From positions 285,102 to 349,101 of the forward strand of contig NW_012236501.1 of assembly GCF_000787575.1 (NCBI RefSeq): a stretch of DNA of 64,000 nucleotides. Direction: 5' to 3'. Made by a program: the position numbers and the translations under genes. The DNA is from Acytostelium subglobosum LB1. Taxonomy: Eukaryota > Evosea > Eumycetozoa > Acytosteliales > Acytosteliaceae. A model generated the notes under the pieces. That model saw only the letters and a list, made by a program, of their open reading frames with translations, was not told the origin of the DNA and did not search any database. Below, piece by piece: positions 1 through 64,000 of this stretch. Positions within the stretch are counted from its first letter, which is position 1. Each line of letters begins with the position of its first letter.

Positions 1-1026
1 TGGTTTCTCTTGAGGTATAGATACATTATCAAAGTGTTCCATCAGTGTTGACTTGGCGAACTATATATGATTAGATGGATTGATGTCAATGAGTTGGTCG
101 CGGCGAGAGTGTATCCGCGCGGAAAATGAGTGGCGAGTCCGTCAATCAATGAGTTGTCGCGGCCAATGACATGCCATACCTGTAGTGATGCTGAGAACTG
201 AATAGTTGACACCAATATCAGCTTTGTATCCTTTTCAAAGTTATACTTTAGTGTCTCGATGAAGTGCTTCAAGTCGATCTGGATATCCACAAACACGTAA
301 AGCATATTAATCTCGCTAACATCAATTGGAACTACATGGGTGATTGTATGATTGATTGAGTAAGTGATTGACTCGATCGAGCGAGGGACATGGACCATGG
401 ACAACGCGACACGTACCAAGACATGAGTGACCAAAGTGAACCATAAAGTCAGCGCCCAATGACTTGGCGGTGTAGTCATCGACACAGCATGCACCATAGG
501 TTACGTCGCCCATGATGATGGTCTCGACATTGGCAAATGCATTCAATATGTCTGAGATGATGCAAGAGTACATGAGCAATCCCTCGGGGAACTGCAATGC
601 CACACGCTTCGATTGCAACTGTCTCAATCTCCAAATAGTCTTGTGTATCTCAAAGTTATAATTCGATGGCAACACTGCCATTGCATTATTCAGTGCTTCA
701 TCCTTCAATATTGAATCTGGTATCTGTTGTTGTAGTGCCACTGATCTTCCAAACACCTTCGGTTTGGACTTGGTCTTGGCTTCGCCTTGTGATTGTGATA
801 CAACGATGTCTCCACTCGCATTATTATCACTTGTGACATTGTTGTTGTTGTTGTTGTCATTGTCATTGTTTGATGATGTTGATGATGTTTGTGCGGCCAA
901 CTTCTTCTTTCCAACGAATCGTCTGACTACCTTCTTTGGTTCATCAGTCTTTGGTTGCTTTGTGTTTGTCGTCTCTGATGATGATGATGTAGTCGATGGT
1001 ATAACAGGTTGTGGTTGTTGCTCCAT
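1..1026 (-). CDS. dph1: DPH1, diphthamide synthesis subunit 1 (3' end outside window)
   Basis: Diphthamide biosynthesis protein 1, which with DPH2 forms the cytosolic iron-sulfur enzyme that transfers the 3-amino-3-carboxypropyl group of SAM to a histidine of elongation factor 2. Three exons are visible: 1026-417, 331-180 and 60-1 (continuing off the left edge). Introns 416-332 and 179-61 have GT/AG ends and the phases agree. Residues 1-110 are a low-complexity Ser/Thr/Asn/Lys-rich leader. The conserved core follows: [13 protein letters not shown], then [13 protein letters not shown], which carries the first cluster cysteine, then [23 protein letters not shown] across intron 1. Exon 3 reads [20 protein letters not shown], in line with DPH1. 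Only the N-terminal half is inside the window, so the remaining cluster cysteines cannot be checked. Divergent from the PPIL2 gene. Confidence 0.93.
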
Positions 1027-1239
1027 TATTATATGTATCTGTATCTATATATGTTTATGTATCAAGTCGAATGAAGAATGACTCGGTCGGCTTCCCAACA
1101 CGTCTTATTCATCAAAGTTCGCAAAACACTCGTTTTCTTCAATTTGCTTCATTTTGAGTCAACTTCACACCTTCATTCATTCAAAGTCATTCAAAGTCAT
1201 AAACAGATACAGAGATACAGATAATATATATATATAAGG
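1027..1239. promoter_or_regulatory. Bidirectional promoter between dph1 and ppil2
   Basis: This 213-base AT-rich gap separates two divergent start codons, so it must hold both promoters. It contains a repeated TTCAAAGTCA near 1183-1199 and TATATATATA just upstream of the PPIL2 start. No specific factor site is claimed. Confidence 0.5.
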
Positions 1240-3186
1240 ATGGCTAGAAGAAAGAGTAAACAAAAGTTGGTGATCACTGCAAGTGAATGGGTGAATGACT
1301 TTGGTGGAAAGAAGGAGGGGGAGAAGAGAAGTAATGAGAAGCCTCTGCCTTACTACTGTTGTAGTCTGTCATTGCAGCCATTCGATGATCCAATGTGTAC
1401 ACCAGATGGTAATATATATGAGATGCTGTAAGTATAACTATATGAATACAGACAACATCAACTCAATCTCATTCACCAACACTCATTCAATCAATCAAAC
1501 ATAGCAACATCATTCCATTCCTCAAGAAGTATGGAAAGGACCCTGTTACAGGAAAGCCAATGACAATGAAAGACTTGTTCAAGGCCAACTTTGCAGTCAA
1601 TGATGATGGTATGTACATTGGATGTTGGAAGTTAGAAGTTGGAAGTTGGCAATAGACACTAACATACCCGAACAAACAAACAAATAGATGAGTATCACTG
1701 CCCTATAATGAAGAAGGTGTTTACAGACTTCTCACATATTGTTATCAACAAGAGGACTGGAAATGTGTACTGCCACGAGGCTGTACAGAAGCTAAACTTT
1801 GAAGCAAAGCATTACTTTGATCTCATTGACGACACACCATTCATCAAGGCCGATATACTCACCATACAGAACCCTGCCGACCGTTCCCTAAGGAATCTAT
1901 CCAACTTCCACTTCATTCGAGCTGGACTCGACATCAAGGATGGTATGTTGTTTGAGTGTCGCGAGGTGAAGTGAGGTAGTAATTAACTCGCGAGTTTAGA
2001 CAAGGGTACATCAAACATCAACATATCAGAGTCAACAATGAGGATATTCAATGAGTTGAAGGAGAAGGGTATACCATTGAGTGAGGCTACATCATCAGCT
2101 GTAACAATATCACCGGCAAATAGCACGAATGTGATCACATCAACATCGACATCGACATCAAAGGTCACAACAAGTAATTTAACATCAGAGTCATCAAAGA
2201 CAAGTATATTGAACAAGGATTTGGAGCAGTTCAAACGCGAGAAGGAGGCCAAGGCACAGGCAATACGCAAGCAGTCGGGCCAGGCGCCCTCATTCACATC
2301 GACCGGATTCGGCCTGAACAACATCGTCGAGGATCACCCCGCCGACGCGCCCGGCAAGAAGACCAAGAGGAAGGGCTACGTCAAGCTGAGGACGAACCTG
2401 GGCGACCTGAACCTGCAGCTGCACTGCGATCTGACGCCCAAGGCTTGCGAGAACTTCCTCGAACTCTGCGAGACTGGCTATTACAATGGCGTGTCATTCC
2501 ATCGCCTGATCAAGAACTTCATGGTGCAGGGCGGCGACCCCCAGGGCACGGGCACGGGCGGCCAGTCCATTTGGAAGAAGCAGTTTGCCGACGAGTTCAA
2601 GCCGTCACTGTCACACAGCGAGCGAGGCATACTGAGCATGGCCAACTCTGGCCCCAACACCAATGGCTCGCAGTTCTTTATCACATTCCGTGCCTGTCCT
2701 CATCTGGACAGGAAGCACACGGTGTTTGGCAAGGTGGTCGGAGGCATGGAGGTGCTCAAGACGATGGAGATGATCAAGGTCGATGACAATGACAAGCCAC
2801 AGAGTGCAATCAAGATCAACTCGGTGGTCATCTATGACAATCCATTCAGGTCGTTGGATGAGGAGGAGTTTGAAGAGTTAAAGAAACAAGAGTTGAAGAA
2901 GAAAGAGAAGGATTCAAATCAATATGATCAATCAGAGCGAGGACAATGGTATAGCAATCCAACAACTTCAACAACATCAACAACAAATGCAACAAACAAG
3001 ACAGGTGTTGGTAAATACCTTGTGGATCAAGTAACTTCGACTACCAAGAAGTCTTCTTCCTCCTCTCCAGCAGCGGCAGCAGCATCATCAGCATCAACAA
3101 GTACATTGAAGAGACAGATAATAGAAGAACGACTTAATGAGACCAAGAAACCAAAGACAACATACGGCAACTTCTCGGCTTGGTGA
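1240..3186 (+). CDS. ppil2: PPIL2-type U-box/cyclophilin protein
   Basis: Nuclear RING-like U-box E3 ligase and cyclophilin found with spliceosomes (PPIL2/Cyp60 family). Exons 1240-1427, 1505-1608, 1688-1942 and 2000-3186 join in frame to 577 residues. Residues about 38-110 form the U-box (PYYCCSLSLQPFDDPMCTPD, then PFLKKYGKDPVTGKP). A second U-box-like stretch with EYHCPIMKKVFTDFSHI follows. A Ser/Thr-rich linker leads to the cyclophilin domain (about 290-450) with FHRLIKNFMVQGGDPQGTGT and SMANSGPNTNGSQFFITF. The Trp that binds cyclosporin in cyclophilin A is His here (CPHLDRKHTVFG); human PPIL2 has Tyr, so proline isomerase activity may be low. The C-terminus is a low-complexity Lys/Ser/Thr tail. 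Domain order and exon phases make the call firm. Confidence 0.93.
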
Positions 3187-3744
3187 AGACATGTCTGTCT
3201 GTCTCTCTGTCCTCAGCGACTCACTCACTCACTCAGTCCAAGCGAGGCTCGCCAACAAGTCGCCAACCAACCCCCACCTTGTCAGTCGCGACATGCACAC
3301 TCACTGACATCTTGGTCCCAAGTTCAAAGATACATGGCATTAACATAACAAGATTTGAGATGCGTGTGTTGGTCAAAGGTAACTAACTCACTTCCATATT
3401 TGGCATTAATATATGACAAATGGATATTATCACATTATCCTAATATGGAATGAATGTAAAGTTGATTGTTTCCCAATAATGGTAAATTAAATTAAATTAA
3501 ATTAATAAAATAGTGTGTGAGTGTGTTAGTACGTAGAATGTGAACATCACATTATTTGAAGTATGTTTGTGTTTGTGTTTGACGCATCCCTGTTCTGGTC
3601 TCCAAGTTCCCAAACACACCACCTTCAAGCTCAAGATTGAGCCTCAACCAAGCATTCATTCATTCATTACTCATTCATTACTACGACTATCATTATCATT
3701 CAATCATACATACATAGAGAGTGAGAATAGAAAGAAGATAAAGA
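3187..3744. other. Intergenic spacer between ppil2 and glucanotransferase genes
   Basis: 558 bases without a supported gene. The stretch 3481-3515 is AT-rich with repeated AAATT, probably the PPIL2 3' end. CATTCATT repeats lie just upstream of the next start codon. No RNA gene was recognised. Confidence 0.5.
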
Positions 3745-6700
3745 ATGTCCAATTCATTTAGGTTTAAAGTCAATTATTATACTAGGCTTGGCCAGGAGAT
3801 GTATATAATTGGCTCATGTCCAGAGTTGGGCGGTTGGATTGAGACAGAGGCCAAAAAGTTAAAGTATAGCGATAATGGTGACTGGGAGATTGTAATAGAG
3901 TTCTCTCCTGCCTGTGCCAATGGTACACATTCAAGCAGCAATGGCAATGGCAATGGAGCGACACCATACCCATCCTCTACTACTGCTACTCAAAAGGGTA
4001 TCGTAGAGTACAAGTACTTTGTATTGGACACCAATGCCGAGAAGATATGGGAGGGTGGTCAGAACAGATTGATCGATATCGCTCAATGCAATAGCCAGTA
4101 CATCCACGAGGTTAGAGATACCTATCAAGTAAGTGATTGAATGATTGATCGAATGAATGATTGAATGAATAATAGAATGATCGGTCGATTAACAACTCAT
4201 CCCTATCGCGCACACAGAGTCCATCATCACCGGAGAACACTTACCTGCAATCATGCTTCTTCAATGATGTGTTGCTAAAGCGGGAGCAGGCGGATGTGAA
4301 GCCTTATACATTCATCTCTCCATCAAACTCGGAGAGAGTTGTGATACACTTCCAAGTCAAATGTACGGCCGTGCAACCAAATCTCTCTGTCTATCTCGTG
4401 GGCAGCAACACTACACTTGGCAACTGGCGCACAGACAGAGCGATCAAGATGAGTGATCAACACTACCCATACTGGAAGATCGACATGGAGCTCAACAAAG
4501 AGCAGATTCCATTCTCGTAAGTGTGATGTCCACTCACTCATTCACTTGATCAATCACTCTAACATCATCTGGAATCATTCCAATGAATCAATCAATCAAA
4601 GTTACAAATACATCATATCGGACAAGTCAAAGACTTATGTGCAGTGGGAGGAGGGACAGGACAGATGGTTCACAAGCAGTATCTTGGCATCGAATGAGTA
4701 CTCGTCGACAAGGAGTGAGGATCGCGATTACTATTTCAATGACGGCGACTTTAAGGAGGAGAAGCAGATCAGGACGACCGGTGTGGCGGTCCCCATCTTC
4801 TCATTGCGATCCAAGAAGGGACTGGGCGTTGGTGAGTTCAACGACATCATCGCACTGGTGGACTGGGCCTCCGACACGGGCCTGCACATGATCCAGCTGC
4901 TGCCCATCAATGACACGACGGTCAATCACACCTGGCGCGACTCCTATCCCTACAGCTCGGTGTCCGTATACGCACTGCACCCCATCTACATCAACATTGA
5001 GACGGTCAGCAACGACCCCGCCATCCTGGCAGAGATCAACAGCAATCGCGAAGCATTGAACAAGCTGGACAAGTTGGACTATGAGCTTGTGATCAACCTG
5101 AAGCAGAAACTATTGCAGAGGATATATACAAAGGCAAAAGCAGACCTGGAGAAGGACAAAGAGTACGTCCAATACATCAAAGACAACCAAGACTGGGTCC
5201 AAGCCTATGCACTCTACTGTGTATTCCGCGACCTCTACCAAACCTCAGACTTTACACAATGGAAGGAGCATCAGAACATTGACAATGTACGTATGATTGG
5301 CTCGATCACTCTCGCAATCAATCACTCATTCACTCATTCAATCATTCAATCAAACAGGCTACAATCAATCAACTGGCAGCACCAACATCAAAGTATTATG
5401 ATCAGGTTAGATATCATTACTTTGTACAGTATCATCTACACAAGCAACTGTTGCGAGCTTCTCAATATGCAGTGTCCAAGAGGATTGGACTCAAGGGCGA
5501 TCTACCAATCGGTGTCAACAGGTTCAGTGTTGACACATGGTGCAACCCTCATCTCTTCCGTATGAACATGTCAACTGGTGCGCCACCCGATGCCTTTGGT
5601 ATGTACTTCATCAATGCTACTGCTCCCTCCACATGCTCACTCATTCAATCAATCAAACAACTTAGCTGATGATGGACAGAACTGGGGATTCCCAACTTAT
5701 GACTGGGACAGGATGAGGAAGGACAACTATGCATGGTGGAGATCAAGACTGGGACAGATGGCCAAGTACTTCCATGCCTTCCGTATCGACCATATTCTTG
5801 GATTCTTTAGGATTTGGGAGATCCCTACCGAGTGTCTAACTGGCCTACTTGGTCACTTCAACCCATCACTCCCACTGACCAGGAATGAGCTTACCAGCCA
5901 TGGTATCTGGGACATCAATAGGTTGACCAGACCATACATCAGATATCATACATTGAGAGAGTTCTTTGGTGATTACTCAGATACTGTATCAAAGAAGTTC
6001 TTGAAGGAGTATACTTCCAACTGTTACAAGTTGAAGCCAGAGTATGAGACTGAGAGGAACATCGATGTAAGTCATCTCATCCAATCAATCAATCATGTAC
6101 ACTGACTAACTTGATTCAATCTATCAATCAAAGGCCAACATTGTAGGTGATGACCTTATGTATAAACCAGGCCTATTGAAGTTGGTCCAGAATGTATGTT
6201 TGATTCAGGATAAGGAGGATGAGAACAAGTTCTATCCACGTATCGAGTTGATCAAGACATCATCCTACAACGAACTCTCTGATGACTTGAAGAGTGCTCT
6301 GTACAGACTCTACATATCATACTACTTTGAGCGACAAGAGGACCTGTGGACACACTCTGCACTCCAAAGATTGCCAATCATCAAGGGTTGTACAAGTATG
6401 TATCCAGTGATTGAACATCGTAGAGTGATCAATACCTTACTAACTCAAACATCAATCACTCAAAAGGAATGTTGGTATGTGGAGAGGACTTGGGAATGGT
6501 TCCAAAGTGTGTTGAGCCAGTGTTGAAGGATCTAGGCATCCTTGGATTGAGGATTCAACGCATGCCTTCGGACAGCACAAAGGAGTTCTACTATCCATCA
6601 GAGTATTCATATCTCACGGTGAACACAACGTCATCGCACGACATGGTCACGCTACGAGGCTGGTGGGAGGAAGACCGCGCTCGCTCTCAGACCTTCTACA

Positions 6701-7005
6701 ACAATGTATTGAACATGTACGGTGAGGCACCATACTTTTGCGAGCCTTACGTCACTGAGACCGTCATCATGCAGCATCTGCAGTCGCCCAGCATGATATC
6801 GATATTCCCGCTACAGGACTGGTTTGGTCTGTCGTCAGAGTTGTCATCACGCGATCCAAAGGAAGAGAAGATCAACGAGCCATCCAACCCCTTCCACTAC
6901 TGGCAATACAGAATGCATGTCGATCTCGAGGACCTACTGGAGAACACCAATCTCAACAAGTCAATCCTGCGACTAGTCACTGCATCAAACAGGAAGACTG
7001 AGTGA
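3745..7005 (+). CDS. DPE2-type 4-alpha-glucanotransferase (CBM20-CBM20-GH77)
   Basis: Cytosolic disproportionating enzyme that moves glucosyl units from maltose or malto-oligosaccharides to glucans, probably in glycogen turnover. Seven exons: 3745-4128, 4218-4516, 4602-5286, 5358-5598, 5666-6066, 6134-6395 and 6467-7005, in frame to 936 residues, the usual DPE2 length. Residues 1-128 (exon 1) are one CBM20 starch-binding domain (MYIIGSCPELGGW); a second follows (LVGSNTTLGNWRTDRA). The GH77 catalytic part begins near residue 280 (VAVPIFSLRSKKGLGVGEF, IQLLPINDT, DSYPYSSVSVYALHP). The three acidic residues of the family are present: the Asp in FRIDHILGF, the Glu in CGEDLGMVP and the Asp in TTSSHDMVTLRGWW. 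The junction at 6395/6467 (ACA A|GA ATG) is the least certain. Confidence 0.92.
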
Positions 7006-7360
7006 GTGATTGAATCGGTTTGTTGGACCACTCAACAATGCTAGCACTGCCAAGTTAGCCTGGATTAATACTAAATATTGTTAATATAAACTAACCTTGA
7101 CCAACCCTTACCCTTTCCCCCTGCCTATGGGATTGTGTTGATTGATGAAGATTAAGCCTTAAAAAGGCAACATTTCCTAATTTGAAAGTAAGGGTAACCC
7201 TTCAATTGTCTTCAAACACACCACTCAATGGATGTAGTTGGTTGACATTCGTGACTCAAACATAACATTCACTTTATTATTGTTATCTCTATCTCTTTTA
7301 TTATTATTATTACTATATACTCTATTTGATATTTATTTCTATCTTTTTTCTTTTATTATT
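7006..7360. other. Intergenic spacer
   Basis: 355 bases after the glucanotransferase. It holds a short AAGCCTTAAAAAGGC inverted repeat near 7152 and a T-rich leader directly before the next start codon. An open frame runs into it from 7238, but its N-terminal part is a Leu/Phe run made by T-rich leader DNA, so the gene is started at 7361. Confidence 0.45.
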
Positions 7361-8376
7361 ATGTCCAATCAAGCTAAAGGTAGGTTTGTTAGAGAACTCC
7401 TATACCTAATGATTTTTCTAACAAATTTGTTGAACCTTAAAGCATTAAAAGGTCTTACCAAAGAGATCGGAAGGATGTCGAATCAGATTGGGATGCTTAC
7501 AGAGACATCCATTCGACGAACTGTTGAGAGGAGGTTTGGAAGAGAGTTTGCCGAGTCATTCATTATCAAGAATCTCTATGGAGTTGCTAGACTGGTCACT
7601 CGGAAGCCATCTAGAAAGGAATTAGATATACAATCTCAAACTGATAGTGTCAACCTTCTTGCAGAAGAATTAGAGGTATAGTATATGAATAATACTAATC
7701 AATTGATTGAGTGCTAATCAAAATCAAGTATATTTTAAGATGAAGAACATCCCCACTGTGTTGGCTTCCATATTATCACAGATCCTCCTGTCACCTCTCC
7801 AACCCAACGATATTGGTGATCTCAATAGTGGCAACATGTTGAATAACACAACAATGGGTAGATTGATGAATCTGAAGGCTAAAGCGAAGAACGAGCACTG
7901 TCGTATCATCAATACAGTCATTTCCTACTTTGAGAAACCGAGAGAGATTAGAGCTCAAATTATCCGCAATGGTAAGTGAGATCTATCTCTATTTAATATC
8001 AACCAATTATTAATACTACACCATAGAGCAATTTGGATTTTTTTGCTTTGCTTTCGATCTCAATCCAGCCCAGGAGATCATTCATGTACCCTGGGAGTTG
8101 GAGCTTGATTGCAGGGGAGAATTGATCACCTCCTATCAATCCCTCACAATATCCATCGGTGAAATCAAGGCCACTAGACACGGTAGGGAGAAAGCATTGG
8201 CTCAACTGAACCGAACCATTTCCATTTTGGACAAAGCATCCAAAATCATCAATGACCCCACCTGGAAAGTGTCATTTCTAGGATACTTTTTCTACACAAC
8301 TAATGATAGTGAAGTAGAACGCTGGTCTCAATCAACAACACCCTCTGGACAGATCTCCGACTATCCCATTCATTGA
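7361..8376 (+). CDS. Unrecognised protein, three probable exons
   Basis: I do not recognise this family. Exon 1 starts at 7361 (MSNQAKGRFVRELLYLM) and runs 105 codons to a GTATAG donor at 7676. It has a hydrophobic stretch and a basic region (TSIRRTVERRFGREF). Exon 2 is read from about 7729 (or from the ATG at 7740) to 7971. A clean GTAAGT...ATAG intron 7972-8026 joins it to exon 3, 8027-8376, which ends SGQISDYPIH. The first junction does not work: no acceptor between 7676 and 7740 keeps frame with the GTATAG donor, and a gap of only 53 bases would be very short. So exon 1 may be a separate 106-residue gene, a weak donor at 7647 may be used, or there is a one-base error. The second half contains FFCFAFDLNPAQEIIHVPW. 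Confidence 0.5.
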
Positions 8377-8553
8377 CAATACTATACTCACTCTCTCTTT
8401 ATCGGAAATATCATGTTGACATCACATCTCTCAGAAAAAATAGAACAGAAGTACTTTATGATGAGTGGGGATGGATGACGTTGAATTCGCGAGTCATTCA
8501 AAGAGATAAAGAGATAAACAGATAAACAGAGATAAACATATATATAACATATA

Positions 8554-9390
8554 ATGGACCCAAAGTTACATACTATGTTCTATAGACCAGAGAGATGTGA
8601 GATTGCAGGTTGTAAAGAAACAACTCTATCTCTCTGCGGTGCTTGTAAAGTTGTAAAGTAAGTTGTAAATATCACGAGGTTGTGTAGAATGAGCGACATA
8701 GTAACAACAACAACAACAACTACAACAACTACAACAACTACAAACATATATAGATATTGCTCAAGGGAGCATCAGATACAAGGATGGGCAGAGCATAAAC
8801 CAGATTGTGCAGCATTGAAGAAGAATGGTATTTGGGCAAAGTTCACGAGACAGGAGGATCAGTTGTTGATAATCCAATTGGCGATTTGGTACTCAAGACA
8901 ACAGAGAAGAAGTGTGGCATTTGTGGCAGGGGTCCAGCCAAGGATCGTCCACTAAAGAAGACACGTTGTTGCAATAACTGGGTCTGTGACAATGAATACC
9001 AATACCAAATGTTCTCCTACTCCAGGGATTTCTGTGGAAGATCCCATGAACGCTATACCCTCTGTGGAAACATGGAGCATAAACATGAGAAAAATGATTG
9101 GAGGTATGTCAATCATGCCAATCATGTCAATCAATCAAACACGTCAATCAATCAAACATTGAATTAACAAATACATACATATTCAATCAATGAATAGGAC
9201 ATGTAAGAATTGTAGATCAAGTCATGGCGATATGTCTTATGGATACAATGGATATAACTTCTTGCCAATGTTGGATGTACCTTATAATGGAATGTCAGTT
9301 ACTTGCGGAGGATGTAAATCAGCATTCTTGCCATCAATGGAGGGACATTCATATAGGAATGGTCAACTCTATTGTAGTAATTGCCATTAA
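8554..9390 (+). pseudogene. MYND zinc-finger protein, copy 1 (one-base frameshift)
   Basis: First of two tandem MYND-finger genes. Exons 8554-8657, 8754-9103 and 9198-9390 use the same splice phases as copy 2. The finger is CEIAGCKETTLSLCGACKVV then KYCSREHQIQGWAEHKPDC. Next comes a region shared with copy 2 (NPIGDLVLKT, CCNNWVCD, MFSYSRDFCGRSHERYTLCG) and two late CxxC pairs. After GAGGATCAGTTG near 8870 this copy has one base fewer than copy 2, and the conserved protein continues only in another frame; total exon length is 3n+2. Either a recent pseudogene or a base-calling error. An (ACA)n/(ACT)n microsatellite fills intron 1 (about 8702-8741). Biochemical role unknown; MYND fingers generally bind proline-rich peptides. 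Confidence 0.75.
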
Positions 9391-9570
9391 TATCTAATAA
9401 AGTAATAATAATAATAAGTAAGGGATGTTACCATCCTCAAAAAACATGTCTGTCTTTTGATTGACAAACCCTCAAGATTTGTTGTTTCGAGTTCACTCAC
9501 ATTCATTCATTGTTTGATCTACAGATACAGATACAACTTATTACAACAACAACAACAACAACAATAACAA

Positions 9571-10462
9571 ATGGCAACAATAGAACCTACTAGACACAAC
9601 ATGCTCTGGAGACCAGAGAGATGTGAGATTGAAGGATGTAAAGGCACAGAACTATCACTTTGTGGTGGATGTAAAGTCGTAAAGTACGTCAATGAGAGAG
9701 AGAGATAGGGAGTGATATTGAATGAATGAACGAGTGAGTAGTGAGTGAGATGAGTGAGTGACTTCAATAGAGATAGTTACTAACAAACAAACATATACAT
9801 ACATATAGGTATTGCTCAAGAGATCATCAGGTTGCAGGATGGGCAGAGCATAGTAAGGACTGTGCAGCATTCAAGAAGCATGGTATTTGGGCAAAGTTCA
9901 CAAGGGATGAGGACCAGTTGGCAGTGAACCCTATTGGTGACTTGGTGCTCAAGACCAACAGTGATAAGATATGTGGTGTCTGTGGCAAGGCCCCAACTGC
10001 CAAGTACCCTCTCAAGAAGACTGTGTGCTGTGACAACTGGATCTGTGACGACGATGACAAGGTTTACAAGATGTTCTCATACTCTCGTGGCTCATGCACC
10101 AGAGCACACGCTCATTACACAATCTGTGGAGTAATGGAGCATGACCATGATAAGAAGGACTGGAGGTATATGTTTATGTTTGATTGATTGATTGAACCGA
10201 GTGAGTGAATGACGGTCGACATATTACTAACAACAAACAAACTTATTACAGAGTATGCAAGACATGTAAAGAGGATGTTGCAGATAACCTTTGGAATGGA
10301 CTCAACGGCTACAACTTCATGCCAATGTTGGAGGTGCCCTATATGAAATTCACAAAGACATGTGGAAGATGTGGAACATCGATCCTTCCACACGTCGAAC
10401 CAATCAGCGAGACCTTAGAGAAAGGAAAGATATTGCACCTGTGCGCCAAATGTACAAAGTAA
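9571..10462 (+). CDS. MYND zinc-finger protein, copy 2 (intact)
   Basis: Intact paralogue of the preceding gene, 226 residues. Exons 9571-9683, 9809-10165 and 10252-10462 join in frame. Residues about 17-55 are the MYND finger: CEIEGCKGTELSLCGGC, then KYCSRDHQVAGWAEHSKDC. The middle has CGVCGKAP, CCDNWICDDDD and MFSYSRGSCTRAHAHYTICG, a Cys/His-rich module seen with MYND fingers in other protists and algae whose function I cannot name. The C-terminus has CKTC, CGRCG and CAKC pairs, suggesting another zinc site. The start ATG follows an (ACA)n leader. Intron 1 carries TTACTAACA and intron 2 ATTACTAACA, likely branch points. Confidence 0.82.
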
Positions 10463-10527
10463 TAACAAACTCAATCTCATCTATCTTGCGACATATCCAA
10501 CAAACAAACAATCGAATGAATGACACT

Positions 10528-11645
10528 TTAATGGAGTTTACTATGTACTGCTTGTTGAACAGAGTGGAGATCAACGCTAATGAACCCGTTGTTGACAACC
10601 GTACCGGGGTTGACACCCATCAGGTTGGCTGGTGGCATGAATGGCGGCCCATTTACAACAGCACCTATGGTCGCACCTTCGTAGAGTTCAGCCACTGGGA
10701 TGTAGAGTTGGTATAAGGGGAGGCCTGGACCGTTGCACTCTGGATCGGCTCCATGACCGAGTCCTCTCCATTCAATATCCGGTGTTTGGAGCACATTGGT
10801 AATCGTTGTAACTGTTTGGGGATCAGGTGGTGCTGTTCCACATGAGACGATCGCAGTTGGTCTTTCTGATCCGTGAACCTCCATCAGTGGCAGAAGACCT
10901 ACCTCCCCTTGATTGAGTGGTGCAAGTTGGACAACTTGGCGATTGGCACCTCGCAGGTAGAGAAGCACAAGAAGGGTAAATGGATGTGGTTGTTCAGTCG
11001 TCTTTTTGTAGATCTTGATGCCAATGACCATTCTGATGGTTGTTGTTCGACCAAAGAACGTTTGACAGTTCTCATGCAACTGTTGAAGGGATTGCGATTT
11101 ACCAGTCAAGATAACAAGGCAGGGGTATGGGTTGCCAGTTCCGTCGATTGATAATCCGTTGGGGTCGTCGTTTGGTCTGAGACAGCAGTCCAATGACATG
11201 TCGGCCTGGAGCGATTGACAATTATCAACTATCATTGATGGAGAAGGGAGAATATCAAAGTGTCCACCATGTCCATATAATACTAAAGGATTCAAGATTA
11301 GTTTGACGATCCGACCAGTAGCTGATTCTTTAGAAGCCGAGGGCACTTCGAATATGACTACTCTTCCATTGAGATAGAATAATCGAGCTGAATATTCTGA
11401 TCTACTACCATCTTTCTGCCTCATCTCCCAGAACTTCTTGAACGAAATATGATCGTCTAATGATATTCCCTCTTCTGGAAGATCTCCAATCTTTAAATAA
11501 ATAAATATTAGTGGATATCGAATACATTGGATCTTTATTATAAGTATACCTCTTTAAGTCTATCAATCTTATTTGACCATCCTCTAATCTCGTTGATTTG
11601 TAGTTGGAGTGATAACTCCTGTTCTGGTTCTCTATTGTTATTCAT
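10528..11645 (-). CDS. Unrecognised 352-residue protein, two exons
   Basis: Exon 1 is 11645-11550 (MNNNREPEQELSLQLQINEI, a short helical leader) and exon 2 is 11490-10528; a GTATAC...AAAG intron joins them in phase 0. No transmembrane segment or signal peptide is evident. The body is rich in Pro, Gly and hydrophobic residues, with LNPLVLYGHGGHFDILPSP, a CCLRPNDDPNGLSIDGTGNP segment and PDPQTVTTITNVLQTPDIEW. It ends SVQQAVHSKLH. I do not recognise a domain. It lies tail to tail with MYND copy 2 and just downstream of GTPase copy A on the same strand. Confidence 0.7.
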
Positions 11646-11746
11646 ATATTGGAGGGTTGTAGTCTACTCTTTTGTTCTTTCATTCAATCAGTCTAACATC
11701 CATTGTCATTTTCAAAGCGACCTCAAAATATTTTTATTATTATTTT

Positions 11747-14322
11747 TTATTTTTTTTCTTTATTGGTTACAAGACAGTTGATCTCTTCCAACTTGGTAGT
11801 GACATTAATGATGTTTGATTTATCAGTTATGCATATTTTGATCAACTCATTAAAATGATTATTCAGCACCAACGGTACCATTGGACAATAGGTATCCATG
11901 ATCGATTCGAGTCTGAAATAGATATCATCCAATGAAAATCTTTTGAATGATGGCTTTGGTAACAACTCGATGATTACCACTCCAAGTGCTCCCAAGTCAA
12001 TGTTAGCCGAATCTGCCGTACTTCCTATTACTTCATCCATTTCCACTTGTCCAAACATTGATAAATAAATGTCTTGGGTGTTATCATCAATGTATATGAA
12101 CTCGAGTCTAAGGTTCATGTGTACATTTGTCGCAGAATAAGCATTGTAGAGCAATGCTTTAACCAACTTTGTTATCATCGCCAATGATTGAGTCATAGAC
12201 ATTGAAGAGATATGTTGCTTCAGGTATGATATTAGAGGTCTACGTCGCTCAAACATCAGATACCAAACGTCTTCATCATTGGAGCCAACTCCCTTTTGTT
12301 TGAATAATGCACAGAGTGGCAATGATATTGGGTAGTCCTTGGTTACATCATTGCCAGACTTGACTTGTAATGCCATCTTTGATTGAATGTGAGTGGTCCT
12401 TGGTGAGATCCTATTCTTGAAAACCTGTACCAGGTAGGAATGTTCCCTGAACATATAATCATACACTGGACCAATGTCACCATTCGCCACAGCAACGCTT
12501 GATAATTGATCCAGTTCAATGTTGTCGAATGGAAAGTGTAGCCTGCTATTCAGTGCCAAGGTATTGATATAGAGTAGTTGGTAACTGGTGAGGGCAATGT
12601 CAATGTCTCTTTGCAACATCTTTGATTCCTTGGTCAATCGGTCAAAGCGCACGAGTTGCAACTCTATGAATGTCTTGTATATCCTAAACCTCTCGCTCAC
12701 CACCTGAGAGATGTCCTTCATCATTGAGATTGTGTCGATTGAATCTGGATACATCTCAATCTGAGTCTTTAGATCAATCTTTGGAGCAAAAAACGATCGA
12801 GAAGGGATGTTAAAGTGCTGGATGACGGCACCAAACACAGATGTGCTGATGGTACTTGATATGGCAGTGGATAACTGGGTGGCGAGCGATGTCTTCAATG
12901 TCCTCTCCATTGCCACCAAAGAGTTCTTCATAATTGTTGATTCAAAGTCATCGTCATTCTCCATGATTGAACCAATGATGGCAGAAATCTCCTTCTCCAC
13001 ACACGTTTCCACCTCGGTGAGAACCTTGTCAATAGACTTCTTATGAAGGAATGCCATGGTCTGGGATAGAATGCCAGGTGCGTCGTCTGACTTGTTGGAC
13101 TTGAGGATTTCTTGTTGGAATGATTCGATGCACTTTGGATGGGACTCTAATGCTCTCTTGATGCTAGCTGGAATGCCACCAACTATAGTGGACATTGAAT
13201 TATTGATCTTTTTGACAAAGTCTGTGGCCACCATTTGATCAAATTCCTCCTTCAAGCTATCAAAGCCAGACTCGGTTGTCAGGTCAATGCGCAGCTGCAT
13301 GGACTCGATCTTTACTGAAACAGTGTGGCACTCGAGCTCAATCAACACAAACACTGGATCCCATTGTATCTGTAACAATCTTACAATCCACTTGATCAGC
13401 CTGTCGATGAACTGTTTGAAGATGTACTTGTTCTCTTTCGAGTCTGGGTATTTGATGAAGTGCAGAGAGTTGACGTTTGCGAATCTTCTTTCATCAATGG
13501 ATATGGATGAGCTCAGACTTGAGAAAACCGGACTGCTCTTGAGTTTCGAGTAGCAATCTGCCAGGTGATCGTTGATCACTGACTCTGGGACCTCCTCGCA
13601 AGGATCAATTTCTTTGTTCATTGCCACCACAGCCTTGGATGACTTGGTTTGGGCAAAGAACAGTGCCTCCTTGATGTCACACCAGTCCTTGGGCAGAGAC
13701 CTGATCATCTCGGGCATGGCCTCCACCTCGCCATCTGAGAAGGCGGCGTTGGTGTAGCAAAAGATGACGCCATTTGGTCGGTAAGCATTGAAGAACTCCT
13801 CGCGAATGGCTTTGAGTGATGCATGATCAGTCTTGCTATAACCTGGTACATCTATGAGCTCGAGTCCAGTCGCCAGCAGTGGTGATGGGAACTCGACCAA
13901 CACGATCGTTCTCGCCCACCTCTCGAATGCCTCTGGGTCATCATCACTACCCTGTGGTCGTGCAAGATGCACAGCCAGACGATCCTTTAGTTGCTTCTTC
14001 ATGTCCAAGTCAAACACTTTGTGATCGATTGTGATTGTATCTTTGTCCGAGTATTGTAGTTCTGATTGCTTGTTGGCATGATGTATGATCGTGCCGAATC
14101 TGATGCGTATAGTAGTCCCATGTGAAAGTATGCATATCCTTCCAGATGTATGACCGCCACCTGATGGCACCAGTTGGCATGACAATAATGTGTTGATCAA
14201 TGTTGTCTAAAGTGTGTTTGATTGATTGATTGATTCAATAAGTGTGTTAATGAGAGTGTGGTTGGGGGAGGCTGAGGCTGGAATGATTCCAGCCTCACTA
14301 TTGATCACACAATAAACATACC
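11747..14322 (-). CDS. Dynamin-like GTPase/pseudokinase, copy A (first exon decayed)
   Basis: Member of the window's eleven-gene family. The main exon 14206-11747 encodes 819 residues from TTLINTLLSCQLVPSGGGHT onward. Visible are the switch I-like GGGHTSGRICILS, G3 LIDVPGYSKTD, G4-like FAQTKSSKAV, a long helical middle, and a pseudokinase end (GDIGPVYDYMFREHSYLVQV, YLSMFG, LGVVIIELLPKP). Upstream, a GTATG donor at 14321 and a CTTTAG acceptor delimit an intron exactly where siblings split Walker A. The sequence before the donor reads only THDGK instead of PTHSGK and soon meets stops, and the usual IDDP leader is not found. I infer the first exon has decayed. It may be a pseudogene, or may use a start inside the large exon (14200), which would lack the P-loop. 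Confidence 0.72.
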
Positions 14323-14917
14323 TTTCCATCATGAGTTGAATATTTAAGTTGTAATTATTTTAAAAGAATGATCACTTTAGTTTTAAATCCAACTCCAACT
14401 TGTGAGTATAAGTGTGATACTACCAAGTCCCTACTATTAATTATTTTGAAACAATCAATTATATATATTGACATAATCATTCAAGTGTTTTAAATAGTTC
14501 AAAAATAATTAATAATAATTGAAAGAGATAGATATTTACTTTCATCGGGTACCAGTCGTGATCACTTCAATCACCTCACGTCTATCGATATTGAAGTGTG
14601 TCGCCTTTTGAAAAGTGTCCGAACCACTTCGGAATACGAAATTGTAACCCCAAATCGCGACATTTGATCGACTCATTTCCACCACCTATCTACCAAAAAG
14701 AGTGTGTTGGCCCTGGATAATGATCTTAAAAGGGGGTGGTCATCAGCCGACCACCGTCCCTCGGTATCCAGTTGCAAATGATCCATATTAATTAAATATC
14801 TGGACTCCAACTCTCGAAGCGAAATACAGATCATTGTCTGTCGATCATACACTGTCAATCAATCAATCACTTGTTCACAACAACTCAATCAGATACAAAC
14901 ACATACATATATACATA
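14323..14917. other. Spacer with decayed exon 1 of copy A, then chitobiase promoter
   Basis: About 595 bases. 14323-14540 is AT-rich and holds the unrecognisable remains of the copy A first exon. 14541-14830 is less AT-rich with no gene seen. The last 80 bases are the leader of the GH18 gene (CAATCAATCAATCA, then ACATACATATATACATA). Confidence 0.45.
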
Positions 14918-15991
14918 ATGTTACAAGTTAAAACAGTATTGTTATTGGTGTTGGCCATCAGTGTGATGATGGCTGTGGTGTCAGCTGCTCGCCCACCTTG
15001 CCCTTGTTCAGAAGAAACATTATGTAACCCAGTGTCACTGGCACCCCGTCCAGAGTTCTTTGGCTGGTCATGTGCCAACGATACTTATATGAACTACGAC
15101 TTTAACACTCTTACTACAATCTCATTGGACTATGATGATGGCGTTACTATCGACCCCCAACTCATATGTTACGCCCACGCCAAGGATGTGCGCGTTGTCA
15201 TCGATGTGATCTTTGACGCAGAGGTTGTCAACTTAGGCAACTTCACCTGGGAGCAAGAGTACATCAACACGCTGCTCACAATGATGCAGGACAACTACTT
15301 GGACGGTCTCAACTTTGACATTGAGCAGTCGTTCTCAGGCATGTCGTCGGCACTGTTCACGGCCTTCCTCGCCCAGCTCACCTACCAGTTCAAGCTCGTC
15401 GCCCCATACTGCCAGATCTCGATGGACACGACCTTCTCGCCAGACATTGGTCGCAACTTTGACTACACCGGTCTGGCCGACTCGATTGACTACATCATCA
15501 TGATGGACTACGACATCACCAACATGATCAACGACCCATTGCCCGACATCCTCTCGGGCATCCAGAAGTTCCTCGACCTGCAGATCCCACCCAACAAGTT
15601 GATTGCCGCGCTACCCTGGTACGGCTTTGACAACATCTGCACGTCCAAGTCGATTGAAGACATGAACTGTGACACCGTGACCGACTCGGTGGACATCATG
15701 CTCGATGGCGTGCTGGCCATCATCAACGACGCAAACATCACGTCCACAGGTGAGATCTGGTCAGACGCCAACACAATGCCATTCATCAACTACATCCATC
15801 CATCGGACAACCGCGTTCACCAGGCGTGGTATGAGAACCCACAGTCGGTTGCCGCCAAGGTCGCCGCCATCAAACCGTTCAACCTCGGCGGTATTGGTGT
15901 GTTCCAGTTTGAGACTATCGTTGGCACTGCTGTGCCCGCCAGCATTCAGCAGCAGATGTGGGATGCCACCTCCTCCTTCCTAACCAAATAA
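14918..15991 (+). CDS. Di-N-acetylchitobiase-like GH18 protein, secreted or lysosomal
   Basis: Single-exon, 357 residues. The upstream in-frame ATG at 14834 is rejected: starting at 14918 gives a clear signal peptide (MLQVKTVLLLVLAISVMMA, cleavage near VVSA|A). The mature part begins PCPCSEETLCNPV, as in lysosomal di-N-acetylchitobiase (CTBS), which removes the reducing-end GlcNAc from chitobiose cores of degraded N-glycans. The GH18 active-site motif is present as LDGLNFDIEQ, with Glu as proton donor. DYIIMMDYDI and LIAALPWYGFD match later strands of the barrel, and the Trp near HQAWYENPQS fits the substrate floor. It sits between GTPase copies A and B but is unrelated to them. Confidence 0.85.
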   Translation: MLQVKTVLLLVLAISVMMAVVSAARPPCPCSEETLCNPVSLAPRPEFFGWSCANDTYMNYDFNTLTTISLDYDDGVTIDPQLICYAHAKDVRVVIDVIFDAEVVNLGNFTWEQEYINTLLTMMQDNYLDGLNFDIEQSFSGMSSALFTAFLAQLTYQFKLVAPYCQISMDTTFSPDIGRNFDYTGLADSIDYIIMMDYDITNMINDPLPDILSGIQKFLDLQIPPNKLIAALPWYGFDNICTSKSIEDMNCDTVTDSVDIMLDGVLAIINDANITSTGEIWSDANTMPFINYIHPSDNRVHQAWYENPQSVAAKVAAIKPFNLGGIGVFQFETIVGTAVPASIQQQMWDATSSFLTK

Positions 15992-16162
15992 ACTTGACGT
16001 GTCGATCGATCCATCTTCATAATACCTCAAAACTACACATTGAAGGTCATCATACAATATTTTTCGCGAAACCTCACATTCAAATGGAAGTCGACAGTAG
16101 GACTATATCTTCATGACATTGTAGATGAATGTTAAAAGATTTATAGTTGTAAAGAGTGATAC

Positions 16163-18824
16163 CTAGGACGATAGATTGTTGAGTACTTCCAAACTTTGTA
16201 AGACATCAAAACTATTGGCAAAGGGAAGATACTCCAGCACCTCGAAAAGAGGAACATGATACACTGTTGGTATCTTATCATTGGAGGTGATGATTTGGAA
16301 GATTTCAGACTTTTTCTCGATCTTATTATATCTTTGCATTGTAGGTTTGGGCAACACCTCCAAGATGACAGTTCCAAGTGCTTCAAGGGACATTGGCTGC
16401 GACATTTTAGAATTTTCTCTTAATGATGAGAAGAGTATCTCATTGGTGGCGATATCTATAAACATGCGCTCCAACCTTACCGGCTTGTTCATTGGAACAT
16501 GAATTTTATGAATAATCAGAATATTCATAGCATGAGCAATACTATTGATGATGACCAATGATTGTTTGAATGTCATTGATGATATGTGTTCTGTGAGGTA
16601 TGCCAACAAAGGATCGCATTTCTTGAACACCAACAACCACTCCATTTGTTGTTGAGTTTTAGTTTGGAAGATGCCATGAAGTTGTAACATTGGTGGGTTA
16701 GAACCTCCTTCATTGATTCTGTCCAATCTAAAAATCAATAAAGTAATGTAATCACCAATGATCGATTGAGCCAAGTAGAGTTGATTCCTGAATACTCCAT
16801 TGTAAAATTTTCCAACATCTTCTTGTGAAAGCATGACTGTATTGTTGACTTGAATTTGATCGAATGGAAAATGCAACCTGGTGTCCAATGCCAGTACATC
16901 ACAAAAGAGTGTTTGATATTTTTCCATAGAGTCTTTGATACTCCCTGGTGTCATTCTAGTTGATTTGATACTCCTTTCCACAACTTCAAGCCGGTCAGTA
17001 TGGAAACCTATCAATTCCTCAAATCGATCATTGATCACCAAGTTAATGTTCCTGTTTGACTCAATAATATCTGGATACTTCTTAGCTTGTGACTTGAGAC
17101 TTCTCATGAATGTGGGAAGTTTGAAGTGATCAATGAACGATTCATACAATGTGGATTTGATCGTGTCCATAATTGATTTGGATAGGATGTCACAAAATGA
17201 TATGGAGTGAGTGGACTTGAAATCATCCATAGTGCCAATGATCAACAAAATTGATAATCGTTTGTCTTTTGGATTGAATCGAGCCATGGTGATAGAGCCA
17301 ATCTTACTGACCAAAGACTTCTCTGTCTGATTGATCACCTTGGTGAAGATGTTGTCGTATATGTTCTTCATTTCAAAATGGAATTTGTTTGATCTATATC
17401 TCTTATCCAGCTTCTCGATGGACTGCTCAACAAATTCGATGCTCTTCATGCTGGACTCCAGAGACAATACTTCTCTGATACCATTGGGAATCATATTGAT
17501 TATATCTCCTATAGCTTGAATAAATTCGATAATGTATGTACTCAGCTCATGTTTTGAATCAATCATAATTTTGTAATAGTTGATGTTGCTATCCCGGTAA
17601 ATCTGTAATGTGTTACACTGTTGCCACATTGATTTACACTCGAGTTCGATCATCCTTAGCAATGTGTGACCTTGTTGTTGGAACATCTTTGCAATCCACT
17701 TTATCAGTTGGTCGATGAATTGATTGAACATATATCTCGTTTCAACAGACCTGGGTTGTTTGATGAAATCCAGTGCATTGACAATTGAGAATCGTCTTTT
17801 GGATGCATTGCGAATCGATTTCTCAAGCTTTGAGAAGCAGATGTCTGTGTATGAGTTGATCAACTCGAGTGGCATCTCATCACCTTGTTCAATGTTGTTG
17901 TTGAGTGCAACCTCACTCTTGGACCTCTTGGTGTTGACAAAGAACATTGAATCATTGTGATCGCTCGGTAATGAGTGAATGAGATCAGGCATTGCCAACA
18001 CTTCACCATCAGTGAACGCCGTATTGTCGTAACAAAACATGACACCAGTTGGTGGGTAGACATTGAAGAACTGCTTGCGGATGCTGAACAATGATGCATG
18101 ATCAGAGATGCTGAAGCCTGGAACATCGATGATCTCCAATCCAGTCTGAAGCAATGCTGATGGGAACTCGACTCTCACAATCTTGCTGGCCCATTCTTTG
18201 AATGCCAATGGGTCTGCTTCATTGTCGATATCTGTTGGCCTTGATAGATGTTGTTTCAAAGTGATCTGTAGTTGTCTTTGATTCTCAATTGTGATGGTCT
18301 CATCATCGATACACTCTATCCTGCTGGGATGATCCTGATCTTGGTGTGGTATCACTTTGTAGAACTTGATTCTGATCTTTGTCGAGTGAGCCAGAATGCA
18401 TATCCTTCCTGATGTGTGACCGCCACCTGATGGCATCAGTTGACATGACAGTAATGTGTTGATCAATGTTGACTGTTTGTTTGTTTGATTGATTGATTGA
18501 TTGAGTGAGTAAGATTGATTGAGTGTTGCAATGACGATGACATACCTTTCCAGAGTGAGTTGGACCTGCCAGTACTATCTTGATGTTTGAGTTGTCATTG
18601 ATGTACCAATCGAATGATTTCGATGTGCCCACCACATCACCAAATGCTTTGTGACAATCTGACAGCTTGTTGGTCATGTCATAACACTCTGTCCTGAGAG
18701 CATTGAATGTGTTGAGTGATTCAATCAATCTCTTTGAAGGATCATCGATTGCCTCCAACTCTGTTGACAGTCTCTCAATGTGGTATTCATTGTTGAACAA
18801 CCAATGAGCATTGTTTGATCCCAT
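16163..18824 (-). CDS. Dynamin-like GTPase/pseudokinase, copy B (intact)
   Basis: Exon 1 18824-18546 (93 codons) and exon 2 18472-16163, 862 residues. N-terminal leader MGSNNAHWLFNNEYHIERLS, then the family motif ELEAIDDPSKRLIESLNTF. Walker A is GPTHSGK (87-93), with the intron directly after the Lys and STLINTLL beginning exon 2. Switch I-like MPSGGGHTSGRICILAHS resembles the dynamin region with its conserved Thr; G3 is IIDVPGFSISDH; G4-like FVNTKRSKSE. A long helical middle follows (about 300-580). The C-terminal kinase-like fold has EDVGKFYNGVFRNQLYLAQS, MLQLHGIF, LLVFKKCDPLLAYLTEHISS and EALGTVILEVLPKP. The catalytic residues are not kept. Probably a self-assembling membrane or scaffold GTPase; function unknown. 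Confidence 0.82.
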
Positions 18825-18899
18825 TATAATCTTGTTGTTATAGTTGTACTTGTAGCTGTTGTAGATGAAGAGGTTGTTCTGAATGAGTTCAAAATGAAT

Positions 18900-19600
18900 G
18901 TGTTTGTGTAAAGGTCACTTGACTTTGATTTTTCAAATTTTTGTGTGTGATCTCAAACTTGAAAAATCTCTTCATTCATCGAACACAAAGCATACAGATA
19001 CAGATAGAGATACAATGATGGAATGAATGCAAGTTCAACCAATCCATTCAAGAACCAATCACATAAATAGTTGAAATCAATCATTAAATCAACAACAAAC
19101 AACAAATCAGTTCGATATATATATTTACCAAGGTAGTTAGCAGTAAGAGAGACAATCGACATCATTCAAACATCATCACAATGATTGAGTGGATTAGTCT
19201 GACACACATTACATGCATTCAAGACATGACATTAGAACAAACTCATACATATTGATTCATCAACTAGGCATGAACCGGTTTTGTTCAAAGGCATTAGTAT
19301 ACAACATGATGATGGTAGTGTATACTTCTGGTGCGATCATTCATGAGAACGTTTAGAAGTTCATGTCACATTGATTATGTCACCAAGGACATATACATCT
19401 CGAAGTTTTGACATGTAATTGATCAAGAAGGCAGGTGATGCATTCCCAAACATTGCTGCAGAGATATCATCCACCCACACATCATATCCTTCTCCATTCA
19501 TGAATTGAAATATCCAAATCAATTAAACATTGTTGATCAATCTAACTCTGAACCAACAATAAAACATGAACATCTACTCTACATACATATGAATATGATT
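18900..19600. repeat. Non-coding repeat block beside GTPase copies (unit 1)
   Basis: Lies upstream of copy B and downstream of copy C. From about 18955 to 19560 it aligns by eye with 24470-25165. Shared stretches include AAGCATACAGATACAGATAGAGATAC, ACATTACATGCATTCAAGACATGACATTAG, CTTCTGGTGCGATCATTCATGAGAA and CACATTGATTATGTCACCAA (each shown here only in part). No long open frame is shared. It was probably copied with the GTPase genes. It could be an unspliced remnant, a regulatory block or a non-coding transcript. Confidence 0.6.
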
Positions 19601-19610
19601 TACTTGTCGT

Positions 19611-22359
19611 TTACTTATGATTATAGTTGGTGTTCACTTTGACACTTTGACGTGTTGAGGAGTCCTCAATGAGGACCTCCAACCTTTGTAAGATACTATC
19701 GTGGGCAGCATATTTACAATCCTGTTTTTTACAGTCGAAGAGCCACCGAACAAACTCTTGAAGTGGACCTCGATACCATATTGGTATCTTGTCATTGGAG
19801 TTGATGATACTGAAGATGCTATATACTAATTCATCCTCGAACTTATATCTCTGAAGTATAGGTTTTGGCAGCAGCTCCAAGACGATAGTGCCAAGTGAGG
19901 CCATGGAACTCGCTGTTACATTTGGTGGGTTGCGCCAATCATTATAATAATCACTGCATGGTGGGAAGAATATCTCATTGGTGGCGATATCTATAAACAT
20001 GGACTCCAGTCTGGCATTGGCCAATGACCCAATGGAACGCCCAAAAGCTTTTACGATACTTTTGATGATGATCAATGATTGTTTGAATGTCAATGATGAG
20101 ATGTGTTCATTTAGGTATTCCAACAATGTATCACATTTCTTGAACATCAACAACCACTCTTTACCTTCCTGACCATGTTGATGGGATGTTTGGAAGATGC
20201 CAAGAAGCGGTAACATTGGTAGGTCTTTCGATACTACGCCAATAATGTCCATTCGAGAAATATTTAAATGAATGTAATCACCAATGATTGACTTGATCAA
20301 GTATGTTTGGTTCCCAAACGTTCCATTGTAAATTCGTCCAAAGCTGTAATATGGAAGCACTGCACTACGGTCGACTTGGAGGTGGTCGAATGGGAAGTGC
20401 AACTTGGTGTCAAGTGCCAGTACATCACAATGAAGTGATCGGTATTGTTTAGTTGAGTGTTCGATACTCTCCATCGTCATGCTGGATGATTTGATACTCC
20501 TTTCCACAACATCAAATCGGCTGGTAAGGAAATTCTTTAATTCCTTTTTTCGATTATTAACCAAGTTTAAGCTAAAGCTAATGATCTTGTGTGGTTTGAT
20601 CGTGTCCGGGTACCTCTCGACTTGTGACTTGAGACTTCTCAGGAATGTGGGAGGTTTGAAGTGATTAATGAATGATTGATACAGTGTGTATTTGATCGTG
20701 TCCATTATTGATTTGGAAAGGACGTCGCAATATGATATGGAGTGGGTGGACTTGAAGTCATCCAACGAGCCATTAATTAGCATCATAGATAATGATTTTT
20801 TGTCACTCGAGCTCAATAGTTCCTTGATGTATGTGTCAATCTCATATAACACAGACATCTCTATCTGATTGACCACATTCTCGATGATGATGCTATCAAA
20901 AATGTGCTTCATTTCGTGATTGAATCTGGTTGATCTGTCTTTCTTATCCAACTTCTCGATAGACTTCTCAACCAATTCGATGCTCTTCTTGCTGGACTCC
21001 ATGACCAGCGCAACCTTGATAACATCTGGAATCTTGCCAATTGTCAGTTTCAATTTAACGAGAAGGTGTCTTTGACTCCAATATAGGTTGTTGAATGAAT
21101 CTTTCTTTAGTTTGTCAAAATCAACTTCATTAAGCTTATCATCTACTGAGACACATTGTTGCCACATTGATTTACACTCGATTTCGATCATCCTTAGGAA
21201 TATGTGACCTTGTTGTTGGAACATCTTTGCAATCCACTTGATCAGTTGGTCAATGTATTGGTTGAATATGTATCTCGTTTCAACAGACTTGGGTTGTTTG
21301 ATGAAATCATGTGCGTTGACAATTGAGAATCGTCTCTTGGATGCATTGTGAATCGATTTCTCAAGCTTTGAGAAACAGATGTCTGTGTAGGAGTTGATCA
21401 ACTCGAGTGGGATCTCATCACCTTGTTCAATATTGTTGTTGAGTGCCACCTCACTCTTGGATCTCTTGGTGTTGACAAAGAACATTGAATCATTGTGATC
21501 GCTCGGTAATGAGTGAATGAGATCAGGCATGGCTAACACCTCACCATCAGAGAAAGCTGTGTTGTCGTAACAAAACATGACACCAGTGGGTGGGTAGACA
21601 TTGAAGAACTGTTTGCGGATGCTGAACAATGATGCATGATCAGAGATGCTGAAGCCTGGAACATCGATGATCTCCAATCCAGTGGATAGCAGTATTGATG
21701 GGAACTCGACCCTCACAATCTTGCTGGCCCACTCTTTGAATGCCAATTGGTCTGCTTCATTGTCGTCGATACATGCTGGCCTTGATAGATGTTGTTTCAA
21801 GATTGTCTGAAGTTGTCTTTGATTCTCAATTGTGATGGTCTCATCATCGATGCATTCTAGCCTGCTGGGATGATCCTGATCTTGGTGTGGTATCAGTTCG
21901 AGGAACTTGATTCTGATCGTTGTCGAGTGAGCCAGAATGCATATCCTTCCTGATGTGTGACCGCCACCTGATGGCATCAGTTGACATGACAGTAATGTGT
22001 TGATCACTGTTGACTGTTTGTAAGATTATTCGATTGAGTGAGTAAGTTTGTTTGATTGCAATGATGATTGATGACATACCTTTCCAGAGTGAGTTGGACC
22101 AGCCAATACAATCTTGATGTTTGAGTTATCTTTGATGTACCAATCGAATTGGTTTGGATGTGCCAATCACATCACCAAATGCTTTGTGACAATCTGATAA
22201 CTGATTGATCTTTTCATAACACTCTGTCCTGAGAGCATTGAATGTGTTGAGTGATTCAATCAATCTCTTTGAAGGATCATCGATTGCCTCCAACTCTGTT
22301 GACAGTCTCTCAATGTGGTATTCATTGTTGAACAACCAATGAGGATTATTTGATCCCAT
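19611..22359 (-). pseudogene. Dynamin-like GTPase/pseudokinase, copy C (frameshift in exon 1)
   Basis: Exon 1 22359-22080 is 280 bases, one more than in copies B, D and G. It reads MGSNNPHWLFNNEYHIERLS and ELEAIDDPSKRLIESLNTF normally. Near 22155 an extra base after GGCACATCCAAA shifts it, so the P-loop GPTHSGK lies in another frame. Exon 2 22013-19611 is open for 800 codons and otherwise complete: STVINTLL (Val where siblings have Leu), GGGHTSGRICILAHS, IIDVPGFSISDH, FVNTKRSKSE, then a helical middle and YSFGRIYNGTFGNQTYLIKS, LLMFKKCDTLLEYLNEHISS, LGTIVLELLPKP. The open exon 2 suggests the shift is recent or a sequencing error. Confidence 0.75.
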
Positions 22360-22423
22360 TATAATATTGTTGTTTTTGTTGTTGTTATAGTTGTAGATAT
22401 AGTTGTTGTAGTTGTATATGTAG

Positions 22424-22567
22424 TAGTAGTAATGATCTTGAACTGAACCATCACCTTCACCTCATTTGTGAAGGTGTCACAGCCTCTTTCTTTTGGAAAG
22501 CGTTTAAAATGGATACCTTCACAAATGAGGTGAGGGTGAATGGTTCAGTTCAAGATCATTACTACTA
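22424..22567. repeat. Perfect-looking foldback hairpin, about 55-base arms
   Basis: Left arm 22424-22478 begins TAGTAGTAATGATCTTGAAC; the right arm 22512-22567 is its near-exact reverse complement, with one or two mismatches and a one-base bulge. The loop is about 33 bases. It lies in the spacer between copy C and the SET/MYND gene. Candidates are a small foldback (MITE-like) element or a pre-miRNA-like hairpin; dictyostelids are known to make miRNAs. No target-site duplication is obvious. Confidence 0.8.
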
Positions 22568-22792
22568 CCCCATTGATTACATGTAAGATTACACTGTTTT
22601 TTCAAGTTTAGTCAATCAGTTGATGCCTCGAACAAATGATACAGATACAGACACAGAGATACACAGATACCATCGATAATATTTATTGTGTTTTTGTCAC
22701 ATTGATAGATATGATGATCATCATTGGACAGTTGGAGCTCCTCAAACCTCATCGAGCTGCTCTTCTGGAAACATTGTCACATGTCCTTTGCT

Positions 22793-24258
22793 TCATTGGT
22801 ATACCCGCCCGTCAAAGTCGGCTGACGGGATCGGCTCCCAGATACGCAAATGGTTTGAGTCCAACGCCTGTTCACATGTAGGACATTGGTAGTCCTGGTT
22901 GTTGGCGACGCACCGGGGGCACTGGCAGTAGAATCCATTCTCTTCAAGGAGGGAGTCGATGCGCTTCGATCGTGAGAGCATGATATCCAGCATTGTTGTC
23001 GTGATGTCCTCTCCTGCCTTGATGGCTTGAGTAGTGCGGTACACCGACATGCCATTGCTGTCCAGGTAGTGGGTGCAGTTTGGTAGACATGAGTGTTTGA
23101 AGTAGTTGGATGATGGGTACACCGCGCGACCAATATCGGTGCTCTGTATCGAGTCAATGACCGTGATCGTATTGTTTGAGAGATTGGAGGCAATATCCAC
23201 TATGTGCTGCCGATTGAATCGTGCCAAGAACTCAGGACCCTTGAACTTGTCAATCAGTTTGAATGCTGGCTCCATCAACTTCATATAGCTGTCCAAGGTG
23301 GAGCTGTTGCCGATGCGAGGGGTGAAGTGATCGATGTCGTCCAGCGTGTCAAAGATGAACGGTAACTGGTCCTTCCGCCATGTTGATGGTGTGTTCTGTT
23401 TGGTGGCCTTGCCCTCCATGTGTTGGATGATGCGCAGAAACAAACGAATGAAGTACCTTGTGTTGCGACTGCCTTCCTTTTGCATGTCAGCAAGCATGCG
23501 GCACTCTGACTCGTGTTCCTGTACAATCGTACACTCTTACACTTTAGACACAGTACATGCTTACAGTCTAGACACAAGTTTGTTAGTCTTCCGATCATTC
23601 GTTCAACCATCATCAATCAATCAATCATTCATTTTAACTTAAATTTGATGTTACGTAGACATGATGAGCAATGACTGAGCATGGTGTCATCGTTGGGCGT
23701 TATGTTGAAGGGTGCCACTCGCATGACGACAGTGCCCTTGGGGATATCCTTGGTCGCCACAATCGTTCGACCTTTATCGCCTTCCCATGCCAAGGAGATG
23801 GGGAATGCGCTAAATGTTGGGTCGTTAGCCAGCCTCTCGCGGGTATAAACACGATTGAGTGCGTTCTGTCGTTGATGGTGAAGCAGATAGTCCAGCTGCT
23901 TCTTGATCTGATCCCTCACTTCAAGGTTTTGGCTGTTGGCAATGCGAATGCCTTGTTGTAGCCTGGCAATGGACTGGTCAAACATGCAGAGTGTCTGAAG
24001 GGAGATAGCCAATCGGAAGTAATGCTCTGGGTCAGATTCGTTGTGTGTGATGGCCTTCTCAGCTGCAGTGACTGTCTCTGGTATGCAGTTAAGTATGAAA
24101 TAGCACGACCATAGGTTCAAGGCGTCAGATGCGGCCATCTTCTTGATCTCGGCCTTGTCCTCAGCTGCAGAGGGACTATTGAACTCCGATGTGCTGATAA
24201 CAACATTGAAGAGATAACGTTGAGTAAGATATTGAGACCCAGTATAACTTCCATTCAT
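22793..24258 (-). pseudogene. SET/MYND (SMYD-like) protein, apparently frameshifted
   Basis: SMYD-family lysine methyltransferase-like gene. The first block (24258-23640) has TPR-like helices, SLAWEGDKGRTIVATKDIPKG (start of the SET fold) and the first MYND pair, HCSSC. The last block (23497-22793) has the SET motifs KHSCLPNC and the post-SET cysteines CQCPRC. Between them, LCLDCKHVLCLKC and EHESECRMLADM belong to one MYND finger but lie in different frames near 23530, and no intron of sensible size resolves this. A second discontinuity lies at the 5' end: KRMAELGARSNLTYEWKLY is readable upstream of 24258 (to about 24310) in another frame and looks like the true TPR start. So either a pseudogene with two one-base shifts or errors in the assembly. 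Gene limits are uncertain. Confidence 0.65.
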
Positions 24259-24439
24259 ATGTAAGGTTGCTGCGTGCGCCTAGCTCTGCCATTCGCTTCA
24301 AAACCTGTTTCGAATCTGTGTGCACCTAACCTTTATCAATCATCTTTGTTGATGTCGTTGTTGTGAACTTCTTATCTATCAGTGTTGGTGCATGATCACC
24401 CACACACTCACACACACATTCACACACACATGGTTTTAT

Positions 24440-25200
24440 TGCCAGGGTGGTGGACCTTGATTTTTCAAGTTTTGTTGATCACTTGTTGATTCCTCGAACG
24501 AAAAGCATACAGATACAGATAGAGATACAACGATGGAGTGAATGCAAGTTCAATCAATGCATTCAATGAACCAATCACACATAAATATCAACAAAAAACT
24601 GATTCAGTCCAATATATATTGATTTACAAAGATAGATAGCAGTAGGTGGTGCAGTGAGAGAGACATATTCAAAATCATCACAATGAATGAGTACTAAAGT
24701 ATTAATGTATTAGTATGACACAAACATTACATGCATTCAAGACATGACATTAGGACAAACACACTCATACACAGTGATTCATCAACTCGGCATAAATGGC
24801 CGCTCGTTGGTCAATGGCATTGGTGTACAACATGATGGACCATTGATGGTGGATTGTATGCTTCTGGTGCGATCATTCATGAGAAAGTTTAGATTGGAGT
24901 TGATGTCACATTGATTATGTCACCAATGACATATACATCTCGATGTTTGGACATGTGATGGATCGAGAAGGATCCTTCTCTGGTGATGCACATCCAAACC
25001 ATGGCTACCAAGATATACAGGTACAACAAATTACAACATCCATACCAGCACATCCTCTCCATTCGTATATTGCGATCATTCACCAGAACTATCCAAATTA
25101 TTCAATTAAACATTGTAGATCAATCTAGATACACTCTCTCATCCAACAATTAATCAAAAAAGAACATCTACATATGAAAGTGTTTATTGTTGGTATGCTC
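24440..25200. repeat. Non-coding repeat block beside GTPase copies (unit 2)
   Basis: Homologous to 18900-19600 over about 600 bases, here downstream of copy D. It shares the AAGCATACAGATACAGATAG start and the block with CTTCTGGTGCGATCATTCAT. Upstream of it (24259-24440) is the 5' side of the SMYD-like gene and a (CA)-rich tract at 24407-24430. No gene was recognised within it. Confidence 0.6.
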
Positions 25201-25226
25201 TTGGATGACTTCCATGCGCTCCAGGA

Positions 25227-27925
25227 CTATAACTTGTTGAGAACCTCTAACATTGGTAAGATACCATCGAATTCATTGAAATTTATCAATGTTTTTGATT
25301 CACAGTCGAAGAGCCACAGAACAACTTCGACAAGAGGACCTCGATACTCTGTTGGTATCTTGTCATTGGAGTTGATGATACTGATGATGCTCGATGCTGA
25401 TTCTTTCCCGAACTTATATCTTTGCAGTGTAGGTTTTGGCAACACCTCTAAGATGATATTGCCAATTGACCCTATGGAATACCAAGATCCTGGGACCAAA
25501 AAATAAAAATCACTAGATGGTGAGAGTAATATCTCATTGGTGTCGATATCTATAAACATTGACTCCAGTCGAGCCTTATCCACTAACCTAATGGATTGCC
25601 TACAAACATTTACAATACCATTGATTATGACCAATGATTGTTTGATTGTCATTGATGAGATGTGCTCATTGAGGTATGCCAGCAATGGAATGCATTTCTT
25701 GAACACCAACAACCACTCTTTACCATCCTGACCATGTTGATGATGAGTTTGGAACATTCCATGAAATTGAAACATCCCATGGTCTTTCGATACTTTGCCA
25801 ATACTGTAGTCTGTTTGAGATTTAAATAAAGAAATGTAATCATCAATGACTGACTTGATCAAGTATGACTGGTTCCTGAATGTTCCATTGTAAAATCGTC
25901 CAACACAATCATGTGAATGCTCTGCATTACGGTCGACATGGAGGTGGTCGAATGGGAAGTGTAATTTGGTGTCCAGTGCTAGTGCACCGTAATTGAGTGA
26001 TCTGTATTGAAAATTTGATAGTCTAATACTCTCTAGTGATATGCTGGATAATTTGAAACTCCTTTCCAAAACATCAAGTCTGCTGGTAAGGAAATCCCTC
26101 AACTCTTCAAATCGATTATAGACCAAGCTAATGTTCCTGTATGGTTTGATCGTGTCCGGGTACCTCTCAACCTGTGACTTGAGACTATTCAGGAGTGTGG
26201 GTAGTTTGAAGTGATCGATGAATGACTCATACAGTGTAGATTTGATAGTGTCCATAATTGATTTGGAGAAGATGTCGCAAAATGACATGGAGTAAGTGGA
26301 TTTGAAATCATTCATTGAGCCACTGATCAACTTAATTGAATCGTAGTTCGATTTCAATAGTTTCATGGTGAATGTGTCAACATTAGTTACCACAGACATC
26401 TCGATCGGGTTGACCACATTCTCGATGATGATGCTTTCATAGATATGCTTCATTTCGAGATGGAATCTGGTTGGCTTGTCATTTTTATTCAACTCATCGA
26501 TGGACTTCTGAACCAATATCATTCTCTTCTTGCTTGGCTCCAGCGCCAGCACAGTCTTGATATCTTCTGGAATCTTGCCAATTATCTCGTCCATTGCAAT
26601 GGAAAGTTTTGATATGTATAGATTCAGAACGTGCTTTGAATCAAGATTTAGATTGTAAATGCCAATGACATTAGGCTTATCTTTTCCTGTAGAGTACTTC
26701 CGCCATACTGATTCACACTGTATCCACATTGATTTACACTCGCGTTCGATCATCCTTAGTAATGTGTCACCTTGTTGTTGGAACATCTTTGCAATCCACT
26801 TGATCAGTTGGTCAATGAATTGATTGAACATGTATCTCGTTTCAATAGACTTGGGTTGTTTGATGAAATCCAGTGCATTGACAATTGAGAATCGTCTCTT
26901 GGATGCATTGCGAATCGATTTCTCAAGCTTTGAGAAGCAGATGTTTGTGTAGGAGTTGATCAACTCGAGTGGGATCTCATCACCTTGATCAATGTTGTTG
27001 TTGAGTGCCACCTCACTCTTGGATCTCTTGGTGTTGACAAAGAACATTGAATCATTGTGATCGCTTGGTAATGAGTGAGTGAGATCAGGCATGGCCAACA
27101 CTTCACCATCAGAGAATGCTGTGTTGTCGTAACAAAATATGACACCAGTTGGTGGGTAGACATTGAAGAACTGTTTGCGGATGCTGAACAATGATGCATG
27201 GTCAGAGATGCTGAAGCCTGGAACATCGATGATCTCCAATCCAGTTTGGAGCAATGCTGATGGGAACTCGACTCTCACAATCTTGCTGGCCCACTCTTTG
27301 AATGCCAATGGGTCTGCTTCATTGTCGTCGATTCCTGCTGGCCTTGATAGATGTTGTTTCAAGGTGGTCTGTAGTTGTCTTTGAGACTCAATTGTGATTG
27401 TCTCATCATCGATACACTCTAACCTGCTGGGATTGTCCTGATCTTGGTGTGGCATCACTTTGAAGAACTTGATTCTGATCGTTGTCGAGTGAGCCAGAAT
27501 GCATATCCTTCCTGATGTGTGACCGCCACCTGATGGCATCAGTTGACATGACAGTAACGTGTTGATCAATGTTGACTGTTTGATTGTTTGATTGATTGGG
27601 TAAGATTGATTTTGGTTGATTGAGTGTTGCAATGATGATGACATACCTTTCCAGAGTGAGTTGGACCAGCCATTACAATCTTGATGTTTGAGTTGTCATT
27701 GATGTACCAATCGAATGATTTCGATGTGCCCACCACATCACCAAATGCTTTGTGACAATCTGACAGCTTGTTGGTCATGTCATAACACTCTGTCCTGAGA
27801 GCATTGAATGTGTTGAGTGATTCAATCAATCTCTTTGAAGGATCATCGATTGCTTCCAACTCTGTTGACAGTCTATCAATGTGGCATTCATTGTTGAACA
27901 ACCAATGAGGATTGTTTGATCCCAT
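25227..27925 (-). CDS. Dynamin-like GTPase/pseudokinase, copy D (intact)
   Basis: Exon 1 27925-27647 (93 codons) and exon 2 27575-25227, 875 residues. MGSNNPHWLFNNECHIDRLS and ELEAIDDPSKRLIESLNTF lead to the Walker A motif GPTHSGK (87-93), again split from STLINTLL by the intron 27646-27576. The intron happens to be open in one frame, giving a misleading longer reading. GGGHTSGRICILAHS, IIDVPGFSISDH and FVNTKRSKSE follow, nearly identical to copies B, C and G. The helical middle differs clearly (VLALEPSKKRMILVQKSIDE). The C-terminus is the pseudokinase: HDCVGRFYNGTFRNQSYLIKS, LLVFKKCIPLLAYLNEHISS, GNIILEVLPKPTLQRY. It is the innermost minus-strand copy, facing copy E head to head. Confidence 0.83.
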
Positions 27926-28470
27926 AATAATATTGTTGTTGTTGTTGTTATAGTGGTAGTTGTAGTTGTTGTAGATATAGAGGTAGTGTTCTGAATGATT
28001 TGCGAATTGAATGATGATCATCACAGCATGACTTTGATTTTTCAAGTTTTGTTGATCACTTGTTCATTCATCGACAAATCCTACTGATACAGATTGAGAT
28101 ACATTTATTGAATGAACGCAAGTTCAATCAATGCATTCAATGAATCCAACACATATATAGGTGTTGAAGTCGTTCATTAAATAAATATCACAATTAGCGA
28201 TTTATTACTAATACGCATGTAATCATTGGGTTAATGTTAAACCTGTCTTGGTTTGGACATGGAGTGAAAGAGGATCAGGTCACAGCGAATGAAGTACCAA
28301 CTATCCAACACGACTTGGAATGATCCTGGAGTGGTAATCGCCGAAGATACCAAAGAACATCAATCACGACATGGGTCGATTTAATCATGAAGTACTTCAA
28401 CAAGAAGACAACCATCATTACAAAGTTGGAAGAAACAATGAAGCGATTGGAGTAATTCAAGGAACAGATC
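27926..28470. repeat. Head-to-head spacer with third piece of the repeat block
   Basis: Spacer at the point where the array changes strand. 28030-28190 resembles the start of the two larger repeat blocks (GACTTTGATTTTTCAAGTTT, then GATACAGAT...GAGATACA, CAAGTTCAATCAATGCATTC). The rest, 28200-28470, has no recognisable first exon for copy E although one would be expected here. Confidence 0.5.
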
Positions 28471-30737
28471 ATGATAGTATTCAACGTAGAGACAAAGAAG
28501 CAGCTACAGGCTTTGATGAAGGAACACTTGTCGCGACCAGAGGGCATCGACGATGACCCAGCGGCATTCGAGGAGTGGGCCCGCAAGATTGTGAGGGTCG
28601 AGTTCCCATCGCCACTGCTCGAGCCTGGCCTGGCCCTCATTGATCTTCCAGGCTTCAGCATCTCAGACAACGATTCATTGTTTGCCATTCGCAAGGACTT
28701 CTTTGAGGTCTTCCAGCCCACTGGCGTCGTCTTCTGCTACGCCAACGCCTTCTCGGACGCCGTAAAGGACCTGATCAAGTCGCTGCCGGCCAACCTCGTG
28801 TCCAAGCCCACCTACACCAAGGAGTTCATCTTCTTTGCCAACACCAAGACGTCCAAGGGTGAGGTTGCCAACAACAATGGCATCGACCCCAATGATGAGG
28901 TGCCGCTCGAGTTGATCCACGTGCACGCCAGTGACTGCTTTGCGAAGCTCAAGTCGTCCAGTCTGAGCTCGAACGAATCGTTGTGCATCGATGACCGACG
29001 ATTCGCCATTGTCAACTCGATGGACTTTATCAGATTGTCGCGGTCCGTCGAGAACAGACATGTTGAATATTCAAACTGTTCATCAATCGTCTTATCAGGT
29101 GGCTGGGCAGACTGTACCAGAAGCATGGTGAACTGGTGTTGAAGTTAGTGGAGCAAGATTGCCACTCGTCATCGATGATGGTTCAATGCAGCACCATATG
29201 GGCATGGAGCTTGACCTTGACAAGCTTCTCCAAGCAGCCAAGACCACAATGGAAGACTTTGACAAGTACCTCGATGATGTTTTGTACGCGATCATTGCCA
29301 AGGTACCAGAGGAGCTGAAGAAGACCATGGCCCTGACACCGACTCTGCAAGAGTTGGAGGCGATCCAGGTGATGGTCAAGAAGACAGCGAAGCGAGAGAG
29401 GAAAGGCAAGTTCATGCTGGCCATTATGGACTTCTTTGACAAGTTCATCGAGAAGGTCTTGGTCAAGGACATTTTGGAGTTGGCCGGTGCGATTGACAAG
29501 ACATACCAGTTGGTTGAGAAGGGCAAGGCCGAGGACTACGTGCTTAGGTTGCTCAAGGAATGCATCGAGGACATTGAGAACGCTGAATCGATGCCGTTCA
29601 CTTTGCTCCTCACCAGCACTGTGATGAGCATCATCAGTGCCAACCTGTACGTCAACCTACTGCGCCACTTCAAGCCACCTTCACTCACGAGGGATCTCAA
29701 GTCCCAATCGCTCAAGTATCCAGATAGGATCGATGTCCTCACATTGAAGACCAAGATTGACACTGAGGTCAAGGGTTACATGCTCAAGCTCAGGGACCAT
29801 CTACAGAGGCGTTATGCAGGTCTTTGTCGTCGAATCAGATCAGCCCACAACTCGCCAGACAGTATGAAGAACTCAAAGGTTCAGTACGAGGCGTTGTATG
29901 TAGAGGTGCAGGCACTCAGCACCAAGCTGCACTTCCCATTAGACACAGTACACGTGCCAAACAGGTCAGCAGTTCTAGGCTACAGTGACATGGGAGAAGT
30001 GTACAACGGTACATTTAGAGATCGATCATACATAGTACAGGTTTGCAAGCCAAGTAAGGTGATACAGTTCAACTTTAACATAGTGGAATGGTCTGTATTC
30101 ATGGGCAAAGGAGTGTCCGAGGAGAGGCCCATGTTGCCGCTGCATGGCTTGTTTAAAATAGGAGGCGGTGGCAGTGGCGGTGGCGGTGGCAGTGGCGGTG
30201 GTGAGCCATTGAAGGAGTGGCTGATGGTGTTCAAGAAGTGCGACCCATTGCTGCCATACCTTAGGGACAACATACATAAGATGACGATCAATCAATCATT
30301 CAAGATAATCAATCGAGTCGTTAAAGCATTGGACTACCTACACTATGGCGTATACCTGTTTGGCTCGGTCATCCACGAATACCTCTTTCTGGAGTTCCTG
30401 TACATGGATGCCAACACCAGAGACGTGTATCTGTCGATGTTTGGTGCGGTGTCCCAGCAGGTTGTATCAAAAGGTCCGGGCAACGTCACCTGTTCAACAG
30501 ACCTGGCGTTGCTCGGTGTGATGATCGTGGAGCTGTTGCCCAAACCAATACTACAAAGGTATAAGATTGATGAAGTATACAAAGATCACGATCACCAAAG
30601 TTGTCAAGATGTTGTTGCCAAACAAGTATAACAATGCTCTGTTGGAGTTGTTGTTTATTTGTTTCAACAAAGATGCGACGATCAAACATGTCATTGCACA
30701 GTTGGATGAGCTCAACGCCGCTATCATTAGACAATAA
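28471..30737 (+). pseudogene. Dynamin-like GTPase/pseudokinase, copy E (no P-loop exon, frameshifts)
   Basis: Starts abruptly in the GTPase domain with NVETKKQLQALMKEHLSRPE; the first exon and the GKST-GGGHTSG region are missing. G3 is LIDLPGFSISDN and G4-like FANTKTSKGE. The frame changes near 29065 (after SVENRH) and near 29150 (around EQDCHSS), then a long open stretch 29159-30631 covers the helical middle and the pseudokinase (SDMGEVYNGTFRDRSYIVQV, MVFKKCDPLLPYLRDNIHKM, YLSMFG, LGVMIVELLPKP). A further change near 30590 is needed to reach the family's C-terminus (NNALLELLFICFNKDATIK), stop at 30735-30737. A GGT/GGC repeat (about 30166-30203) encodes a Gly-Ser insert in the N-lobe. Cannot bind GTP as it stands. 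Confidence 0.8.
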
Positions 30738-30845
30738 ATGTATCTGTATGTTTAATTGATTGATTGACTGATTGATTGAACACCTTGTTGTACATTCGCT
30801 GCGACTTGTGTGTATGTTAGTAATGAAAGATGATGTTGTACGTAC

Positions 30846-31202
30846 TTGTCTTCTTCTGTACAGCCAGTCTGAATGTCCAGGAGGTTGGTTTCTCATCATA
30901 TACAGGAATATAGGCCTCTTGTAGATCATCATTGTCTGTAATGGATATCCATTGAGACGACTTGTTGTTTGGGTCCTCATAATAAGTGAGTCTATATTTG
31001 TTCTGGGTTCGAGGGTAAAGAGCTCTGTCAATATACTCCACAGATCATCTAATGTGTAGTAGTTTGAGTTCATCTCCATCCTGTTTGAAGGTGCTTAATG
31101 ATTCAATGTTAGAGATGGTGTCAACTGGACGAGTGCGTAAAGTGGGGCATACCGTTTCTTGGTGTCACCATTATAGGTGGCCGTAATGATCAATTTAGCC
31201 AT
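30846..31202 (-). pseudogene. PB1-domain gene fragment
   Basis: Exon 1 31202-31153 reads MAKLIITATYNGDTKK. A GTATGC...ACAG intron leads to exon 2 31080-30846. Together they spell a PB1 domain: basic start, YYTLDDLWSILTELFTLEPR, then KYRLTYYEDPN with the acidic OPCA part SITDNDDLQEAY and FRLAVQKK. The two halves are in different frames, broken by one missing base near 31003. A GTACGT donor follows at 30845, but the next acceptor would land in the antisense of copy E's 3' end, so the rest of the gene appears lost. PB1 domains mediate head-to-tail protein pairing, as in NADPH oxidase and autophagy adaptors; the parent protein cannot be named. Confidence 0.65.
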
Positions 31203-31465
31203 AGGAATAAGGTGTAAGAGTAATATGTACTGTGAGATAAAGGTGTATATGCAATGAGTAATATAGTTATAAGAGAGATGTTAATAATGAAGATAACATT
31301 AATGACACGGGGTGTGAAATAGATAAAGTAATTCCCCACTTTAAACATGTTTCGTTTGATCAGATGACCAAACTCTGTCGCTCAATCATATCATTCTACA
31401 CTTCTATGACTGTTACTTTGCAACAACACAACTACAAATAACTATCTATTTCAATATTTGCTAGG

Positions 31466-34050
31466 ATGAGTGCCAATTGGCTTGTTGAATCAAAGTATCA
31501 TATTGATGATCTGCCATCAGAGGTGGAGGACATCGATGATCCACTCAAGAAGATGGTGGAGACTGCCAAGATATTCAGTGCGCTAAAGATGAAGTGCAAT
31601 GACAAGATCAATGATCTATCAAGGTGTCATGCACTGTTGAGTGATGTTGTTGACTCAACGCATCTCCTCAAAGAGTTCACCAAAGACAACACGGATGTCA
31701 AGTTGGTCTTGGCTGGACCAACTCATTCAGGCAAGGTATGTCCTCTGTGATGCGATGAGGTTTGGAGGTGAGCACACTCAATCAATCAATCAATCAATCA
31801 CTCATACAGGAGCATTCCCACTCAATCAATCAAACAAACAGTCAACATTGATCAACACATTACTGTCGACTCCCAATTTGATGCCATCAGGTGCAGGACA
31901 TACATCTGGAAGAATATGCGTTCTGGCTCACTCGACAACGATCAACATCAAGTTCTTCAAGGTCATACAATCAGAAGATGCCCAACACACTACAGTGTCA
32001 AGAGGATGAGACGATCAAGTTTGAGTGTAACACATTCAACTTGGAGACGAGAAAGCAGCTGCATACTCATCTCATTCGACCTGTTGGCATCGATGATGAT
32101 TCAGATGCATTCGAAGAGTGGGCCAGCAAGATTGTGAGAGTCGAGTTCCCATCTCCACTACTCGAGACAGGCATTGAGATCATCGATGTTCCAGGCTTCA
32201 GCAAGTCTGATCAAGCATCATTGTTCAGCATCCGCAAGCAGTTCTTCAATGTATATAAGCCCACTGGCATCCTCTTCTGTTACCCAAACACATTTTCTGA
32301 CGCCGAGGTGTTGGCTGTCAAGGACCTGAATGAATCACTCCCTGGAAACTGGAGCAAGACCAGTGAATACTTCTTCTTTGCCAACACCAAGACATCCAAG
32401 AGTGAGGTGGCAACCAACAATAACATCGGCCAGGGTGAGGACGTGCCACTCGAGTTGATCGACAGCCACTCTGTCAACTGCTTCTCCAAGGTGAAGTCAT
32501 CAAGCATCAGCACGCCCATGTGTGTTGATCAGAGACGATTTGGAATTGTCAATGCATTGGACTTTATCAAACAACCTCGATCAGTTGAGAACAGATATAT
32601 ATTCAAGCAATTCATCAATCGACTCATAAGATGGATGATCAGGTTGTTCCAATGTCAGTCGATTATCATTTCAAAAATAATCTTTCAAGAGTGTCACTTT
32701 ATGACAATCAAGGTTATATCTTTCTCAAAGTACATTGGCAATGATAAAGACTTTGGAAGGATGCTCCAGGAAGCCAATGTGTTGGTTGACACTTATTCAA
32801 AGAACCTAGGTGATGCCGTGTCCAAGATCATCGATACTATCCCATCAGTCATCAAGTCAGCATTCGCCCAGGAGTCCAACCAGTTGATCATCCAAAGCGC
32901 TCATGACAACATCACCAACACTTCAAATAATGTGAATGATCCAAAGCCCATGAAGTACATCATTGAGGACATCATCAAGTTGGCACTCAATCCAATCGAT
33001 AGGCTCATCAACAATGAGATTCACTCACTCACAGACATCTTGCTTTACAAAAATTCGGACATTGTTCAGGAGCTGCTCAACAACGCCATGGAGGCCAACA
33101 CCAGCGATAGTGTACACAAGAAAGATGTTGTCCATCATCTCTTTGGATCAATCAAGAGCGCAATCAGTCCGTATGAAGGCATCATGCGACACTTCAAGGA
33201 GCCCAAGATGGTATGGAGCGAGTTCAACACACAGATCAGGAAGTATCCCGAAACGATTAGCATTCGAACAATGAAGAGGAATGCTGTACAGGTGGTACAG
33301 GGCAACATATCAAGATTCAAAGTACATATCAAGCGACATCACGATATTTTGGGACACATTGTCCGGGCATCCACCACGCTAAACAACAACATCGATACAT
33401 CATTGCCCAAATACATATCACTATTCAATGATATGTATGCACTCAGGAGTCATTTACTGCTCCCGTTCGATCTCAAAGTCGATCGATCCAAGGTGGTTGC
33501 CCGCGGAACCATCGGGCCAGTGTACAAGGGGTCGTTCAGGAACAAGTCATTCATGGTACAGGTGGTCAACTTTGCAGAGCTACCTCTAAGTTACCAATTC
33601 GAATTGACAAAACAGGTTATGTCAGGATACAACGTCGCCAAGGGTATACCAATTATACCACTTCACTCAATGTTCAAACAACATTGTCATCAACAACAGC
33701 AACAACAACAAAATGGTGTAGGTGACATTGAGGAGTGGCTCTTGGTGTACAAGAAACAGAGCCCTTTGTTGCCATACCTCGAGAAGAATATCTCAACGAT
33801 GAGTATCACTCAATCAATGACAATGATCAATCAATTGGCCAAAGCATTGGAGTATTTACAAGACGAGAGTGATCCAACTCATTATAGGTTTAGGTTAGAG
33901 TCCATTTACATTAATCCTAGCACAAAGGATATATACTTAGCAAAGTTTGGATATGTTGAGTCGACTTGATCAACATGTGCTTCAACAACAAGTCGAACAT
34001 CAAGGATATCATATCAGAGTTGGAAGTCACATCTATGCTTGTGTGCTGAT
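31466..34050 (+). pseudogene. Dynamin-like GTPase/pseudokinase, copy F (frameshift, 3' deletion)
   Basis: Exon 1 31466-31735 (90 codons) has MSANWLVESKYHIDDLPSEV, VEDIDDPLKKMVE and Walker A GPTHSGK; exon 2 starts at 31842 with STLINTLL and has GAGHTSGRICVLAHS. Near 31975 the frame shifts by one base; after that an open stretch to 33969 holds IIDVPGFSKSDQ, FANTKTSKSE, the helical middle and the pseudokinase start (GTIGPVYKGSFRNKSFMVQV). A poly-Gln insert lies at about 33690-33715. After YLAKFGYVE the usual ELLPKP segment is missing, and the family's last helix (LINMCFNNKSNIKDIISELE) follows at once in another frame, ending at 34050. The 3' end therefore looks deleted and rearranged. Confidence 0.77.
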
Positions 34051-34395
34051 AAGTTAAGATGTATGTCGATTGTTCAGGCACCAGGCTGTTGGCACTTCCA
34101 ATTCGACAGTAAGAGTGTTGTTGCATACAAGTATAACAATGCTCTATTGGAATGATTGCAACGAACAAACAAGTCATTCAAAACACCTGTATTGTTGAGT
34201 AAATCTTCCAAGAAGAAGAAGACCTACAAAATAATAAATATCATTGATGTATCTGTAGAAATGATCAAAAGAAGACTTGAAAAATCAAAGGCAACTCCGT
34301 GATGGTCACCTCTCTGTCAATGATCAAACAGACTATTCATTCGACCTCACAACAATAACAAGTACAACTACAAATACAACAACAATATTATTATT
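34051..34395. other. Spacer with displaced GTPase 3' fragment
   Basis: At 34129-34151 the sequence AAGTATAACAATGCTCTATT closely matches the KYNNALLE segment of copy E, although here it lies after copy F's last helix. The rest is AT-rich leader of copy G with ACTACAAATACAACAACAAT before the ATG. No other gene was seen. Confidence 0.5.
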
Positions 34396-37024
34396 ATGGG
34401 ATCAAACAATCCTCATTGGTTGTTCAACAATGAATGCCACATTGAGAGACTATCAACAGAGTTGGAGGCAATCGATGATCCTTCAAAGAGATTGATTGAA
34501 TCACTCAACACATTCAATGCTCTCAGGACAGAGTGTTATGACATGACCAACAAGCTATCAGATTGTCACAAAGCATTTGGTGATGTAGTTGGCACATCGA
34601 AATCATTCGATTGGTACATCAAAGATAACTCAAACATCAAGATTGTATTGGCTGGTCCAACTCACTCTGGAAAGGTATGTCATCATGAGTGGGACACTCA
34701 ATCAATCTTACTCACTCAAACAATCAAACAGTCAACATTGATCAACACATTACTGTCATGTCAACTGATGCCATCAAGTGGCGGTCACACATCAGGAAGG
34801 ATATGCATTCTGGCTCACTCGACAACGATCAGAATCAAGTTCTTCAAAGTGATACCACACCAAGATCAGGATCATCCCAGCAGGTTAGAGTGTATCGATG
34901 ATGAGACCATCACAATCGAGAATCAAAGACAACTACAGACCACATTGAAACAACATCTATCAAGACCAGCAGGTATCGACAATGAAGCAGACCCATTGAC
35001 ATTCAAAGAATGGGCCAGCAAGATTGTGAGAGTCGAGTTCCCATCACCATTGCTCCGGACTGGATTGGAGATCATCGATGTTCCAGGCTTCAGCATCTCT
35101 GATCATGCATCATTGTTCAGCATCCGCAAGCAGTTCTTCAATGTCTACCAACCCACAGGCATCATGTTTTGTTACTCCAACACGGCGTTCTCTGATGGTG
35201 AAGTGTTGGCCATGCCTGATCTCATTCACTCATTACCGAGCGATCACAATGATTCAATGCTCTTTGTCAACACCAAGAGGTCCAAGAGTGAGGTGGCACT
35301 CAACAACAACATTGATCAAGGTGATGAGATCCCACTCGAGTTGATCAACTCCTACACAGACATCTGCTTCTCAAAAGTTGAGAAATCGATTCCCAATGCA
35401 TCCAAGAGACGATTCTCAATTGTCAATGCACTGGATTTCATCAAACAACCCAAGTCTGTTGGAACGAGATATATGTTCAATCAATTCATCGACCAACTGA
35501 TCAAGTGGATTGCAAAGATATTCCAACAACAAGGTCACACATTACTAAGGATGATCGAACTCGAATGCAAATCAATGTGGAAAGTTGGAGATTCATTGAA
35601 ATTCAAACTTGGCCATGACTGTGACATTGACACTCTAAAGAGGGACACATTTGATGTGCTGAACCAATATGCAAACGACGTTTCAGTCTCAGTTAATAGG
35701 ATAGTTGACACGATCCCTGTTCGTTTCATGGAGGTGTTGGGTCTGAAGTCCACCAAGAATTGTATCAAATCGACTCAGCTATCCATTAAGAATTTGGATG
35801 TTAAAGACAATTCAACCAGATTCCAACAAGAAATGAAACACCTTTTCGATAGCATCATCGAGAAGGTTATCGATCAGCTAGGGAGGACTTTGACTGTAGA
35901 GATTAACTCATTCACCAATGTGAGCTTTAAAGAAGAACTATTCTCAATTATGATGATTAGTGACTCGATGGGCTGCTTCAAGGACACATTTTCTACAGCA
36001 TTTGGTGACCTCCTTTCAAGGGCAATAGTGGACAAGATCAGATCTACGCTGTATGAGACATTCATCAATCACGTCAAGGTACCCAACCTAATGAATAGTC
36101 TCAAGTCCCAAGTCAAGAAGTATCCAGATCTAATTGATCATTTAAATTTGCTATATGCGATTTATTGGGTCCAAGCTCGACAATTCGTTATATTGGCGAA
36201 CTACCTTCAGACACAAATGGCTCTTGTAGGCAGGAGTATCAAAGCAGCCAGCATGACACAAGAGAGTATCCATCTTTCGAATGTACAATACCAAACACTC
36301 TATTGTAATGTACTGGTACTCGACACCAAGTTGCACTTCCCATTCGACAACCTCCGTGTAGACTGGGGAAATGGACCAGTTTACATTGCAACACTCAGGA
36401 ATCAACCATACTGGGTCCAGTCTACCACCAACAACAGCTCAGTGTTTGGCATTGTTTCCAATGAAGTACAGGCTTCACCTATGTTACCACTTCATGGCAT
36501 CTTCCAAGATCATCGTTCAGATTGTACGGAGTGGTTGTTTGTGTATAAGAAGTGCGATCCATTGTTGGCATACCTCGAAGAGCACATCTCTTCAATGACA
36601 ATCAAACAATCATTGGTCATTATCAATAGTATTGTAAATGCTTTGAAAGATCGGAATGTTGATGATAACTCAATCAAAAAGATTAAGGTGAACCTGGAGT
36701 GCATATTTATAGATATCGAAACCAAAGAGGTATTCTTCTCTTTGGAGGAAAGATGAAGCGAGTCTGTCCACTCAATCCAATGACTTAGATTATTCATATT
36801 GGTACACTACCATGGAGTCAATTGGCATTGTCATCATGGAGCTGTTGCCAAAACTGCAAAGATATAGGATCGATGAAGTGAAACAATTTCTAAATTATTT
36901 GGACTGGGACAATGACAGGATACCATTAGGGTATTGTCGTCCTATTTATGAGTTATTGTGTTTAATATTCTACTACCCAACGATGTTCAGTGACATTTTA
37001 TTAAGGTTAGATCAGCTAAAGTAA
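34396..37024 (+). pseudogene. Dynamin-like GTPase/pseudokinase, copy G (one frameshift near 3' end)
   Basis: Exon 1 34396-34674 and exon 2 from 34732. The leader MGSNNPHWLFNNECHIERLS, IDDPSKRLIESLNTF, GPTHSGK|STLINTLL, IIDVPGFSISDH and FVNTKRSKSE match copies B, C and D, although G is on the opposite strand. The middle is distinct (ECKSMWKVGDSLKFKLG). The N-lobe is shortened: after FDNLRVDW comes GNGPVYIATLRNQPYWVQ. The frame runs to a stop at 36756 (VFFSLEER). About 36745 a one-base change would connect to YSYWYTTMESIGIVIMELLP and the normal end at 37024. Without it the protein lacks about 90 C-terminal residues including the ELLPK helix. May be functional but truncated, or recently broken. 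Confidence 0.78.
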
Positions 37025-37187
37025 TATTCATAAACATCCAGTACTCAAATTAATTTATTATTATTAATTTAATTTATTTGATAACATGTGTTCCATCTTT
37101 GAACTTTGAAACTCAAGCCCAAAACAAACAATTCAATAATAAAAAATGAATCTTTATTATTACTTTTTGTACCAATAAAACAATAAG

Positions 37188-40048
37188 ATGAACTCAACTT
37201 GGTTGTTCGACTATGATTGTCACATTAACAATCTACCAACAGAGGTCGAGGCCATCGATGATCCTTTGAAGAGGTTGATCGAATCACTAAAGAAATTTAA
37301 AGAGCTCAAGACAGAGTGCAATGATAAGATCAACCAATTGTCAACATGTCATTCACTCGTTGGTAACGTCATCACCAAAGACATCAATCACTCAATCAAA
37401 CCATTCAACAACGTCAAGTTGGTATTAGCAGGCCCAACACATTCTGGAAAGGTATGTTGAGATGATGTCGATGGCATCATTCAATCAAAGAGCACTCTCT
37501 AACATGATCACTCAATCAATCAAACAAACAGTCAACATTGATCAACACATTACTTGGGTGTCAGCTAATGCCATCAGGTGGCGGACATACCTCTGGCAGG
37601 ATATGTGTATTGGCTCACTCGACAACGATACGCGTTAGGTTCTTCAAGGTCATACCTCAACAAGGGGTGGAGCCTAGCAAGCTAAAGTGTATAGACAGTG
37701 AGACGATAACATTGGATACGAGGAGACAGCTACAAGAATGCATGACCAAACACCTCGTACGACCCAAGAAGAAAGGCGACGCTGATGATTCCAATGCAGA
37801 CAACGACAATGATATAGACCCATTGGCATTCCCAGAGTGGGCCAGCAAGATTGTGATGGTCGAGTTCCCATCAGCATTGCTCGAGACTGGTCTCGAGATC
37901 ATCGATGTGCCAGGCTTCAGCGTCTCGGACGACGCATCATTGTTCAGTATCCGCAAGCAGTTCTTCAGTGCCTACTATCCCACTGGCGTCATGTTTTGTT
38001 ATCCCAACACCATCTCTGATGCTGAAGTCCAGGCAGTGTCCGACTTGTTGAACTCGCTGCCCAACAACGACTGGAGCAACAACAAGTCGTGCAAGCCTGG
38101 CTCCAACATTGATGATGAGTTCATCTTCTTTGCCAACACCAAGACGTCCAAGAAGGAGGTGGCCGTCAACAATTTTATCGAACTAGACGAGGAGGTGCCA
38201 CTCGAGTTGATCGACAGCCACTCAACAGATTGCTTCTCGAAGCTCAAGTCATCCAGTCTGAGCGCATCAATGGATATTGTTGACAGACGATTCGCCATTG
38301 TCAATGCGCTGGACTTTGTAAGCAAGCCAAAGTCGATGGAGAACAGACACATATTCAAACAGTTTGTCAATCGATTGATCAAGTGGATGGCCCGCCTGAC
38401 ACAGCGCCATTGCGATCTCGTGCTGAGGATGGTCGAGCTCGAGTCGCACTCAATGTCGATCAAGGTCAGGTCCATTCAGAGCTACGTTGGCGACAAGCTC
38501 GACGACATGGCCAACCTTCATAAGGAGGCCGACACCCTGCTCGAGTACTACGTCATGCACATCGTGGCCGTCGCCATCAAGATCTTTGAGAAGCTGGTCC
38601 AGGACATCAGGACTGCCCTCTTCTCTGACGAGGCGGGGCTGGAGATTGATCAATATCAAGCCAACATCTACAAAGCAGCACAGAGGGACAAGGCCTTTCA
38701 GCTGGGCCTGGCCACGCGACTCTTCTTTGATGGCCGCATTAAGAATGTGATCAATGAGTTCGAGGCTAGATTTGTCAAAGAGATTGGATTGAACAAGTTC
38801 CTGACGCACGAGCATGGTGACGACGAGGACATCATCGTGATGCAGTTCAAGCTTACGTTTGACGACTTTGAGACCAACTTCTCGTCGCCATTCGCCAGGC
38901 TCCTGTCCTCGACCATCGCCGGCGATATTAGATCAAAGATGTTTGAAGGGTTCCTGCGACACTTCACGGCCAAGGCACAAAGGAACAAGGACTTCAAGTC
39001 ACTGGTAGCGATCTATCCAGACACAGTCGATTACGTCTCGCTACAAGAGGACGTTGGCTATGAGATCAGAAAACAGGTGGCCGTGTTCAGGGCCTTGCTA
39101 TCGAGTCGACTGGGCCGCCTGGTGCGCCACGTCAAGTTGGCCAGCATGTCGCCACAGAATGTCGATCTCTCCAAAGCCAAGTACCAAGCACTCTACATCG
39201 AAACTTTGGAGCTGAACTGTCGTCTGCACTTCCCCTTTGAGATGGACAGCCTAAAGGTGAGCGCGGTGCCAGCCAACGTCGTGGCGCAGAGTGATTGTGG
39301 TACAGTGTACAGTGGGACGTTCAGGAATCAGACTTACATGGTCCAGGTCGCGCCGCCCAAGTATGTCATCCAACACAACTCCAACAAGGTGGCCATGTAC
39401 GCGAGGCTGGGCAAGAGCACTACGAATGACACAACAATGTTGCCAATGCACGCTATCTTCAAACGACCAATCTCATCGGCGCCCAACAATGACGGCGCCA
39501 ACAACAATGATCAAGTGGAATGGCTATTGTTGTACAAACAGTGTCGCCCGCTTATACCATACCTCAAGGAGAACATATCAAAGATGACGCTAGCCCAGTC
39601 GCTGTCAATGATCACGCGAGTGGCCATGGCTGTTCAACACCTGCATACTGGCGTGTACCTGTTCCGTGGGATCGTGCATGAGAACGTCAAACTGGAGTTC
39701 ATGTACACCGACATGGACACCAAGGATGTATACCTATCGATGTTTGGCGATGTGAAGGAGGGACAGGTCACCTGTGAAGATCCAAGCTTACTGTCGCAGA
39801 TATCCGACCTGTCCTTACTGGGCGTGGCGATCGTCGAGTTGTTGCCCAAACCAATGCTACGTAGATACACAATCGAAGAGATATTGTCTGATCCCAAACG
39901 AATGATTGAAAGCAGCAATAGTATACCAGCAAAGTATCGCGATACATTCATAGAGTTGGTAGAGCTATGCTTCATGGATGATGCGACCATCAAGCATGTT
40001 GTATCAAAGTTGGTTGAGCTCAACAACTACCTATTCCCATCAACATAG
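37188..40048 (+). CDS. Dynamin-like GTPase/pseudokinase, copy H (intact)
   Basis: Exon 1 37188-37451 (88 codons) and exon 2 37532-40048, 926 residues. Leader MNSTWLFDYDCHINNLPTEV and VEAIDDPLKRLIESLKKF; Walker A GPTHSGK (82-88) then STLINTLLGCQLMPSGGGHT. G3 IIDVPGFSVSDD; G4-like FANTKTSKKE. The helical middle spans about 300-650. The pseudokinase starts near 675 with SDCGTVYSGTFRNQTYMVQV (Gln where kinases have the beta-3 Lys). The hinge is LLLYKQCRPLIPYLKENISK; the catalytic loop is IVHENVKLEFMY (about 802, no Asp or Asn in place); YLSMFG (about 823) replaces DFG; DLSLLGVAIVELLPKP is the alpha-F region. It is GC-richer than B-D and a good reference copy for the family. Confidence 0.85.
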
Positions 40049-40251
40049 TCAACATCAATGTACATAAATATCCCAGTGTAGTAGTATTATCTGTATCAAT
40101 TATCTGTATCTATCTCTGTGAAGGATTTTGAAGAAATGAATGAAAAATGGGACTTTGGTTCACTTTATCAACTTGAACATCACTCTTTCGTTCATTCATT
40201 CATCAATCATACAAATAACAAACAGATAAATACATACACATATATATACAC

Positions 40252-41274
40252 ATGTCACATCTAACAATAAGATCAACTATAGCACTTAGCAATGGTGTAG
40301 CCATGCCCCTCTTTGGATGTATGTCACAACATCACATTGATTGAATGAGGAGTGAGTGCTAACAAACAAGCATATACTGTACAGTGGGCACATACCAGGT
40401 GATGGTCGCAGACATCAAGAAGACATTGTTAAGTGCATTGGATACAGGTTATATTGCAATTGATACAGCATCAAGTTATAGAAATGAAGAGGCCATTGGT
40501 AATGTACTCAAGGAGTTGTTTAGTTCTGGCCGTGTAAAGCGTGAGGATCTGTTCATCACGACAAAGGCATCGACTTCAGAGCATGGCTATGAGAAGGCTA
40601 TGGCAGGATGTGAGGGCTCACTCAAACGTTTGGGACTGGACTATCTGGACCTCTACTTGATTCACTGGCCTGGTGTGGCGGGCAATCAGCCATCTGCACC
40701 GATCAACTCTACAATCCGCGCAGAGACATGGCGTGCATTCGAGACACTCTACGAGCAGAAGAAGTGCCGATCGATTGGTGTGAGCAACTACACCGTGGCA
40801 CATCTCGAGGAGTTGTTCAAACATTGCAAGGTCAAGCCACATGTCAACCAAGTTGAGTTCCATCCATTCCTCTACAACAAAGACTTGTTGGCCTTTTGTC
40901 AAGGCAATGGTATTGCCTTGGAAGCATACTCATCATTAGTTCGTGCTGATAAGGATTCGGTATGTGTCTTCTGGATCACCCAACCCTTGCCCTCGCCCAC
41001 GTCCTTAACCCTAACACTTACCCATTGCACTACACAGTTCCAGGACAAGGTGTTGACAGGCATTGCTACGACATTGAACAAGACACCAGCACAGGTATTG
41101 TTGCGATGGGCCATTCAAAAGAATGTTATTGTCATTCCAAAGTCAATCAAGGAAGAGAGGATAAAGGAGAATGCCAACATCTTTGACTTTGTCATCTCGG
41201 ACCAAGACATGTTAGCACTTGACGGCCTCAACTGTGATCGTCGTATCTGTTGGAATCCTTATACAGTGGCTTAA
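40252..41274 (+). CDS. Aldo-keto reductase
   Basis: NADPH-dependent aldo-keto reductase, 292 residues. Exons 40252-40318, 40385-40959 and 41038-41274 join in frame. The first exon ends AMPLFG and continues LGTYQV across the intron. The catalytic tetrad is visible: Asp and Tyr in AIDTASSYRNEEAIG, Lys in LFITTKAS and His in YLIHWPG. The signatures LKRLGLDYLDLYLIHWP, RSIGVSNYTVAHLEEL and VIPKSIKEERIKEN (NADPH binding) are present. The substrate cannot be told. Intron 1 carries TGCTAACA and TTGATTGA. It lies between GTPase copy H and the Crinkler-like gene, with no evident link to either. Confidence 0.9.
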
Positions 41275-41366
41275 GTCTCAGGATCGAAAATGTATCATAC
41301 AATATCATATCTCTCTAAAACGATGATCATCTGGTTTATTTGAGATTGATTGAATATGGTACAAGT

Positions 41367-43617
41367 CTAGTCAACTTTCAGTTGAGCCAGAAGCGGAAAA
41401 GAATTATGGACACTGGTGTTGTCGAGGAAGACAATCAGCTGGTTGTTGAAGCTCATGTCTTTATAATCTAAATCTTTGGTGGCGAACCACATGAACTGAT
41501 CTTGAAGGTATTTCGACGCTGCCTTGGCCTTCGTCTGAAGTGTGGATCCCTGCCACTTGTTCGAGTGAGACTTTCCGACGGTGACTTGGCATGCAGTGAG
41601 CAGCTTGTTCTTTGAGTTCCAGAAGAACCAATCTACAATTGGGAAGCTTGGAGATGTTGGCACCAGCAAGGAATCGATTGTCCAGTCGACGCCATTGAAG
41701 CGAGTATCATAAATGAATTGAGTCTTGACTGGTTGTGCCTTGAATATAATATCGGTACGACTGGCGCTGATAATGAGCTTGCCTCTGTTCGTTGGATCAT
41801 CTCTACTTGTGCAATTAATCTGAGAGATGTTCCAGGTCAGTGTTGTATTATTCTCCCTCTGAAGCGTTTCGACCAGGTACTTCTCGACACATCGCCCCAA
41901 TACATCGCTCGTCATGTTGATTGATCTTGTAAAGATTGAGCGGTATATTTCCAATGAATGTTCAATGTAAGTCTGAGTATTGAGATAGCGATTCGAAAGT
42001 ATTTGTTGAATTAGTGGAAAGATGGGGACAATGCGCGCGTCAGAGTCTCTATACATGAGCTGTTGGTTGAGCTTTGTTGAAAGACCTGTGGAGGGAATAC
42101 CAAGAAAGACCAAGGATATTGCGCGGTTGTAATCCGCCGCTATGGGTGCGTTAGTGATGAATTCATCGTAGAAGTGTTGGTCCTGTTCATTAATTTGTGG
42201 AGAGCGTATATCTTTGTACGACTTGACCACATCAGCCAGAGTGAGTGAGTTGTTGTCTCTCCAAACCTTGGAAATATGGGTGAGCTCCATTCTGCCGTTC
42301 ATGCACACATTGTTAGTAAAGTAACAAACAGCCTGAGATGGTGTTAAGGTAACATACGGGATGAAGTTGGTAAGGACCTTGATCAACTCAATGTCGTCAG
42401 GGCTCAGAGTGGCGAACTTCTTGGTGGTCTCGATGCTCTGCCACTGTTTGAACTCATCGTCGGTGTAGCCCTCGTTGTACTGAAATACTGGCCAATTTGC
42501 ATCCTTTGCAACCTTTAGGTAGTATCTGTTGTTGGCCGAGCCCGAGACGATGACCAACTGTTTGATCCACAAAATACTGCGGACCAAATATACCTCGGCA
42601 ATAGAGAAGGGTTTTTTCATGCGGTCTTGGTCTGACAAGCCATTGTGTTGGTCAAAGAAGAAATATGCTTGCAGATCATTCTTTGAGCAGTGGCGGGCCA
42701 CATCATCCATGAGGCGAAGGAAGCTGTCATCGTCATATTTGTGGCGACTGGGGTGGTCTTGAACAAATTTGTCACCAGCGTACATAAATGCATTGTCCAG
42801 ACACTCCATAAAGAATTGAAAGGGATTTGAGGCTCCAACCCAGCCTCCACAGTCACTGATGTACAACACTCTGTTAGTAGTGTCCTGCTTGAGAGCCGAG
42901 GCGATCTGGAAGATTGAGTGTGACTTGCCCACACCTTGAGGACCCTGCACATAGACTCCACGGTTAATGCCATGATTATTGGTGATGAAGGTCATGAGTC
43001 TATCTGTTATCGCCCTTTTGACCACCTTGACCAGTTTGTCCTGGAAATCAAACCGAGTGCGATCAGTGTGGAGGGAGGATGGCGATGCGGGCAAGGTGAC
43101 AATAGAATGATCAAACTTGACTTTCTTTAGTCGATCATCATACTCAGCGACTAACTCTTCTTCAAAGTACCTCTTTGCTATTGTGACAAAGGATGAGCCA
43201 ATTGTAAGTAACTTGACTACATTCACTCATCATGCGCGCTCATCTTTTGAACTTACGAGTAGCTTGGTCATCAACTCCTGTAGCAGAGTTTTGATTGAGT
43301 GTATGTAAGTATTAAATGTAACATGTATGTTACATGAACATAGTAAAGTGTTTGTACTTACTGGGAATGTGCAAGTAGAGCGTGAGTATGTCGTCTTTTG
43401 TTGTTGGAAGACTTGTCAAGAGTGTTTTGCTGTTGGTATGTACATCGCCGTTAATGTCTTTAAAGCCAAACTCATCAAGATTATACGGCTTGAGTACAGA
43501 AAATGCTTTCTTGGCCATGATCTTTAGATCCTGCAACTCCTCCTCATCAGTGATCTTAAATGAGTCACCCTCTGGTTCACCGTGAGGGTTGCTATAAACT
43601 CTCGACCTGTTGGACAT
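41367..43617 (-). CDS. Crinkler-like P-loop NTPase with C-terminal nuclease-like domain
   Basis: Exons 43617-43362, 43277-43257 (21 bases) and 43216-41367 join in frame to 708 residues; the gene looks whole. Residues 1-85 form a ubiquitin-like header typical of Crinkler-type proteins (FGFKDINGDVHTNSKTLL, ending LYLHIP). A basic helical link is followed by an NTPase domain with Walker A GPQGVGKS (about 184-191) and a strand VLYISDCGGW. The C-terminal part has DWFFWNSKNKLLTACQVTVG and KAASKYLQDQFMWF, the layout expected of the restriction-endonuclease-like tips of these proteins. Crinkler-type proteins are widespread eukaryotic effectors thought to act in conflict or defence. The family call rests on layout and recalled patterns, so it is tentative. 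Confidence 0.6.
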
Positions 43618-44594
43618 ATTTCTATCTGTTTAATATATACATGTATATGAATGAATAAATAAATGAATGAATGAATCAATGAATGAAAGTTAGCAAACTT
43701 TTGAACCACTTTTGTTCTTTGATCCACTTTGGTGAAGTTCACCGAAGGTCGTCTAGTTGTAAAATCAACACTTTGAACAAGAATTTGACATCTCATTCTA
43801 ACTCCACACTTTTATCTCTTCATTTATCTATTCAAAGATTGAAGACAATAACTACTACTACTAGATGATTGGTAAAAGGTGGAAATAGCAATGATAAATG
43901 AACTATTCACGAATACACTGAGTCCCATAAATTGATGGTATAAGCCCAGCCCATGATTCATTGAAAGCGGGTCCACCCAGAATTAGATTCATGAACCCAT
44001 CCCATTGATCAAGACACAAAAAAGTGGGTGATTTTGATTAAACTTGCAAAAGTTTGATCTATCCCAATCACAACATCTGGACAAAACATTGGGTTGTGGG
44101 TGGTCATTGATCACCCCAACACGACACTCGAATGTCTTTGGGCATCCTTGCATATGAATGTACTAAACAACAAACAAAGAACATAGATATATATTATTTA
44201 TACATATATACTTCTTATTATACATTATTTATTTATTTTTCATTGTTACTAATAACATTTATTTGTATTTGTAACATATCATATTTATATTTGTAACATT
44301 ATTATTATTTGTACTAGATTGACAAGTCCATCATCATCAGGTATGTGTACATCTTTAAGTCCGATCATGATTCGAGGAGTGGACAAGTCCACGAGACAAG
44401 TGGGAGTTCTTCAAGACCTCAAGTGTTTGAACTTCTTCGACTCCCCCACACTCCCCTGCTCATTCTTCACAAGTTGATGTTCTAGAACACTTTACTAACA
44501 TGTTCATGAACATCAATCATACACATACATATAATCAATCAACTATGGTGCAGATATACAATAGATCAATCAAACAACAACATCAACAACAATC
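43618..44594. other. Long spacer before myosin I
   Basis: 977 bases without a supported gene. 43645-43690 has ATGAATGAAT repeats. 43950-44110 is locally GC-richer, with GGGTGATTTTGATTAAACTT. 44170-44310 is very AT-rich with TTATTTATTATTTG repeats, likely the promoter core. 44500-44594 is the myosin leader with CATCAACAACAATC before the ATG. No tRNA or other RNA fold was recognised. Confidence 0.45.
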
Positions 44595-47500
44595 ATGGCC
44601 AACAAGAAACCAGATTGGAATAACGCCATGAAGAATGAGGGTCTGGACGACATGACATTGTTGTCAAAGGTGACCAATGACCAGATCCTCGAGAATTTGA
44701 AGAAGCGTTTCGAGAAGGACATCATCTACACGAGTATCGGTGATGTGTTGATCTCGGTCAATCCATTCAAGCCAATACCCATCTACACCGACGAGATCCT
44801 GCACGAGTACGAGGGCAAGTCGCGTATCGAGCTGCCACCACACGTCTATGGTGTGGCCGAGCAGACCTACCGCTCGATGATCAACGAGAAGGAGAACCAG
44901 TGTGTCATCATCTCGGGTGAGTCGGGCGCCGGCAAGACCGAGGCCGCCAAGAAGATCATGCAGTACATCGCCGCCGTCAGTGGCGAGGCGGGCAGTACGG
45001 GCAACAAGAAGGTCGAGCACGTCAAGTCGATCATCCTCGAGACCAACCCACTGCTCGAGGCGTTTGGTAACGCCAAGACACTGCGCAACAACAACTCGTC
45101 GCGTTTCGGCAAGTACTTTGAGATCCAGTTCAACGCCAAGAACGAGCCAGAGGGCGGCAAGATCACCAACTACTTGCTGGAGAAGTCGCGTGTCGTCTTC
45201 CAGCTGAACGGCGAGCGTAACTTCCACATCTTCTACCAGTTCTGCCGCGGCGCCACCGCCAAGGAGCAGGAGGAGTTTGGCATCTACGGCCCAGAGAACT
45301 TTGCCTACCTCACCAAGGGCAACACGCTTGACATTGACGGCGTGGACGACGTCGAGGAGTTTGAGGCCACACGCCACGCCATGAACGTCATTGGCATCAA
45401 CGCACAGGAGCAGTACAACATATTCAAGCTGATCTCTGGTATCCTGTGGCTTGGCAACGTGGACTTTACCGAGCAGGCGGGAGACAAGTGTGTCGTGTCT
45501 GACCAGTCTGTGCTGGACTTTTGCGCGCAGCTGCTGAGCGTTCCCGCCAACCTGCTCAAGACGGCGCTCGAGTTCCGCCAGCTTGAGACCAAGCGCGGCA
45601 ACCAGCGCGGCACCCAATACAATGTGCCACTGAACAAGGCGCAGGCCATCTCGGGCCGTGACGCGCTGGCCAAGGCCATCTACGACCGTCTGTTCAACTG
45701 GCTGGTGGACCGCATCAACAAGGCCATGGAGAACCCGACCACCGGCCTCATGATTGGTGTGCTGGACATCTATGGATTCGAAGTGTTTGATCGCAATGGA
45801 TTCGAGCAGTTCTGCATCAACTACGTCAACGAGAAGCTGCAGCAGATCTTCATCGAGTTCACGCTCAAGATGGAGCAGGAGGAGTACGTGCGCGAGGGCA
45901 TCAAGTGGGAGCCCATCCAGTTCTTTGACAACAAGATTGTGTGCGAGCTGATCGAGGGCAAGAACCCGCCCGGCATCTTCTTGATCCTAGACGACGTGTG
46001 CCGCGCGGTCCACTCGCAGACCGACGGCGCTGACAAGTCGTTGCTGCAACGTATTGCCGTGTGCAAGTCCAACGCTCACTTTGACACGCGTGGCAATGCC
46101 TTTTGCGTGAAGCATTACGCCGGAGACGTCACTTACGAGGGCGCCGGCATGATCGAGAAGAACAAGGACACGCTGCTCAAGGACCATCTGGAGCTGCTGC
46201 AGATCTCCACCAACAACTTCCTCGTCGCGCTCTTCCCCGACGTCATCGACCCCGACTCAAAGAAGCTGCCCACCACAGCCGGCTTCAAGATCAAGTCGCA
46301 GGCCAACGATCTCGTCGCCACACTCATGAAGGCCACGCCACATTACATCCGTTGTCTCAAGTCCAACGATGTGAAGCGCGCCGACGTCTTTGACGGTCCA
46401 CGTGTGCTCCATCAGATCAAGTACCTGGGTCTTCTCGACAACATCAAGGTGCGTCGTGCCGGTTTTGCCTACCGTACCTTCTTCCAGAAGTTCCTCGAGC
46501 GCTACTACCTGCTCTCGGACAAGACCTGTTACGCCGCCAACAACATCTGGAAGGGCGACGCGCTCGGCGGCTGCCGCGCCATCCTCCAATCACAAAACGT
46601 CGACAACAGCCAGTTCCAGATTGGAAAGAGCAAGGTGTTCATTCGCCACCCCGAGATGTTGTTTGCCCTCGAGGAGACACGCGAGCGCTACTGGCACGAC
46701 ATGGCGTCGCGTATCAAGAACGCCTACCGCAACTACAAGGCCTTCCAGTTTGAGTGCTCCAACCGCATCAAGAACGCCTTCAAGAACTACAAGATGTACC
46801 GCCACCGCTGCGCCCAGACCATCCAGGGCTACTACCGCGCTCTCAAGCAGGCCTCACCCTTCTTTGACTTGCGCCAGCAGACCGAGCAGCTCATCACTGG
46901 CCGTAAGGAGCGTCAGCGTTTCTCGATGATCAGTGTGCGCAAGTACTATGGAGACTACCTGGACGTGCGCTCGCAGAACTACCTGCTGGACGCCATGGCA
47001 GAGGGTCGCAATGAAGAGGTGATCCTGTCGGCCAAGTGCCAGATCATCATGCATCCACTGCTCTCGGCCAACAAGATGAGCCCGCGCTTCCTCATCGTCA
47101 CACGTCAGGCCATCTACCTGATAAAGCTCAAGCAGAAGAAGAACCTTGCACAGTATCTGCTCGACCGCCGTCTGCCCTTGCAGGAGGTGGCTTCATTCGC
47201 AATGTCGACACTTGGCGACAACTACATCTTTGTGCGCGCGCCCAACGAGGGCGACATTGCGCTGGTCTGCGACTTCAAGACCGAGCTGATGGCACAGATC
47301 AACAAGCAGAAGGGCACACAGCTACCCGTCGTCTTCCAGCAGGACGTAGAGTATCACAAGAAGAAGAACAGCAACAACACTTGCAAGTTTGTCAAGGACG
47401 AGATGCACAAGGAGGCATTCTACAAGAAGAACACTGTGCACATCGCTTCTGGCATGCCCGCCTCGTCAACCATCAACAAGCCACGCAAGAACCCAAGCAA

Positions 47501-48389
47501 GACATTCGTGTCGTCGTCATCTGGATCGAGCGCAGCACCAAAGCGCGTAGCTACTCCAACAGCTGGAGGTCCCAAGCCAGCTGCCGGTGGCGCTGGACGT
47601 GGAATGGGTATGCCCATGCCCGCGCCAGGCGGTGCCAAGAAGATGGCACCAATGCCCAGCCCAGCCGGTAACAAACCACCTGCTGGAGGAATGTCCAAGC
47701 CATCTCCAATGGCCGGTGGACCCAAGCCAGCAGCTCCAGCTGGAGGACGTGGTATGCCTTTGCCATCGCCAGGTGCTCCAAAGCAGGCCGCACCATCAGC
47801 CCCAGCTCCAGGCGCAGTCAAGCCCGCAGGAGGTAGAGGTACACCTATGCCATCGCCTGCTGGCGGAAGAGGTACACCTCTCCCATCACCTGGCGCACCC
47901 AAACAGGCTGCCGCACCATCTCCAGCACCAGGCATGGCCAAGCCTGCCGGTGGTCGCGGTATGCCACTTCCAGCTCCAGGTGGTGCCCCATCCAAGCCTG
48001 CCGGACGCGGCATGCCACTTCCAACACCAGGCGCTCCCAAGCCAGCTGCTCCCAAACGTAAGTTAACATTGATTGATTGATTGATTGAGCAGGTCATGAG
48101 TACTAATATGTTGATTATAAACAGCTGCAGCACCAGTAGCACCTAAATATATTGCTTTGTACGATTATGATGCTCAACAATCAGACGAGCTCACATTCAA
48201 GGAGAATGACATCATCACACTGATCAAGAAGGTTGACAATGATTGGTGGCAGGGAGAGACCAATGGAAACTCTGGAATGGTATGTTATTTGATTGATTGA
48301 TTGATTGAGACTTAACTGGTGTTCACAAGTACTAACTGCATCTTCGCTGCCATCAGTTCCCATCAAACTACGTTGAGCTTCAAAAATAA
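44595..48389 (+). CDS. Class I (amoeboid, long-tailed) myosin heavy chain
   Basis: Actin motor linking membranes to the cortex, used in phagocytosis, macropinocytosis and pseudopod control. Exons 44595-48057, 48125-48279 and 48357-48389 give 1216 residues. Motor: GESGAGKTEAAK P-loop (about 108-115), NNNSSRFGKYFEIQ switch I, DIYGFEVFDRNGFEQFCINY with switch II. The TEDS-rule residue is Thr340 in RGTQYNVPLN, 16 residues before DALAK, so activation by a PAK-type heavy-chain kinase is expected. The neck has one or two IQ-like repeats (RIKNAYRNYKAFQ, RIKNAFKNYKMY). Then come a basic TH1 lipid-binding tail, a Gly-Pro-Ala-rich TH2 (about 960-1155) and a C-terminal SH3 (ALYDYDAQQSDELTFKENDI, DWWQGE, FPSNYVEL). 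It is one of the MyoB/C/D type; which orthologue cannot be decided here. Confidence 0.95.
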
Positions 48390-48496
48390 ACTCCCCTACT
48401 GTCATTAATCGAATGCGTCAACCAACGTTTATTCATCCCCTTCATACATCATTAGCTATACTGATCATAAATCTTCTTCCTGTTCGCCTTTGGCCC

Positions 48497-48766
48497 TCAT
48501 GGCTTATTGAACTTCACTGACTGTTCTCCATCATTTCCTTGAGAAAGGGCAGCCGAGAAATTGATACCAAGTACATCTGTTCGTTAATAGATGCAAAGTT
48601 AGTTTAAGTGTCAATTTACAGATGCTAGGACCGGTCTTATCTCACCTCCATTCAGCACTGCCTTTGCTTGTGGCTCGCCAACAGCTTGTGGTGTTGTGTC
48701 AGCTGAGTTGAATTGGGCGACTTTTAAAGATGTTTGATCTTCAACTTGATTATTATTTTGATTCAT
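48497..48766 (-). CDS. Small 66-residue protein, two exons, unknown
   Basis: Found by splicing. Exon 1 48766-48646 starts MNQNNNQVEDQTSLKVAQFN. A GTGAGA...GAACAG intron (48645-48577) joins in frame to exon 2 48576-48497 (DVLGINFSAALSQGNDGEQS, ending VKFNKP). The protein is polar, with no signal peptide or membrane segment. It is convergent with myosin I, 107 bases away. I do not recognise it. The coherent splice and composition make it a fair candidate, but a homologue is needed. Confidence 0.5.
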
Positions 48767-49162
48767 CGTAAATAATTAATTCCAAACTAAATTATATATA
48801 TATATATTAAAACTAACTATTTTCAAATGTATCGATGATAGATTTTCTTATATTATATAATATCAAATATAGTTTGGAAACATATCCAAAAATAAAGTTG
48901 TAAAATGACCACCTTGTCCTTCCAAAGGTGATCGAACGTATTATTATTGGGTTGGGTACTATTACTACATAAACATCGTGTTCTTGTATATTACCTTTTC
49001 GTTGACACCGAACCTTCTTCACGACTTAGAACTTCAGAAATAAAAAATCTAGATTTATTGTTGTCCTCAAAGCCAATCAAATTTTTATCTCCTTTGAGTT
49101 GCATATGACATCTCATTTGATATGTTCTGGCTCTCCAACAACACTCATAAACAGATAACAAG
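48767..49162. other. Intergenic spacer before GTPase copy I
   Basis: 396 AT-rich bases, including a TATATATATATA run near 48795-48806. It must contain the divergent promoters of the small gene and copy I. No gene was recognised. Confidence 0.4.
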
Positions 49163-51848
49163 ATGAATGCCAACAACATGTGTTGGACGAACGACTTTGA
49201 CAAGCTGCCATTGGGGGCAGAGTCAATAGATGACCCAATGAAGAGAATGATAGAGTCACTCAAGATTATCAATTCAAGAAAGAGTGTACCGATCATTATG
49301 ATAGTATTGATGATGCACAACACCAAAGTCAATCATTGACGAGTGAAGTCGTACCACAATGTAGAGTCTCATTCAAGTTGGTCTTATCAGGTGCATCTCA
49401 CTCGGGAAAGGTAAGCAGGCATGCAGGCTGGGAAGTAGACATGTGGATCACTCACAATGACATCATCATCATCAACAGTCGACATTGATCAACACATTAC
49501 TATCACTTAATGTTGGACAAGATCTGATGCCATCGGGTCCTGGACACACCTCTGGCAGGATATGCATTCTGTCTCACTCGACAACTATTCGTATCAAGTT
49601 CTTCGAGGTCACATCTGAGCCAAGCATACTGAAATCCATTGAAGATGAGACGATTGATAATATCGTGTCAATGAAGGACTTGAGACAACACCTTTCTGCT
49701 CACTTGCGACGACCCGCCAACGTCGAAAGCAACTCAGATGCATTCAAAGAGTGGGCCAGCAAGATTGTCAAGGCAGAGTTCCCATCACCACTGCTGGGGA
49801 CTGGATTGGAGCTCATCGATGTGCCAGGCTTCAGCATCGCTGACCATGCATCACTCATCACAATCCGCAAGCAGTTCTTCAATGTCTACCAGCCCTCAGG
49901 AACACTCTTCTGCTATGCAAACTCAGCCTTCTCTGATGGCGAGATGATGGCAATTCCCGACCTCATCAACTCGTTGCCCAAGGGATGGAACCTTGAGAGT
50001 GATTCAATATTCTTTGTCAACACCAAGGTCTCCAAGAGCCAGATTGCGATCATTAACAATATTGACCCTGGCGATGAGGTGCCATTCCATTTGATCAACA
50101 ATCACACTGCCCACTGTTTCGAGAAGCTCGTGGCCTCCAATCAAAAGAAGAAGAACATCTCCAGGTTTATTGATCAGAGACGATTTGCTGTTGCCAACTC
50201 ACTTGCATTCATCAAGCAACCCAAGTCCCCCGAGAACAGGTACATCTTCACTCAGTTCATCGATCGGCTCACCAAGTGGATCATCAAAGACCAACTTTCA
50301 AAGAATGTTTGGTCATTGGCAAAGATTGGGAGTGATTTGGATGTCATGTCATCGAGGAAGAAATACCTTTTCGCCAAGTTGGATAACTTCCTTGCTGATC
50401 TTGATAGTCAGATGTATGATGTTTGCGAGAATATCACGCTTTCTATATTTGGCATTCTTGCATCCGTTCCTAAACTCTTGAAGAAATTGATAAGTTCCAC
50501 CAGCCAGCAAGACTCATTGCACATTGATCATACAAATGGCAACATCACGTTCATGAGAGTTGACCTGCTGGATCAAATGCTCACAGATATCGATGATCGA
50601 GTGGCAAAAGAGATTGGACATTGCTTCTCAAACTTCACAAGAGAGGATAGTGTTTCCTCATCAAAGAGATACATCAAGAAGATGGTTGTGGACATTGTAC
50701 GAGAGAACAATAATATATTAGTCAACCTTTTAAATCTTGAGATTTCCCGCGAGATTGGATCACTCATCATGGAGAACATCGTGTCACACTTCAAAGTGGA
50801 TAAAGATACCTCAATCAAAGATACAGATATCCAAGAGAAACTTCAGCTGTTTTCAAACTCAATCAAAATCAGATCATTAGAAAGCATTATCAATATCATA
50901 GTGATTCAACAAATCAAAGCTATCAAGAATGCAATAATATCTAGACACCAAATATATCTTTACAGAGCTAAGACATCACAAATACCTCGCAATATCCAGA
51001 AAGTGCTTGATCGGTACCATTCACACTACCTCGATGTGCTGGCACTCCACAGCAAGTCGTTTAACCATCCAAACATCACAGGGAAATACGATATCCACAA
51101 TCCAGTTGCTCAAGGCGAGCTTGGACCAGTGTACCAATGCACTTACAACGACCAACAGTTCATGGTTCAGGCCTTTGACGACCTCGTATTCATCACAGGT
51201 GTTCTAAAGCTAACCAACAAGGGCACACTGGCCATGTACCTTAGGTTGAACAAACTACTATGGAACCAAAACAATAATGACTTTCCACTACTGTCGCCTT
51301 TTGCAATATTCAAACAACAACGACAACATCAACCTGTCGATGAGTGGATATTGATGTATAGGAATTTAAGTCCAATTGTTCCATATCTCCTGGAACACAT
51401 ATCAAAGTTAACAATAACTCAATCATTAACAATGATCACAAGGTTGGTTAAAGTGTTGGAGCAATGGCCTCACGAGAATATCAAACTGGAGTTCATCTAC
51501 ATCGATTTGGACACGAAGAATACTTACCTCTCGACGTTCGGACATGTTGAATGGAGCCAATTTAAAACAAGACATACAGCCCTAACATCCACAACATCAT
51601 CACTGGATATGGAGTCACTTGGCGTGGTCATTCTTGAGTTGTTGCCCAAGCCATTGTTACAAAGATATACCATCGATAATGTCTCTGAACAAACCTTTAT
51701 CAACATCTTCGAGGATACAATGCCTCAAACACCAACTTGGCTAAGAGGACACCTCATTGAGTTGGTCCAACACTGCTTTGCGAGACCATCGACCATCAAG
51801 AATGTCATTTCAAAGTTGGATGAGATTCAACAACTGGTGGAAATATGA
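49163..51848 (+). pseudogene. Dynamin-like GTPase/pseudokinase, copy I (frameshift in exon 1)
   Basis: Exon 1 49163-49410 starts MNANNMCWTNDFDKLPLGAE with the family motif SIDDPMKRMIESLKI. Near 49272 one base is missing relative to siblings; in the other frame it continues KKECTDHYDS and reaches Walker A as SGASHSGK. Exon 2 49479-51848 (789 codons) is fully open: STLINTLLSLNVGQDLMPSG, GPGHTSGRICILSHS, LIDVPGFSIADH, FVNTKVSKSQ, a divergent helical middle, and a pseudokinase with GELGPVYQCTYNDQQFMVQA, LMYRNLSPIVPYLLEHISKL, YLSTFG and LGVVILELLPKP. It differs in G1 (GASHSGKS rather than GPTHSGKS). It stands alone between myosin I and the kinesin, so it was probably separated from the main cluster long ago. 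Confidence 0.76.
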
Positions 51849-51878
51849 GATAATAATGAATGAATGAATACAATAACT

Positions 51879-54800
51879 TTATTTACAAGTGGAGGTTGAT
51901 TGAGTGTTGGCGTTGCTGGCACGCTTGGTAGTCGTTGTTGCCTTTGGTTTGAGCAATGGCTTGAGTGGTGGAACGTATGATTGCTTGTGCGACAGTCCCT
52001 GAGAGATGGATGGTGTGGCCAATGAGGCAGACAAAGACGTGTTCTTTGTGGGAGATGCATGATGATTGATCACACCTGTGTTGTTCTTTAGAATTGATGA
52101 TGATACCGGTAGATCAATATTTGGTCTGGTACCATTGTTGACAGATGCCCCAAGTGAGGCCTGCATCTCATATTGATGCTTGGCCAGACGATGCTGCGCC
52201 AACTCTTTCTCCAGTGACTTGCACTCGTTGATTTTGTTCTCCAACTTTTTGTAGTGCTCCTCCTCGAGATCCTCCATCTCCTTGTTCTTTAGCTCCAGTT
52301 CGTGTTCCTTGGCAGCCAGTGTCTTGCGCAGTGTTTCCAGGTCGGTCTGTCCCGCATCCGTTCTCTGGCGCTCGGCCTTGATGTATGCGGCGAACTGATT
52401 CTTCAACTCCTCAACATCCCGATCCTTTTCAAATCGCGCGTACTCTATCGCCAGGTTGAGTCGGCGAATGGTGTCCTCCTGCTTGGCTTGCTTGGCCTCC
52501 GCCTCGTTGACAGTCTGCCTGCGCTCGTCCTCGATCGACTCTATCTGAGAAGCCATACGACTGACGTTCGCCTGTTCGGTGGCCAATGAGTTGCGAAGCT
52601 GTTCCATTGACTGCTCAAGAATGTCCATCTTGGTGTCTTGCTCGGTGATGGTCGCGGCCAACTTTGAGTTTTGTGCAGCCAGTGCCTCACGCTCGCGCTG
52701 GACACCCTCCAACTTCTCGTGCAATGTCTGTGTCTGAGACTCCAGTGCAATATTGTCTTGTTGGGCGTTGGCCAAGCCTGCTACAGCTTGTCCAGATGTG
52801 TCCATAAGTTCAGTCACACGATGCTCAAGCTCGTCGCACATCTTGGTCTTATCATCCAGTTGCATGACGACATCTGTGTTCACCTTGGTCAGCTCGGTGT
52901 GGCGACTGGTCTGCTCAAGGATAGCCGCGTTCAATCGGTCCAGCTCGGCCTGCTTGGCATCGTTCTCCTGTCTCAACTTGGTGCAGTCCTCCTCCAACTC
53001 GGCGATCTCCTCCTCCAGGCACTCCTTCAGTTCGATGGTCTCCTGCTCCAGACTCTTGATCTTGTCCTGGTACGTCTTGACATCGCCCTCGCTGGACGCC
53101 AGTGCCTTCGCGCTAGCCAGTACATGTTCCTGTCGCTCATTCTCCAGCTGATTCTTCAGTCCTTCACGCTCTTTGGTCGCGCCCTCCAACTCGGTCCTTA
53201 AAGCAGCCATCTGCTCCTCCAGCTTCGCGCGCTCTTTAAGCTGTGTGTCCAACTGTGATGTGACCAAGGCTAACTCAGCCTTGATCTCCTCGATCTGGAA
53301 GTTGAACTCGGCCAGCTGGGTACAAAGATTGTCCTTCTCAGTCTCCTTCTCAGCCAGCTCCTTTACAACTCGCGAGGCACTATCCTTCGCCTCCTCCAAT
53401 GCGCGGGTCATGGTCTCGAGCTCGCTTGACTTGTTGTCTACTTGTGATTGAAGGGCGGTCAGACTGGCGCGGTGCTCGGTCATGGCCATCTCAGAGTCCT
53501 GTTGTAACTTGTTGATATGGGCCTCATGTGTGTTGATCTTGGCCTCATACTGAGCCTTGGCCTTGTCGGACTCTTGATGTAACCTGGTGATCTCGGCCTC
53601 GTGTGTGTTGAGCTTGATCTCATACTGGGCCTTGTCCATCTCGAGACTGGCGATGGTCTCATCAAGTGCCGACTTCTCATCTTTGAGCTTGGCCACCTCC
53701 TCCGCCACTGCCTCTAACTGCTCGGCGCGCTTGGCATGCTGGTCCTCCAAATCTGTAACCTGAACTCGATACCTGTCGCTGGCCTTGGTCAAGGACTCGT
53801 TGGACTTGGTCAATGTCTCGTTGGCCTTGGTCAGGGTCTTGATTGCCGTCGTGTATTCCTTGGTGCGATCCGTCTCGGTCTTCTTGGTCGTTCGTATCTT
53901 GTCCAGCTCCTTCTCCACGTCGGCCTTGGACTTCTTGAGGATGTTGAGCTCTCGCTCAGCGGTGGCCTTCTCAGACTGGATCGCCGACTTCTCCATCGTC
54001 ACCTGCTTGACCTTGGCCTCGAGCGTCGCGATCTTCTCTTTCTGCTTCTCATTGTCCGTGCGCAATAGATCCTTCTCGCGCTCAATCGCCTTGTTCGCGA
54101 CGATCTCGCCTGGCTTGGCCTTCTTTAGTTTTGCCACCTGGTCCTTGAGCAGGGCCACCTCGACGCCCATCTTGGACTGCGCAGCGTCCTTCTCGGCAAC
54201 GACCTCTTTGAATCTCGCGTCCACATCACTCTTTTGTGCGGTTAGTTCGTCGACGAGCTTGGCCAGGGTCGAGCTCTTGCTGCTAGCGTCGGCTAGCTGG
54301 TCGGCGAGCTGTGCTACCTCTGCTCGCTTGGCCTCGAGCATGAGCTTGGACTCTTCAAGACGTCCCTGGTACATGGTCTCCAGCTGGGAGAGTCGCGCCT
54401 TGAGCTCCAGGTTGTCCGCGGTCTGCATCTCGAGCTGCATCCTGGACGTCTCGTGCGAAGCTTGATGATGCTGCTCCAGTTGCTGCAGCTGCTGAGCCAA
54501 CTCAAACTTCTCGTTGGCCAGCGTCTGCTCCTGGCGCCGCGAAGCCTGTTCCAGTCGCTCAATGTCGCCTGTCAGTTGGCGATTCCTGTCGTCCTTCTGA
54601 TTGATCTCGCGATTGAGTGCGTCCACTGAGGACTCGTGGTTGGCAAAGGCCGCGTTCAGACGCGACTCCATCTGATGGACCAGGGCCAGCTGCTCCTCAA
54701 TCGGCTTGTTCTTGTCGGCGATCTGTTGCTCGAGCACTTGAATCGTGTTGCGCTGGGCCTTAAGCTGGTGGCCAATGTGCTCCATCTCTTGATCATACTG

Positions 54801-57275
54801 CGACTTGACGCGCCTCAGCCCATCGATGATACCTTGATGTTCTGTGAGCTGGCCCTGAAGAGCCTCGGCATGCTTGTTGGCCTCTATCAATCTTGCGGCC
54901 AAGTCACTCTCTCGTGATCCTTGCTCATTGTGGGTGGCACGCAGCTCTTGATTCTCGCGCGCCAAGTCCTCGTTGTTGCGCGCCAGGTCAGCGTTGTGCG
55001 CTGCGACCTCGGTGTGCTGGGCGTCCATGAGCTCATTCTGCTCACTGAGGTAGGTGACCTCTGCGCGTAGTTGATTGTGTTGCTCAAGGTAGACGTTGAT
55101 CTGCTCGCGAATGGGATCAAACATCAGGGTGAACTGGTCGAGACTGGCACTCAAGGACTCGATCCTTGACTTGAGCAGCTGGTTGTCGCTGTGCAATGAC
55201 CCACGATCTTGTTCGAGTAGGGCATAGTTCTCGCCCAGGGTGAGCAGCTGTGCGCTCAGACAATCGCGCTCGGCACGGGCTGCCTCCTCGAGCTGGACGG
55301 CTTCAGTATGCATTCGCTCCAGGTCTATGTTCATCTGTTCGTTGCGTTGATTGAGTGTGACGATCTGCTCGTCGCAGTCGTCAATCAACTGCTCGCAGCC
55401 CTGAAGCTCCTCTTGTAGCATTGTGTTCTCCTCCTGCAGACATTGGACACGCGCATGCTCAGCCTCCAGCATCTCAATGTACTCATTCATGCTCTGGTAT
55501 GTGTCCTGGAAGTTGGTGCGCTCGTCTTCCAACTGGGCAGCCAGCTCCAGCTTCTCATCATTTGTGATCTTGAGCTGATGCTGGATGTTTGTGACTGCGG
55601 ATGATGTCGACTTGTTTGGATTGATTGGCGTCGTGGCCAATGATGTGGATGTGCTGGGTGTCGTCGCGCTGACGTCCAAGTTGACGTTTGATTGATTGAT
55701 TGGCGCGGCTCCCACTCGCAGCTTCTTGATGCGTGACTGATCGGACTCGGGCGCCCATGTCTCGCGACGCTTCTTGGTGGGCATCTGTGCCACGCTTGGT
55801 GTGGAGGACATCTGGTCCTCGTCCCAAACGATTGCACTCGTGTCGTTGGTCAGCACGCTGGATGCGTTCGAGCTGGCGCCCGACCCAAATATGCTCTGGA
55901 GGAAGCCAAGGCCTAGTCCGCGGCCAAACGTTGATGACGCGGTGGAGGGATCCAGTCGCGCCTGTTGCTGCTTGAGCTTGTTCTTTAGCTCCTGGTTCTC
56001 CTTGACCACCTTTTGATACAGAGCGGCATTGTCCTGCACTTGGTTGATGCGGTAGTTGGTCTTGATGTTCTTGGCGCGCTTGGCAAAGTTGAGCGTGGAC
56101 AGCGATTCGTCGACATGATGCGCAGACGGCGTAATAGTACAGATGATGGCGGTCTTTGAGTTTCCACCCAGCGACGACTGGAGAATACGCGTGAGCTTGC
56201 TGTCGCGATAGGGTATGTGCTGGCCGTCCTTGCCCTCTGACAACTTGGACACGACCGTGCACAAGGTCGAAAGACTCTTGTTGATGTGATTGCCTTCCTT
56301 GAGTCGCATACCCTCTGCTCCAGTTGAAGATGCTCGCTCAGATCCAGCCAAATCGACCAAAGTGAGCACGGATATAAGTTTGGCGCGCTTGGATGTTGAG
56401 TGAGGCGCGCGACCTTGTCCTGGAACTATTCCAGATTGAGTTTGATTGGAAGAGTCATCACCCTTCTCATGTCGCTCAATATGCAGTCTGAATATTGTGT
56501 GAGAGCGACTGCTACTCTCATTCATATTTGTTGTTCCAACATGTCTTTTCTCTTTGTTTGTTTGATTGAATGATTGAGTGTGGGGTGGGGGTCAGTGGAA
56601 TGATTCCAGACTCATGAATGAATGGATACATACCCTCACCACTCTTTAAGATGTTGGTCACTTGTTCGACTGAGGTGACTTGCTCCTCGCGCAGTCCACC
56701 AACGTATATGCTACGATCACCATCTTCGTGTATCTTGAGCTTGGTCTTCTTGTTGTTGTTGTTGTTGCCAGAGACGAGTAAGTCTTTCAACTCCTCATTG
56801 TATATCTCCATATAAGAGACACGTGTGCTGTATTCATGTTGATTGGATGTATTTTGAATGTGATTGAATATATGTTGTATGGATAGTGGGATGATACCTG
56901 GATGTGTATCTGTTCCCTTCATTGTATGTGTCTTGCCGGACGATGTCTGTCCGTATGTGAATATGGTACCATTGATACCATTGAGTGCACTATCAACAAT
57001 GTCCTTTGCAACCATATTGAACAAGTTCAAGGTAGTCGAGGACATTCCAAATATGGAGTCTGAGTGATTGATTGAGTGTTGGTGGGAGGTCAGTGGAATG
57101 ATTCCAGTGATTGATCGAGGTGCTACATACCATAGGAGAATGGTTGTGTTCCTTTAATATGTGTGATTGAATCATTGGTGATGATCCATGGACTTGCTTT
57201 GTTTGATTGATCGATTGGGTCCTTGTTAAAGGGCCTAACTCTGATCGATACTTTAATCTTATCTTTATCATCCAT
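51879..57275 (-). CDS. Kinesin-7 / CENP-E-like motor with long coiled coil
   Basis: Plus-end microtubule motor of the CENP-E type, probably for chromosome attachment in mitosis. Exons 57275-57131, 57059-56634 and 56551-51879 give 1747 residues. N-terminal motor: MDDKDKIKVSIRVRPFN, FSYDSIFG, P-loop GQTSSGKT (85-92), SYMEIYNEELKDLL, switch I NESSSRSHTIF, switch II LVDLAGSERA, then HIPYRDSKLTRILQSSLGG. The neck follows as NIKTNYRINQVQDNAALYQK. The remaining 1300 or so residues are almost all heptad-rich coiled coil (Glu/Lys/Gln/Leu), ending in a basic tail with PPLKPLLKPKATTTTKRASN. The motor is N-terminal. The neck and tail match kinesin-7, and D. discoideum has CENP-E-type members, but the exact orthologue is not assigned. 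Confidence 0.92.
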
Positions 57276-57968
57276 TTATGTTATTGATGTCTATCTATGT
57301 CTAATTCTAATTGAATAACCACATCAAGATGTCTTTGTCATTCATTAATACATTCATTGTAACACAACCAATTACCACAATCCGTTATCATGTGGAACTC
57401 AATTCAAATTAAGGCGCGAGAATTCAAATTTTGAAAATATTTAACCAATTTTGGCAATGAAAATGATCACTAATGTTTTGACAACCAAAACTAGTAGTAG
57501 TAGAGTTAAAAACAATCACATCGCTCCTCCATCCACTATTGGTCATACCCATAACACATATATACTTTACAACTACAACTCAACTACATCAATGACTCAT
57601 TCAAACATTTGTGTATCTATGAGTTAGTGTTAGTTGTGGTTTGCAAGTTGAGTCACACAACAAACTCAAAAGTTCGAGTTGGTCCAACACAACCACACGA
57701 CCCCACCCACAAACCATTGATCACACGATCATCCAGCCAGCCAATGATTGATCTCTCCCTCATCATTCCCAACATTTCAACAACACTCATAGACCCAACA
57801 ACACTAATAGGGTCTCGGAGGAGAATGATGAAGGAATGAAAGATGAAGGGTCAGGTCAGGTTACGCCATGCGTGCACATTGGTTTAATACATCACAAAAT
57901 TATATATATTTATTATTTATTTATTAATAGTATATATTCAATGGATAAAGATAAAGAATAATGATTGA
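57276..57968. other. Divergent spacer between kinesin and GTPase copy J
   Basis: 693 bases separating two divergent genes. It is AT-rich at 57430-57500 and at 57895-57960 (TATATATATTTATTATTTAT). The middle (57640-57840) is less AT-rich and has CCAACACAACCACACGACCC. No supported open frame or RNA gene. Confidence 0.45.
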
Positions 57969-60900
57969 ATGACGTCACCAGCAATCTCATCACATCGTTT
58001 TACATTACAACAAAAACCTCAACAAACTGCGACAGTAAAGTCGCATGTTATCAATAACAATGTTGTTGTTGGCAACAACTTTGGCGGCGGAAACAAGTCC
58101 CACTCCAATATCATCTCGGCCACCATCACCTCCAATCTAGTCAACATCAATGTCTCCAACAACTACAACAACAACAACAATAACAACAACAACAATAACA
58201 TTAACAACAACAATAACATTAAGATTATCAACAATAATAATAGTGATATAATTAGACTATCATCAGAGATTGAAGATATTAAGGACCCTTTGACAAAGTT
58301 GATAGCGGCCTTAAAGACATTTGGTGATATAAAGACAAGGTGTCATGCAAAGATAAATGATCTATCATCATGTCAAGCATTACTAAACAATGTCTTTGAG
58401 GACAACTCATCACTAAAGTCATTCACCAAAGACAACTACTCCAAAATCAAACTGATCATATCCGGTCCAACTCACTCTGGCAAGGTATGTCATGATCACG
58501 ATCACTGTGTGTTGTGTTCTCGACCATGGTACTAACCTTGGACTCAATCACTCAATCAATCACATGACACTCAATCACGTAGTCAACATTGATCAACACA
58601 TTGTTGTCATGTCGACATTTGATGCCATCAGGTGGCGGCCACACTAGTGGAAGGATATGTATACTTGGTCATTCACAATCGATCAGAGTTAAGTTCTTTG
58701 TGGTAGTGCCTGCGCTTGGTGATGCGCCAGCATGTTTGAAATGCCTTGACAATGAGACAGAGGTGATCGAACCCTTTGCCACAGAGATCACAATGAGCTC
58801 GAGGAAACGACTCCAGGAGTCGATGAATAAGCATTTGGCGCGACCCGATGGCATTGATGACAAACCCGAGGTGTTCAAGGAGTGGGCCAGCAAGATTGTG
58901 ATGGTCGAGTTCCCATCGGCCCTGCTCGAGACTGGTCTGGAGATCATCGATGTGCCAGGCTACAGCAAGACGGACGACGCGTCATTGTTTGGCATCCGCA
59001 AGGACTTCTTTACAGCCTACAGCCCGACTGGAGTGGTCTTTTGTTACGCCAACTCGGCCGTCTCGGACGCAGAGGTGCTGGCCATCCCCGACTTAATGAA
59101 CTCGCTGCCCAAGGACTGGGACTCCAAGGAGTCGATCTTCTTTGCCAACACCAAGACGTCAAAGAGCGAGGTGGCCATCAACAATGGCATTGGCCAGTAC
59201 GACGAGGTGCCTCTCGAGCTCATCCACTCGCACCAGGCGGCCTGCTACTCCAAGCTCAAGGGCTCCAGCCTCAACGTCACAATGAACATCGATGAGCGAC
59301 GCTTCGCAATGGTCAACTCGTTAGACTTTATCAGGTTGCCCAACTCTGAGGAGAACAGGTACATCTTCACGCATTTCGTCGACCATCTCATCAGGTGGAT
59401 TGGGCGACTGAGCCAGCGACAGTGCGACACGGTGCTCACCCTGATCGAACTGGACTGCAACTTCATGACGTTCAAGATTCAATCGATTCGTCCGTACATC
59501 AACAGCAGCAGCAACAACGTCGCGGACTTTAACCAACTGCTCACAGACTCTGATGCACTGGTGACCGATCTGGTAGCCAAGGTCACAAAGGACGTGAACT
59601 CACTGATAGACACATTGCCGCATATGGTCAAGGAGATGTTCGTGGCCAGCAAGGATTCGATTAATGACTACCTCGAGAATTTGAGGAAGCTGACCAAGAT
59701 CGACCACACGCTCCAGTTCATGGGCGTCGAGTTCCTCTTTGAACGCATCATACTCAAGTTGTTCAAGATGATCGAGGAGCACGTGTCAAGGATCGTGGGC
59801 GCGCTCATCAAGACCCTGCTGGAGAAGAACCCGGCCAACTTCCTGATCAAGTTCGCGATGGAGGACATTGAGAGCACGGCGCGCTCTCCATACGCCACGC
59901 TCCTCACCAAGGATCTAGCGGGCACGATTGGCTCGGCACTGTTTGGCAGCTTCCTCACATACTTTACGGCGCCGGCCAAGACCAAGAGCCAGGTTCACAA
60001 GTTGGACCTCAAGACACTGATCGATCGATACCCCAAATCGATCAACGTAGTCACAATACAGGGCGAGATGCTCAAGGCCTTGATTGAGAAGTATTTCATG
60101 TTCAAGAAGTACCTCAAGCTGCAGCACAGTCGTCTGCTCCAACTGGTCACGTCGTCCAGCCTGCTGCCGACACTGATGACTGTGTGTTTGGACCGATACC
60201 ACGCGCTCTACCTCGAGGTGATCGCGCTGCACTGCAAGGTGCACTACAACTCATTCGACAATGCCGTACAGGTCGATGAGACCAGGATGGTGGCAATGGG
60301 CGACATTGGACCAGTGTACAATGGAACGTTCAAGGAGCAATCATACTACGTACAGATCGTTCGGCCCAAGCGTGGAGACAAGGTCACCCAAAACAAGTTA
60401 ACGATGCAGGCCATGCTGGCCAACAGTGTCCTGAGCAAGGACAACGGTCTGGTGCCTCTGCATGCTATCTTCCAGCAGCACGTGCCTCGTGAGGCATCCC
60501 TTGGCGTGGTCAATGAGGTGGAGTGGCGCCTGGTCTTCAAAAAGTACAGCCCGCTGCTGCCGTACCTCAAGGACAACATTTCGACGCTTACGATGGAGCA
60601 ATCACTGACGATGATCACTCAGTTGGTCAGGGCGCTGAGCTACCATCTGGCCCAGGGCACAGCTCATGAGAACATAAGACTGGAGTACTTGTTCATAGAC
60701 CTCAACACCAAGGCACTATTCCTCTCGTCATTCGGCACGGTCGTTCTGGATAACCATCGACAACCTGTCATGCACCCAATCATCAATAGGTACATGGATG
60801 GTTTGGGCGTGGTCATCTGCGAGTTGTTGCCCAAGCGAATGATGAGGCGTTTCAGTGTGGAGGAGGTGGCGTCCAAGGCCAAGATAACAACAGAAAACCT

Positions 60901-61018
60901 AGTACCAGTACATATACATATTCATCTTTTGGAACTGATACAGATGTGCTTCAACAAACAATCTACAATCAAGGACATAGCATCAAAGTTGGAAGATATA
61001 ACAAAAATACATGTATAG
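57969..61018 (+). CDS. Dynamin-like GTPase/pseudokinase, copy J (intact, Asn-rich leader)
   Basis: Exon 1 57969-58484 (172 codons) and exon 2 58583-61018, 983 residues, the longest of the family. The leader is extended by about 80 residues, including a polar stretch and an Asn run (about 62-95), before the family motif EIEDIKDPLTKLIAALKTF. Walker A is GPTHSGK (166-172), followed across the intron by STLINTLLSCRHLMPSGGGH. G3 is IIDVPGYSKTDD; G4-like FANTKTSKSE. The helical middle has a distinct sequence. The pseudokinase has GDIGPVYNGTFKEQSYYVQI, RLVFKKYSPLLPYLKDNIST, GTAHENIRLEYLFID, LFLSSFG (DFG lost) and LGVVICELLPKR. It ends 21 bases from the end of copy K, tail to tail. GC-rich coding like H. 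Confidence 0.85.
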
Positions 61019-61039
61019 CATTTGAATGTGTTCATTCAT

Positions 61040-63940
61040 TTATTGATCAAGTTGCAAAGGTTGACTGTCTACCGCCTGGAACATTGCTATTCGCTCTTCT
61101 AGGTCACGTATGATATCGCTAAGCTTGATGGTGATCATTGAGTTGGTTAAAGGATTGATTGGTGGAGGGGAGCTTGGTACACCCCAACTAGCCTTGAGTG
61201 CTTCGCCAATCACCAACTGATGGTTGACACTTTGTGTCAGTTCGTTGACACTGAGCTGGGACAGCCGTTCCTCACAGTCTCGGATATCTTGAATGAATTT
61301 CAGGTTGTTCAAGTTCCATTCCAACACTCTGTTGCCCATTGATTGACTTAACTTGTGGACGTCCTTCAGCATGTTGACCTTGTTTGAGATGTTGACCAAC
61401 ACATTTGCAAATTCAGCAACGTCTCGTCTTGGCAGTTGGCTCGCCAGTGTCTTGTTGGGACAGCCAATGTTGCCAAGCTTGATGTCCAAGTTAAATACTG
61501 TTGCATTAATAAATATATTCTCCAATCTAATATCATGATGATTGAATCCAAGGGTATGTATCTCTTCGATGGCCCTGGCAACTGACTCTGCTATTACCAG
61601 GCCTTGATAGTATGTCACTGGGTTGTTGTCCAAGTAAGTCATTAGGTCTACACCGTGACTTGGGTATACAAGTTGTGTACAGGTTGTGTCATGAAACACG
61701 GCGAGAAGTGGTAGAAGGTCGCCATCCTTGTCAGTGATCAAAAGTGTGTAGTATGCCTCCTCGAAGAAGGCCAAGTGTGAAGGTGTGATAGTAGGCGATG
61801 GTTGATTGGCAATGTGTGCCATCTGTTTGACATAGACTGTCCTGCCACCAAGTACGCCAGCAAAGGTGACTCCAGACGGTCCGTATCCAACAATGTTGGC
61901 CATGCCAGTGATTGTGTGAAATGGGTTGTTGAGTTTGAATTGATTGGCCATTGTCTCCATGTGTAGCATGCCAATCTTGTGATGTAGGCTGGACAGGTCT
62001 TCGATGCGCGTCCTTAGACTCTCCAACTTGGCCAGGAATCGTGTATATATTGAGATGGGCGCTTTCATCTCCTTCATATAATCCTGAAAGACCTTTTCAA
62101 TGCCCAATACCATGTCGGGCATGTAGAGATAGTATCCACACAATGAGAGTATCTTCTCCATGATCCTCCTCTTAAACTGTTTGTTGATCACCTTTTTGTT
62201 GGGTGTGAGGCTGGTCCTGGGCTTCTGTACCCTGTGTTGTAGTCTCAATGATTGAGACAAAGAGTCAAACAGCTTCTTGCCAATGTCCCATGTTAGACTA
62301 TCCAATGAATACTCTTTGTCTTTGAGTAGTTCCAATATATATTGGTTGTTTTGTTGTGATTGAATGGCTTCATTACATTTGATCTCTAGACGTCCGCGAA
62401 GTGTCATGACCACCGGACTTGTAATATTGTCAAAGAACCAACGCGATATCTTTGCCTTGAATGCTCCAATGGCCTCCAGTTTGAATGAAGAGTTTCCTTC
62501 CTTGCCATCGTACTGCTGGAGCTCAATGTCACCTGCCATCTCCATTGCCACATCTTTGGACACCTCACATTGTTGGGTGAGTAGTTTGGGGAGCTCCATG
62601 ATTGATTCCTTATATTGCAGCCAAAGGTTGTTGAGGAACTGGTCCACCTGCTTTGGAAAGTCGGATGACGACGTTGCTGGGGATTCACTCACACCTCTGT
62701 TTGGAAGGACAAAGGTGTAGAACCTCTGGCACAGCTCAATCAGCTCATCGAGAACGAACTTTATGATTGAGTGTCTGATTGAGATCATCCACCTCGTCAG
62801 TCGCTCAACGAACCGTCCAAACAATCGCTTGCTGCCATGCTTGGCCGCCAAGAAGTCCATCGAGTTGACCAAGGAGAACTGTGATGGCTTGGCTCGCCCA
62901 TTCAACACCTTTCGAACACTCAACTGTTGAAAGATTGAAATCTCCTCCTGTAGCAGATGTTCATCGGTAACATCATGTAGGTTGTCAAGGTTTTGACTGT
63001 TCTTGAATGCTGCCACGTTGAACTTTGTGTTGGCAAAGAAGACATGTGAGTCCAAATCAAAGCCATCGACAATCTTTGTTTGACTTTTGAAGTCCTTGTA
63101 TGATTGAACCTCTGTGTCTGAGAATGCAGGGTTGACATAGCAAAAGACAGCAGCGTTGGGACTGACATGAGAGAAGAAGTTGGACCGCATCGCTGTTGTG
63201 TAAACATGCTCGTCATTTCTTGTACCTGGGATGTCGTACACCTCTAGACCGCCCTCAAGCATCGGGATAGGGTAACTGATCACCACTATCTTCTGCGTCC
63301 ACTCATCAATGGAGTTGTCATCTTCCTCTGCAGGGCGACGGAGCAGAGGCCAAGCTATCTTAGTCGCTTGCCTTGGGTCGGCAACTGTTGCCAGACTGAT
63401 CACAGGTTCATCGGCGATGATCTCAGTACCACTAGGTACCAACTTGTGGAAACTGACTGATGATTCTGCCAGTGTACTATAGCGTAGTATAGTGATTCGA
63501 GTTGTTGTTACGATGGGCAATGAAACACCAAAGAGAGTGTTGATCAATGTAGTCTTGCCCGAGCAAACAGGACCAACAAAGGCCAACTTGAACTTAGACG
63601 TCTTCTCAACCATACTCTTTATCTTTTTCAATCTCTCCTTTGAGAGCATTATCTCAAGTATGTTTACATTGTTGTTGATGTTATTGTTGTTGTTGTTGTT
63701 GTTCAATGGAGGTGATTGAGGTGGGATGATTGTATTATTGATAGAATCAGAGGTGAAACAAGGGTCTGTAGCTATATCATTGAATGTCTCTGTGATGTGT
63801 GACAACACTGTCATCTGTTGTATAAGACTTGTAAAGGTTGAATGAGCATCATTCATATATCTTTGTCTACTCTCATCTTCATTAGGTGTATTTGGAGTAG
63901 GTACAATAGTATTTAAATCAAATATATTGTTGATCATCAT
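61040..63940 (-). CDS. Divergent dynamin-like GTPase/kinase-like protein, copy K (intronless)
   Basis: One open exon of 966 residues. An Asn-rich stretch (80-91) precedes Walker A GPVCSGKT (about 123-130), here not split by an intron. Switch I-like SLPIVTTTRITILRYS, G3 VYDIPGTRNDE and G4-like FFANTKFN place it in the same family as copies A-J, but identity is low throughout. The C-terminus is more kinase-like than any sibling: VGYGPSGVTFAGVLGG (about 683), then VYVKQM with a Lys at the beta-3 position (about 705), and FNHHDIRLENIFI (about 798) keeping the catalytic Asp and Asn. Only the DFG Asp is changed (IKLGNIG, about 821). It may be the less derived type, or a weak active kinase or nucleotide binder. 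Confidence 0.8.
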   Translation of the reverse strand: MMINNIFDLNTIVPTPNTPNEDESRQRYMNDAHSTFTSLIQQMTVLSHITETFNDIATDPCFTSDSINNTIIPPQSPPLNNNNNNNNINNNVNILEIMLSKERLKKIKSMVEKTSKFKLAFVGPVCSGKTTLINTLFGVSLPIVTTTRITILRYSTLAESSVSFHKLVPSGTEIIADEPVISLATVADPRQATKIAWPLLRRPAEEDDNSIDEWTQKIVVISYPIPMLEGGLEVYDIPGTRNDEHVYTTAMRSNFFSHVSPNAAVFCYVNPAFSDTEVQSYKDFKSQTKIVDGFDLDSHVFFANTKFNVAAFKNSQNLDNLHDVTDEHLLQEEISIFQQLSVRKVLNGRAKPSQFSLVNSMDFLAAKHGSKRLFGRFVERLTRWMISIRHSIIKFVLDELIELCQRFYTFVLPNRGVSESPATSSSDFPKQVDQFLNNLWLQYKESIMELPKLLTQQCEVSKDVAMEMAGDIELQQYDGKEGNSSFKLEAIGAFKAKISRWFFDNITSPVVMTLRGRLEIKCNEAIQSQQNNQYILELLKDKEYSLDSLTWDIGKKLFDSLSQSLRLQHRVQKPRTSLTPNKKVINKQFKRRIMEKILSLCGYYLYMPDMVLGIEKVFQDYMKEMKAPISIYTRFLAKLESLRTRIEDLSSLHHKIGMLHMETMANQFKLNNPFHTITGMANIVGYGPSGVTFAGVLGGRTVYVKQMAHIANQPSPTITPSHLAFFEEAYYTLLITDKDGDLLPLLAVFHDTTCTQLVYPSHGVDLMTYLDNNPVTYYQGLVIAESVARAIEEIHTLGFNHHDIRLENIFINATVFNLDIKLGNIGCPNKTLASQLPRRDVAEFANVLVNISNKVNMLKDVHKLSQSMGNRVLEWNLNNLKFIQDIRDCEERLSQLSVNELTQSVNHQLVIGEALKASWGVPSSPPPINPLTNSMITIKLSDIIRDLEERIAMFQAVDSQPLQLDQ

Positions 63941-64000
63941 ATCATTATCATATATTGTTATTATTATTAGTATTTGTATTATTACATGTGTAGAGAGTAA

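Follow-up and report, generated by a model that had tools for sequence, protein, structure and literature searches.

A tandem gene family of A. subglobosum joining a bacterial-type dynamin-like GTPase domain to a protein kinase or its remnant

The dynamin-like genes of a 64,000-nucleotide stretch of A. subglobosum DNA (the window, C25:285102-349101, contig NW_012236501.1) belong to an array that is bigger and more varied than the first-pass annotation had it, with 29 loci genome-wide by our own assignment, not 11. The family has the order helical leader, G domain, helical middle and protein kinase or kinase remnant, in which profile matches place the G domain with the bacterial dynamin-like protein (BDLP) and the mitofusins. 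It falls into three clades, along which the catalytic residues of the kinase are lost in a gradient, and four of its close paralogues carry a homogenised cassette with sharp ends. We lean towards the reading that these tandem GTPase-kinases form a GTP-driven membrane scaffold presenting either a kinase or a non-catalytic kinase fold.

All eleven related loci claimed over about 52 kb were present, at 11747-63940 of the window, the last position being the first Met of K (Table 1). Three queries, namely K, one type III protein and the J G domain with its middle, were run against the whole genome (30.7 Mb in 56 contigs), and a frame scan of the retrieved stretches was added. The retrieved stretches have a G+C of 0.44, against a published A+T of 55.0 % for A. 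subglobosum and of 66-78 % for the other species with a value in the same table (PMC4334915). The search counts are lower bounds, and the total of 29 is our assignment. Twenty loci are located on C25 (A to K and nine further, of which the last stops at 375737 of 376545), seven on C48 within 2.0-22.7k (its first 23 kb), and one each on C37 (245k) and C40 (585k). The array is thus not confined to the window and extends almost to the end of C25. The ends of C25 and C48, both array-bearing, may adjoin, in which case the array continues into C48, and the two contigs may have been broken within it. Clean full-length spliced frames were found in five of the eleven window loci (B, D, H, J and K), and frame breaks or missing exons in the other six (A, C, E, F, G and I); some of the breaks may reflect errors in the assembly or introns that went unrecognised. 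At C40:583500-588000, the dispersed type I copy is of the B/C/D/G kind, and a second family fragment lies just upstream of it.

Table 1. Family loci and interspersed genes of the window (window coordinates), and family pieces on C40.
Feature	Position	Strand	Description
A	11747..14206	-	type I GTPase, middle and pseudokinase; exon 2; upstream leader/P-loop exon not recognisable; Dynamin_N E 1.1e-6
B	16163..18824	-	type I, full length; GT-AG intron of 73 nt (18473-18545) inside the P-loop (K/S)
C	19611..22359	-	type I; leader exon with frame break, remainder open
D	25227..27925	-	type I, full length; P-loop intron 71 nt
E	28477..30716	+	type I remnant without P-loop exon; 3 frame changes
F	31463..34025	+	type I with leader and P-loop exon; 2 frame changes
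G	34396..37018	+	type I; P-loop intron in frame; stop at 36756 truncates the kinase-like C-lobe, whose homology resumes in a different frame (36812-37018)
H	37188..40048	+	type I, full length; P-loop intron 80 nt
I	49154..51848	+	type I; P-loop intron 68 nt; leader with frame break
J	57969..61018	+	type I, full length; P-loop intron 98 nt
K	61040..63940	-	type II, single exon; P-loop GPVCSGKTT; DIPG; Dynamin_N E 4.3e-7, Pkinase E 4.7e-5
Unrelated gene	14792-15991	+	interspersed
Unrelated gene	22793-23536	-	interspersed
Unrelated gene	40363-41274	+	interspersed
Unrelated gene	44565-48080	+	interspersed
Unrelated gene	51879-56591	-	interspersed
C40 family pieces	613-855 and 1046-3833 of C40:583500-588000		type I copy and fragment

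Three subfamilies were distinguished: type I (A to J in the window), type II (K) and type III, which lies outside the window. By our assignment the 29 loci comprise 19 of type I, three of type II (K, C37:245k and C25:369k) and seven of type III. The three types were separated with an ultrafast bootstrap of 100 both in the G-domain tree (24 rows) and in the tree of middle plus kinase (26 rows), the midpoint roots serving for drawing only. The first-pass annotation had ascribed one design to all eleven window genes. This did not hold for K, which differs from type I in having no IDDP leader and no P-loop intron, VTTTR for GGGHTSGR, DIPG for DVPG and a far less decayed kinase; several type I loci are also incomplete or frame-broken. 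Type III genes occupy the two contig ends mentioned above (C25:372.8-375.7k and C48:2.0-5.1k).

In a Pfam scan of ten window proteins (B was left out), Dynamin_N was matched in eight (K, J, H, G, I, A, D and C, E 2.9e-7 to 6.2e-6) and missed in F and E. With the Pfam cut-off at 27 bits, seven window proteins passed, two of them by little (J 27.3, C 27.7), and I fell just short at 26.8 bits. When the G domain was scanned by itself, 16 of the 18 family members used matched Dynamin_N at E ≤ 0.01. Outside the window, the type III protein C48:2.5k matched Dynamin_N at E 6e-11. The residues of G1 (GxxxxGK[ST]), G3 (DxxG), G4 and G5 were kept in nearly all rows covering them, G1 being unscored in rows without the P-loop exon. 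Departures at G4 were Met for Lys in three rows and Gln or His for Asn in two (A and C25:354k), and at G5 Asp for Asn in one row. The Dynamin_N matches and the G-motif residues thus agree with the proposed dynamin-superfamily GTPase.

A profile of 18 family G domains was searched against the PDB. BDLP (PDB 2j68/2j69/2w6d) was matched at E 2.2e-7 and Slr0869, which we take to be SynDLP, at 0.012 and 0.034; these were the only solved structures matched at E ≤ 0.05. The next rows were IniA (0.37) and an unrelated ribosomal protein (0.69), with nothing further at E ≤ 1. The alignment with BDLP shares EYPxxLLxxGxEIxDxPG, and in the switch I context GHTSGR/GHTTAR are aligned onto the BDLP stretch NPCTAVLTV. 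The GGGHTSGR motif, which had been noted in the place of the dynamin switch I threonine, aligns with the BDLP stretch LLPSDVNPCTAVLTVLRY and is therefore a variant of a known region; it is absent from K, which has VTTTR. Judged by these matches, the GTPase is of the bacterial dynamin-like (BDLP)/mitofusin type. The earlier likeness to dynamin, Mx and GBP did not survive, and a dynamin, GBP or Mx relative was rejected, since the profile matches BDLP instead. Comparison of the profile with single sequences of the same genome by hhalign was uninformative (5.6 % for a Fzo-like sequence on C33, 0.4 % for the dynamin C25:220k). Scans of viral contigs and genome contigs, seeded by short exact peptide patterns, found no viral or bacterial relatives, a result that, given this seeding, speaks neither for nor against a bacterial source of the G domain.

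The P-loop of type I and type III genes is split by a GT-AG intron of 66-117 nt, which was clean in 13 of 24 exon-2 frames and sits inside the most conserved motif of the GTPase. The three type II genes read through the P-loop without an intron. The script admitted only GT-AG joins that restored a P-loop, so that the P-loop join is given by construction; the short, uniform intron lengths are not. The G-domain profile begins just past the P-loop Lys because exon 2 starts there.

A strongly hydrophobic segment was found in the middle region of six of the seven type III proteins (mean Kyte-Doolittle 2.3-2.8 over 19 residues), the remaining one, C48:19.9k, peaking at 1.61. The type I and II proteins peaked lower, at 2.09 for C25:363k (at a different place), at 1.88 for K, ahead of its first Met, and at no more than 1.71 for the others. 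The type III segment is probably membrane-inserted, and it may correspond to the pair of transmembrane regions that mitofusins have between their heptad repeats, as described in a 2021 review (PMC8565484). A profile of type III G domain plus middle matched BDLP over the G domain only, and weakly (E 0.027); from the middle region no significant match to the BDLP stalk was obtained in the profile search. The family differs from BDLP and mitofusin/Fzo in its undetected stalk homology, in the absence of the hydrophobic segment from types I and II, in the P-loop intron of types I and III, and in its C-terminal protein kinase. In searches of the genome with the type III middle (10 matches) and with the type I pseudokinase of J (21 matches), nothing was found at E ≤ 0.01 outside the family loci.

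The kinase-model matches of the window proteins were weak and none was above cut-off (K 4.7e-5, J 0.009, F 0.021, H 0.11); the six other window proteins among the ten scanned with Pfam had no kinase match. For J and H, the GTPase half of the proposed fusion was matched (J at 27.3 bits), the kinase half weakly. Outside the window, the type III protein C48:2.5k matched Pkinase at E 2e-31 over model positions 4-259 of 263. The Gly loop, VAIK Lys, alphaC Glu, HRD, catalytic Asn and DYG are present in C25:373k, C48:2.5k and C48:8.9k, and the corresponding complete residues, split across two frames, in C25:357-360k. Canonical kinase residues are therefore kept in four of the seven type III loci, one of these over two frames. 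In C48:13.7k and C48:16.8k Asn replaces the DFG Asp, and C48:19.9k is degraded. All three type II proteins kept the VAIK Lys, HxD (HHD in K) and the catalytic Asn, and have Asn for the DFG Asp. In type I, the VAIK Lys is replaced by Gln in 13 of 16 rows (D, C and C25:354k retain Lys), the HRD Asp is replaced in 13 of 16 (by Asn in six) with a gap in two rows, and no row has Asp at the DFG column; the HRD-column Asp of C25:354k lies inside a low-complexity stretch. The term pseudokinase is thus apt for the window type I copies, in which the catalytic residues are mostly replaced, and does not apply family-wide, as some type III members keep a complete kinase. A complete catalytic set is unlikely to have been regained, which makes active kinase to pseudokinase the simpler order, and we infer this direction of change for the expanded branch.

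The type I C-terminal profile and that of the type III kinase aligned over 224 columns with an hhalign probability of 99.2 % (E 1.2e-19); the unrelated G-domain profile, used as control, gave 0.3 %. On this alignment the type I C terminus is the same domain as the type III kinase, and a kinase fold is predicted for it. Together with the Pfam matches, the alignment supports the claim that a dynamin-superfamily GTPase is fused to a kinase fold. Single-sequence Pfam searches of the type I C termini at E ≤ 1 found PK_Tyr_Ser-Thr in four of ten (best 5e-4) and Pkinase in three of ten (best 2.8e-6), and the one type I member tabulated in the Pfam scan was under both kinase cut-offs. Against the PDB, the type I profile found no protein kinase under E 0.1; arginine kinase (0.078) came top, followed by GSK3-alpha (0.11). 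Among the best 60 of 168 PDB matches of the type III kinase, MAP3K12, roco4, Aurora C, LRRK1, FERONIA, IKK-beta and IRAK4 lead at E of about 1e-14 to 1e-12; TKL kinases are common among these leading matches, and we read the type III kinase as TKL-like. It also matches kinases elsewhere in the genome, such as that of the C27 Roc-COR-kinase gene and one on C36. The PADLOC and NCBIfam kinase matches represent general kinase likeness, and a link through bacterial defence kinases (mad6, 1e-44) was rejected, these matches covering the kinase domain only and being uninformative on defence.

Sequence exchange between copies was examined in B, C, D and G, whose starts are 3.5 to 18 kb apart and which include both orientations. 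Between the start codon and the G-domain end, every 100-column step of their DNA is 89-100 % identical in pairwise comparison, except for the intron-holding step (77-93 %). Identity is 43-88 % over the middle and pseudokinase and mostly below 60 % upstream of the start codon. This block is a homogenised cassette with sharp ends, beyond which there are two exceptions: B and D are 73-83 % identical upstream over about 300 nt, and C and D 71-94 % in parts of the downstream flank. In the six B/C/D/G pairs dS was 0.09-0.20 in the G domain versus 0.37-0.85 in the rest. The type III pair C25:373k/C48:2.5k, 90 % identical as proteins and 99 % in the G domain, gave 0.08 versus 0.30, and the type I pair F/C48:5.6k gave 0.43 versus 0.67, the 0.43 being inflated by the frame break in F. 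G-domain dS was below that of the rest in all eight close pairs, six of which involve only four genes and so lack independence, and the bootstrap interval lay above zero in each, narrowly for F/C48:5.6k. Because silent divergence is lower in one module, sequence exchange is indicated and not merely stronger protein constraint. The dN/dS ratio was about 0.2-0.4 in the B/C/D/G G domain and 0.30-0.67 in the rest, where values of about 0.5-0.7 are also compatible with relaxed constraint. No 60-codon window with significant dN > dS was found in these six pairs (43-50 windows per pair), and diversifying selection is therefore unsupported; the smallest uncorrected p was 0.09.

The first-pass annotation knew of no named family with this GTPase-kinase order, and none was found here either within one open-access library, where the texts consulted hold no description of the fusion. 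In the A. subglobosum genome paper, the family is absent from the table of notable expanded families (PMC4334915). The Roco/LRRK proteins likewise carry a GTPase and a kinase in one polypeptide, and roco4 and LRRK1 are among the best kinase PDB matches listed. Their GTPase, however, is of a different superfamily: no Roc or COR match at E ≤ 1 was obtained in the 16 family proteins scanned with Pfam, for which the C27 Roc-COR-kinase gene of this genome served as positive control. DSTYK (RIPK5) is a kinase with a long N-terminal part. It has been placed near the IRAKs (PMC9573974), and IRAK4 is the best PDB match of K (E 3.8e-4); unlike the present family, its descriptions in the literature extracts consulted mention no GTPase, the comparison being by description and not by sequence. 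The dynamin superfamily of D. discoideum, an organism probably related to this one, comprises DymA, DymB, DlpA-C, Sey1, Fzo1-like and Gnbp in the 2021 review, and a kinase is mentioned for none of them in the text seen (PMC8565484).

Type III includes complete kinases and proteins with a hydrophobic middle segment and is therefore read as a putative membrane-anchored GTPase-kinase. In type I the segment and the catalytic residues are absent, and this is the branch that was amplified. Pairing of G domains driven by GTP would assemble the proteins on a membrane and bring their C-terminal domains together, whereupon type III could phosphorylate and types I and II would only scaffold or regulate. 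Sequence exchange would keep the G domains of close paralogues alike and so preserve hetero-assembly, and middle and pseudokinase might diverge toward different partners. Membrane insertion, assembly, hetero-assembly and signalling are thus what we infer from domain content and divergence. If the fusion works as proposed, membrane assembly by GTP and kinase signalling would be combined in one polypeptide outside the Roco family, and the dynamin used would be of bacterial type. Moreover, complete kinases, partly decayed kinases and amplified pseudokinases form a series within one genome, so that residual pseudokinase function after loss of catalysis is directly testable, and homogenisation ending at the G-domain border is a clear natural case of module-wise concerted evolution.

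Interferon-inducible GBP, Mx and IRG proteins are large GTPases of defence, and the vertebrate IRG/GBP clusters offer a parallel for amplified, diversifying defence arrays. Along these lines it is conceivable, as a tentative alternative, that the family is a cell-autonomous defence or self/non-self array in which type III and types I/II would assemble on foreign membranes or on those enclosing pathogens, with the amplified copies diversifying recognition. The tandem amplification, in which copies arise and decay (29 loci, some of them broken), and a conserved engine, the G domain, beside a fast-changing remainder are consistent with this, as is the report that D. discoideum Sey1, of the dynamin superfamily, acts in Legionella vacuoles and that Gnbp is found on them (PMC8565484). 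Against it, the family G-domain profile matched no GBP, Mx or IRG chain of the PDB at E ≤ 1, so that the likeness to these proteins is a conceptual parallel only, as large GTPases; positive selection was not found in the B/C/D/G windows, and the mad6-type matches, confined to the kinase domain, do not inform on the question. The defence or membrane-surveillance role suggested earlier may apply here, and a fuller version of it seems rather doubtful: an amoebozoan defence or allorecognition system in which membrane-anchored type III proteins and a recombining type I set with interchangeable G domains and diversified recognition regions would hetero-assemble with GTP on a target membrane and switch on kinase signalling.

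It is unlikely that the family serves ordinary endomembrane or developmental trafficking and has expanded in this lineage with no part in defence. Mitofusin-type GTPases fuse membranes (PMC8565484), and single dispersed members on C37 and C40 would suit such a family; however, large variable tandem arrays with pseudokinase decay would be unusual for housekeeping trafficking genes. That the array is mostly decaying, with type I a by-product of tandem duplication and conversion that has little function and only types II and III mattering, is improbable: six of eleven window loci are broken or incomplete, the pseudokinases have decayed and dN/dS reaches 0.67 outside the G domain, but nearly all rows retain the G1, G3, G4 and G5 residues, G-domain dN/dS in B/C/D/G is about 0.2-0.4, P-loop introns are present and five window genes are clean and full length. 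The preferred reading remains that of a membrane scaffold.

Unrelated genes lie between the family members in the window and encode GH18, SET, aldo/keto reductase, a myosin with a TH1 tail and kinesin. No RNA families or tRNAs were detected in the window (tRNAs by ARAGORN with bacterial settings). Finally, between H and I, a large protein encoded at 41370-43226 on the minus strand showed a weak nSTAND_NTPase5 match (E 1.3e-4, under cut-off) and is possibly a conflict-type NTPase.
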